DNA from: Diprion similis
Lineage: Eukaryota; Arthropoda; Insecta; Hymenoptera; Diprionidae
NCBI RefSeq assembly: GCF_021155765.1
Contig: NC_060115.1
Coordinates: 8,288,493-8,352,492, forward strand
DNA: 64,000 bases
Direction: 5' to 3'
Positions 1-64,000 of the stretch are shown piece by piece. Each line of letters starts with the position of its first letter. Positions within the stretch are counted from its first letter, which is position 1. The notes beneath the pieces were generated by a model. The model saw nothing but the letters and a program-made list of their open reading frames with translations. It was not told the DNA's origin and searched no databases. The translations under genes were made by a program, and so were the position numbers.

Positions 1-770
1 GGGTATTAATTAATAATTATATAATGCTAAGAATTATCCGATTAAAATCAAGCATTTATCCTAGCACTTATATAATCGCGACGAGTTAATAGTGTGATCT
101 TTTTCCTGCAATTTGAATTCTCGCTTCTGAATATCTATATTTATTTAAACAAAATCACGTATCTTACTCTCTAGAAAAATTGATGAATATTCCCGAACCG
201 ATACGCTGAATTGTTGGAAATTAATCAACACGTGCGTTATTCGGTTGAAAATTTTTTCAAAACCGTTGGTGAAAAGGAAGAAACAGTAAAAAGTTTTCAT
301 CCATTTTCTACACGTATTCGAAATTATTACAATACCTTTTCGCACTTGTTAATAAGTGTGCAAATCAACCTAATACAACTTTTTCGCTTCATCGCATTCC
401 TGTATAATGATTTACGTGAAATTTGCCAGCTAATCACTATTATAAATATTATAATTGCGACAGTGTGCTGCCCCTATAAAATACCTTCTATATGTACCTC
501 TAGGAGCCTAAAATGTTGTTTTATCTAGCAAAGCAACGTCTCCTTTGAATGTAGATAAATATTATTTGAATGTATAACTGGAAGCTATATGGCATGTTTC
601 TGTATACACGATTGAAAGAAAAAAAGAAACCAATGTGCGAATAATGGACACATCGTAGAATATTATTTACTATAAAAATGAGTATATTATATACATCGCC
701 AATGCATTACGTAGCTTAGTTAGACTTTATTCATAGTATTATAGGAACCATCAATTATAGACACACAGAA

Positions 771-788
771 ACGCGCGCGCGCGCGCGT
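771..788. repeat. (CG)n dinucleotide tract
   Basis: Uninterrupted alternating C and G, about 18 bases. It stands out in AT-rich surroundings and is a potential Z-DNA-forming stretch. Confidence 0.9.
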
Positions 789-1365
789 ATAAGTTGATAA
801 ACATTGATTGATTGATTATAATATTGTTAAATGAACGTGCAACCGGTATCGTGTGCTATATTTCGTATCGTAGTATCGTATATACGATATACATTTACGT
901 ATATGTATATATAATATAAATATTATTATCACCTTAGCCAGAAAGTGTAATCAATATTTAAATAAACATGTACACTGCTGTTTGAGGCTTGTCGTCGTTC
1001 ATTCTCCTCGAGATTCTGTCATAATAGATTATATTCGGTATATGTATAATGTATATGCTTCGAACCGAAATTATTGTAGTGAAAAAATAGAGAAATATAA
1101 GAATAGATGAAAAAAAAAATGCTATCGCGGCTTGAATCATACTTATCTAACGTTATATTATTGACTAGTATTACATACGAAATAAAATCCATGTTCTTTG
1201 CTCTTGGTATCTTTTCTCGCACTTATTTCTTTCTCCAGTAAAAGATTAAAATCAATTCGCCAATCATTCGTCCACCTGGATTAAGAAATTTTAGGCAAAA
1301 ATTGATCTTGTAACAACGAAATGTCTGCATAGTTATAAGAATCAGTTCACTACAGGTATTACTTG

Positions 1366-1371
1366 TGTTGC

Positions 1372-1404
<33 letters not shown>
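1366..1404. repeat. (TTG)n trinucleotide microsatellite
   Basis: About 12-13 tandem TTG/TGT units. The reverse strand reads CAA/ACA, but it sits in no supported exon. Confidence 0.9.
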
Positions 1405-1721
1405 CGTGAATAACTCAAAACTGATCGTGAATCATCGGAGGGAAGATAATATGATTCTTCAAACTCGCGATTTTATACTCTATAGCACCGACGATCTAGT
1501 CTCGCATATTCGATAATATTATAAATTGTATTTGGTATATGTCACGTAACGCTACGACCTACATCTTTTTTCTTCCTTTTTCTTCAAAAACAATCCTTGC
1601 GAAAACAGGGACTCTTAGCGAGTCCTCGCAATTACATCCGATTCTCTCTTTTCTTTCAAATCCCGAGATATTGTCCAAGAATCCCCGAGTAATTCTTATC
1701 GGTGAAACGCGCAATCTTTCA

Positions 1722-4700
1722 TCAATAATTGGAATTCCGAATTTGGACATCGGCCGCGGCCGCGACGTCCTCCTGGAGTATAATGTCCCGGCCATCCATG
1801 TCGAACCTCTCCTTGGGCTCGTTAACCAGGACACTCTGTTCCCCGGTGTTGGCCGCGTCCTCGGGAGCCAGGAAGAAGTTGAGGCCCTTGCACTTCCGGC
1901 GGAAGTCGGGGTTCTCCGAGGCCTCGCCCGGGGCCCGGTGACAGGAGTCGCAGACCGTGTCGGCGCGGCTTGTGCAAGGATGAGCCTCGTAGAGTCCTGG
2001 ACCACATCTCGAGCATATCCAGCAGGGCTGGACGCTGTGGTGAGGGCTGTAAGTGCCCTTCCGGCATTTTCCACATTCCGTGTCTCGGCCCTTCGAGCAT
2101 CGCGACGTCACTCCCCATCCTGGCTCGCAACGTCTGCATCGAGAATCGCCTCGGTGATGGCGAATGTGAGGCCGACAGTCCGACAACTGCAACAATGGAA
2201 TTAATCGGTCAATTTTCTTGCATGTTATAATTAATTATAATCTATGTTAATTTTTTTCAAGTAGGGCTTTTACGGTAAGCTGACTGTCAGGAACTTTCGG
2301 TGTTCCGATAAATTTATTTATGAAAGCCAGGTGCGTTGCGACGGTGTAACAGGTGGAACCCGGTGCCGCGAGTTTTGTATTCGAAATACCTCGGGCCTAC
2401 CTCGTACCTTGCAATCGGTGCAGTTTATACCGTTTGAGAAAAATCAAATCAAGGATCGCCTGCAGGATCGAGTATCTGAAAATTATCCTCGGTTTCATTG
2501 ACAAGCTAATCGTTATTTCTGACGAAGAAATTTTTATCACACATCGAGGGAGTTAAAAAATGGTCAATTACTACGTATTCTGATTTGAACGTTGCTTCCT
2601 CTCCTCCGACGTAGAGACAGAAATATAAGAAATTATTATTGTCGTTTATGTAATCATGATATTATATGCAACCGACAGGTTGTAAACACGGGCATTATAT
2701 TCGTCGAATACAAGCTGCATCTGTTGTCTCGGTATAACGTTCGTCGAGAATTTAACGAAGCTGCATGGCTACAAAGGTATCGAGCCCTGAAGGCACGAGA
2801 GGGTTTGCAGCTGACGCTGTATCCAGACAGGGATAGAATGAGGCCGGGTGTTTCTCGGTGTATTTGAAAAAAAAATGAAAAATAAATGCGACACCCATAA
2901 CACAATACCCGCATGGTATCAGACCCTCGATCTGATGATACTGGATAGAACCGTTGTTGATCCGAAAAACGAATACGAGCCAAGAATGAAGATGGACCAA
3001 TTTTCACGCGTGAGTTCGAAGCCCCTGAAAGGTGATGCGGAGAAACTTTCTTACGGATAATTGTATAAGAAATAGGTGAAGTGATGCGGTTTTTCAGTTT
3101 CGACAATGCTGACAGAGATCAATTCGTGACAGTACGTGTAAAAACGCAGAAAAAAGTCTTCGAGTCACGACGTGGTTTCCCATTTATTACCATAATTTAC
3201 CATAATTTCAAAAGTTTATTATATATATATGTATGTATACAGAGTAAAATGGCAGCGAGAGACGGAGCAGCGCGGACCTGATTTCAAATGAGCTTTCCTC
3301 CATTTCGATGTTTCGATAATTAGTAACTTTCAACCGTTGAAAGTTTAGTTCGTTTAAAAATTGATATTCCTTTTGGTTGAAATCAACGCGATTCCAAACT
3401 TTGTTTCTGCCATTTCCCAACGAAATTTGAACGAAAGTGTTTCGAATACTTTAACGAAAATTCGAAACTTTTCGAAGAAGAATCGAATTCCGAGTTTCCG
3501 TTATCTTGTACGGAATTCGTAATCAGACACACCCTGATGAAAATGATTTCTACGATTTTTAACAAATTTTTAGGAAAATTGAAACATTTCGTGTTATTTC
3601 GTAAAAAATTGTAAATACACTTAGTTTTTCGTAAAGAATTGTTAATTTTCGTTAAAAATTGTATTATCTTATAGATTTTTTACTGAAAAAATACAATCTT
3701 TCGTGAAAATCTACAAGTTTTCATAAGAAATTATGCATACTTAGAATTTTATACAAAAACCATTCTTTGTACAAAATTTTACGACATGTCTCAATTTCCC
3801 TAAAAGTTCGTAGAAAATCGTGGAAATCATTTTCACCAGGGCATTATTATTTTCAAAGTGAATTAAGAATTCTTTACGACAAACTATGCATATATACAAT
3901 TTTATACAAAATAATACGAAATGTTCCAACTTCTGTAAAAATTCGTAGCGATAGAAATTTTCACCAGGGCGCAATGCACCTTGCACAATTATCATCGAAT
4001 GAGTTAAATTATTATGGCAATCGGTTAAATTATCATTGTTACACAGGCACGTGGAAGAAATTGGAGCCCCTGATATTCGAGAACATCCAAGACTTCCTCG
4101 CGCAATTACGGTGCCAATTAAGAGACTTCTCAGGTTTAACGGGCAGCTGGTCGGAGCGGTTGTCCATGGGCACGCGCCACCGATCTTAACGATTCAGGAC
4201 TTCGGGAGCTGCAGGCCAGATGTCAGGTAAATTAGCACCGGGCCTCTCCACCTCCTCACCTCCGCCCATCTCGCTTTTCACCTGGACTTTTACGCACCTA
4301 TAATTTATACACTCCGTTACCGGTAGGTTGGAAAAAATAACTACCTATTCGATTTAATCGATGCACCCAAATATTTTACTTTGCTCCAGTCAACGCATGG
4401 CTGCGTTGTTTCATTTGGCCAAATATATATTTTTTTTTAATGATCTGAATTTCTCAAGTAGAATGAATGATTTTTTGACTCGATTTACATGTAGATTATC
4501 AGAAAAGTGAGTTATTTGAAAACTATATACAGTCGATAATGATATTTCATTAAATGATAGTTAAAAATGCATTGATTTTTCTTCACAGATCTGATCGACA
4601 AAATTCTTGTTTATCGAAAACTTTCACGAGTTTGGTTTCGTTAAGTATCATACCTATACCAACGCACGCACAAACGATGATCGATTAAAAATCCGTGGAC

Positions 4701-7700
4701 CATAAAACCGAAGGTTGCTCCGAGGCGCAGATGCACAGGAACACCTTGATGCTCCGAAACACTCGGGAAGTTGATGCCGAGACACCTTTGGCAGATGCAC
4801 AGTACCTGGATCGTCGCGACGCGAAGGTGCAGTTGCAGGCCTGCAGCGGCTGCAGCGATGCACATGCTTACATCTTACGAGTTCGAAGTGCGTAAACGCC
4901 GCCGCGTTTTACACCAGAATTTTCTTTTTTCTACCACATACAATAAGTCGAAAGGTGGAATCGCGAATTGCGTTTTTCCCCGGCACCGCAGTGCCTTCCC
5001 TGAGAAATTTTACGACGGTTTGTGCAGCCGAAGGATCCTACGGAGCCGTAAATCCTTTTAACGCCTCTACCTACGGGATCCATCGATCGATATCCGCGTT
5101 GCGGTTGTACCAGAAAGCGCATAACTCGAGTCTAGACAAAGCCCTAGAATTGCACTCGCGATATTCGCACAAGTTTCCACGCTACAATATACTTTTTTAA
5201 AAAAATACAAACCGGCAATTTTCACAGACTCGTTTTGATTTTTTTTTTTTCAAGTTATAAATCCCATATTTCAGTGGTACAGGGAAGAATAAATTACTCG
5301 TGTACTTCGTGCGTTTTATTTTCACATTTGAAATAAAGTTGAAGAAAATACAGGTGGTTTGAAAAAGTTACTTTACTACGTCATTTGAACTCATGTTAAA
5401 ATGAAAAATATATACGGTCTAATTATTTTTAATCACTCTACTTTACGCAGGTATGAAAAGCGCGGGAATTTTTTTCCCACGAAACTTGGCGTTTTGTACT
5501 TTTTTCTTTTAAATTTTCAACGCTGTTTTGAAGGCGCATTATGTCATTGGCTTGCAACAATATCCGGCGCGTTTAAACTTCCGGAATCCGGATGACCGCA
5601 CTCGGCGCACGTGCATAATTGCAGGCAACGTCGAGTCGTCGTTTTCCTGCAGGTATATTATAGCTCTAACGTACGTAGGTAGGTACGTATTTTCTCCATC
5701 TGTCGTCGAAGATCGAGTGAAGCCACAACCCTGAAATTCACGCTGCTGCACGTTACGTTTATTTATACTCATACATACACGTACGTTATACACGTGTACA
5801 TTCCTTCACTTCCGATTTCCCTTCCCCCGACAACGGAAGTCGCTTGAAACAGCTGCCCATCCCTTTTCCATTTCTACACCTCAGTCGTTTCACGTACTTT
5901 CATGATATTTCATTACGTTCTAGTAGAATACAGATCACGTAACTCGATCTGAACGCGTGCGGGCCAATTAATGATTTATTTAATTATAAGAGGCTGAATT
6001 CCCACAAGAAAATTCGTTATTTTCATTTTTATTAATAATTTGATTCTGTGTGAATTTGCACCTTAATTCAAACTCGTTCGTCATATATATACGTACAATA
6101 CAACTAAATTGAAATATCAAATTCTACATATCTGCAGAGTTTGAAACAAATGAATTATGCATGCTTGACAAAGGGTAAAAACAATTTTTTCTTACGCATC
6201 CATGTTCCATACACGCGGTTATCAAGATCCCATATGCGTTCACCTCTTCAACTTTGCCGAAAAAATTAACAACCGCGCTGCATGCTCGGCAGTAAATGCA
6301 ACCAGATGGGAACTAGACTGAGAGAGTTGAGATCGCGGTTAAAGATCTCGTCCAATTAATTGCGCGGTGAAATTATTCCCACTTCCGACCGAAGGGCTCG
6401 CAGCGAACTGCACCCTTTAAAAGGAAGTCGAGAGTGTCGGAATTACGAAGCGGTTGTGGAAACGAAAAATAAAGTAGGGTAAGAATATTCTACAAGAAAA
6501 TCTCGTGCATGTGTAGTAGTCACACAGTGTTTAACTTGATTTGTAAAACATGATGCAAATGATACGGGAATAGTTGGATTGACTTGTTCGGCAGGCTGCT
6601 CGATAAACAATTAGTACATTTTCTGAACTTTGTTACAAGATTATCGCACATTGAGTATTCGTCGAATTATTACATTTGTTTAAAAAAATAAGAAAAGGAA
6701 AAAGAACACATGAATTTCTAGAAAATAGTCTTCCCAATAAAATGAACCGTCCGAAATTGAAATCGATCGAATCTACTATGTTTTTAACAATTTTGTAGCG
6801 ATGTGAAATGAAGCTGTTCAGCTTTTTTTACGATTCCAGTAAATTATACTTTTGTATTGATAAATATATTCCTTGCAGCTGACGAATATGTCAATTTGAG
6901 AAATATTCAAGGCAAAACTTTCTCCTAATAAAATTGATTTTTGGGCAATCAACCTTCTGATAAGAATCATCGAAGCTCTGCTAAAATTGAACGTCGTTCC
7001 TATTTTACACTTAGAAATATTTCACCTGTTCGCCCCACCATTGTAATTATAATTACCTTACTGGCAGGTGTTACATCTCGTGTACAACAATTCGTCGCTC
7101 TTTGCTTTCATGCATTAATCATGAAAATAACCGACTCGAGTGTTATAGTCAAGTATACTCGTATGCATATGCAGCCTATTTACCGGACTGCTCGACTGCC
7201 GTGGCTAATCGTGAGACCTCACCTTCTCACTATCTCCTTATTCCCTCTAAACTCTCTCTCTCTCTCTCTCTTTCTCCCCGCGAACAGGGAGAAACACAAG
7301 CATCGGCGGAAATGGGCGGTCAAAATTTGCAGCTTTGATATGAAATGCGTTTAGATTTACACACGACGAACGTGTTGTTTCGACGTGAAAATTATAAATC
7401 ACGAGGATCTGCAGCTTTTGATAACTAAGTTTAGTTCCTGTTGCAGGAAACTGTCGAAAGAAAAATATATCACCTGTATTCTATAGACGTAAAATTTTTT
7501 AATTAGATACTCATTGTCAGACGTTTTACTTGAAAGTTGATACTTCAAACTGAAATTTATTCGAAAAATTACGGTGAATTCGGCTTTTTTGCTTTTGTGA
7601 TGATTGCATATATTGTGTAACGTAGTTTTACTTTTTGTTACTACAGAATCGTTGGAGAATATTCAGTTTTTACTATTGATAAGTAAAATAACGAAGGTTA

Positions 7701-9475
7701 CACAAAGCTGTGATACCAACTAGCATGAATGTTTATAGCTATTTACGAAATGCGAGATCGGTATTCAGAATGTAAATTTTCAGTACCAAAGTTTTAAATT
7801 CGTACAGATTATTTCTGAAAGCGATCTATACAGATTTTCGGATGCTGCGTGAGGTGTAATGCACGAATAATAATATACGAGGCCATCTTATCTCCTTACC
7901 GTAATTAGTGGCTATAGAGCGATAGTAATTACGTTATTGCGCAATACTTCCTGTCACGTGGTCCAACAGATTAATAAAAATAATCGAACGTCATCATGCC
8001 AGCTATTTTCTAGTTGGTTGGAACGAATGCTTCGTTTTTCTGTCTACCTCAAATTATTATCGTTATAAAATTGTTTTAAATTCATTAATTATTCGACGAT
8101 CTTAATTCACCTGCATTCGATTGGATATCGTTAAAAGTATACATCGGGGGGGAAATTCCACGCTCGAGTTAATTCCCGGAGCCGAATCACGCCGAACAAC
8201 GGAATTACCGGGCCTTGGAGTAAATGGAAAAAAGAGAAGAAATGAAAAAATCATTTCCTTCGTAAAAACCGATTGTGTATATATTGCGTTATTTACCATG
8301 CCAGGCGAAGCGTATCAGCTGATTAAACGCTGCACAGCAAAGCAATAATGCCTGCCTGTCTGCATGAAGTACCGTCGTCAGAATTACCTGCGAGGTACGC
8401 AATTCGTGGCATCGAATTCCGCTGGGCTTTCAAATTTATCGTTGATTAAAATTATTTAGGCAAACGTAGTTCGAGTTGGTAATCGAATCTTGTTTTCGTA
8501 CCAACGTTGAGTACACCATTATACAAGCTGCCGATCCCCAAGGAGAACGCTTCTGGCAATCACGAATTATAGATCGTGCGATCGTTATACCTGGAGAAAA
8601 TTGCTAATTCTGATAAATCTCCTTAGTCTTTCGTGAAAGGCCAGCAGTAATTTTTTGTTCGAAATTTATTACTTCGCTTATTTCTGAACGTTTAAATTGT
8701 ACTTCGCAACGTTTAGCATTCAGTAAAAACAACGCCGGCCTTGCAGGACAAAAAATTTTTCGTAACGCATCCCACGATCTTCCCGTTTTTTGATCCATCC
8801 GTTAAGTGGGATTAAATTGACCCTTTCAGACCGGCAGCAAAAATATTTTTCAATATTTTGAATAAAATTTCTAATAGTTAAAATAAATTATTGTTACTTT
8901 CCTAATAAAATTGATTAACAAATATCTACCCCATCTTTTTCTTTCTAATCAGCGAAATTCTTTTGAATAATCTAATAAGTATGTGGTTGCCGTGTCAGAA
9001 AACGTCACATCAACCCTGTTTAATATGCAAAAAAAAAAGATGTTGAATCCATACACGCGTCACAAAAAATATAGTGCGCACCAAGGACTAAGCGGACTTT
9101 TTAACCTCGTGTGCTTGCATTAATCAGTTTAAAAAAGCTCGCTTTACGCCCTTGGTTAACAATATAATATTATATAGTGTACTTCTTATTTTTATTTCAA
9201 ATTCTTTTTCTTTCAACTTACGAACTAGTGTTGCAACAATTTTCATGGAAATTCAAGATAATCACGATCAACCGGCTAACGAACGAATTTGCACGAAACT
9301 CCTGTTTTCCTGATTATTTTTTGATTCAGTTTTGAACCCGATTTGGTCGGGGTAATCTGACTATAACAAGACCGATTTAATTAATGCCTCTGAAATGACT
9401 CACCTGCAATAACGCTGCCAGCAAGCAAATCACCAGTGCAAAAGCGATGGCCAGTCGACTGCTTTCGACGAACAT
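1722..9475 (-). CDS. wgn: wengen-like TNF receptor superfamily member (two coding exons seen; 3' end uncertain)
   Basis: Exon 1 is 9475 down to 9404 (24 codons). It starts with ATG and encodes a hydrophobic signal peptide (core AIAFALVICLLAALL) followed by a clean GTGAGT donor. Exon 2 starts at 2186 after a TTGTTGCAG acceptor, joins in phase 0, and runs to a TGA at 1722-1724. It opens with LSDC and carries a TNFR-type cysteine-rich domain: CRRCEPGWG, CSKGRDTECGKC, CWICSRCGPGLYEAHPC and CDSC. The cysteine spacing and the CSRCGPG...TVCDSC wording are those of the insect TNF receptor Wengen, which binds Eiger/TNF and signals through JNK. About 178 residues are predicted. No transmembrane segment is encoded before the stop, although Wengen is membrane-anchored. 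Either this transcript is secreted or a downstream exon uses a weak donor not identified here. Grindelwald, the other insect TNFR, is a less good match. Confidence 0.75.
3532..3841. mobile_element. MITE-like element with terminal inverted repeats
   Basis: The left end (3532) reads CCCTGATGAAAATGATTTC. The right end (to 3841) is its near-perfect reverse complement, ending GAAATCATTTTCACCAGGG. The similarity extends about 65 bp inward on each side, and the 310-bp interior is AT-rich and non-coding. CA flanks both sides and could be a 2-bp target duplication, but this is not certain. There is no transposase, so this is a non-autonomous element. I do not assign a superfamily. Confidence 0.65.
3842..3969. 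repeat. Tandem second copy of the MITE right end
   Basis: The right half of the adjacent element is repeated in direct orientation about 128 bp further on and ends again in AAATTTTCACCAGGG at 3969. Shared landmarks are TATGCATA, TTTTATACAAAA, AAAATTCGTAG and the CACCAGGG terminus. The copies are diverged, so the duplication is old, or the element inserted next to a related one. Confidence 0.6.
7250..7272. repeat. (TC)n dinucleotide tract
   Basis: A run of CT/TC units on the plus strand within the receptor intron. Confidence 0.8.
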
Positions 9476-11905
9476 TTTACCCTCAGACGTGAAATGATCA
9501 CAATAAAATTCCACGAGATTCAAAGTCTCTGTCTGATCGTCCCACTGAGGACAGGATCAAGACGACAGGCACTGCACTTTGGCGTGGAACGACAGACACC
9601 GGTTTTATAGTTGAATTTGGATCTTCGTTTCCTGGACAGTACCGGACAAACACAGTCCTAACACTCGTCGCGTTGATCACCAAGGTAGGACTGGAGGTCA
9701 GTATCTTCGGGACGAGATGAGGATGGAGAAGAAGACGCTTCTCACGGCTTGAGAAGACAACGGTTACCTCTAGGTTGGGACGAATCGGACATTCGATCTG
9801 CCTGATTGCCGTTTAAACGTCGGCGGAATGGCGAAGTGTCTGCACCGCTAAATCCTTAGACATCCGGTCTGACCCGGAAGCCTTCAAAGCCTGGACATTC
9901 TCACTCGAACCCTTAACGAAAGAAATGAAATCGGACGAATCACGCGGTCCTATAGTTCAAAATTCAAGCAATATTGCTCAGCCTCATGATTCGAGTTAAT
10001 AAACAAATTTCACCGGGTTCACTACCGTGTGACACCGTCGACGACCGCGTGGTGAGTGAAGTGAAGGCACTCTGTAAAGCCGATTTTCCACGGCTGCAGC
10101 TCGGAGCACGCGGTCCTCGGTCACGTGGATATCCCGGTACCCCCACCCTAACGAAAGCCCTTTCTCCTCGAATATCAACCCTTGGTATCATCGACTATGT
10201 TTTGCACGCCTGGCGATGAGCCCGATACCAAAAATTGTATCATCTGGAGTACATTAGGAGTTTCAGATTTTTTGATCGATGCTTGGTTGTACGGTGTAAC
10301 AAACGAAAAATGGAATCCGGCTCTCGATCGGTATGGGGAGAAGCGTTATCCACCTAATAAGGTCACAATGATGTCTCACGTGGTTTTGGTCTATTCGCGA
10401 AAAGCGAACGTACGTGGTAAGAAACGTGATTGCAGGCAAGGAGGCGAGTGTAGGATGACACGCGCCAGGTTGTTCAATTTACGGTACGTACTGCACGGAG
10501 GTAATCGAAGTAAATTGAGCAGGTCAGGCATACCTTGACCTATCCAAAGTGGCATCGACACCGCGTGAGAACTCGACTCTGAGCCTAGATCGCGTCGAGC
10601 TGCTGGCGTACCGAGTGTCTTTCATTTAATGATCATCCAAAGGATTCAGCATGATGGTGCGGTATCCTCCGGGTTAGTATTACCAGGGCCTAAATCGGCG
10701 GCTCTATCCTTAGGATATTCTCTACACCTTCTACCAACCACTCGCCACGACCGATGAGATCTTGACTTTCGAAGACGGCTGGCTTGAAGAGAGAGACGGA
10801 ATTTACGCCTCCTGGTGCACCTGTCCCCCGACTTGCCGCCAGCGTATATCGACTAGCTCTACAGGTATAGGAACTCCAGCAGCATGTGGCCGTCGAGACG
10901 AAAGTCATCCGTCCAGCTGCAGCCCACGATCAAAAGATGCTGCGCCACTTTTATTGCTGCAAAATATCAAGCACGCGCCACAGTTGCACATCCATGCACC
11001 TGAAGCACGTCGATCTTACGTACCAACGAGCCGTTTTACTTCAACGGATTTTCTACCTGGTTCCAATTGTCCCGAGAACTTGTCACCCAGAGTCCCTCGC
11101 GATCCCTGGAGTCTAGTAAATATTCTATTCCAAGCTAAGGCCACCGGTGATGTGTCGAGCTAAGTGAAGTGTAAACTGACCTCTGGAGGTCTCGTGGTTG
11201 CCCCATTTATGTACCCTTCGTTTAGGAACATGACGAAAAGGTACCAAGCTTGGGTGAGAAAATGAGGAGCCACTAGAAGTCCTGAAAGGCTGTATCAGCT
11301 ATCGCCTATCGGTCCGAAGGTAGAGCAAGGCTATCCGGAAGCGTAAGAAAGCCGCGTTTGGAACAGCATGGAGATAATGGTGGAAGGAGTAGGTATTATA
11401 TGCATACCGTGCAGCGCACAACAGGACAAGGCAACTGTATCGTGCAGTTCATTCCCAAGCCTCTGCGAGAGTAGTCGGGAAGAAAAGTTAAGAGTCTCTC
11501 ACAAGCAGAGACGTAGAATGCAGTAGAAACGGCAAGGCAGCGGTGAACGTTCCCATGCACACAGAGACAGAGACTCCACCCACGTCTTGCGGCTTTTTTA
11601 AATCACTTCTCGCACACTCGCAGACGAGACTGTGGCAGACTCTTGCCCTGAGCGCCGGACGTGAGCTCGTTTTATTTATGAAAAAATTACTGGCTCACGC
11701 CTCAAATGATTAACTTCACGTCCCGTGCAACGATCGTTACCTCCGCTTGGCGCCAGTCGGCTTTTGTCCATCGTGACACGCACCTAATTGGGGATGACGT
11801 TAACGGGGTCGCGCTGGAGGATCTGCCACCTTTGGTTAACATGTGCATACATATCAGGTAGGCGGGGTCTATTGATTATCACATCTATGATTCGATAATA
11901 AGCAG
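9476..11905. other. Upstream flank of the wengen-like gene; no gene supported
   Basis: On the minus strand the first few hundred bases should contain the 5' UTR and promoter of the receptor gene, but no convincing TATA or initiator was chosen. From about 10.0 to 11.9 kb the DNA is more GC-rich than average and has open frames up to about 130 codons, none with a recognisable product or splice logic. A degenerate start of the GAPDH pseudogene may lie near 11786-11867, where ATTGGG..GTTAACGGG and GCGCTGGAGG resemble the IGxNG and ALE region and a CAGGTAGG donor follows. Confidence 0.45.
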
Positions 11906-12889
11906 GACCCAAAGCTCATGGCTTACCTTTTCAAGCACGATTCCACCCGCGGTAGTCGGAAGTGATCGAGAGGATCACAGGTTTTGGATGAGAACTGTAT
12001 ATAGGTACTCCATTACCAGAGGCAGTGGAAAATCATGTTGAATTCTTTCTGGATTGGCTTGATACAAAAACGTTGAAAGCGGCTTGCTAAGCATTGAAAG
12101 ACATGCTCCTCCACGTCGTGGCGAATTTATATGTTACAGGAGAAGGATCCGAAGCGGATAAACTGGGGCAGCGTTGGATCTGCTTAGTGGTCGAAGGGTC
12201 GGGGGCCTTCGCCATCAAGGGCGCCAGTCTGCACATTCAGGGTGGCGCCAGGCGCCTGATAATCACGGCACCATCGAGCGACGCCCTCGTCGACATCCAC
12301 CTACACAGTTAATGACAATTTGTACGAGCCGAAGAGCAAGTGCGTGGTGTTCTCTGCCTCCTGCACGACGAACTGCATAGCACCGATTGCTAAGGTGAGA
12401 GAAGTCTGCGTTATAAACTGCCAGTAGTGTTAACCCGTTGCTCTCCAGATCCTGCTCGAGAAGTTCTCCATGGTTGAGAGTATGGTCACCATCATTCAAG
12501 TAAAAAGTATTTGGAACGTCAGCCCCTCGTCGACGGGGGCGGCAAAGGGGCTGAACCAAGTCCTGCCGAGATGAAGGGTGTCTTTGCGGCGATATCGTTC
12601 AGGATACAGACGCCAAACGTCTCGGTGATCGACCTCACATGCGAACTTGGTAATCCGAAGTCCTACGGTTAGATAAGAGACGCGATGAGAGAGGCCGCCG
12701 AGTACGAAGTCCAGGGTATCGTCCTCGAGTACTCGGAGGACGACTTCGTCTTCGTGGGCACCAATCGCTGCATCGCCACCAGTGTTTTTGACTCGAAGGC
12801 GGGACTTGTTCTAAATTGCAATCTGATAGAGTGAGTATCTTAGTACGACATCGAGTTTGGGTATTTGTTAATTGTCATGGTGAGGTATT
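11906..12889 (+). pseudogene. Glyceraldehyde-3-phosphate dehydrogenase pseudogene (unprocessed)
   Basis: Successive pieces read in GAPDH order. They are MAYLFKHDSTRG (after an AG acceptor at 11905), EKDPKRINWGSVG (after TTACAG at 12139), VVEGSGAFAIKGASLHIQGG with RRLIITAPSSDA, NLYEPKSK, the active-site box SASCTTNCIAPIAK (catalytic Cys codon at 12362), an intron 12395-12448 with GTGAGA and CTCCAG ends, ILLEKFSMVESMV, SSTGAAKG, PNVSVIDLTCELG, FDSKAGLVLN and YDIEFGY. Frames shift repeatedly. There are stops at 12185 and in the final exon, where an expected Trp codon is TAG just before YDIEFGY. About 20-25 residues around the TATQKTVDGP region are missing. Retained introns mean it arose by DNA duplication, not retrotransposition. 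An intact parent gene is not in the window. Confidence 0.85.
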
Positions 12890-15800
12890 TTTTTTCAACA
12901 TTTTTGCTTTTTCTTCTTCTTCACTGTGTGTTTTCCTTTTTATTTCTACACTTGTACTTCAGCTTTTAGGAATTGCTGCATTGCATGCATGTAATACCGA
13001 GATTATAGGCTTGAGCTGGTTTGGTGAAAGCGGCGTACTGTTGTAAGAACAAAGAAAATCTAGGTGTTGATAGAAGTGTGCGGTTGAAGTAAACGACAGA
13101 TGAGATGGTTTCCTGGTTTAGAACAAAAGTAACGTTTCGACGGCTCGAGCAAAACGTAATGCACGTTTACAATTTAACGCATCTCATCTTCACAATCGCC
13201 GGTTTCACATTCCCATGCAGTTTTGCAGCTAATTATCACGTCGTATTCACGCATCCTGAAGTCCAGCGTGCGAAAAGAGCAACTTTGGTTGTGTACACAA
13301 CGCGTTTGCACTGCTCGTTTGTGAAAGGAAATTCTGTGAGAAAAGTAGATTCGCGATAAACAAGCAACGATTCGAATTTGTGGTCATCGTTTCATTGTAC
13401 ATACATCCACGATACGCATCCGACAAATTAATTCGTGAACACGTGGATCTACGGCCAGAAATCATAGCTGAACTCTCTTTACATACCTATATACATATAT
13501 ATACTATATAGGGCACCAGGAAGATTTATGAGGAATTATTGCAACGAATTAGCGTGGGAACGAAACACTGGGAGAGTCAACCGGGTTCATTGAATGACTA
13601 ACCGTTCGAAGCTGTAACGTACATTTATATATATATATATATATGTGCATATAGGCATTCGATCGCGAAAATACAAACGCGTCCATGGCTGGAACACTTT
13701 CTTTGTACACCGTGTACACAAGTTAGATGCGACGCATTAATGCACTAAGTACGTTACTTTGGCTCTAACTCGTTTTTTCTTCTTCAATATTATTTTTTCT
13801 GGTAAGGGGATGAAAATTATCGGTGTTGAATTTTAGATAAAACAGTAGGAAACAAGGGCTTAAATTATGGAGTTACGAAGACATGAAAGAAATTCGGTGC
13901 CAGTTTGGTGGCGAGAATTTTTCGCGAGTGCAAATGAAATAATTACCTACGATCAACTTTCCTCCGTAATTTATTTATCCCACTGGCGTGAATTCGAAGC
14001 AATCAATTTTACCGTATACCTACTCGTAAAACGTTTCTTACCGCTGTACGAATGAAATAAATTAACACTCTTTTTCCCAGGCACAGAAGATTAATTTATT
14101 TTCTTCGCATTCACGTTTCTCGCGAAACATTACTATACTGTAATGTATTACTGTACTGTATTACTGTAATAACTATTATTTCGAAACTATAATACGTGTC
14201 GGGGGACGAGTTTAATGACACAGCGCAAGCGATTACCAAAGATTAATTACACACTCGCGTAAATACGGCTACCCGTTCCGAGGAATAAGTATGGTAATTT
14301 ATGTACATAATATTCACGCAGGCGTATAGTAAATATGAAATCTGTATCGTCGAAAGAGTGGCCCATTGATGGTTCGCCGATTCTGAACAGTATGTACAAG
14401 CTTTGCAAAATCAATTTGCGCCAGTGCGGTGAGTCTACTGCACGACTTGGGTAGGTACGCGCTTATAATTTTCTGAAATTGGTCGCTTAACAAATTTCAT
14501 TGAGAAGTTAAATTTGCTAAATTTTCACCTCGAGTCAATAATTCAATCACTAAAGATCAAGATCCTTCGACGAGAAACTCAATTATTATTCAAGAACAAT
14601 AAGGCTTGGAAGAGTGTAAAGAAATTGTTTTCGGTTGGAAATATATTCCATTCGTGAATCACGGCGGTAAAATAAATAAACGAAATAACCAGCAAGTGTA
14701 TTTATTGTTGCGTGTGCGTTGAACAGGTCGTTGAAAATCCATTTGTTTAGACATTTTTCATGCAGGTTTCTCCTAACACTCGGCATCAGAAGTGTTGGAA
14801 TGAATGTTGTATTGCGAGATGTCAGGCGCAACGTGTTTGAACCATTGGAAGACTTCAGTGACGTAAATTTTGGTAATACCGGTCAGTGGTATTTTGCAAC
14901 TTTACCGAGGTCTTAAGGCGGGGTAATATTATTACGGGGTAAAACATCTATTTGTTCTATATTCGTTACAGATTTGGATAAACAAAAGAAAAACGCATTG
15001 GAATGTACGCAGAATTCAAATTTGTCTTTCTGCATATTGGATACCTTTTATCAGGTTTACTGGTTACTTGCAATCTCAAATTTTTAACAGGGCTGGTCAG
15101 AAATTCTGGAACCTTGGAAATGCCCAGATCAAAATGCTTAGAAGTCGCTGCCAGCTTCGAAACACAAGAGTGGAATACTCGGTAAGTGTTTTAAAGAATA
15201 AATTTAACGGTGGGAGAAGTCTCGTGTTGGAAATTTTTAAAATTACGATTTCATTCTCATGTATTCTCAAATATTCGCTTCAAATTTGCAGAACGTGAAT
15301 CGTTGACGCAATTTGCACACAACCATTTCCGCTGCATTCGTTAATAGACTCAATAGTTTGAAGTCTCACAACCGCAAATGCTAAAGTATTACCGTGTTAT
15401 TAACACCTGACGGTGTTTAATTTTTTGCACAAGTATGAATATGACATCGTCACCTGTAAAAATTTCTGCTCACCTGCTAATTTCTAGTTACACTCGGCCA
15501 GCATTTTTACAGTCATGTTGATCTATATCCAGTTCTGGCGTTCAGACCTAAGGCAATGAAATGACGAAAAAAAGTTTTTGCTACATCGATTTTTAACTTT
15601 AGTCAATATTTTTTGGGGCCTTGGAAGTAGCCCCTCACGCCGAAATTAATTCACATGAGAGATCTTTTGGTAATGAGTACCCATAATTTTGTTCGTAAGG
15701 ATCCATGAATCGAGTCACGGAAAAAAAACATCGAATGCATAAAATGTCATTTTGGTATCTCTCCGGAGAGGATGGAGGGGGTTATCGAGTCATCAACCAC

Positions 15801-16122
15801 TGAGCACATATTTTTATGACTTAAGAAACATTCCTGAACAGACAGTTTAGAAATCCCGAGATAGGAGCGTGTAACCTCTCTGATCGAGGGTTATCTTTTT
15901 TCTGCTCACAATCAAAGCCTATCAGCGATGTGATAAGAGTTTCCATCGAAGTTACTTTACTTACGTTAGTCAGTTATTGTTGAAGAAAACTCGGAACAGG
16001 ATGCGGGAAACGTGATTGTTCTAGTCATTCGCTATCAATCGAAACGCTTGGTGATAGTACCTGACTTGCAAAATTGTAAAAGTGAAAGTAAAATTTGTTA
16101 ACTCTGTTATAGCAATACGAAG
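12890..16122. other. Intergenic DNA between GAPDH relic and oxygenase array
   Basis: AT-rich with scattered short open frames and TA-rich runs (for example 13626-13645). No product was recognised. Near the right end, GTGATAAGAG at about 15929 and a TCAGTT initiator-like hexamer at about 15970 sit roughly 30 bp apart, about 150 bp before the first array gene's ATG. They are the best guess for its promoter, and TTATAG at about 16113 could be a 5' UTR splice acceptor. Confidence 0.4.
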
Positions 16123-17921
16123 ATGCCGATAGTTGACGAAAAAGGTGGACAGGACTCAAAACTCAAGAGGAATTTGAGGAAACGAGCGGAGAATGATGAA
16201 AGTGACGACAGTGGCTTGGCCGAAGTGAATCTGGAATCGGAAGTAATTAATGAAACGTACCGAAGAAAGGTAATCTTGTATAGATTGGCCGAAATTGAAC
16301 GTCGGGGCGAAACTAAAATTCTGCGTAACTTTGAACGAATAAAAAATGAATCCTCTCTTCCGAAAGTCAAAGGGTTATTTGCGACGCGTTCAAAACCTGT
16401 AGACCCTTCCAAAGAAAGCTTGGAATCGCTGACCGAAATGTTGCAAGAAGCTTTGCAAGGTGTGCCAGACTCAATTCTACACTTGATGACCGGATGGACA
16501 CGTCCCGGGGACTGCGGACGACCCGCCGATCAGAAACCGGATTGGCTCGACATGGAAAAGCTGCGACGAGGGCAGAAGTTCGCGGAGAATCACATGTATG
16601 CCATCTTTTTCCAGGATATGATTTCCTTGTTCATTATCTTCAGTCTCGAGGATTCGCTGAAGCCACTAATCATGACCGGAAAATCAAGCACGCCGTATAC
16701 CGCGTTCAAAAGGTAACCATAACGCCAATGTAACTCTGATTAAATCTAGGGTAGAATCAAAAACGCAGTTTCCATTCTCACCCTTCCACATGCCCCAAGA
16801 ATTTATCGATTAAAAATTTAAGGTACCTTTCAACTGGGCTGCGGGTTCGACACTGGATGACCGGTGACCTCTGGACGAAGGGGTCCGTAGCTAACATGGA
16901 CATCTCCACGGTGAGGGCGATGCATGGGACGGTGAGACGAAGACTGGAAACTTCGACTAACGAGGAAGTGGATGCTGCAGCGGAAATTGGCAAGCCCTGG
17001 TCCCCCATGCGGGAAATACTGATCAAGGATTTTTCCGAGGCTTGCGAGGCCCCCTCGATCGGCCAGTGTCCCTACGTCGTGGAGCCGGGCAGCCATGATC
17101 GTCCGAAGGGTATTAATCAAACGGAAATGGTGCTGACGCAGTGGTGCTTTGTTGGCTTGCTCGTTTCCTTCCCAGAGTCCTTTGGGGTCCATTACGCCTC
17201 TGAGGAGGACCTCGAGGCCTTTTGCCATCTCTGGAGAAGCATCGGGTACCAGTTGGGAGTCGAGGATGAGTGAGTCGGCTTCTTCTCACTTGTCGATCAC
17301 CCTGTTCTTGTGGGAAATTGCTTGATTTTGAATTAAAGGTATAACTTCTGCCGTGGCACTCTTGAGGACATTCGACGTCGAACGCACGATTATCTCGAAT
17401 CTTGGATCAAGCCCAATCTACGAAACGTCAGTCCAGAATGGGAACACATGATGAGGTGCGTCGTGACTGGACTTAGTGCTGTCGTCTCGGATACCACCTA
17501 CGAAAGTGCCCTCCTGTTCCTCACCGAAATGCTCGACCTTCCGATGCCACGACTGAACGCCTCCTTGTCGTACCTGGAATGGTGCAGGCATAAGATCAGG
17601 AAGTGAGTTTCAATTCTTACCAAACCGAAGAGGATAAAGTCAAGTGAAGATTTCAAAACCCGTGTGAAATAATGAAATGACATAGAATTATTGATTTGGT
17701 CAATGATACTTCTGGTTACTGTTTCACCGTCAAAATTTTAACCATCGATTTATCTTCATTACAGGTTTCACTTTTCCTACACGCTCAAGCTCCCAGGAAT
17801 GGCTGGATGGTTCAATAGTTTCGTGAACAAAGCCACAGAGCGTGCCGAGAACTTCACTCCCGAAGAACTGGAAGTTATACGGATAAAAATGGACAGCATA
17901 TACCCTGGTCAGGACAAATAA
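16123..17921 (+). CDS. MPAB/Lcp-type (DUF2236) oxygenase family protein, array gene 1
   Basis: Four exons: 16123-16712, 16823-17269, 17339-17602 and 17765-17921. All introns are GT-AG and the joined frame is 485 aa. The first ~105 residues are charged and probably disordered. Then come LHLMTGWTRPGDCGRP, PDWLDMEKLRRGQKF, the helical TGKSSTPYTAFKR segment, RHWMTGDLW, VRAMHGTVRRRL, GQCPYVV, TQWCFVGLL, CHLWRSIGYQLG and NFCRGTLEDIR. The PxW(V/L)D...RGQ block, VRxxH and WRxIGxxLG match the MPAB/Lcp catalytic superfamily: fungal MpaB, which cleaves a farnesyl chain, and the bacterial rubber oxygenase Lcp, a heme enzyme. The histidine in VRAMH is the likely heme ligand by analogy. No signal peptide is seen. 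The substrate is unknown. An AATAAA lies at about 18175. This is the most distant member in spacing, 7.3 kb from gene 2. Confidence 0.85.
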
Positions 17922-18939
17922 CTATGTATAAGCCTTTCGCCGAGGTCTCTGTTTTCTTTTTTTTCTATCAGGAGTCATTTGAGGCGATTTTTTGAGGAAA
18001 TCGATCACTGCTTGTCACTGTTTCGAGACTCTTCGTCAATGACGGATATTATTATAACGATATCTATGGGTACGGTCGTAAAATCAGACAATATTTCTTA
18101 GCATTTAACGAAAGAACTATTATTTTGGCTAAGGAAAAATACAATCGTGAATTCAAAATCCCTATTTTAACGAGAATAAAACGAGAAAAAAATATGGGAG
18201 TGGAAAATTATAAAATTATACAACTGAACGTCATTAAGTGGTAAAGACAAAAACATTCCAGTACCTCAATGACTCAACAGATATCAAACAGTGTGATGAA
18301 TAATCTATGACATGACGGATCGTATTCGATCACAACTAATACAATTATACCTAACGACGTTGTTAGTGCCAAAATAGAAAATAAAATGGGATCACAAAGG
18401 CATGAATCCAGCAGTGCAAAATCGAAGTACACGCGTAGTCTTGCGACACGTGGCTGACACGCAAGTGTAGAGTGAATTATTTAAGGCTTGGCGAGTCTAA
18501 TTTTGTTGTTTGGCCAAAGCGCATGCCCCAGGTCATGTGGCGTCGTCGTCGAGTAGACGAGGGTCGGTCGATTCTGACGCTGGCGATGTGGAATCCCTTT
18601 TCATCTCGTACACAACAGAGTGAAAAACGGTGATCGCCTTGCCAGAGGCTACAGTGTCGCTGCGCAGCAGCATCCGGCAACAATTCCACGCACGCACGAC
18701 ACCACCGTGTGTAAACTCGCTTTTTCCCTTGGGTAATTCGCCGAGGCTTTTCCCTCTTTCCTCTCTCGTTACCTTTCATGCATACATTTTCCGCCCCAGT
18801 CGGCGCACTGCCTCTCGAGGCTACCGTTTCAGCTCCAGCTCCGAATCGCTAAATCTCGACTCCTTAGTTGGCTGCAGTCTTTCTCTCTTCGGTTCGGTTC
18901 AGTACGATTCGGTTTTGATCCGGTGAAGTAGTATTCGCG

Positions 18940-19163
18940 ACGCTTCAGTGACGGAATCGTTCGCCTCGTCACTCCGACGTATCCGTCGCTCTGTTCAGTT
19001 CCACGTTGGTGATTCGGTGCTTTGAAAACGTGACTCTGGGCTTGGAAATCTCTCTATAAATGTCGCCGAGGAAGGAATTAAGGAGGACCGGAAGTCGAGC
19101 AAGAAGTACTTGGCTCCGTTGACCGGAAGTCGAACTGCTGTGAAAGCTCCCCGCGGTTAACCG
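18940..19163 (+). promoter_or_regulatory. Candidate promoter and untranslated first exon (possibly of array gene 2)
   Basis: Two initiator-like TTCAGT sites (about 18955 and 18995) sit in a locally GC-rich stretch. It ends in CGCGGTTAACCG followed by GTGGGTA, a possible donor near 19164. The first acceptor before gene 2's ATG is TGTTTCAG at about 25129. This pairing is an inference; the only short reading frame here (ATG at about 19060) stops after about 20 codons. Confidence 0.25.
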
Positions 19164-20526
19164 GTGGGTATAAAATATAATGTGTGCATAGTTATGGCGA
19201 TATTGTGACTGAAAAAATGATACTGCTACCGATTGCTCGTAATCAGTACTCGAATCTGTATAATACAGTGAGCTGGAGAAAAGTTTAGCCTCGACTTACG
19301 TGTTACGTTACGTTGGTATTTTGCGTCGTCACGTCGATTCAAACCTTGTGGTGTTGTGACTACCGACGAGATATCCGAAGAAATGTTGAGCCACTTAAAA
19401 AAAAATATCATGGCACGAAATAATTGCAGTGGCAGTGGATTAAATGTGAGGGAAAATTTTAAGTCGGAAGCTCTGTGCCAATAATTTTCCGAAGTTCGCA
19501 TAGCTCGGATATTTTCTGATTCGTCGGTGTTATTTTAATCCACGACGCAGCTGCCGTTGTCGTAGTGAGTAATGCGACAAAACTTTCTTTGTCATTTGTC
19601 GACTTTGCCGTAACACGATGAACGAACCGAGGCAACGACTGCGCAAAAAGTTGTACTTACTGATAGTATTGTTCATGATACTCGTACCGTTTTATTGTTG
19701 GAATTTGAACGATGATTTGGGCGCAGAAAAGCTGGTCGTGAGTGTAAATCGGAACGGCCTGACATTTTGCGTTTAACGTGAAATCTTGGATGTTCTTTAC
19801 TTTCCAAAAATTCCATAATTGTTGACGACGATATCCAATGAATAATTAAAAGTAATTGCACAACACGATGGTTACACCTGAAATGAATATAAATAAATGA
19901 ATATTTGATCTGTGACGTAATAAATTTGAAATATTTAGTCATCGTATAGAGTTAAAAGCATGTGCTCGGGGCATTTAAAATTCGTGTAAACATCTAAACA
20001 AATTTCAATCTAAAATTTAATGAAGCTGAGAGAAAATACGCCCGCGTCCTTCACTGGAGTACCTGCAGCTACAAAATACACACTCATTCGTTTCGGTAAA
20101 ATCTCGACATTCGAATTTCAAGTTCCAGTGAGCGGTTTTTTCGAGAATGGTACCGTTGCCCGTGATTCTTAAATTTTTCTTGCCGATTCGAGAGAGCGTC
20201 AGACGCGCAAATTCACTCGGATTACTTTATCGCATTGCGATTCAACGAACGATTACTTTGATCAATGCGAGAATGAACCCAGATTGTATATAAATGTCAG
20301 CTCGGCGTGTTTTACCGGCTTTATCAGCTGCTGTTCGTGTAATCAGAGAATCGGTTTGGAATTAGCACCTGTCACACGACCCAAGGCCATTACTTCACAT
20401 TGCATAATGCAATCACTCGCAGATGAAATCACTGTCATTTCCGAAGCACATAATACGTGTGTATTCCTGCATGAAATTCATTTCGCAATCCAATCATTGA
20501 ATCGGTTGCGTTCGTGCTGTGACAAG

Positions 20527-20552
20527 AAAGAAGAAGAAGAAGAAGAAAAAAA
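20527..20552. repeat. (GAA)n purine tract
   Basis: Tandem AAG/GAA units running into an A-rich run on the plus strand. Confidence 0.8.
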
Positions 20553-20872
20553 ATTGCAACTGCGATATTTGCTAAAAAGTAGTCTAAACGTTGATAATAA
20601 ATTTGACGCATCGTTCCTTCCTATTCGCGAAAAATTAGACCTTAATTTTACCATTAGCAGCCTGAGTAAATATTATTATTTGCCTGGATAGTTTATAAGT
20701 TTTAAAACTCTTGACCGCCGTGTGTTGGCGGTGTCGAAAAGCGAAGGTCAGCTCGGCAATTAGCAACTATTCCGCATAATAAAATCCAGTTTTTTTTTAC
20801 TACACGAATTTACAGTCCATTCGCCAAGTTCACACAGCACTATTATGGCTCAGCAACCGGTTTCCACGTATG

Positions 20873-20890
20873 TGTGTGTGTGTGTGTGTA
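20873..20890. repeat. (TG)n dinucleotide tract
   Basis: Eight to nine TG units, uninterrupted. Confidence 0.85.
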
Positions 20891-21851
20891 ATAATCTTGA
20901 CGTACGTACCTGCCTAAAGTGCACACCGCATACACACTTACCTGCTTAGTCGATGTAAAATTTTTCTCCTCGTTTTACGTTTTACATTTTGCGTCAACAC
21001 ATATGCGGCTCTGGTTGACATTCCTCGCTAGCTCATAGTCATTAAATTATGCAGTCTTATTTTCACGTGACACCAACGACACGCACGCATGCACGTGTGA
21101 GTGGTTCGTGTCTCTAGATCAAATACGAGGCCGGATCTAGCACAATTAGACACGGTGTAATATCTTGTTTATTAATGTTTATAACAACAAGCTAGAAATT
21201 TAATTGTACCTTTAATATTATGCAGGAACATCGTTGCTGACTCCCATGCATTAGTGAACGTTACATAATTTACGAAGACGTTGTTCGATCTCGTGATCTA
21301 CGAAGGATTAAATTTGACAAAAAACGAATAGTATCGAGGCGGAATTTTTCATCGGCTCATTTCCACTCGTGCATTTTTACCGACGACTTTGCAATAGCTT
21401 GCAAACTTCCATAAGCTCGTTATCCGTGGCTTATCCAACCGTGTCGTAAGTCATACAAATTACCGGGCGTGGTTTGCATAGGAAAAAATGAAAAACCGTG
21501 TAAAAGTACGTTATGCAAATGGCGAAAATTGCAGGCTGCAAAGACCGTGCCGAGAAGAAGAAAGAAAAGTGGGAAAAAATAAGAAGGAAAGAAAACCAGG
21601 CAACGCGTCTCGTATAACTCTTGAAGGTGAATACATCGCCTTCGGATTCATGATACACATCTCGCCAGTTGATGTCAGTCTCTGCAAGAATTGCTGTAAC
21701 CTTCGACGAGGCTAATGTCCATGGGTTCCGACCGTCGTCGGAGCTTCAGGCCGATCCGTTTGTTCCTCGCATGTTAGTCTGAGATGAACTTCTGTTCGGT
21801 GAGTTCCGCGATACGACCAGAGTTTGCAGCTTCCCGTTTTATCCGAAGTAG

Positions 21852-22208
21852 TTAGTCGTCACAGAGGGACGGTGAGTTTTTGAAAAACTTATAATCGTCG
21901 TTGGACCAACTCCAATTCATCGTTTTCCTCCTATGGATTTTCCGCCGCGAGGCTGCACGACGATTCGCCTTTTGTGCAAGTATATAAAGGAGCTGACGAA
22001 CTGCGTATAATAACGCGGAAACGGGACCACCGTCACGAAACCGCGTAAACCGAGCTACGGCATGATCGACTAGAGTAAGGAGTGAAAAAGTTGCGACCCA
22101 GTTTCCGGTTGGATTATAAAACAGTTCTTTTACATCCTCGGCCGTGACACAATTATCTCGAAGAATATAGAAAATGAAGAAGAGGATTAAAGAGGCTGGG
22201 AGTGGCAT
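21852..22208 (-). CDS. Candidate small secreted protein (118 aa), unrecognised
   Basis: A single open frame from ATG at 22208 to a stop at 21852. The N-terminus is a textbook secretion signal: a hydrophobic core (LPASLILFFIFYIL), then RDNCVTA followed by ED as a plausible cleavage site. The mature part includes VKELFYNPTGNWVATFSLL and a basic stretch near residues 80-95 (KANRRAASRRKIHRRK), followed by WSWSNDDYKFFKN. Only one cysteine would remain after cleavage, near the C-terminus. The ATG follows an A-rich leader, the usual insect context. I do not recognise the family. It lies antisense in the interval between array genes 1 and 2. It could equally be chance, since one frame of this length is not rare here; the signal peptide is the main argument. 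Confidence 0.35.
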   Translation of the reverse strand: MPLPASLILFFIFYILRDNCVTAEDVKELFYNPTGNWVATFSLLTLVDHAVARFTRFRDGGPVSALLYAVRQLLYILAQKANRRAASRRKIHRRKTMNWSWSNDDYKFFKNSPSLCDD

Positions 22209-23404
22209 TTTTTTTATTTTATTTTTCTTTTAAACAAAGAAAATTTCAAAAACGAAATCACGCGATCATTATCTCCATTAGATTTTTCAATTTATTGTTG
22301 CTCGAATTTACAGCCTTTTCTAATAACTAACTCCTCTTTAAGTAAGGACGAGCTACGGCTTCCGGTTTCTCAATAATTGCCAATTTCTAGGTTTGCAGGG
22401 CACACGATGCACGCGGTATAAGGAAACCGCGAGGCTTAAACCGCGTAGAATAATGACAAATTTTGTAATAATAAGTACAACTGAGATAATGGCATATAGT
22501 TTCAGTGCCGACTCGCGTACCTACTCTGGCGTCTCCGCTTTTTATCCCCGCGGGTTCTTTGTATTTATGCTAGTTTAAGCCGTTGTCACGACTCGTGGTT
22601 TTCGACGTTTTACTTACTTTTGCCATCCGATGCTCCGTCTTTCTTTTCCTCGTCCGTGGATCCCCGCTTCCACTAAGCCGAAGTGTTAATACCAGTTAAC
22701 ACATCGCCTTGTTCGCTTTGTCCCAGTTTTCCCTTCTAAGAGATGATTAATTCAACGCATATCTGATCGGCCTATTTTTGCTTCCTCTAAATTGTCTCGC
22801 CGCTAATTCTTTTCGCGGCAAATTTTGCCGACCTTTACGCTCTAGAATCGGTATATTATACACCGAATCGTATATATTCAAGGTGGTTTGGTTTAATTAG
22901 GTTTAGCTTGGTTTCACACACCGAAAAATTATTTTATCCAACATTGACATTGCAGCCTACATCGTTTTTATCTCTCCCGGATTTAGAGGTCTGGAAAGTA
23001 TTCAAAATTTTATACAATAACTTGCTGGTGCGTTATTTCTATAGTTTGGAATGGCGGTCTGACGAAAAGATTAATATTCATGTGTATGAATACGTGTATA
23101 TATCCATGTACAAATAGTAACCTACAGTGAAAAATTATCCCCGACAATAATCTGTTCCCTGCGTTGCGTATTCATTCAATTTTTGTTTCCTTAATTTCTT
23201 GCCTTCAACGAGACTGTGCAAAGTCTAAACGCGCACTTGCATGACATCTGCATAAGCATCGTTTGATTCATTATCGGTCAAGAGCCCGACATTGGAACAA
23301 CTCAGCATCCAGTGAGAAAGTCTCTAAGACTTTCAAAAATTCATTTCAAGTTGACACGGTAAACTTCCGAACCGTTCTGTCCGTCGCTGATTTTATGCGG
23401 AAAG

Positions 23405-23428
23405 ATTTTTCCCTCCTCTTCTTGTCCT

Positions 23429-23460
<32 letters not shown>

Positions 23461-23466
23461 TTTTTA
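23405..23466. repeat. (TTC)n pyrimidine tract
   Basis: Long T/C-only run with many TTC and CTT units; one strand is all pyrimidine. Confidence 0.85.
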
Positions 23467-23603
23467 GGATAAATGGCGAAAGGTCATCGCCACTCCTTTT
23501 TGCGTCTCGCTCTAGCCAAAAACTCGTTTCTGTGTTAATCTACGCACTAGCGTAGAGAACTCGCACGATTAAAGTGTGCCAAAAAATAAATAAACAAATA
23601 AAA

Positions 23604-23604
<1 letters not shown>

Positions 23605-23635
<31 letters not shown>
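23605..23635. repeat. Poly(A) run of about 31
   Basis: Uninterrupted A tract preceded by AATAAATAAAC-type A-rich DNA. It could be the tail of an old retroinsertion, but nothing recognisable precedes it. Confidence 0.85.
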
Positions 23636-23636
<1 letters not shown>

Positions 23637-25233
23637 ACATGTGTCTTAGCTCCACATTCGATAACTCGATTTTATGGGAGGCCAGGAATTAATAAAGTAT
23701 ATCAATTTCTTCGAACTTACGATGAAATCGTAATTCGAGGGAGATTACGAGCAGTAATTTGAAATCCTGAAAATTATTATCGTCCGTGCGAAATAACAGG
23801 TGTTTATTTTTTCACGCATTTATCTCAGGTTGATCAGATTAAGTAATAAGCTAATTGCATTTTAAGCTGATACTTCTAAATCGATTGAAAGCAAATTGTC
23901 ACGTCACCATTGTAGCGACAACATCTTCGCTGAAACAAAGCGATTTTTGCGATTGAAAATGAGCCAATCAATTAATTTAGAGACGTTCGTTAATCCTGAA
24001 TTTTTTCTTTCGCAATTAGAAAAGTCTCGGTGGTTGATCAATAGCTGATCTTTGACCCCTTTTCCGGATTTTGATCCAGTGGCACGCGATTCACGCACTG
24101 CGTTCAGGCGTTGCCCTTATCTATAGCAATATATATCTTCCTTCGAGATAAAAAGATGGATACGTCAACTAGGCGATGAGGAAAGGGAGATACGCGAGGT
24201 TTGATTCGCCTAAAGTAAAACGAGACTCAGTTACGCTCGCGCTACGAGAGTTGCGTTAACCGTTCTGCGCGATTAACGCGAGGTGAATTAATTTGTTCGC
24301 TAAAAATTAAAATGCGTCGTATAACGTGATCCTATGGATAGAAATATTAATCTACGTGAACAGCCATAGGAAGTGAGCAGAATCAGGTTTATTTCAAATT
24401 CATATCTTTAATGGTTGCCGGATTTTATTATTACGATAATTATCGTTACCTGATGCAAACGCGATACGCGTATCGACTACGTTATTTATACATATTTTGA
24501 CAAGGCCGATCGTTACGTCTATATAAAAAGATACGACATTTCGGATTTGCCTCAAAATAATATTCTTATAAATTTTCCTAAACGACATATAATTATGGCA
24601 TTAGACGAATTAAGCTTTTTTTAATGTCACTGAGAATTTTCAACATTTACCTATTATTTCAAAGAACAATCAATTGAATTCGGCAATCGATAGAAAAAAA
24701 CATCGTTCGATTAATAGAGTCGATAAATCGATTGATAGATGAAGCTAATAATTTCACACTCCGACGTGTTGTTATAAAATACCGATCGTTGTTAAGTAAA
24801 AGTGAATACGATGGCAGCTTGTAACTACAGCAAATGACAGATCAAGTCTTTCAGCCTGTGGCTTATTGTTCCACCTTGAGCACATTTCGAGTTTTAGTAT
24901 CTCACAGTGAGTCGTGCGATGCATTTCACAGAGTGGGAGCAAAGAACACACGAACACTAAATTCAGAAAATCATAAGAATATAAAGATGAAATTTTCAGT
25001 CCCTCAAACTTGAATCTATAATTTTGACAAATAAATTTGACGGAAGGATAAAATTATGGCAAGATTTAATATATTTAATCAACTAAAATATTAATCCTTG
25101 ATAAAAATATTCTCTGCACGTGTTTCAGAATCGAAATTTGGCGTCAAGATCTTCCACCGATCATCCGATCTATGGTTATCAAAATTGTCGATCAATTCTC
25201 AACGGGCGGAATATTTGAAAAATCACTAGCAGA

Positions 25234-28200
25234 ATGAAAATGGACAGAGACCCATCGGACGACTCGAAGGCGGAAAGTGAATCCTCGGACTTCGAGGAGC
25301 TCGGAGACGTCGCCTCGTCGAAGAGGATATTCTCGTCGTCGGATGGCGAACGAACGGAGATCGACGACAGCGACAACGACAGCGGGTTCGTGGGAGTTTC
25401 CCAGGGATCCTTGGACCGCCTCGACACCGTAACACCGGAAGTGCCCTGCGGCGAGACGAGCGGAAGTAGCCCCTACGACAGGGATGCGATCCTGTACGAT
25501 TTGGCGAGTTCCGATTCTTCGTGGCAGGCCAGATTTATCGCGGGTGTTGAGCGGATGAAAAATGGCGGTGTGAAATCGGCCGATTCTCTTGTCAATTTCG
25601 AGCAGGATGTTGCAAATTTGACCGAGGAATGCCGGGAATCGATGATGGAGAAGCTGCGAGAGGCGTCGAAAGCCATTCCGGATTCGATGCTGCACTTGTG
25701 TACCGGCAGAAATCGGCCCGGCGATTGCGGCCGACCATCCGATGTCAAACCCGAATGGCTGGACATGGAGAAACTGAGAAGAGGACAGAAATTCGCACAG
25801 GAACACATGTTTCCCATATACTTCTCCGAGATGCTCTCCCTCTTCGCTCTCTTCAGCTTCGAGGATGGACTCAAACCGCTCATTATGACTGGGAGGTCCA
25901 GCACCCCGTTCACAGCATTCAAAAGGTAATAAAATCAGCCCGGAACGCTATTTTTTAATACCTTACTTCCCTCGATTTTATGCAGATAGTGTGCTCGTTG
26001 AAGATGCAAAAAAGTGTTGCAGAGTTTGAGAGTCTTTCTATGGTCTGTAGGACAAGTATGACATTTTGTCGAAACACTTTGTCAGAATTACCTTACACGG
26101 TTCCTTCAATATTAGTTACTATTCAATATCGAACACCGATTTCGAAAAAATTTTGCAAGTTTTTATTTTTGTATCCTGCAGGGCTTTTGTCTAATCTTTC
26201 TGTGATTTGACAAAGATTCAAATCGCTCAGAGCCTGGCCTAAATAAATATATATGTATATATATATTTGGGTATGTATAAGTTGAAATCGAATATATTCA
26301 ATTGAATATATTAAGAGATCTCTGGCCTGAGCGAATTGATTGAGTTTGATCGAATCTTATTTCAATCGCAAGTATAACGTAGCTGAATCAAACGAATGAG
26401 TTAACTCTGTTTAAGCATTGTCAGCTTCACAGTGTCCAACACGATACGTGTCAAGGAGAAAAAAAATCTCTCCGTTAAATTCTAATTTGATGGTAAATTT
26501 ATGACGTAATAAATGAATGAGAGATGTTTCGAATAGTACATTATCGTTGATCTCTAAAATATGGAAAAATTCTGTTTTAAGATTATTAGTCAAGTTTAGT
26601 GAAAGAATCGCAGAAAGGTGAAAAGTAAATCGAAAAAACATGTGATTAGAGATAATTTGGAAAATTTGTGGCGATTTGAATACAGAAACAATCATCAAGG
26701 ATTATGGCTGAAAATCATTCTAATCGGGTTTCCGACGTCCAAAAATTTCAGATACTTGTCGACTGGACTGCGGATTCGGCATTGGTACACGGAGGACCTT
26801 TGGGCCAAAGGATCACCCGCGAGGAAGGACATCTTGACCGTGAGGATGATGCACGGTGCCGCAAAACGGAGACTCGACGCTTCGACAAATGCAGAAATAG
26901 ACGCGGCGGCAAAAATTCCAAACGCATGCTGCCCGTCAAGGGAAATGCTGCTGAAGGACTTTGCCGAGACTTGTGAGGTCCCCGTGATCGGCCAGTGTCC
27001 TTACTTGCTCGAGCGGAACAACCCTGATCGACAAAAGGGTATAAATCAGACCGAAATGGCTCTGACGCAGTGGGGCTTTGTCGGCTTGATAATTTCCTAC
27101 CCTAAGTGCCTGGGTGTTCATTACGCGACCGACGAGGACCTCGAGGCCTTCTGCCACTTGTGGAGGAGTATCGGGTACCAGCTGGGAATGGAGGACGAGT
27201 GAGTAGTAGCGAAAGACTTTTCGTTCTTTTCGATTCGACGTGAAGTTAGCAGCATACGTGGCTGAGCAATATGGCGACGAGAACTGAGTCGTGAGCGGAT
27301 CGTTTTGGGGTTATTACGCGTACACGAAAGTAGGAAGAACTCAGTGCAAGCTGTTTATGGCTTAGTTTTTGATCCTGGAATCGATACACTGCAAAAAATA
27401 CGAGGAAAAATATCATTAAAAATTAAATATGGCGCAGTTTGAGCGACGCGTCGATTCGCCACCAGATGTCACACCGCCACGTTCTTAATGCGAACTTTTT
27501 TTTTTACTGCAGGTACAACTTCTGTCGTGGAACCTTGGAAGAGATTCGACAACGGAGTAGCGATTTTCTCGAGACTTGGGTCAAGCCTAATTTACGAATC
27601 ATCACTCCCGAGTGGGAACACATGATGAGGTGCATATTCACCGGGGTTAGCGTGTATCTACCCGGCGCCACTTACGAAACTTCTCTTCTTTACCTCACCG
27701 AAATTCTCAATCTCCAGATGCCACGGCTGTACGCTTCGCTGTCGTATAAAGATTGGATCAATCACAATCTCAGCAAGTAGGTTCCGGAGTTTGATGGTCT
27801 CACGATTAGAAAATAGATTTTTCGATAGAATGGAATCAATATCGATACCTTCACTACGATTTATTGTCTGCGAAATCACATTAGTTTTCCAAAAAGGATA
27901 TTTCGAGGTGAAAACTCATTCCAAAATTCCATTCGCAAGACGCGGATTATCTTTTCTTCTGAGACACTCTGTGTCATGAGTTACAAATTCTTAGTACCGA
28001 TTTTAAGATGTTTGTCAGATTTCGCAAGCCGTTTATAAACCAATTTCTTCCCTCGAAAATTTCCCCGCAGAATCTGTTCTAGTCCATAAAAGAATACAAA
28101 TTCTGATTATCTTCTCGGTTTCTTGCAGGTCCCTCTTCTACTGCACGATCAAACTGCCGGGAATGAAGAGTTTGTTCAATGCTCTGTTGAACCGAACTCT

Positions 28201-28318
28201 AGATCGAGCGGAAAAATACACAAGTGAGGAAATCGACGCGATAAGAATCAAACTCTCCAATATTCCTGGGTTTCCAGATGCAGAGATGGTGGAGAATCAG
28301 GTCGCTACTGATTCTTGA
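25234..28318 (+). CDS. MPAB/Lcp-type (DUF2236) oxygenase family protein, array gene 2 (longest member)
   Basis: Exons 25234-25925, 26752-27198, 27513-27776 and 28129-28318; 530 aa. The N-terminal ~75 residues are strongly acidic and serine-rich (DSKAESESSDFEELGDV, DDSDNDSGFVG), so probably disordered and phosphorylatable. The shared motif YDRDAILYDLA then leads into the family core: LHLCTGRNRPGDCGRP, PEWLDMEKLRRGQKF, STPFTAFKR, RHWYTEDLW, VRMMHGAAKRRL, GQCPYLL, TQWGFVGLI, CHLWRSIGYQLG and NFCRGTLEEIR. A C-terminal extension of about 15-18 residues (GFPDAEMVENQ) is unique in the array. Its introns (826, 314 and 352 bp) are much longer than in the other members. The VRxxH histidine is present, so a heme-dependent oxygenase activity is plausible by family. 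Start choice: the second ATG two codons in (MKM) is equally possible. AATAAA lies at about 28861. Confidence 0.85.
26291..26312. repeat. Perfect 22-bp AT-rich palindrome in intron 1 of array gene 2
   Basis: Half-site AATATATTCAA followed by its exact reverse complement, with no spacer. It is next to (TA)n DNA and may be only a simple-sequence by-product. Confidence 0.7.
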
Positions 28319-30389
28319 CATGTGACAGATCAAACTGAAACCGCGATGCCTGAAGATACTATAGGAAATAGTAAAATCGTTGATTTCGTTTTGAGCTCGG
28401 AACACGAGTCATATATTCTGTAGAGCACGGATGGACCTTATCACGAAAGAATTATTCCGTACGCTGGGCGTTACTCCGATAAATTATAATACGTATAATT
28501 GTAACAAAGTATGATATACTAAATACGCATATATTTAATAAGGTTAAGACAAAATGTATTATATATAGTATAGCGTGATAACGGAAACGACAAATCATAA
28601 ACTTGAATCAAACTAAGCAATGTAAAACTGTGATATAATTAGCAAGGATTGTAAAGCAACACAAAGCAATGAATTAGTACAATACAATATATAAAGTTGC
28701 AGAATAACGTTAACGCGGGGATTTGAATCACAGGAACAAATCATTATTCGTAATTAAGAAACGTTTGATAAACAGAAATATTTTATTCTGTATTCAAGTA
28801 ATTCCAACATCAAATCCCTTCGTGACCTGTATTTTGAGATATAATTTCTCTTTTTTCTTAAATAAAACTGATAACAAGTGTGTTTGTATGCTTACGTGCC
28901 TTTGCGTAATAATTCATCGTTAATGGAACCAGACGTACCTTAACTTGAAGTTATGAACAAAATCATAATAATAATAATTCCGCATTTCAAGCAAGGTTGA
29001 AACGAGTAAAAAGTTGTTGTCACCTTGTGGCGAAGAGTCATAAATCCACGAAACGAATGCCGCAGGTGCTTACGGTAATCAAGAAAATCCGAACTTAGAA
29101 CTAGACAATAGCATCGGGAGAATGATTCTCCTATAATGTCTCTACCATGTTGTATAATGTTGAGTTCACCTATTACATTGACCCAGAATAATTACGTATG
29201 CGTAGCATTTGTCACATTCATTCTAATACAAGTCACAAATGGATCTGCATTTAGTTAAGACGCATGAAAGGATCACGTGGCGAGTTGTTCAAAAATAGCG
29301 TATTATGTACCAATAAGGACTGAAAGCGGGCTTTTTGATACCGTCAAATATCATTCATCTATCGTTCCAAAGGTAGTTGTCGTCGTCGAGAGTATCCGGA
29401 TGACTTGATGCAGCGTTCCAATCTTTGCCAAAACTTATCTTTATTTTTCTTCAAAAATCAAAAATCCGACTTCTGTTGATGATTTTTGTACGATTTTTAT
29501 TTTATGTGCTCTTTCGATTGCTCACAGACCGGTGACTGTCTGTTTAGACTCAAAATGCTTCCTGGATCCGTATCAGTCGGGTTTTTGTCAATGGATCTAC
29601 AGTACTCGGTCCACCTTACGTTTAAAAAGCTGTTGACGATCGGATGATAACTATAATATTATTATTATGTTTCTATTTATTTTTATATTTCTGCATTTTT
29701 ATATCTATTTATTTGGATCTATTTACGCGTCTAACTTTCGATAGTTTTGTTTTCTCTTTTCTTCTACCATCTTAGTTCAGGTTCAATTTTAATTTTCTTG
29801 CTTCCTCACTTTTTAGCTGACAAGTTATTCTCTATTTTGTCTACGTACCGATAAATTCCCGTCCGAAGAGACTTGTCACTCTACTAGTTCGTGTGAGTAC
29901 CTGAGCATAGCCAACTATACAACGGATTTTTTTTATTATTATGGTATCGTATGGTGTAAAGGTAAGTTGACTACTGCGCGAATTTGAAGTTTGCTCCGTG
30001 GGGCGTGGGGTCAACTGGAGTAAGTGCCTGAGGTCATGGGAACTGTTTGGTTGATTAGCTCATGCATTCAGCCCCACTTTACATTGCCTCGATTAAATAG
30101 TTGCGTTTACCAAACAATCAAGCACTTGTTACTTGCCATTGTACTCGGTCAATTCTCAGTGCTGATCATTAACAATAAACCGTCAAGACTTGGGTGGAAT
30201 TCGACCAGTAAGCGTGATTGGTAAGTCGTTTCATTTAATACAGAAAAGCAAGATCTTCGTTGGGAAGCGGTGCAATGTCGATCCATGGTGGCGTGAAGGA
30301 CGGTGATTTTTCAGGGATCTCAGAAATCAGGATAATATCGCGACACTCCGACAGCTAATGAGAGAGAGGAGACGAACGGGATTGACGCG
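28319..30389. other. 2.1-kb interval between array genes 2 and 3
   Basis: It contains the 3' UTR of gene 2 and AT-rich DNA with no recognised gene. From about 29967 it becomes the 5' flank of gene 3, nearly identical to the flank of gene 4 (from about 34026). Within that flank, GATTG/GTAAGTC at 30221 and TTTTTCAG ending at 30314 form a likely 94-bp 5' UTR intron, which would remove two upstream ATGs. Confidence 0.5.
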
Positions 30390-30720
30390 ATGGAATCGTC
30401 GACAGCAACCGAAACGTACGACAGAGAGGCGATACTCCGCAAGCTCGCAGGTGACGAGTGCTTGAGAAAATATCTTCTGAACAGCGCCAGAGAATCGCGG
30501 AAGACCGAGACTCCGGAGACGAAGGCATTCGAGGAATCCGACGGCGAATGCCTGGAATCGGTTGTCGAAGAGCTGCGAGAATTTTTAAAGCTAGTACCGG
30601 ACCGACTGCTGCACATGATGACAGGATTGTCTCGTCCCGGAGACTGCGGGAGACCCGCCGACCAAAAGCCCGACTGGCTCGACATGGAAAAGCTACGACG
30701 AGGTCAGAAATTTGCTCGGG
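29967..30720 (+). repeat. Near-identical paralogous block (copy A; copy B at about 34026-34773)
   Basis: The 5' flank, putative UTR intron and first ~110 codons of gene 3 match gene 4 almost base for base at an offset of 4053. From about 30210 to 30718 I see a single mismatch (codon 5, ACA versus GCA), with a few more toward the left edge. Beyond the GCTCGGGA at about 30720 the match drops abruptly to ordinary paralogue divergence, still inside exon 1. Confidence 0.9.
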
Positions 30721-32011
30721 ACCACAAATTCTCACTATACATCGCCGACATGTTTTCCGTAATGTGTGCATACACCTTTCACGACACACTCAAGCTGATA
30801 ATTCTAACTGGGCAGTCCAGCACACCGTTTACGGCCTTTAAAAGGTATATTATCCTTGTATCCTAGTCACCGCTGTAAGCATTGACGCTGAAAAGTTTTT
30901 TTAAACATCAGACAAAAATCTTGTTCGTAATATTGATTTCCGTATTTTTGAAACCCTAAGGTACAAGTCCGTGATGGTGAAGATTCAACACTGGTACTCT
31001 GACGATCCCTGGTCAAAGGGAACGAAAGCTTGGAAGGACATTTTGACTGTCAGAGCGTTGCATGTTGCTGCGAAACGTAGATTGAACGTTTCGACAAACG
31101 AAGAAATAGACAATGCCACAAAAATTCCAAACATGTCGTGTCCGACGCATGATATATTGCTAAAAGATTTTTCCGATGCTTGTGAGGTTCCTGCGGTCGG
31201 TCAGTGTCCTTTTCTGGTGAAGCCGACCGATCCTGATCGACCCAAGAGTTTCAATCAATTTGAAGCGTCGTTTGCGCAGTGGCAGTTCGTCTGGCTGGCG
31301 ATCTGTTACCCTGAACACCTCGGAATTCATAACGCTACGGACGAAGACTTCGAAGCTTATTGTCATTTGTGGAGAAGCATCGGCTACCAGTTAGGAGTGG
31401 AAGACGAGTAAGTAAAGCAAAAATACGTGCGATGCATCGATCTCTTTTTCGCGTTAACCACATTGAACCCGAAACTTTTTTTAGGTACAACTTTTGCCGT
31501 GGCTCTCTCGCCGAAATTCGACAATGTGGTCGCGATTTTATTGAGTTGTGGGTGAAGCCTCATCTGCGAGAAGTGATGCCTGAGTGGGAGCACATGATGA
31601 GATGCATATTCGATGGTTTCAAACGCGCTTCTCCGTACATCAACTTCGAAACTTCCCTTCTCTTCGTTTGCGAAATTCTTGATCTGAAAATGCCGCGGCT
31701 CTACTCGTCGCTGTCTTACAAAGCCTGGATCAATCACTATCTCATGAAGTTAGTTCCAATTCTTTTAATTCATTTTCTACTATCTACAGAGAACGCAGAT
31801 CAGAATGATACTGAGAGTCATCCCTACCGATTTCACGAGTCACCATATCCTAACGCACTTTTCTTTTTATTTCAGGTCTTTGTTTTACTACGGAATGAAA
31901 CTGCCGAGTGTTGTCGATTTCATTAATACCAAGCTGCAACGAACTTTGGATCAGAGCGAAAGACTCAGCCCGGCGTCGTTGGAGAAATTACGAATTAAGT
32001 TAGGAGGATAG
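30390..32011 (+). CDS. MPAB/Lcp-type (DUF2236) oxygenase family protein, array gene 3
   Basis: Exons 30390-30844, 30961-31407, 31485-31748 and 31876-32011; 433 aa. The short N-terminus begins with ETYDREAILRKLAG, the motif shared across the array. It is followed by LHMMTGLSRPGDCGRP, PDWLDMEKLRRGQKF, DHKFSLYIADMFS, STPFTAFKR, QHWYSDDPW, VRALHVAAKRRL, GQCPFLV, CHLWRSIGYQLG, NFCRGSLAEIR and a last exon of FYYGMKLPSVVDFI. The segment FNQFEASFAQWQFVWLAICYP departs from the NQTEM..TQWGFVGL form of genes 1, 2 and 5. Because it lies within the presumed catalytic helix bundle, substrate preference may differ. No signal peptide is seen. AATAAA is at 32206. All four exons are intact. Confidence 0.87.
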
Positions 32012-34442
32012 TTTGGGAGTTACCTGCTTAATTTTTTAGGAAGATGATAGTTGTATTCACACATTGGGAATAAGGGTGTAATTATTATAATCTGTGATAT
32101 CAGCGATGACAACGGAATGGTTTAGGGTGGGCACACATCACGATACTTAAGTTTATAATATTCAAAGCAACATAAGAGTTGGTTAGATAATTACAGAAAT
32201 GAAGAAATAAACTCGAGTCAAAGGAATTACCACGTCGATTAGTCAAATATTGTCGATTAAATTCACAAGCGTTAAATCAGTCGAGTTTGTTAGAAGAGGT
32301 AGCAATACACAATTAGTCAACAAGAATAGTTGGCAAGATTTTTGATAGAATAAAGAGTAAAAAAGACAAGGTGAAACTAACAAAGGAATTCTGATTCATA
32401 ATTAACGAGAGAATATAAAAGTATGAGAGTGAAGGATTTCAAAAAGGGTTCGCAAGATAAAGAAAAACACTAAACACACCTGATTACGATAAGCAGAACT
32501 CGAATTAGCAGTGGAATACGATATTACAAGAAACATGAAAAATATAACAGGTAACAAGCAATATGAAATTAGTAATTCGAATACTCATTACGCTCGGATG
32601 TACTCCAAGGAATTCGATTTACGAAGCAGATCTAGCATAAAATTACAAGAAAATCCTAGAAAAAGGCGTACAAAAGCAGAAGTCTTACCTTAGCCGGTGA
32701 CTCAGGCACGCAGACACTGATTTTAAATTAAATCAAACTTATCGGCAACAGAAGAAAGTTTTATAGGAAGGTAATTCAAGGGAAGAAAGAAGCTAACCGA
32801 TAGAGCAAACGGTAGAACGATAAAGGAGATGATGACGGTAGAACAAGCGATAGAAATAGTAATAAGGAAGAAGGAAAGTAAAATTAACTGAAAAAAACCT
32901 AAATTAACGAGAGTATAAGTAACAGCGAAGCTGTCTCCTGATGGGTTGAGGCTTGCAACCCGAAACCAGTCAATAACGTGGCCAGAGATGACTCGGAAAT
33001 AAAGTCTTATTTGCATAAAAGGAATAAAAGTCGATTATTCCCGTGACTTTATATGAAAAAACAAGAATGAGGATTAGAGGATGAAATATGGAACGAAATA
33101 AATGAATCCAAACACTCAATTGGGCAAAAAAAAATACTTGCAATTTATTGGATTGTAGGGGAAAAGCCGAGGATGCATAAAAAATCCTTGTTAGTACAGT
33201 AATGAGCTTGTGTCAAGAGTTTACGAGGTGTTAGTGTACGATCAATGGTTGTGTCTCGTATCTGGAGAGCTGCCGTGAAATTCGGGGGCCTGAAGGGGTG
33301 AATCTACTGTTTGTAATTGGAGTGAAGAGGAACAGAGATGAGGAGAATAAGGATATCTAAGAGGACCCGCGGAGATGTTATCGTTAGCGTAGACCCGATC
33401 AGACTGAACTCTCCGAGCGTCGAATCCCGGTAATTTATCTATTCTTCCAACGATCAGCGCCATCTTTCGGGATCAACGACGAAAGGATTGATTCGGTCTG
33501 ACGAGACGTGTATTTGTGGGCCTACGTTTGATAGTGACTCTGCTTTGATAGCACTAGACATACCACAACTCAGAATGATGAGTAAATTCTTAAATCTCAA
33601 ACGGTACACTGATTGCGAATTGGTACCAGCGAGAATTTCAGCACCCTGGCATTTGCTCTTAGAACCACGGTGATGTGGTTTTTTTTTTATCCTGGGCTCT
33701 TTTTCTCCCACTTGGGAATTTTCAAGAATTTAAAAAAAATTTAGATAAACAATTTCAGCTGCCTACTTGATATTTCAATAGTTCGCATCATCAAATTTTC
33801 ATGTAGTTAAACAGTAGGAATTGTTTAGCAACGAAAAATTCCCGAGACATTTAATTAGATGCATAGAACATGTGACGAGCGCAGGTAAATTACTATAAAT
33901 TAGGTAGTACTCTGCTTATTTCCTCATTCTCCCAAGTATAACGATTCGGTATACGTACACGTGTATCAATCGTAATTATGTATTCACTAAGGTGAAAAAA
34001 GTTACGGTAAGTCTTTTCGACTAGTGTTGACTACTGCGCAAGTTTGAAGTTTGCTCCGTAGGGTCAATTAGAGGAAGTGCCTGAGGTCATGGGAACTGTT
34101 TGATCGGTTAGCTCATGCATTCAGCCCCACTTTACATTGCTTCGATTAAATAGTTGCGTTTGCCAAACAATCAAGCACTTGTTACTTGCCATTGTGCTCC
34201 GTCAATTCTCAGTGCTGATCATTAACAATAAACCGTCAAGACTTGGGTGGAATTCGACCAGTAAGCGTGATTGGTAAGTCGTTTCATTTAATACAGAAAA
34301 GCAAGATCTTCGTTGGGAAGCGGTGCAATGTCGATCCATGGTGGCGTGAAGGACGGTGATTTTTCAGGGATCTCAGAAATCAGGATAATATCGCGACACT
34401 CCGACAGCTAATGAGAGAGAGGAGACGAACGGGATTGACGCG
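32012..34442. other. 2.4-kb interval between array genes 3 and 4
   Basis: From about 32.17 to 33.16 kb the plus strand is markedly A/G-rich and ends in a hairpin plus CGAAAC motif (32925-32970), then AATAAAG; this resembles the tail of a degraded transposable element. From about 33240 to 33680 the DNA is less AT-rich, with short open frames on both strands but no recognised product. From about 34026 it is the duplicated 5' flank of gene 4, including the copy of the likely UTR intron (34274-34367). Confidence 0.4.
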
Positions 34443-34773
34443 ATGGAATCGTCGGCAGCAACCGAAACGTACGACAGAGAGGCGATACTCCGCAAGCTCG
34501 CAGGTGACGAGTGCTTGAGAAAATATCTTCTGAACAGCGCCAGAGAATCGCGGAAGACCGAGACTCCGGAGACGAAGGCATTCGAGGAATCCGACGGCGA
34601 ATGCCTGGAATCGGTTGTCGAAGAGCTGCGAGAATTTTTAAAGCTAGTACCGGACCGACTGCTGCACATGATGACAGGATTGTCTCGTCCCGGAGACTGC
34701 GGGAGACCCGCCGACCAAAAGCCCGACTGGCTCGACATGGAAAAGCTACGACGAGGTCAGAAATTTGCTCGGG
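34026..34773 (+). repeat. Near-identical paralogous block (copy B; copy A at about 29967-30720)
   Basis: Partner of the block at gene 3. It covers 5' flank, putative UTR intron and about 110 codons of exon 1. The left edge differs by small indels, while the inner ~500 bp differ at one site. Confidence 0.9.
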
Positions 34774-36089
34774 AACACAGTTTCTCACTATACTTTGGCG
34801 AGATGGCTTCCCTGACGTGCACGTACTCCTTTCCGGACACACTCAAGCTGTTGATTCTGACTGGAAAGTCCAACACGCGTTTTTTGGCCTTCAAAAGGTA
34901 CTCCTAGTTATGGCCTCTAAGCACTGTCGGCGTTTCTTCAGTCAACGCTGTCACTGAACAGTTTTCTTAATAAAGAAGACAAAAATTATGTCCATAATAT
35001 TGATTCCCGATTCTTGAAAACTTCAAGGTGGGCATCAACTGCGATACGGTTTCACCATTGGTACTGTTACGATCCCTGGTCCAAAGGAACGAAAGCTTGG
35101 AAGGACATTTTGGCCGTTAGAGCGTCCCACGCTGCTGTAAAACGCAGAGTGGATGCTTCTACAAATGAAGAAACGGACGACGCTGCGAAAATTCCAAACA
35201 TGTCGTGTCCGTCGCGTGATATATTGCTGAAAGATTTCTCCAATGCTTGTGAAGTTCCTGGGGTTGGCCAGTGTCCTTTTCTGGTGAAGCCGAACGATCC
35301 TGATCGACCCAAGGGTCTCAATCAATTTGAAATGTCGTTCACGCAGTGGCAACTTGTTGGATTGGTCGTCTGCTACCCACAGCATTTCGGAATTCATAAC
35401 GCTACGGACGAAGACCTTGAAGCCTATTGTCATTTGTGGAGAAGCATCGGCTACCAGCTGGGAACGGAAGATGAGTGAGTCGAGCAAAAATTTATATGAT
35501 GCATTATTCGCGTTTTTTCGTCAGCAATGGTAAGCCCGCAACTTATTTTTCAGATTCAACTTTTGCCGTGGCAATCTCGATGAAATTCGAAAATTGAGTC
35601 ATGATTTTCTCGAAATCTGGGTGAAGCCTAATTTGCGAGAAGTGACCCCTGAGTGGGAGCACATGACGAGATGTGTGTTCGATGGTTTCAAACACCTTTT
35701 GCCGTACATCGGCTTCGAAACTACCGTTCTCTTCGTTTGCGAAATTCTTGATCTGAAAATGCCGCGGCTCTACTCGTCGTTGTCTTATAAAGCCTGGATT
35801 AGCCACTGTCTTATGAAGTGAGTCCAAATCGTTCCAATCCATTATTTTTTCGCAGTAGAAAAGACAGATCAGCATTCAAATGAAATTAATCTTTATCATT
35901 ATCACAAGTCACAATATCTGATTGTGAGTTAATGTTTCTCGTTATTTCAGATATTTCCTTTACTATGGGATGAAACTCCCGAGGGTTGTCGATTTCATTA
36001 ATACGAAGCTGCAACGATTCTTGGATATAGGCGAAAGACTCAGCCCCTCGGCTTGGGAAAAGATACGAATTAAAGTAGAAGGATGTTAA
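34443..36089 (+). CDS. MPAB/Lcp-type (DUF2236) oxygenase family protein, array gene 4
   Basis: Exons 34443-34897, 35028-35474, 35554-35817 and 35951-36089; 434 aa. Residues 1-109 equal gene 3 except at residue 5. After that it diverges: EHSFSLYFGEMASL, the segment GKSNTRFLAFKR in place of STPFTAFKR, RFHHWYCYDPW, VRASHAAVKRRV, GQCPFLV, TQWQLVGLVVCYP, CHLWRSIGYQLG and NFCRGNLDEIR. The VRxxH histidine is kept, but the residue before it is Ser where the others have Met or Leu, and the conserved STP before AFKR has become NTR. Exons and splice sites are intact. The last exon (YFLYYGMKLPRVVDFI) is closest to gene 3. AATAAA lies at about 36327. The gene is probably functional, with possibly altered pocket chemistry. 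Confidence 0.87.
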
Positions 36090-37556
36090 TTTGATTACCC
36101 GATTAGTTTTGGGCGAAGTTCATTGTATTGTTACTTAATTAAGAATAAGGGTACACCTATCATAGTCAATAAGACCAGCGCTGACAATGAAAACTCTTCA
36201 GGTGGACACACAATTGACAATACCATAATTCATAAAATTCAAATCTACCTAATAGTAAATTTTATCCTGTTAGTTACTTAAGGTTAATTAAAAAAGTGAC
36301 TATCTAATTGACATGGAATTTCGGTTAATAAATGGATGTAAGGGAAATATACGTATAGTTAATCATGCAAGAATAAATATTAAGTTTTTGTTACGGTTAT
36401 TAAGACTCGGGTGAAAATGGAAATCATGCAGAATCGTTGTGATACTAATCCTTTTGCAAAACCTGGATCAATCAGTGTCTTATAAAGTAAGCTCGAATTG
36501 TGTCATCCTGTTATTTTCTCACTAGAGGAGAGACAGAGGAGAATCGAAGTGAAAATGTAAATAAAATTTGAGAACTAACCGGAGAATCACCTGTTTGATT
36601 TTGGATGAAAGTGCCAATTTTGTCAAAAGATAGGATGTAGGATTTCCAGCATTACATTACGATTGCACATATTTCACGTGAATTTTCACAAATTCAGATG
36701 CTGCGATCATAAAATAAAGAGATATCGTGATGTTCACATGAGTCAAATCATCCTGGCTGCGAGGTCAATGAAACAGCTGATTAGTCGCTGACACATTAGC
36801 ATAAGTAAGTAGGATAAATAGCAAACTACATCAGTTAGATCACAGCAGCGTATGAGCGAATGAAAAAGTGTGTCGCAACATATAATGATACAAGTTAATT
36901 ACGTCTCGGAGCAGCTGTAATTAAAGTAAGTATCACAATTTTATCATACAGCTTCCCTGAGAAAAAGTTTTTGCACTTGCTTTACGACATGAAGCTTGAT
37001 AATTTTCCAATTTCTTGTATCTTATAATTCGGGACTAAAATGTCACGTGAGAAATGAGAATGACATTTGAGGGTGAATATCTGTATAACTAGAAAACTCC
37101 ATTTCTTCAATCGTAGCAATTTATGTTTTTTGTATGTCCAGATACGCTTCTTATCGTTCCTCTTGGAAACGTCGTAAGATTGTGTTCTGCATAGAAAGTA
37201 AATATAGTGACAATGGGCATGTATACGAGATGAATCATTATCACGAGTTCGCGATATTTTGCTTATCTGTGTACGATTTCACCGGATGTTTCCAATGGGC
37301 GTATCCTATGAATAGATCTGGTTATCGCTGGAAAACAACCAAGTGTACTTACGCTTAGTCACTAGAATTCGCCGAAGCAGAAAACTATTTTTTCTACTCA
37401 ACGAACTAATTTTGTCATTCACTGGCAAAGATGATAATTTTTTTCTATGTTTGTAACTGATAGGGATAAAGACCTCGTAAAATTTTTACCCGCAATGTAT
37501 CTCCACCACATTTAGGCTGCAGTGTAACTTTTGAAGAGCGTAATGGGCATGAAAAG
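36090..37556. other. Interval between array genes 4 and 5, with a gene relic and a possible promoter
   Basis: It contains the 3' UTR of gene 4 and the exon relic at 36458-36615. Upstream of gene 5 there is GATAAATA at 36813, TCAGTT at 36831, a possible UTR donor AAA/GTAAGT at 36926 and an acceptor TTTAG at 37515. The promoter reading is weak because the TATA-to-initiator spacing is only about 20 bp. Confidence 0.4.
36458..36615 (+). pseudogene. Relic of a sixth oxygenase gene (end of exon 3 and intron 3)
   Basis: The sequence translates KTWINQCLIK and is directly followed by GTAAGC. In the intact genes the same place reads KAWINHYLMK (gene 3) or KAWISHCLMK (gene 4), followed by the exon 3 donor. 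Similarity to gene 4's third intron continues (TTATTTTCTCAC..TAGAGGAGAGACAGA versus TTATTTTTTCGC..TAGAAAAGACAGA). A weak match to the 3' UTR after the stop follows (GATTTTGGATGAAAGT versus TAGTTTTGGGCGAAGT). Exon 4 and everything 5' of this fragment are missing. Confidence 0.7.
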
Positions 37557-39211
37557 ATGGATGAAATTCCGGGAACTCAATCTTCAGAATCAAACGAAAC
37601 GTATGACAGAGAGACAATTCTTCTGAACTTAGCGACCGACGAACATCTGAGAACGTATATCTTGAAGCAAGAAAATCCCGAGATTTCAATGACTCGCAGG
37701 ACATCGAGACCAACCGAAAATGAATGTCGAGAAACGGTTACCGAAGAGTTGCGAAAAGTTCTGATCGCTGTTCCAGACACCATGCTTCACCTTTTAACAG
37801 GGTGGACTAAACCTGCGGACTGCGGGCGACCCGCTGATCAAAAGCCCGACTGGCTCGATATGGAAAAGCTTCGAAGAGGCCAGAAATTCGCTCAGGATCA
37901 CAGTTTCTCAATTTACATTGCCGAGATCCTCTCCTGGTTCGCAACGTACACTTTTCAAAGCTCTCTCAATCCAGTGATTATAACAGGAAAAACTAGCTCG
38001 CCGTTCGCAGCTTTCAAAAGGTATCTGTATGGGGTAGCGAGTTGAAGTTTGTCTTGGAAGGCTGTGATCCTTAGAATAAATTTTGAATCTTTAGTCTGGA
38101 ATTTTTAACCACAATTAAGGTTCTTGTCTACGTCTCTGCGGATTCGGCATTGGTGCACTCAGGATTTATGGTCGAAGGAGACAGCAGCTTGGAAGGACAT
38201 TTTGGCTGTGAGAAGGATGCATGCGGTAGTAAAACGCAGGATGGACACTTTTACGAAAGAAGACAGAGACGCCGCAGCTAAGATACCCAAGCCTTTTTTC
38301 ATCTCGCGTAAAATATTGCTTGAAGATTTTCCCGAGGCCTGTAAGACCCCAGCAATCGGCCAGTGTCCATTATTGATAGATCAGAACAGTCCTGATCCAC
38401 CCAGGAGTTTCAATCAGACCGACATGGCCATCACGCAGTGGGGCTTTGTCGGTTTGATAGTCTCCTACCCTGAAGCTTTTGGGGTTCATTACGCGACGGA
38501 TGAAGACCTCGAAGCCTATTGCCACTTATGGAGAAGCATCAGTTATCAATTGGGAATGGAAGACGAGTGAGTCTGAGTAAATTCATTCAGAGCTCATCAC
38601 TCTATTTTTTCAGTTCAATATCAATCTTGCGATTAACTGTGTGCATTTTTTTCGCAGCTTCAATTTTTGCCGTGGTACTCTTAAGGACATCCGAAAACGG
38701 AGTAACGACTTCATCGAAGCATGGGTGAAGCCTCATCTGCGAGAGGTTACCCCGGAGTGGGAACATATGCTGAGATGCATATTCAGTAGTCTCAACCTTT
38801 TCATGCCCAATATCACGTTTGAAACAGGTCTTCTCCAATTTACGGATATTATAAATTTGAAAATGCCGCGGCTCTATTCTTCGCTTTCTTATAAGCAATG
38901 GATCGGCTACTATGTCACAAAGTAAGCTTGCATTTTTAAAGACCGTTGTTCTGTTTTATGATAGGTGAAAATACATCCAGTCAAGATTTCTTATTATTGG
39001 AGTAAATGCCGGTGAGGTATCAAAATTGAATTGATTTTTTTTTTTATTTTATCGGTAAATTTTTCTTCATTTCAGGTACTTTTTTTATTACGCAACCAAA
39101 TTACCAGGAGTAATAAAACTTGCGAATACTTTTCTGAACCGATCACTCGATGACTGTCAAAGAATGTCCCCTCAGGAGATGGAAGCGATACGAATCAAGT
39201 TGGAGAAGTAG
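37557..39211 (+). CDS. MPAB/Lcp-type (DUF2236) oxygenase family protein, array gene 5
   Basis: Exons 37557-38020, 38120-38566, 38658-38921 and 39076-39211; 436 aa. It starts MDEIPGTQSSESNETYDRE, then LHLLTGWTKPADCGRP (KPAD replaces the RPGD of the other four), PDWLDMEKLRRGQKF, GKTSSPFAAFKR, RHWCTQDLW, VRRMHAVVKRRM, GQCPLLI, TQWGFVGLI, CHLWRSISYQLG (Ser replaces the Gly of SIGY), NFCRGTLKDIR and a final exon FYYATKLPGVIKLA. The core and the candidate heme histidine are conserved. It is more divergent than genes 3 and 4 from each other, so it is an older duplicate, but all splice sites and the frame are intact. AATAAA lies at about 39250. Confidence 0.86.
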
Positions 39212-42200
39212 TCGGATAATTATCTAATAATTAAACTAATAAGTTTAAAAATAAAAAGATGATAAATTATTTTCTATTATCACAAAGGAGTAGAGGATAA
39301 TGTATTTTTTATAAATATGCAATATTATTTTCTTCTTTCGTATCGATTGACCTGAACATAATTACTGTTTCAAATTAAATGGAATACATCAATTCAATAT
39401 CAGTATACATCACAATTGTTTTGTATAATGATTGTTAATGATAGCAATTTATACAACCAAAATAAAACAGTTGATGAGAAACAGTGCCGCGTAAGAAGTT
39501 AATAAAAATTCAACGGGTGATGTAGTTTCATTTTTTCGGTTTGAAAAATATTCTTTTGTCAAGTTCTGTTCATTTATTTTCGTATTCATCAATTTTGGAC
39601 ATTGAATCCCGGTCAGAAAAGAAAAGCTATTGCCAACGTCTTTCTGTCTTTGTCTACAAATGTAAAAGGAACAACAGAGTATACCTATACAGGTCAGAAA
39701 CCGATATGCACTTACATTCCATTACGTAGAATATGAATTCTAAAAACCCATTTCGCGTCAAAGGGCACTACTAAATGTGGGATAAGACAAGAATGCCAAT
39801 ACAGCAGGGAAACGCTACCTGGCGCAGGCTCAATGCGAATTACCTATTTCAGTGGAATTCCTATCGATCAAAAACTAGGCAGTAAAATATCTCAGCAGGA
39901 TTTTCCTGCCTATGAAAATCCAGAATGGCGATATAAGGTTCCTCTTGGGCGATTGAAATGATGGCTGAGAATTTTACCCTCACCAGACCCTGACTATCGT
40001 TATAAAGTCCAAAACGATTCAAAATGCAATATTGAATTTAGGAGTAATTGCATCGTAGACGCTCACCTGGATAATGCATATTGCACAGTCAAGATTGCAT
40101 TGTACGAAATGCTGCAGTTAATTCGCTTTTTATTAAATTTTGCTATATTTATACGCTCACGCGCCGTGTTACACGCAACTGTAGTTACACGCGTGTATGA
40201 GATTCGACAAGTCGCTTGCATTCTGAGATGCACTACACAAGCCTGTAGGATGGCGCTATCTGTAAACCACTTTTTTAACTGAGCCATCGCTGCGCGGGAA
40301 TACATTCGGTTCCTTGAAATCAATGAACATTTTAATTATTGCCTCAAAACACATTGTTAATAATTTACTAATCGGTTAAACACGATCCAGTATCATTCAA
40401 AAATACAGAATAAAAATTATGACGAAATCCATTTCGGAGATATTAGCTTTGCTCGTGTGCAATCAGATATGAAACGAATTGACAAATCGATTCGTAGAAC
40501 GAAGAAGCAACAGTTTTCGCGTAACAATTTGCAACTCAGGTATTCAAATCTGAGAACCAACACAATTATCGCCAATTGCAAGAAAGTAGGTAGAAGTACG
40601 TGCATCATATATTTTGGTGAGTTAAATTTTTGTTGGACTATCGCCACGGAACCTTCTTGACCATGAGTCATTCCTATAACTGTTGCACTATTGCAGCCTC
40701 GCTAATTTACACGTCCTGCAATGGCGTGCGGTGAATTGGTATCCACATTTTGAATGCATTCGTTCGAATAATTGAATAATTCGTCTTGAAGTCAAAGCGA
40801 AAACTTTGAGATGGGCAAAAAATGTTAATATTAAAAAAAAAGCTCTGAAAAATCGTTTGATAGTGACTCGAACAACCGGATTTTCTCCTCGACTCGCAAC
40901 TTGGATCTGGACAGTCTTTCCAAGCATACATACGTAACGATCTTTAAATTACATCGTACAATTCTATTTGCGCAGTTTGTCCTTAGACTTGACCCCTCGC
41001 AGTCCGCGAAGAGCTTTACTCCCACTGTAAGAAATCTCTTTGGAGAGAATTGCGCGAGCCTATATTTACAATAAGGCACGTTGTAAATCATCGCGATAGA
41101 TCTGCGTTAGCGCAGAATAGAGCACATAGATCGTACCGACAGAATCGGTAAGCATGCAACGTATTACAGCTCATACGTTTTTACATTAGTTATAGGTATA
41201 TGATGACCGTGTGTATACCTGCATGCGTTACACATGCGGGCTGGTCAATGTCATCAGATGCAAATAAATTCAATACGTAATCCAATGACACGTTCTCCGC
41301 GCTAAACACGAGATATTCAGGATGCGGACAGGTTGCGCAATGTAGTGCTTTCAGGTATATCGCATTACCCGACAAACTTCACACCCACGTTGCTATTGCA
41401 ATACCTACATCTATTCAGATATGTTTGTCTTTCTTCTTCGTTCCATTCTCGGGACTCACTTTCAAAGTCGTGAAGTGTCTTTGTAATTACTTGTCACGTT
41501 GTGTGAAATATGTGTGCAAGAAACTAATTCAATATTATTCAAGAATGAATTTTGGCTCTCGACGCCGGCGGGAATTTCTCTAAATTTATCCAAGATCGTT
41601 ACGTTTATACTAAAAATAATTAACAACATAAATCGATCAATGTGGATTTTTCTTTCGACCATCAGTAAGAATAATTCTAATCTTTTATTAATTACTGCGA
41701 AAGTTGTATTCTTTTATCACAAATCTGAAGAGCGTGTGAATAATTTCTAAAACGAAAAACAGATTCATCATCTGCGGTTGGCTGGCAAACTGCAGTTTGC
41801 AAAATGTTAAAATATATACGTACAACTATTTTCGTGTGCACGACGTGATGTAGGTCCATATTTCTCCTGAGTACAAGGTACCAGAAGCGCACTTCGACTA
41901 TACAAAGTGACCAAAGTCACGTGGCACTGAGCCGAGGCCTCGGATTCGTGGATGTTTGAAATTTTCTTTAGCTAATAATAGCCGCGACAGCGAGGAGACA
42001 GCAGTTGCACGATGCCGGGTCGGTTTGGTTCTTCTTTTCCTGCACATGCCAGACTCCGGTGTTCCATTTCGAATCGCCTTCAAGGAGACGAAAAGCGAAT
42101 GGAAAAAAATTCTCAATCTCGTCGACGCCACTGGCCGGCGAATTTTTCTCGGCGTCGACGAAAATTTGGCAAAAGAGCGTCTGCTCGAGGCTGGCATCGC

Positions 42201-45200
42201 GGATTCCTCTCAATATCTTCGCAGCTTTCCATCGGGCCGGATATATTGGCCGGAAAATGATGCCGCAACATTTAAAGCTGCGCTAGAATTCTGGCCTCTG
42301 GCTGCGCCGGCGAGGACGAATAAAAATTTAGTCGAAGGCTAAGGTCGCGAGGCTGCAGCGGCAGCCGGCTCTGAGGAATTTGGCACGATTTTAAGCCGAG
42401 ATACCGATCGTAACTTGAATCTTAATTAAGAATTCAATACAGGGTGACGAGGATGCAGGATAGGGGCGGAATAATCCCCTTCTGCGGGGGTGATAATCGT
42501 CACCTTTCACAGTTTCACGACCAGGCGGTCGATCAATCTCCCCGAAATTACTGGCCGCGAATTTTGCGCTCTTTGACCGATCGCGATTTCGGACTTTCGC
42601 CTTTTCTTCGACTTTATCGCGTGTGAACCAAGGCCAAAAGACGCGATTTTGGTACCTACAATTTAACCTCGCTGACGTGTTCTTTTACCCTAGGATTGTG
42701 TATTATTTCCGGAAAATAATTTCGTAACGACGACGGCTCGACGTTTTATGAGACCAAACCTCCGTCTACTTTGACGTCTTAAGGAGGCTGCAGGTTGCCA
42801 GAAATTCATAATTTTTATGTTATTTAAGTCCGTGATAGTCGCGATTTGAATATTTATCGAGTTATTAAGTATTCGAATTGTAAAGAAAATCTTAGAGACT
42901 TAGATTCTTGATTTAAAATTGTTTCTGAATACTTAAAAATCGAGTAGATTTGTGCGATTTCATTTTACGATGGCTCGTTTAATTCGTAAGATTATTTTCC
43001 GAAAATTCACTGAAACTTTTTCTATCGCATCGTTAAATGTTTAATTCAGTGACATTATACCGATATTCATAAAAGTTAACAAGTGGCAATGTTGAATTGA
43101 CTTAGGTACGAAGAAAAAATGAAATCCGTTTCAAAGACTTATAGTAGAAAATGGTTTTCTGAATAAAACGAATATTCGTACAGCGAAGTCTAACAAATTT
43201 CTTCTATATTTTCAGCAATATTAGAGCGATTTCAAACACTGCATCGATGTCTAAGCTCTCCTCTAAAATTCCATCATTTTATATGACAAGAAATCTTATA
43301 ATAATTTGAAAAATACTCGACGTATGACAATCTCGAAATAAAATCAATTCCTTATAAATTTTTGATGACCGGCAAAATATCTTCTCTTTTCGGACGCCTC
43401 CGCAAACTTTACGTTCGAATCCGTTAGGCGTGAGCTACAGCGAATTTAAAAAGTGCGACGAACAAGTTATTCCGCGAGTAAATCAAACGACCCAGATCCA
43501 TATAAGGGTCTCATGGGCTCCTTGATGACGCCTCCGGAGTTTCGATTCCGTTCTCCATCGCTTTCAACTTGCAACCCGTGATGTCACGAACGGTCCGAGA
43601 ATTCTCCCACGTAATAATTCGCAACTCGTCGCTGTTTTCATTCGCTCTTTCTAATATTGGTTCATATTTTGAATCAGTTTTTCAAATTTTCTTGCACCTG
43701 CACTCTACGGCTCTTGTTTTTTTGTTTTTTATGTCAAAAACTAATTGGATAGTCACGAATTTTATGAAAGAATATACTAAAATATTTATCTCATATAGTT
43801 TGCAAACGAATTCAATTATGTTTGAATGTCTCTTGTCTATACATATGAGAATGGATAATTTTAACAATTTTAATTGATAAATCGTTAAAACTGCGCCCCC
43901 ATTATTTAATGTCAATTACAAAGACACTCAAGGCACCATTTAAAACATTTAATTTACACAATTTTCAAATTCATTTCATGACTACTCAGCAATTGCAAAG
44001 AAAATCGCATAAAATCCAAGGAAATTTACCTGAGAGAACGGTTTTGGAAGCGAAGATCGATCGGCGTGCCTGCAAGACTATTTCGGATCCACGTCTGCCG
44101 CGTTGGTAGTTGTTGGATGTGACGTCACACTCGTTGACGTGAATCGTAGCTGAGGTCACGCACAAATTAGTCGTCACAGAATGCCGAGAGTTTAACCTCG
44201 GAGTTTAGATCCCTGAAGCGTTTCGCCCACAGTCTTGATACGACGATGTATAAGTGTTCGCACTGTGCCTGTAATAATTTGTAAATATATATAACGTGCC
44301 GAGTGGATAGTGATTTACATTTTCCATTACACACAGATGAATGAAAAAGAGAACTTTGCTCTCATCGACTCTGATCGCGAAACCGCGGTCGAATCATATT
44401 TGGCAAAACTCTTATTTATCTTATCCCATTATTATAATAATCTTCTAACCTACTGCTATTTACTCACATTGCAAACGTGCTCGTCGAGTCTTTTACGGAC
44501 TTGAAGTACGACCGCTCAGCTGTGGTCAACGTTGATTCATCTGGTCTATGATGCATATTAATAAGACGGAGTGATAATGTTAATTCGAGCATGTTTCTCT
44601 CGGCCAGGGATTCCGAAATCTCGTGCTTCCCACTCGCCAAACCCCCGCAGGACTATTTTGGAACAATGAGAAGAGAGACACTCGTCACTCCGTGACGTCA
44701 TCCATTCAAGTTCCGTTCTGGAGTTCTCAACTTCTCTCATGCATGACCGTCTTTTCGTAGTTTTTGGATCGATTGAAAATACCGCGTCATTCGGTCGATT
44801 TCCCTTCCCTACATGGAGTTCAGTTTTCTTCACAGGAAAAACTGGGAAATGAAACACAAGGTTTCTCGAAACTTTTGCAAATTTTCAAACCTCGAACATC
44901 AAGACACGCGAAGCTGATCCTTGCGGGCTTTTGAAAACTAATCAACTTATGCTGACTTTGGAGACTAGATACTTAAAACAAAAATGAAAAACTAATTTAT
45001 TTGTACTATATTCAATTGAATTTTGGGTCACTCATACCGAAGTACCATTGGCAAGGGTTCAAAATTCCGGTCATTCAAAGTCCAAGAAATTAACTCATCA
45101 ATGATTGAAAACATTTCCAAGTAGAAGCGCCCGTTTAATTGTAAGAAGAAAAATGAAAAGAGAACAACAAAGTTTGGCAAATCTTAGCGAGTTGATTCAT

Positions 45201-47914
45201 GATAAAAAGTAGATTTTGACGATGTACCAAAGAATATACACATACGTATATTCTTAGTGACGGTTCTGAAAATTTCTACAAAAATAGACGACACGTAATT
45301 GTAGCGTTGTTTTCTTTTTCAGGAAAATCGCAGTTCCGCCTTTGCACCTGTTAACATATATCTACATGTATGTACATACGTGCACCAACCTACCTGAGTA
45401 TGATTGTTTCAACGCGGCACGAACGGAAATAGTGCTGGATGTAAACATGCCCACAATATACAAATACGTCATATGTTTATTGATAGCAACACGCCATATT
45501 TATACGATCGATGCGATCACCTGACATACGCCTCCCGCGGCTTTTCGAACACGTAACCGAAGAGGCACGAACAACACCAATTGTTCCAGAAACCTTGATT
45601 TCTCATAAAGCCCCATGTATAATAACGCACGCTATAATAAGCCTGGCAGTGTTCGAGATGAAACTCGAAACGCGACTGATTTCAGCGATAGTAATAAGAG
45701 CTGTATTGGATGTACATACATACACCTGCCCACGCGCAGGTACGTAGGTACGTATCGAGTTTCGCGTTGCAGGTAATAGTTTATTTTTTTCTAGTTATTT
45801 TTATTAACTTCCTTTTTTTCTCATACGATTTTTCATCTCCTAGCAACGAAAATTCCAAGACCTCGCGACCTTCGATGTACCTTGAGAGCGATATCATGCG
45901 GTGATTAAATTACCACGCCAATAAATTAGTCAATTTTAACGCATGAGGGAAGAGCCTTTTTTCTCTCATTCAATGTTCAAACGCATCTATATACTGGTAC
46001 ACCTACATACACATGATACGCAGACCGTGACGAGACGTGACGAGGCGGAGGCTGAAGAGCCGTAGAATCGTAGAATCGCCTCAGTTTATACCCTGGGTCA
46101 CTGCTTATACGCTAATTAACCAATTAACAGACCAAAAACGGGACACACCTTGTTAGAAGGTTTTGAACTCGTAAATTTATCTGCTCGCAAGATGCCTGTC
46201 TATCTATCTTACATGTTGTATGATACGTGGTGGCTCTTCGCCTCGATTACTATTTTTCGTGTCTTGAAACCCGCGGCAGTTTAGCTGATACAATTAATTT
46301 GCCAATTAATCAATTGCTCGATTTAAACGAGACACCTAATTACGTACACAATCGTCGTTCATGCGTGTAACGCTTGCTTGCGGCTGTTGCATGAAATTAT
46401 TTCACGATGGAAATTTATCGTCGTATTATTTCCACCGATTGATATTGCTGTAATAACAAAGAAATGCTGACGTCGCAGGTTTTCTTCCCGATACTTTTTT
46501 CATCGTTAGAATTTCAGGATTTCTCAAATTCTAAATGTAGAGACGTGAGTTTTTTGCAGCTATACTGCACTATGTTTTGTTTACAATTTTTCAGAATCTA
46601 TATATTTATTCTTCGTAACGTATATAAATATGTACGCAAAGTTCCTGACGGAATACACCTCGAGCAAAATAAGTATGTCCACAATGATAGCACTGGTATT
46701 TTTGACGCAGGAGTATGGTGAAAAATAAATATCCTCATGTTTTTACACCTGACGATGTGTTTTGCTACGTTTGAGAATTGTGAATTTCAAATTTTTCAAC
46801 ATTATTCGAATAAGCAATTTCGACGTTAAAGAATTTCCTCTTGGATGATTGAAAATTCGACACGGAAGTTACTGTTCTGAATTGAAACTGGAATGTCTGA
46901 AGTTCTACTTTGGAAAAGTAAATTCCTTCACCTTATATTCGCTCGATAGAGTTCCAGTCTAACCAACCGCATATCGAACTTGAGGATATAATTATTTCAC
47001 TGTGCAGATATTATTAAGGAACTAAATCGTAATAATTCAATTATCGAAATTCAAGAATAAGATAGAAGAAAAGACATTCAACGAAATAAGGAAGAAAATC
47101 TTGACGATCCGATTACCGATCGTACAGGCACAGCTTTATACCTATACATGCCTATACTCATTAAATCCAGCTGACTAGAAATTTACAGGTTCTAGATCAT
47201 CGCTGAATAAGGCGTCGTGGTTACGCGTCTCGATCCTACGGAATTACGAAGCATCGAGACGAACGGCAAGTTGCGTCACTGCGGCAACGAATTCCGGAAA
47301 TAAGGGTATATTATTCAGTCCGAGTTTGCGACAGATTCGCAGATCTAGTCCAGTCGGGAGGTAAATTTAAAATTGCAATTTTTCGATACTACTATTTTCT
47401 TTTTCTAATATTTAGGCGGGAGGGTTCATCAGAATTCAAAATCCGAAACTTCAATAAGTCTCTGCAGTAGCTTCGGCCGCCATTTTGAACTCACGGTGCA
47501 ACTCGGTCTTTGTCAAATAACTTTCCCATTTTCAACTATTGATTAAAAACGGCAATGACTAATTGCTGTCGGAAATTAAATCCTCTAGAGCTTTGATCGC
47601 AACAATCTTTTGTCTAACATAGCTATTTACCGACTTAAACCTAAACCACGAAATCATAACGACGGTCAAAGCTGCTACAAAATCTGTTCCAAATTCTGGA
47701 TTCCTACTGCCAACGACCGTTCCTGCAACGATTAGAAAACGAGAATAGTGTTATCGAAAGATCGCAATTTCATGTATTCGTTTTTCGTTGTCCGCAGAGA
47801 GGCGAGCGACTGGGCTAATCGGATCATCGGCGCATCGTCAAGACGGAATCCAGCGGGGCTGCGTCGCCCCCGCAAATTGAAAATGCGCGGTCCGAGGGGG
47901 GGATGAGAGGATCG
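39212..47914. other. 8.7-kb gene-poor interval between the array and the HspB8-like gene
   Basis: No gene is recognised on either strand. The most coding-like stretch is 41956-42342 on plus (128 codons, GC-richer, no known motif), and it is not called as a gene. Two perfect TGACGTCA sites occur at 44120 and 44693. (TA)-, (CATA)- and (GTAC)-rich simple DNA is frequent at about 45.2-46.0 kb. The last ~200 bp become GC-rich and lead into the heat-shock gene promoter. Confidence 0.45.
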
Positions 47915-47927
47915 TTCCTGAACATTC
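47915..47927 (+). promoter_or_regulatory. Heat-shock element
   Basis: TTCctGAAcaTTC: three perfectly spaced alternating HSF half-sites (TTC, GAA, TTC at 5-bp intervals). It lies about 75 bp upstream of the TATA box and about 400 bp upstream of the HspB8-like ATG. It predicts HSF1 control of the main promoter. Confidence 0.75.
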
Positions 47928-47999
47928 GGCGACGCTTGGCGTTCGCGGAGACGTCCGATGATGGCCGAGGATTACCGAAGGGGTCGGAGTCGCCGGCGG

Positions 48000-48007
48000 T
48001 ATTTAAA
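48000..48007 (+). promoter_or_regulatory. TATA box of the main HspB8-like promoter
   Basis: TATTTAAA in a GC-rich context; a second TTATAA lies at about 48029. Transcription would start near 48030-48060 and leave a 5' UTR of about 270-300 nt containing an (ATT)n tract. Confidence 0.55.
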
Positions 48008-48102
48008 GCGTTGCACGCGTCCCGCGCTTATAACTGCTAGACGTGAAGTCAGAGCGCGAGGATCATCGAGTTAGATACGCGAGAAACGCATAAGAAATTA
48101 AT

Positions 48103-48141
48103 TATTATTATTATTATTGTTGTTATTATTATTATTATTGT
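48103..48141. repeat. (ATT)n/(GTT)n tract in the 5' UTR
   Basis: Tandem TTA/TTG units inside the presumed 5' UTR of the HspB8-like mRNA. Confidence 0.85.
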
Positions 48142-48327
48142 CATTTTAATTGGCATTGCTGAGTTATTATCAGTGAGTTTGAGTGAGTGAAAGATTTGGA
48201 AAGTCTGCTATATCGACACGCGGTAATAATACATATATTGTTGTTAGTACTCGACACACTGCGAGTGCGAAATTATTGTTTCGAGTATTTGACAAGCGAG
48301 TAAGAGAAGACATCCGACGATCTCAAG

Positions 48328-51300
48328 ATGGCCGACAGTGGAATTAGGCGCGACATTCCCATCAAGCTAGGCGAGTTCAGCGTTATTGATACCGAATTTG
48401 CAAATATTCGTGAAAGATTCGACGCCGAGATGCGGAAAATGGAGGACGAGATGTCCAAGTTCCGCAGCAAGCTCATGGATCGCGAGAGCAACAACTTCTT
48501 CAAGAGCACCACCAGGTAGACATTCGGTCCTTCGTCTCTTTATATTCATTCCTAATTCATTCGTTCATTCGTTCATTCGTATCGTATTCACCTGACCGCC
48601 CTAACCTAACTTAACCTAACCTAACATAACCTAACCTAACCTAACCTAACTTAACCTGTTACGCCGTGTTTGATAATAATTCTTGATCTTCGAGTCGAGC
48701 GCTTCTTTTGTTTTGCTCCTACTTTATTCGATCGCGAAACTAGTTTGGCGAGTATCTGATCGATCGGACCGATTTTCCGGTAGGTCGAGTTATACATTCA
48801 TGTGAGCGGGGAAGATCGATCGGTGATCAATGATTTTGATGACCCAATTGCGATTGATGAATAATGTGGGAAATATGAAAAAGAAAACGAAATTTTGCCA
48901 AAGATTTTTTTGCCGTCAAAAGGAGAAGCTTTTTTCTATATTTTATGTTTAAGAAATAGCTCAAGTTTGAATATGAAATTATGTAATTAAAAATACAATT
49001 AAACAATTGAAAATAACTGATAACTATACATGCATTTAAATACAGATGAAATGTTATTGACAATGAGAGATCAGGGTTACAGAAGTGTTGAAAAATGACT
49101 ACGGAGTTTAAAAATATGCACGATGTTGACGAAGTTATTTTTCGAAAGTTTTTATTTTCGAATCTTGCTTACGCGATACTAAAATTCGACGAAACTGAGA
49201 TTAGCAACATTAAAGTAAAGAAACGTTGAAATGAAATTCACTTTTTTGCAGCCTAGGAATAACTGAAGGATTTGAATTTGCCAAATCTGAATTTTTTTCA
49301 GACTGAATTACGGGCTATTAAATTTCAGAAAACTCTAAAACTGTAAGCAACGAGTTTTTCCAAAAATACACCGTTTCAATAAAGTTACAAACTTCAACCT
49401 CATTAAATTTTACGAAAGAACGAAGTAGCATCTTGCAGGTAGAAGAGGGCTTGAAAATGTCGCGTGCAGACTCGCAGCTCGCGGTTTTATATTTTCTCCA
49501 CCATTAATCGGGGATGTATCGATTAATCAAAGGCTGGCAACCCCTCGGCGGGAGTTCCAAAAGGTCCTCTGCAAACAGCCGCATGCCAATGACGAAGCGA
49601 AACATTGGATGAATTTTATTTTGCGAGCTCCGGAGTTTCTGGTTTTGCACTTGTTACATACATTCAATTACGATTATCGCAAATAATCACACGCGGTTCG
49701 CGCTGCTTACGAAAGCAACGATTTTCCCCTGCACTCTGTGTCGGATAAGAGGACGCTGATATACAGAATTGACCGATAAGCGATAGATCTTGAAAGTAAT
49801 GATATCGTCGAATCGGAGCTCTCAGACTTTGATCAGACCCAAGACGATCAGATTGCGCCCGGCGTTCGATCTGTACTTTTCACAGTAATCAAAAGCGTTT
49901 CATAATCGAAATAAGGCGACTGGAAAAAGACTTTGAGTGCGATTTTATTTCGAAAAACAATTCCGAAAAACAAATAACTCTGCAGAAAAGAAAAAGCAGA
50001 TTTTCTCCGTCGTTTAAGGTTTTTCCTTGCGGGCATTTACAGCGTTTTGTATAATTCCGCTCTTTAATTATTTTACCCGGAATAACGATGATCGTCGTGG
50101 TTTAAATCGAGCGTCGTAAAAAGTTCGTGCAATTTTATTCCCCCGTTCGAACTGAATTTATTCATCGTCAAAAATGGATTTGTCACATCGTATGTTAAAT
50201 TCCGTACATAAAATATGCAATCGAAAATTTTCTTGGGATACGAATTCACGATGCAAACCTATGCGTTCAAAATTCAATTAAACTTTAAAATTGCACGCGA
50301 TTTCAACAGTTTCAAAGCTTCAACTTGCAAAATTTCGATATATCTCTGGTTTAATTCCCACAGTGAGAAATAAAAGCCAACATTTTTATCCTAAAGCAAC
50401 GAATCTAATCAATCCCGTTAGAATTTTGCCGTTCAACTCTTGCGTTGTATACCGGTTTAATTTTTTTCTGCATATATCGTGACGTGGTTCAACGATAGAA
50501 TAAAAAATCAGCAATCGCGTGCCGAAGAAGGAGAGCTGAAAACGAGTATCAGGCAAAGAGTCTCGACCCGGCGAAGGTTTCCGTCGTTTTTGAGCTGCAC
50601 GAGTAGCGACAGATCGATTCTCCTCCATGGCTACGTCGCATAATTTTGTGAAATTCGTGAGGGGCTATTTGCGTTCCGACGTTGTTCAAGTCTAAGCCTG
50701 GCTCGCGAGTTTCTCTGTTTTATCATTTTTCAAAACTTTTTTTTATTTATACATTGATGTCGGTGCGCCGTGTAACTGAAAGGAGAAAATACAAAGAAAT
50801 AAAATTGATTTATGAAACCCGTGTGTGCTGGCAGACTGGCTTCTCTTCTCTATTTTCCCAAACTCCTAGTAAAGTAACACGGTAACAAAATTATTTTTTT
50901 CATAGACAGCAGTGAACGTAATAAGAACAAAAAAAATAAGATGATTTCACACGTATGAAGTAATGCGAGAATAATTACGCAGTATATATACATATATATA
51001 CAATATATCCGTGAATAATAAAAGAAGGATGGCTGATTAGGTTTTTCCTTATTGAATAATCAGCGTGTATATATATTTATGTATGTATTTTATTAAGTCT
51101 GAGTCTATTTATAGAGGTTCGGTCAGTCAGTCATTCGCATAGCAGAGTAAACGTGTAATTAAGAGAAGAGGAGGAGAGAAGAAGAGTTTTGCGGTTCTTC
51201 CGAACCGGTTAGATATCGCAAGCAGCCTTTCAACCGCGCGATGATATGAAATTCGAAGCGTGCGCGACTGACTCGGATACAAGAAAATACGAGTATCAGG

Positions 51301-54300
51301 AAGATAAGAATTGCAGGAGGGTAATGACAACCTGATGCATATGCATCGTGCGCATCGTTTAAAACGTTGCGAGGATGCCGCGGTTTTTCCTCGTTGAGGA
51401 AAAATCCACGTATAATTTCCATCTAATTGTTATTCACGTCGCTTCCTCTTCGAAATCATTTATGCACATGTGATTTTCCCACTTATTTTTCAAATAATAG
51501 AGATTCCATTGGCTTCTTTAACTCTTTCGAAACTATTTTTTAAAGCGGTAATTATATTATATAAAGATATATTTTTTCTCTCAATTTTTAACATTTATCG
51601 TATATATTGATTCATTTTTATGAAACAACTTATCGTCGAGCTTTCTCTTCGTTGTGATAAAAGAAAAAAAAAAAAAAAAAAAATTACCGTTGTACAAACA
51701 CCGAGATCTGTTTCGTAACACACAAACAAATAACTCCGCACTAAGCAAGCGAAGGACGTATTCATTATTTGCTTCACGGTAGCGAGAAGTGCCTAATTTT
51801 AATTCTTCACGTCCTGAATCCGAGGACGCGTTGGCCGGTCTTCATTTTCACTTCGCGATGTTACCTGCTAGTGCCGAGAGAATTAGTTTCTTTTTCTTTT
51901 TTGTTATACGTAAAACAATTGAAATATTATTTTATACGATGATAAATATCTATCGTAAGCAGCAGAAGAAATGGGAAACTGTAACATCGTTCATGCAGGC
52001 TGTTTGAAAAGTGGGAACACATTCACTCATCGTAGGAACGGAAATGAATCCTTCATTATCTTCTCTTGGCCGAGCGCCTCCAGCTCGCTTTAGAAACTTG
52101 TTAAAACGAAGCAGAAGCTTCCTTTCATGTCTAGGCTGTGCACACCTGGGACACCTAACCTGAGAGTTTTTACCTTTTGACAAAATTAATCGTGTGCATT
52201 ATATAACTCGCGTCTTATAGAAAACACGTGAATAAGTCATGAATTATTTTACCGTTTACATGCAATATTGATCAGCTCGTTTGCCTGCGCAGGTTAGAAT
52301 TATCGATGCGAATATTACTTAAGTTGTGCTTTCTAGGTTTGTAAAGAGGATTTGTATAGTTTCGTTTTTTAAACACTGACTTACACGTCTGTTTCTAGCT
52401 CTATTATACATATACAGGTTAAACAAAATTACACAATGCCGTACGTCGATGAAATATGAGGCTAATTATTTATTTTTTACACCTCTGCGTCGAGACTATC
52501 GTAATTTGTACGAATTTGAATTTTTTTGAATAGCTTGTTTTGTGTGCCAAGTGGTGGATACTAGCTTGTCAGTAATACACGATTTTGTATTTAAATCAGT
52601 GAAGAAAAATGTTTACTCGCTCTAACCACAGAATTAAATTTATCATTCATTTAAAATAAAATAAAATTTTTTATTTTCAATTTTTAAATGAATTGTTTTG
52701 TCTCAATGCAGAAAATTGCATGACATTATGAGCGTTGTTAAGTTTTAAAATGAAATTTTCTTACGCCTTCTCGATCTCTGCGTATTTTCACACGAAATAG
52801 TATCACTAATTACATTATTCGAGCACTCAGCGCTTCGTGTTGAATCTTTTTATCCCGTGCCGCGAAGAACAAAATCCCTCTACACAATGAGAAGAATTTC
52901 GGCAAGGTTCATTCATTTTCAACCCCATAAAGTACAAGAGAAACGCAGCATTGCGGAGCCTCGTATGCACGGGGTTGTTGCAGAATCTCATTTCGATGCC
53001 CCAGCTTTAACTTCCTGTTATCCCCCGGGATGAGGGCGGCGAAAGAGGGTTCGAAATTGCTCCGCGTCCCAGCTGCACCGCCGTGGGGGAGCTAAAACTG
53101 AATTTTCGGAATTATCGAAGAAGAGAAACGCGGCGGATTTACGATTGCACTGATTTTGAAAAATCATTTAAGGAAAAGAGTGTCAACTAGGGTTGGTGCA
53201 GCTATGTAATATGTTATAGGATGCTTCGTTTAGAAGAAGGCCCTAACAAAAAAAAACAAAAAACTTATCGTCGATTTCATAATTTGCCCAGTCAAGACAT
53301 TTAAAGATGTACAAACGAATTTTGAATAATTAAAAAAAAAAGGACCAACTTGAAAAAACTCAAAATTCAATCCAAGAGATTTTTATAGGTGAGAGGAGTG
53401 AAAAAAAAATTGTTCCTCTCAAACGAAACTTAACTCAAGGTATCCAAACTGAGGTCGCAAAGATCTCGATGACGCAGCTTAACAGCCATACATGTAAAGT
53501 CACGTGACTCATAATACGTACATTGTACAAAATCTACTCCCCCTCCTTCGATCTATCTCCATCTTTCTACGCCCACCTTCGACGTCTTCGTCCTTGTCGT
53601 TTCGACGAGTAGGTGCGTATATATATGCCTAGATAGCCGAGATTTCAGGACTTGGTGGTCAATCGTCCGACACTCGATACCTCCACGTGTACACCGAGTG
53701 CTTTTTTTACTCTCCTCCTCGACTCGCCGTTGTTCCGCGATTATTGATCCTGATTTCATCGCGGTCTTTGAGAAACAGTGAAAAAAGTGCTTACGAGACA
53801 ACTTTTCAAACATTCATTGCCAAAATGACACTCGACAACGAAGTGTTTCCCGGTCACCATCAAACTGTCATCCGGTTCTGGTACGTATCCGATCTTCCCG
53901 TGTTTTGCTCCCCAAATTTCACGCCATTTTTCATCTTGAATTTGCATCAGAGTCTGTGTAAGACTTATTGTTACACTTTAGTGACCGATCATTGCTTGCC
54001 AGATCTAGGATTATAGCTGCTCCAAGTGAAGTTGGCGCCTCTAATGAAGTGGAAAGTGCACGGCGTGATCGAGGGTCATTAACTCGATGCTAGTTTCCTG
54101 CTCTGCGTGCTTTGCCAATATATACATATATATATACACACATATACATATGGGATCAAAGTTTCTGCTCGAAATCAACTAAGTGAATTACTTATCGCTA
54201 AATTTATCGGCCGATAGTCGAAGCTTTTTCCGCATTTTTACCTCGATTAGAAAAACGAGCGAGTCATGAAGGATGGCCTCGTCCATCGGAGCAATTTCAT

Positions 54301-57300
54301 TCGCAAGAATCCTTTGAAACATTAGCAGCCAAAAGTTTTCTTTCCGTTTTAAGAAGTGACGAGTTTTTTTCCACCCCTCGAAAATCCTCGATTGAATCAG
54401 TTAAGTAATTACTATAATTATTATAATTATTATGTTTTCCTAGAGGAACGTAAATCTTCGAAGAATTATAAACGTGTAATACTTGCACCGAGATGCTGGT
54501 TGTCTAATATTAGAATCCGTGCTACTTTGCTGCACGGCCGAGTCAGTTATATTATATGTTGCGGCTGTAAACGCAGGCCGTGCGATGTAGATCCTAGGTT
54601 TCATTTAACACTAAGAGTTAATGGGGTAGACGGGTCGAGTAGAGTATAACTTCCGGTATATTGTAATTGGCGCCACTTCCGGTGGCCCAGTCTCGAACGA
54701 GATTGAAATCTACGTTACGAGAATGAATCTCACGTCCGGAGCATCTTTTCTGCCTATTTTCGTTCGATCGAAATGTAGGTCGAAAAAATTTTGGAAAAAT
54801 TTTTGCTGAGTACAAAAATGTCTCATGAAATATCTTCGAATTAAACGATACAATCGTTTGCTCATAAACTTTGTACTTCTTTTGTATTATTGAAAAAAAA
54901 AAGATCATTTTCATTTCACGCTGACGTTTCAAGTCTTTAATTTTCTTTTTCTCTTTTGTGGGGGGTGCGGGAGGAAAAATTTAACCATTCAAGATTTAAC
55001 GTCCTGCGTAGAATCGATGAGTAACTCGCTCCATGGTCACCATGACGACCTAAAAGGCTCTTCGATTTAACCCACATGCATACAAACCATTTTTGGACTC
55101 GTTTCTCTGTAGCGGTTGAAATACGTGAAACGAAGAATTGGCTCAGGGTTTTTCTCCCTGTGTGTTTCGCTCTCATTTTCTCCTCTCCTCTCCTTTGTCC
55201 CCCCTTTTCTTTGCACCATGACGCGGGATAAAAATAATAACAATTCGCGTCTCGTTTCTGTGTCAGTGTCAGCCGGTAAACCATATATGGAAACAATTAA
55301 TCGTAGCCACAAGAAGCGAACAGCGCGTTTATCCTTCGTTATACTTAATGCAGACGAGGAAGAAGGGATAATCGGTTCGACAATTTGCATTTTACAATTA
55401 GCTTGTTTTATTTTTATTTTTATTTTTTCTTTCGCTCACTTTTTTCAAGTCTTTGCAAATCCCTTCTCTCGGCGTATAAATCAATCGAATTTTCACCGGT
55501 TATCAGAGGTGTGGCAAAAAAAATGTTGATCACTAAAAAAGATTACAGCTTCACTGTAGCGATTTATTCGTTTCAGTCCCGTCATCGACGTTAATTAATC
55601 AGTAGCATTAATTTTCCAAGTCTTAAAGTTTTTCTTTTTACTCTTTTCTTATCTTCCTATATTTTATTCTCCTTGTAGAAACCTGTCGTTGGATCATAAT
55701 ATCATACAGTTTGAAGAAAAAATACAAAATTTAAATCCGTGAATTAATATCCGAAAAAAATAAATCCAATGTTAAATTTCAAGAGAAAACTTTTGCAACG
55801 TATCTGAAAATTTTCTTTCATTTCGATCACTGTCTAAGAGAGAGCACTTCAGCGGTATACAAAGAAAGAATTTAAGGTTAGGGCGAAAAGTATGGTGGGA
55901 GTGAGTTTATCCAGGGCAGACAACAATGCCGGGCCTTCTTTCATGGGAACGACTTGGGGTCTCGCGTATTTGTTCACCAGCAAAGGTCGTTATTCCGTTG
56001 GACCGAGCAACGATCACCTTCAGATAAATCTCCAGGGCTGCTGATCCTCGCAGCCACGGCTGGCTGCATTTATATTCTCGACTCGCTTCGAAGCATCTCG
56101 AGCTTTCTTTCTCCCAGCACGTAACGCATTTTTGCAATCGAAGATAGAATTCAGTTCAACAAAGGTCGAAGATCGGCATGATTGAATTCTTCCGGGAGAG
56201 ATTTTTATTGCTCTTCTCATCTCGACAAGTAATTGGCAGTATCATTGAACAAAGAAGGCAAAGTATTTACAGTTCGCCGTTACAGTTTCGCCATCTTTTC
56301 ACTCCAATACGAAGCATCAATTTTTGCCCAGTTGACTCGACGATTCGAGGTGACGGATATAAAAGAAATGTAATGCAACTCGGAAAACAAGATTGTTTAA
56401 AATGGTTATAATTTACTTACAATTTTTTTTTTTTTTTTTTACCAAACTTACTGTAAATTAACGTTGCCAATATCAGAAACTCTAGCATAATTTTTATGTA
56501 ACAATATAATTCCCTACAACAATTCTGTTTATACGAAATGAAATGTCTCTCGTTACTAGTTGAGATATATTGATGATGTTAGTCAAGTATTATATACGCA
56601 GGGTTATTGAACCGAGTTCACAGACGACCGTCTATCAATCCCTAAGACGATGTAATTTCCGGTTTAGTACCGTCTTGATTTATGTCTGAATACTCCGGAG
56701 CATATTTATACATCGATTCACATGTATGTATCTACATATAAATATCTACGAAAGTATATGAAAAAGTTTCTACTGCCAATTGACACGCCACGAAGGATCA
56801 GTTGAGTCGAGGGTCTGCCAACACCTGTATAGCGATAAATTATATGAATTTGTGTATGTATACATAAATACATATATTACTGTAATATATATACCAGGTA
56901 GACCTGATACGCGATTAGTGAAAAATTTCTTCCCGCTTTTTCGCGCGATCGAATTTATATAATACGCAGAGAATTATGGTTTTATTTAAAATATCAACTC
57001 TCCAAATTCCTATCAACTCCCATACATTTTGCACCCTCTAATCACTAATTATTAATGATTTTTCATACGTTTTTTTTGACTTGATTTAGGTTTAGAATCT
57101 AATTCGTAACCAAAATTTTATTCATAATGGTTATGTGAGTTCTTTCTAATGTTGTGTTATTATATTATTATACCTACAATTTTGTTGCTGGTAAAATGGC
57201 TTTCTTGGTTTTTATTTACACTGTAACTTTACTTTATTCTGTTTACTATCGTTTACGGTTATTCTTTTCTTTTCTTTTCTTTTCTTTTCTTTCTATAATT

Positions 57301-60300
57301 TTTCCATCTCTTTGATTTTACTCTATCCACATATTTATACACGTATACTAATAGTAAGAACAATAAAAACGGCTCGGTTCGATCGCACATTTTCTTCTCC
57401 AAAAAACGTTTCTATGTATATAATTAATGTGTAATAATTAAACAGTTAATGCGGTAAACATTTTTTTTTTCATCGTTTTAAAATTAGACTTATTGCGAAG
57501 AAAATGACGATTGAATTGCGTTGTGTTACATACCTATACATACATATATATATATATATGTTATACGGCATGCTATAATGTATAATATAGAGGTGTAAGG
57601 TGATTCGTAGGCATATAAATGAATCTGACGTAAAATTTACAGGATTACATGAGAAAGGCGAGGTGAAAATATTATTTATCTATCTTTAATAAACGAGGAA
57701 AAGTAGAAAGATGATGGAAACCGGGAAAAGCCGGGAAAGACTTTTCCTCATGTAATCCTGTATCTTTAGACACGATTTTTGCAATACGTTCACCCTGCAC
57801 ACGGATATAAAATGACACACAATGTACGAAACCGGATATTTCAGTATTCTTTGTTTATGCAACGACCTGGAATAATTAACATTCTTGTTATAAAGTCTTT
57901 TGCATTCTTTTATACTTGTCAGAAGCCACCGCCACTGATATGTTGAACTCTTTAGTTGGAAGATGAAACGAAATAATTCTTCTAACTGAGGATAAACTGC
58001 AATTTCCTTCAGGCTGTTATTATACTTTTACGTTCATCTCCGTTTTTTATGGAAGAAAAAAACCGACGAATCGAATAAGGAATCGAAATTCAATCCGCGG
58101 ATCAATAAACTTTGATTTAAATGCAGTTTAATGTCATTTCTGTGCCAGTGTAGTTGTGTAATGTTAATTTCGTGTCTAGATACAAATATAATACCAGCTG
58201 ATCACAATGGTTATAAGTAGTACATGTAATACATGTATTGTATGTATACTAGGGTGGTTTTTATTTTCGATCTTTCGGAGAATATTTACTTGGCTGTCCT
58301 CCAAATACGTTCCAGATGTAAATTAATTAATAAAAATATCCTTTGCAAAAGAAAAAAAAATAGATCAAAAAAAAAATCTATCACTGTGAGAAATCAGTTG
58401 TACCAAATTAGAATTTTAGATTTTTTTAGTCAGTTAAAAACATGTTATTATAAATGAAAAACTTGACAGACTTTTCGAGAATATTCAGGGTTAGAAAAAG
58501 ATACCTGAGCTTTCGAGGAAACTTTGATTTATTTTATTTTTGATTATGTGAGATTTGGACAAAGTTGAAAATGAGAACCATCACCCTAACGTTATACGTA
58601 CATACATTGAAAGTATGCGTATTGGACTAACATTAACACGTGTTGACGTTAACCCCACTCGCATCCCTATCTCGCGATTCGCGGGCTGATTGGCAATTGG
58701 CGTCTTTCTGCATACGGTGACTAACCTCGAAGTACGCACCACATGACAAGCGAGCACCGTACCTCGAAGTCGTCAACCGGTGATTGGGAGAGCCTGGATA
58801 GCGCCGCGCCGACCACAAAGTCTGCATTCGACACCTTCTCCAGGTGACAAACGAACAAATAATCAACACAAATGCTTCGCTAAGCGTCGCTTCCACATTA
58901 CGCATCGCATACGTACATGTACGGTGTCACGTGTACATACATGGATATACATATACGTCACTGACTGCAGTTGAAACGCAAGGGAAAGGGGTTGAAATTC
59001 CGAAATTGAAAAGTTCCGAAAGCGTCAAATTCCGAATTTGTTTGGTCGGCGAACAAAGTGAAGAAATCAAACTTTTTTCAGTTTTGAGAATTTCACCATT
59101 TTTATCTTTCTTTGTTTTGGATTTTCTATATTTTTTTAAGCTCAGAATCCTGGTTATTCTGATTTCCGGTTTTTCTGATTTTTACACCCACTCGTTGAGT
59201 AAACTAAAAGCTGTGTGAGTATATTTTAATTTTCGGAATTTTTCCTAATTTTGCCCGTATAGTAACTTGAATTTTCGAAATCCTTCATTTCGAAACTTTG
59301 AGCCGTCGGGTTTACGACCATTCGAAACTTCGTCGTTTTGTAAAAGTTTGATTTCTCTACTTCAATTTTCACCATCAAATAATTCGAAATCAGGCGCTTT
59401 CGGAACTTTTCAAATTCGGCTTTCGGAACTTCGACCTCGCCCCAACCGCAAGCAAATTTATTGTTACTACATAGTCGTGCTTTATTTTCACAAAATTCTT
59501 GTACTCAACTATTTATTTTTTCTTTTTTTTTTCTCTCTTCTTTAACCCGTCAGGTCAGTTTTTAATCGTTTTATTTATCATCGTCGTTATTGTTATTATA
59601 ATATATACATATATATCTGTGTTGAATGATTTTTTTTCTATTTATCTTCACCTCGACGGTTCTCTCAAAAACGTATCTATAGCAACAATTATTACTGTAC
59701 AAATTACTTCTTGCGGTGACTATCGTTATACGTTACAACAAACGACGTGTATCACCTCATCAAAGGAAGCGGAAATACCGGCGCAACATGATATTCAATA
59801 TTTTTGTGCAACAGTATTTAAAAGTTTACTCGTTATTCAATCACATACTCTCTTGTAACATGTACATACATACAACATTATAGTATTTCTCTTCGCAAAA
59901 GCAGCCGCTCTTTCCGTAAGGTATTACGCAATAATTAACACTTGGAAAATAAACAATCATACATTTTTCTCGGATTTTACATCTTACTTGCAACAATGTG
60001 TCTACACTGTATTAGACATTCATGATATTCACGCAATCCTCGCATGCTTTTACTGCACATTATTAGCTAATTCGCTGTGCATGATCCTCTAATAACTAAT
60101 TCTCAATTTATTGTCAGTCTCTTCTTCGCATGACAGCTGCTTCTCTTCTTGCTTTCGCATCGTTTATTCTATGTAATAATACTCATGTAGTTTTAGCTTT
60201 GTTTGGTACAAGTGTTGAAATTCGCCTATATATATGGATATGTATATATATAGTCGATTTCTCGTTTTATATTTCAGTGGAAATACAACAAGTTATATCT

Positions 60301-61021
60301 ATAAGTCTTCCTGTTTACAGGCACGGTACGATTGAATGCAGTTTTTTTTTTTTTTTTTTTTTTCCATCTCTTCTCTGTCGCTGATTGTGCTACAAACGTG
60401 TGTGACTTGGATCATTCGTCCTATCAATCACACATCGTTTATACTGATTACATAATCGTTGTTTAAGTTTAGAAAACAAATCTCCGAATATCTTCGTATG
60501 TAGAATTTTTCTGTTACACAAAGACCAGATAATGAACTTTAGAGCGCAAATTGTTTCTTAGATGCAATATAGTTTAATTATTTGTACGTATATATACACA
60601 ATAGATTATTTAGTATAGAGCGCTGTACAATTTTAGAAATACCGACTTATCTCGATCCCGCGCAGTTTTGCGATCTTTTTCTACACTCATGTCTCCTGTT
60701 GATTAAGATATAGAGGTATACTTGTGTAATATTATTGGGTGTGTAGTAGTGATAAAAAAAAAATAAGAAAAACAGAAAGCAATCCATACGACTAAGGCAG
60801 TATCTAACTATGAGAAATTCTCTCGTTTCAGCAAAACGACGCAAGAACAATCACAGAACAGCTCGCTGACCCCGCATCACGACTCTAACACATGGCTGGA
60901 CGGTCTCGACAGTCCCCTGATCCAGGACGAAGGTGGCAACAAATCGCTGAAGCTCCGTTTCGACGTATCGAAATACACGCCAGAGGAAATCGTCGTTAAA
61001 ACCGTCGACAACAAACTGCTG
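48328..61021 (+). CDS. HspB8: Small heat-shock protein, HspB8/CG14207 type (5' part; 3' end beyond window)
   Basis: Exon 1 is 48328-48515 and begins MADSGIRRDIPIKLGEF; the coiled-coil-like stretch ERFDAEMRKMEDEMSKFRS follows. The donor is ACCAG/GTAGAC. Exon 2 is 60832-61021 after TTTCAG, in matching phase. It contains SPLIQDEGGNKSLKLRFDV and KYTPEEIVVKTVDNKLL, which is the start of the alpha-crystallin domain, then GTAAGA. This N-terminus (IPIKLGEFSVIDTEF, IRERFDAEMRKME) is the signature of the insect HspB8/CG14207 family, ATP-independent holdases that work with the BAG3 homologue Starvin in chaperone-assisted selective autophagy. 126 codons are present. The rest of the crystallin domain was not found before 64000, so intron 2 exceeds 2.9 kb. 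Regulation: a heat-shock element and TATA box lie upstream, and an alternative first exon at 53825 is likely. Confidence 0.92.
48600..48657. repeat. Interstitial telomere-type (CCTAA)n tract
   Basis: About 11 units of CCTAA (TTAGG on the minus strand) with a few CTTAA and CATAA variants. It lies about 85 bp after exon 1's donor. TTAGG is the ancestral insect telomere repeat. Confidence 0.9.
51664..51684. repeat. Poly(A) run of about 21
   Basis: Homopolymer within the HspB8-like intron. Confidence 0.85.
53499..53508. promoter_or_regulatory. CLEAR-type E-box palindrome
   Basis: GTCACGTGAC, a perfect 10-bp palindrome with a CACGTG core. It matches the preferred MITF/TFEB site (CLEAR element) and sits about 120 bp upstream of the internal TATA box. 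MITF/TFEB control autophagy and lysosome genes, which would fit an HspB8 promoter. USF, MAX or other bHLH factors could also bind. Confidence 0.5.
53618..53626 (+). promoter_or_regulatory. Internal TATA box for the alternative HspB8 first exon
   Basis: TATATATAT followed about 27 bp later by TTTCAGGA, an initiator-like sequence near 53645. This is the normal TATA-to-start spacing. Confidence 0.5.
53825..53880 (+). CDS. HspB8: Alternative first coding exon of the HspB8-like gene
   Basis: ATG in a good context (GCCAAAATG) opens an 18-codon reading, MTLDNEVFPGHHQTVIRF, plus two bases. The exon ends exactly at a strong GTACGT donor (53881). The leftover phase (2 bases) equals that of the main exon 1, so it can join exon 2 at 60832 in frame. 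This would give a protein lacking the N-terminal region SGIRRDIPIKLGEF through KFRSKLM and replacing it with a short new leader. TATA, initiator and leader upstream support a separate promoter. It is not supported by any transcript data here; the reading beyond the donor has no coding character. Confidence 0.5.
56423..56440. repeat. Poly(T) run of about 18
   Basis: Homopolymer within the HspB8-like intron. Confidence 0.85.
57264..57294. repeat. (CTTTT)n pentanucleotide tract
   Basis: About six CTTTT units, pyrimidine only. Confidence 0.9.
57639..57761. mobile_element. Short inverted-repeat (MITE-like) element
   Basis: Left end ACAGGATTACATGAG and right end CTCATGTAATCCTGT are perfect 15-bp inverted repeats around about 93 bp of non-coding DNA. 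There is an imperfect extension (AAA versus TTTTC). A target-site duplication is not obvious, so it may instead be a hairpin-forming inverted repeat. Confidence 0.5.
58981..59450. mobile_element. Degenerate long inverted-repeat element
   Basis: The left arm (about 58981-59047) carries TTGAAATTCCGAAATTGAA and AAGTTCCGAAAGCGTCAAAT. The right arm (about 59372-59450) carries the reverse complement in the same order: GCGCTTTCGGAACTTTTCAA, then TTCGGAACTTCGACC. The arms are about 70-80 bp each, diverged, around a T-rich centre without coding capacity. It looks like an old non-autonomous foldback or MITE insertion. Confidence 0.5.
60342..60363. repeat. Poly(T) run of about 22
   Basis: Homopolymer about 470 bp upstream of HspB8 exon 2. 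Confidence 0.85.
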
Positions 61022-61123
61022 GTAAGATATTGCGTCTATTAAATAAATTAATGAACTTGTAATATCAATTAATTCCTCGTTAATTTCATGCAACGTTTTT
61101 TCATTCCGGTACGATATATGTAT

Positions 61124-61163
61124 CATTATTATTGTTGTTGTTGTTGTTGTTATTATTATATTA
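61124..61163. repeat. (ATT)n/(GTT)n tract
   Basis: Tandem ATT then GTT then ATT units. Confidence 0.85.
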
Positions 61164-61610
61164 TATAGAGACAAATTTGGAACGCAACGCGATGACGTTG
61201 CTACTTTGCCAAAGGTTTTATGTTATAACTATGCGTCTCTGACGTAACTTCCGTCGCTGCCACGCGATTTTCCCCGGTTAACGACGAGCCCGCACTAAAA
61301 TAACTCGCGAATAATACATCGCGCCGATCCCGGCTGGCCTATCTATCTATAATGTCGACGTTTTTGTTAAATTTTAAACGTTATGAAATTCACCTTGTAG
61401 AAGCAATTTCGCCAAAATATCGTTCATTTAATTATCACTCTTTGTTATGCCTGCATTAATTTTATTCACACAGTTTTTCGTCTAATGAGATATAATCGGG
61501 TAAATAATGAAACGAATTGTTTTTCTTTTTGGTATAATTACTCCTTGTTACTGCGTATACTAGTGAAAAAATTGGAAAATGCGAATAGTTGCTATGCAAC
61601 GTGTCGATGC

Positions 61611-61645
61611 GTGTGTGTGTATGTGTGTGTGTGTATGTGTTTGTG
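61611..61645. repeat. (TG)n tract, interrupted
   Basis: GT/TG units with two TATG interruptions. Confidence 0.85.
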
Positions 61646-62204
61646 AAAATCTTTGGGGATCGAAGGAAAGGTCTCGTGTCTCTCTACGTCGACGATCGTT
61701 CCTTTCCTCCAATTCCCTGCAGCCGCGTAGTGTATAAGACGTCTTAAAAGACGTCGACGCCAGGAGGAAAGCAGAGCGGGGACTCCGAAATAACTCGTTC
61801 CAAAAATATATCGTAACGACGGGCCTCGTCGCACTGCCATCATTCCGTCCCGGAATATAATCTTCGAATTCTACATCGGGCTGGGCCGAGTGACGAGGAA
61901 AATCCTGGTGCCTATGAATCGGACGATAAAGAAAGGAAGCATAGAAAAAAAACTAAGTTCACAAAACAAAATTGCGGTGGGAAGGAGGGGAGAAAGAAAA
62001 ATTACAAGTCGAACATTAAAAGAGATCTCTTTTGCACTTTTCGTTTCCGGTTTAATTAAATTATTTATCATAACCGTTTTGGCTGATCGCCTTATTACGT
62101 TAGATTTGCGAATCTTTTATTATATCTTTGAAATTCCCGTTGTGCAATCGGTGAACTGCGAGAAGGCAAGCTTACAAAATGTGTTTCATGGATGAATTCT
62201 ATCG

Positions 62205-62222
62205 GTGTGTGTGTGTGTGTGT
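62205..62222. repeat. (GT)n tract
   Basis: Nine uninterrupted GT units. Confidence 0.85.
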
Positions 62223-64000
62223 CTCTCTATGAGTTTACGAGGTTGTTGCACCGCAACGGCAGAGAGGAAGGATATAAAGACAGAAGTCACGTTTATAATT
62301 TTACTTGTACAATTGCAGAGTCGCTTTCTCGCATGGAAATCTCTGCTTCGTCCTCTAGTGTAGGTTCGATCTATGATAATGTATGTATACCTATATGTGG
62401 GTATATTAAAGAAATTGTTTTGCCTGACGAAAATATTTGACGTATAGAATTTATTGTAATATTATAAACTATCGGACAATTCGGAGAATCTTAATGAGAT
62501 GGCATTTCTTTTTCTTCATTCATTCCATTTTCAATACTTCTCGACATCCGTTTCAACAGATTTTTTACGTCGAGGGTTATACGAGAGCGTTGGGTATAGG
62601 GGAAAAGTTTACCTTGCATATGGACTACTTTTCCAACTTCGAGGAATTTCAAAGATACATAAACCCTCGTAGTATAATCATTTGTTTATCACATTCTCGC
62701 GGTTTTACACATATTTCCGTGTAATTCTCTTTCATAATTCATTCTAGATTTCATTGAGCATTCATTTTTTCATCATATTTCGACAATGTGTCATATTTTT
62801 CTATTTTCTCAACCGATATTAATGTAGGCAATAGAATTTTGCTTACTTTTTTTTACGGTTAGCCTCTATAATCATTATTTTTCGTGTTCCAAATAAATGT
62901 GGTACAAAATGATCAGTTTTATCGTATTAAGTTAGAAATTTGATTCTAGTTTCAGCGGACTTGTAGAAAAAGTTAAAGAAATTTGATAGTCTAGTTTTGG
63001 ATCTCAGTTTTTATGAATCTCACCTAAATTAGCGAAAATTTTTGAACTTTTGCCAAGTAAATACCGTATTAATTGTACGAATGGCCTGTTGTCCTCGTAT
63101 AAAAGGGCTACAAAATATATTCCGTCCTTAAGTACGTTCAAGAAATTTCATTTTACAATCGATTTCTCGCCTTTACGTGTCGCTTAATACAATTGAGACT
63201 AATTCGCCACTGAAATCGAGTCTCTTACATTTCTCTCGAAAATTTCTCTTCTTTCTATTCATTTGTTTATTCAATTATTCAAACAGTCGTAAATCTAACG
63301 ACGTGCATCGGAGTTGATTATGAAAGACTGGCTTGATCTCAAATTTACATCGAGGTTTACGGTGTATAAACAAAACTATCTTTCATCCTTGACTCATTTC
63401 CAGTATTTTTAACCCGATTTTCAATTCTATCTGAAAATTTCGGTCGTCCGTAAGTCGATGTAAAAAAAAAAAAAATGTTCCTTCAATATACCGCCAAATA
63501 AAATCCTGAGTAGATAGCTTAGTAAATGGGATAATAAATATCAAGATTCTTTTACAAAAATCAATTTTACCATCTCAATTGCGGCGGAGAAGTGAACCGA
63601 ACTTTTGCGCATGGATAAAAAGTAACCTCGAAACTTTTTGCGTATACGTGTGAATATATGTATACAGACATAATAATCGAAATCACTGGCAAAACTCTTG
63701 TGTCGGTGGAACAAGCCGGCAAATATCTTGAATATCGTTTCAAAGAGTAAGGCTTTATATTTAGCGAATGACTCATCGCACGCGAAACGGACGTACGGAC
63801 TTGCGGAGTTACGCCGCGTCTATATTACACGTACATACATATTTCAAGCCAACGCGAATTCAACGTCACACGCTGCCACGAACAAATTTTCGCAGCTTTA
63901 AATGTATGGACGTATGCTATATAGCTAGGTATGTAGGTATGTGTGTGTGGAAAATTTTGTGCCAATTTTCGACAATCTTTTTGCAACAGATTTTTTACAC

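What the first reader, a model, noticed from the sequence alone, without database searches (positions are those of the whole stretch)
16123..39211. Five-gene tandem array of MPAB/Lcp-superfamily oxygenases in an insect genome
Seen: five intact head-to-tail genes share PxWLDMEKLRRGQKF, VRxxHxxxKRR, TQWxFVGL-type and CHLWRSIxYQLG blocks. Known: the PxW(V/L)D..RGQ, VRxxH and WRxIGxxLG pattern belongs to the MPAB_Lcp_cat (ex-DUF2236) family of fungal MpaB and bacterial Lcp, heme enzymes that cleave isoprenoid chains. Inferred: a lineage-specific enzyme expansion, perhaps for terpenoid, isoprenoid or cuticular-lipid oxidation. To my knowledge, animal members of this family have no established function.
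Basis: partly seen in the sequence, partly recalled or inferred. Interest (0 to 1): 0.85.

Follow-up and report, generated by a model that had tools for sequence, protein, structure and literature searches.

The report
Five-gene array of Lcp-like heme oxygenases
An animal, probably insect, genome carries a row of five intact duplicated genes related to the bacterial and fungal heme enzymes that cut carbon-carbon double bonds in rubber and other isoprenoids; what they do in animals is unknown, but key heme-site residues are kept and one copy has lost two of the pocket residues.

Summary
Five intact head-to-tail genes lie at 16123-39211, each with four coding exons, GT-AG phase-2 introns and no internal stop, under purifying selection. 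They belong to the MPAB_Lcp_cat (ex-DUF2236) superfamily: two of five pass Pfam's cut-off, three fall just below it, and all five score 34-50 bits on a profile of five bacterial Lcp-like proteins, against at most 3.6 for 1000 shuffles.

The heme-ligand histidine and distal arginine are kept in 5 of 5, the distal threonine in 4 of 5. The lysine that caps Lcp's heme is serine in all five. By hydropathy they lack a signal peptide or membrane anchor. They carry a 40-48-residue insert that three paralogues elsewhere in the genome lack. Copy G3 has lost both distal-pocket threonines, while its 5' region is homogenised with G4.

Three seeds find eight members in the genome, five here. Most likely these are soluble heme oxygenases cleaving C=C bonds of isoprenoid or unsaturated lipid substrates; heme binding, catalysis and substrate are inferred. 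The only structure prediction possible (exon 2) failed (pLDDT 43). Species and spread across insects could not be tested.

The parts
16123..17921 (+). G1, 485 aa; exons 16123-16712, 16823-17269, 17339-17602, 17765-17921
   Evidence: PF09995 29.9 bits, over the cut-off of 23
25234..28318 (+). G2, 530 aa; exons 25234-25925, 26752-27198, 27513-27776, 28129-28318
   Evidence: PF09995 19.9 bits, below the cut-off
30390..32011 (+). G3, 433 aa; exons 30390-30844, 30961-31407, 31485-31748, 31876-32011; the two distal-pocket Thr positions are Val and Ala
   Evidence: PF09995 18.3 bits, below the cut-off
34443..36089 (+). G4, 434 aa; exons 34443-34897, 35028-35474, 35554-35817, 35951-36089
   Evidence: PF09995 16.9 bits, below the cut-off
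37557..39211 (+). G5, 436 aa; exons 37557-38020, 38120-38566, 38658-38921, 39076-39211
   Evidence: PF09995 27.0 bits, over the cut-off
26753..26764 (+). G2 Y-L-S-T after the splice-split Arg231 (LcpK30 R164): S = K167 position, T235 = T168 position
26843..26854 (+). G2 R262-M-M-H265: positions of LcpK30 R195 and proximal heme ligand H198
26873..27016 (+). Array-specific insert (G2 residues 272-319) with two cysteines invariant in the five genes; same place in all five; absent from the three paralogues
30971..30973 (+). G3 V156 in place of the distal Thr (LcpK30 T168)
29966..30690 (+). Copy A of a block shared with 34026-34743 (inner ends approximate): about 420 bases before the start codon and the 5' part of exon 1, 90-100% identical per 100 columns; beyond it the duplicated unit is mostly 64-91% identical
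34026..34743 (+). Copy B of the homogenised block, in G4

Best explanation
The array encodes five soluble, intracellular b-type heme proteins of the MPAB_Lcp superfamily (globin-type helical core). G1, G2, G4 and G5 most likely bind O2 at a five-coordinate heme held by the VRxxH histidine, with the distal Arg and Thr positioning oxygen, and cleave a C=C bond of a small isoprenoid or unsaturated lipid into carbonyl products, as Lcp and MpaB do. Tandem duplication let the residues around the heme pocket and substrate tunnel diverge, so the copies probably differ in substrate. G3 probably still binds heme but has little or altered activity, because both distal-pocket threonines are gone. Shown here: gene structure, family membership, residue conservation, purifying selection, the insert and the homogenised block. 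Inferred: heme binding, oxygen chemistry, substrate class, cytosolic location.
For: PF09995 is the best Pfam match of 5 of 5 and of two of two paralogue stretches scanned (27.2 bits over, 16.6 below the cut-off). Bacterial Lcp-like profile: 34.3-50.5 bits for 5 of 5, at most 3.6 for 1000 shuffled copies. Profile-profile probability 98.6% over 210 columns. The five-gene profile matches LcpK30 structures 5o1m/5o1l at E 0.009-0.011, the only PDB sequences better than E 2. R164 and H198 equivalents in 5 of 5 array genes and 3 of 3 paralogues; T168 equivalent in 4 of 5 and 3 of 3. In LcpK30, H198 is the proximal ligand, H198A and R164A are inactive and T168A keeps 2% (passages). MpaB cleaves a farnesyl chain (passages); Nro1, an MpaB-family protein, shows absorption suggesting b-type heme and is proposed to cleave main-chain C=C bonds (passages). 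Pairwise dN/dS 0.10-0.35. No hydrophobic 19-mer above 1.54 Kyte-Doolittle.
Against: Three of five proteins are below Pfam's own cut-off. G2 alone has no significant match to LcpK30 (E 0.17), and the five-gene profile scores the five bacterial proteins at only 5.8-20.8 bits. The exon-2 structure prediction was of no use. The Glu148 position of LcpK30 is not conserved across the array and its alignment is uncertain. Lys167 is absent in 5 of 5. No expression, heme or activity data.
Confidence: 0.5

Rival explanations
1. Heme proteins of the same fold with another chemistry or none: O2/NO/CO sensing, peroxidase-like or hydroxylase activity. Most array copies, not only G3, would not cleave C=C bonds.
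For: The LcpK30 paper describes a 3/3 globin core similar to globin-coupled sensors (passages). The Lcp distal lysine is absent in all five and Glu148 is not conserved. G3 keeps the heme His and shows dN/dS 0.35 against G4 despite two pocket losses.
Against: The distal Arg/Thr pair, which in LcpK30 is needed for activity but not for heme content, is kept in 4 of 5 array genes and 3 of 3 paralogues.
Confidence: 0.27
2. Detoxification enzymes for dietary terpenoids or other xenobiotics, expanded in step with diet like P450 or GST clusters.
For: Tandem array with a diverged segment before the distal Arg (mean identity 0.46 over G2 residues 189-220, against 0.71 for residues 327-380). A mosquito gene labelled STRK3/rubber oxygenase appears in a differential-expression table of larvae resistant to Lysinibacillus sphaericus, beside P450 and GST genes (one passage).
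Against: Diet and species are unknown; the mosquito gene's kinship with this array was not tested; exon 4 is as variable (0.43) as that segment.
Confidence: 0.15
3. Recent horizontal transfer from bacteria.
For: The family is common in bacteria: 13 of 80 genomes drawn from one phylum match PF09995.
Against: The eight genes in this genome share an intron at the same place and phase and form one branch (100/99) apart from the five bacterial rows. The GTDB scan found no true relative; its one hit is an antisense frame, but it used only two short patterns and so reaches close relatives only.
Confidence: 0.03
4. Pseudogenes or an assembly artefact.
For: G3 and G4 share a near-identical block.
Against: Five open reading frames with intact splice sites, dN/dS well below 1, 50-80% identity and different introns and spacers.
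Confidence: 0.01

Closest known systems
LcpK30, latex clearing protein of Streptomyces sp. K30 (PDB 5o1l, 5o1m)
   Same: VRxxH-type heme-ligand helix, distal Arg-x-x-x-Thr, Q-x-[DE]-M block, xHxW helix
   Different: Lcp is secreted and has distal Lys167 and Glu148 (passages); the array has Ser at the lysine, variable residues near Glu148, no evident signal peptide, and a 40-48-residue insert in the region where Lcp has its short L-helix
MpaB / MpaB' of mycophenolic acid biosynthesis (Penicillium)
   Same: Named by the same Pfam model; its reaction is oxidative cleavage of a farnesyl chain (passages)
   Different: MpaB is ER-bound (passages); the array proteins have no clear membrane segment by hydropathy. 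The MpaB sequence was not compared directly here
Bacterial MpaB-family oxygenases such as Nro1 of Gordonia
   Same: Absorption suggesting b-type heme and proposed C=C cleavage (passages)
   Different: 323 aa, membrane-bound, Arg/Lys/Arg at the distal positions (passages) rather than Arg/Ser/Thr
Three paralogues in the same genome (C9 and C4 loci)
   Same: Arg, Thr and VRxKH kept in 3 of 3; one intron shared in place and phase
   Different: No insert; a different neighbouring intron; 27-47% identity to the array over the matched stretches

Membership tests
MPAB_Lcp_cat superfamily (PF09995, ex-DUF2236) | Match to the Pfam model above the gathering cut-off | tested here: inconclusive
   2 of 5 above 23 bits (29.9, 27.0); 3 of 5 below (19.9, 18.3, 16.9); profile comparison with bacterial members is strong
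MPAB_Lcp_cat superfamily (PF09995, ex-DUF2236) | Near-invariant Arg (R164) and His (H198) | tested here: met
   5 of 5 array genes and 3 of 3 paralogues
MPAB_Lcp_cat superfamily (PF09995, ex-DUF2236) | Near-invariant Thr (T168) | tested here: inconclusive
   Met in G1, G2, G4, G5 and 3 of 3 paralogues; not met in G3 (Val)
MPAB_Lcp_cat superfamily (PF09995, ex-DUF2236) | Lcp/MpaB all-helical heme fold | tested here: inconclusive
   Exon 2 alone gave an all-helical model with mean pLDDT 43, pTM 0.37, too poor to search; the full spliced protein was not sent
MPAB_Lcp_cat superfamily (PF09995, ex-DUF2236) | b-type heme | not testable with these tools
   Needs protein and spectra
Latex clearing protein (Lcp) proper | Distal heme ligand Lys167 | tested here: not met
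   Ser in 5 of 5
Latex clearing protein (Lcp) proper | Glu148 in the substrate tunnel | tested here: inconclusive
   Likely aligned residue is E, E, H, P, Q in G1-G5; the alignment can be off by one
Latex clearing protein (Lcp) proper | Secreted enzyme | tested here: not met
   By hydropathy only: highest 8-residue mean in the first 35 residues is -0.24, 0.41, 0.86, 0.86, 1.6 in G1-G5; each first Met follows an in-frame stop within 30 codons. No signal-peptide predictor was available
MpaB (ER-bound farnesyl-cleaving oxygenase) | Membrane anchor | tested here: not met
   Best 19-residue hydropathy 1.02-1.54 in the five proteins; no dedicated predictor was available

The most novel reading that the evidence does not exclude
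Animals have a family of soluble heme enzymes that perform an ozonolysis-like C=C cleavage without Lcp's lysine cap. In this lineage a tandem array with a new cysteine-bearing lid has diversified the substrate tunnel, and one copy (G3) has been turned into a non-cleaving heme protein driven by the same promoter region as its sister.
Probability: 0.2. Interest if true: 0.75.

Novelty: new member of a known kind. Interest (0 to 1): 0.42.

Why it matters
If the inferred chemistry holds, animals would have their own enzymes for cutting C=C bonds of isoprenoids or unsaturated lipids to aldehydes and ketones, a route to volatiles, hormones or breakdown products that none of the papers seen here (listings and passages) describes for animals. 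The array gives a natural series: four copies with the oxygenase Arg/Thr/His set, one with the heme ligand but without the pocket threonines. That makes function testable by direct comparison.

Tried and rejected
Own-genome search with the Pfam family itself found nothing; I presume a limit of its first look at short exons, since a protein query found 21 matches. The GTDB scan with the five-gene alignment gave one locus from 118 pattern matches, rejected because the match lies in a frame antisense to an 883-aa ORF that looks like an FtsK-type DNA translocase (label recalled). Structure prediction of exon 2 was too poor to use, so no fold search was run. The E-value of G2 alone against the PDB is not significant and is not used as support. 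The chance figure of 0.002 for both G3 changes falling on the two named pocket sites was computed after seeing them and is only a guide. Horizontal transfer and pseudogenes were considered and set aside (see rivals). The species could not be found from the assembly size. One search chose wrong frames for the bacterial loci and was replaced. Of the 18 bacterial ORFs I used five (L051, L054, L055, L056, L057, from three genomes), chosen by eye for Lcp-like motifs and length, in the profile and tree; the other 13 were dropped before those counts.
Full report
OBSERVATION. The window holds five intact genes in tandem on the + strand at 16123-39211. For each gene, a search of splice offsets around visible exon ends gave one open model with GT-AG introns. 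Each has four coding exons and three introns, all phase 2. Gaps between genes are 7312, 2071, 2431 and 1467 bases. Identity is 50-59% between copies and 80% for G3/G4. Pairwise dN/dS (Nei-Gojobori) is 0.10-0.35, though dS exceeds 1 in nine of ten pairs and is then near saturation. No other copy or fragment was seen in the window at E below 1.

FAMILY. Pfam-A gives MPAB_Lcp_cat (PF09995) as the best match for all five; two pass the curated cut-off of 23 bits and three do not. Of two paralogue stretches scanned, one passes (27.2) and one does not (16.6). The profile of the five finds only LcpK30 structures, at E near 0.01, below E 2 in the PDB; G2 alone is not significant (E 0.17). In one phylum, 13 of 80 genomes gave 18 PF09995 matches; five of these 18 ORFs, from three genomes and chosen by eye as Lcp-like, made a bacterial profile. 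Against it the five array proteins score 50.5, 46.0, 44.2, 38.8 and 34.3 bits, while the best of 1000 shuffled copies scores 3.6; the other way round, the five-gene profile scores the five bacterial proteins at 20.8, 14.7, 9.9, 7.8 and 5.8 bits. hhalign of eight proteins of this genome against the five bacterial ones gives 98.6% over 210 columns. Two of the bacterial five match LcpK30 clearly (E 7.5e-11 and 4.6e-12). I take superfamily membership as established.

RESIDUES. The review of rubber oxygenases names R164, T168 and H198 of LcpK30 as near invariant, with H198 the proximal heme ligand and K167 the distal one (passages). The structure paper reports that H198A and R164A are inactive, T168A keeps 2%, E148 variants keep 2-20%, and that E148-T230, R195 and R202 take part in stabilising contacts (passages). 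With LcpK30 shown in register, the array keeps R164 in 5 of 5, H198 in 5 of 5, R195 in 5 of 5, R202 as Arg (1) or Lys (4), and H259 in 5 of 5; H232 is Trp in 5 of 5. T168 and T230 are kept in 4 of 5: G3 has Val and Ala. K167 is Ser in 5 of 5. Among 185 sites invariant in G1, G2 and G5, G3 alone changed nine and G4 alone five; two of the nine are these pocket threonines. The residue likely at E148 is E, E, H, P, Q in G1 to G5, with an alignment that may be off by one.

ARRAY-SPECIFIC FEATURES. Between the heme-His helix and the Q-x-[DE]-M helix the array proteins have 40-48 more residues than the five bacterial proteins and the three paralogues. The stretch lies inside exon 2, so it is not a missed intron, and holds two cysteines invariant in 5 of 5. 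In LcpK30 the stretch after H198 holds a short L-helix (residues 209-214) that restricts access to the heme (passages), so the insert may be a lid; that is inference. Hydropathy shows no signal peptide and no clear membrane helix. So the proteins look intracellular and soluble, unlike secreted Lcp and ER-bound MpaB. No dedicated predictor was available.

GENOME CONTEXT. The window lies in C11 of a 269-Mb, 60-contig assembly. Three different seeds recover the same eight genes: five here, two on C4 about 6 kb apart, one on C9. These are lower bounds by the tool's own statement. The eight share one intron at the same place and phase; the next intron upstream differs between the array and the other three. 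A tree of 13 rows groups the eight apart from the bacterial five (100/99) and the five array genes together with modest support (81/90). The genome-contig scan, limited to two short patterns, found no true bacterial relative.

G3 AND G4. A duplicated unit of about 2.2 kb (29966-32179 and 34026-36256) is uneven. From about 420 bases upstream of the start codon into exon 1 the copies are 90-100% identical per 100 columns; the first 109 codons hold no synonymous change in 76 synonymous sites and one nonsynonymous change, whereas the remaining 324 codons have dS 0.50 and dN 0.16. A conversion tract or nested partial duplication explains this. The result is two genes with the same promoter-proximal DNA and N-terminus but diverged catalytic cores, one of them without the pocket threonines.

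MECHANISM. The most likely reading is a b-type heme oxygenase that cleaves a C=C bond of an isoprenoid or unsaturated lipid. MpaB cleaves a farnesyl chain (passages), and the MpaB-family protein Nro1 shows absorption suggesting b-type heme and is proposed to cleave main-chain C=C bonds (passages). Without the lysine the heme would be five-coordinate at rest; that is a prediction. The five copies may differ in substrate because the segment before the distal Arg is among the least conserved (mean identity 0.46), though exon 4 is equally variable (0.43) and the place of that segment on a tunnel is taken from Lcp, not shown here. Heme binding, activity and substrate remain untested.

FOLD TEST. 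I sent only contiguous translations, so exon 2 of the five genes was predicted; mean pLDDT 43 and pTM 0.37, all helical, unusable. The test is open.

LITERATURE. Ten searches of the open-access library were used (one search was for the species). In the titles and abstract starts listed I saw no paper on an animal member's function; two searches listed only 25 of 5,778 and 15 of 46 papers. Passages were read in seven papers, none in full. Two mentions of animal members were seen in passages: a coral protein-domain list and a mosquito gene labelled STRK3/rubber oxygenase in a differential-expression table. Subscription papers are not held, so a function in print elsewhere is not excluded.

LIMITS. 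The species is unknown. Lineage-specific expansion was not tested across insects. The paralogue sequences used are core stretches with one to three wrong residues at one junction each.

Noticed in passing
window 48600-48657: About 11.6 copies of CCTAA, i.e. an interstitial TTAGG-type repeat.
   Followed up: no
window about 12434-12831, +: Pieces in different frames resembling the C-terminal domain of glyceraldehyde-3-phosphate dehydrogenase (three sub-threshold PF02800 matches, best E 0.001); looks like a decayed copy.
   Followed up: partly
window 1725-2234, -: Exon with TNFR cysteine-rich repeats (PF00020, 56 bits), probably a TNF-receptor gene.
   Followed up: no
window 60767-61039, +: Exon with a weak, sub-threshold HSP20/alpha-crystallin match (14.7 bits, tied with an unrelated family), possibly a small heat-shock protein.
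   Followed up: no
window 32001-34000: Marked strand asymmetry (GC skew 0.17, AT skew 0.165) in the spacer between G3 and G4; no tandem repeat reported there.
   Followed up: partly
window 3532-3969: Imperfect inverted repeat: 3532-3841 is self-complementary at 67%, and 3532-3659 pairs with 3849-3969 at 77%.
   Followed up: no
L024 and L025 (C4 about 13.872-13.879 Mb), L023 (C9 about 0.757 Mb): Three further MPAB_Lcp-like genes outside the array, without the insert.
   Followed up: partly
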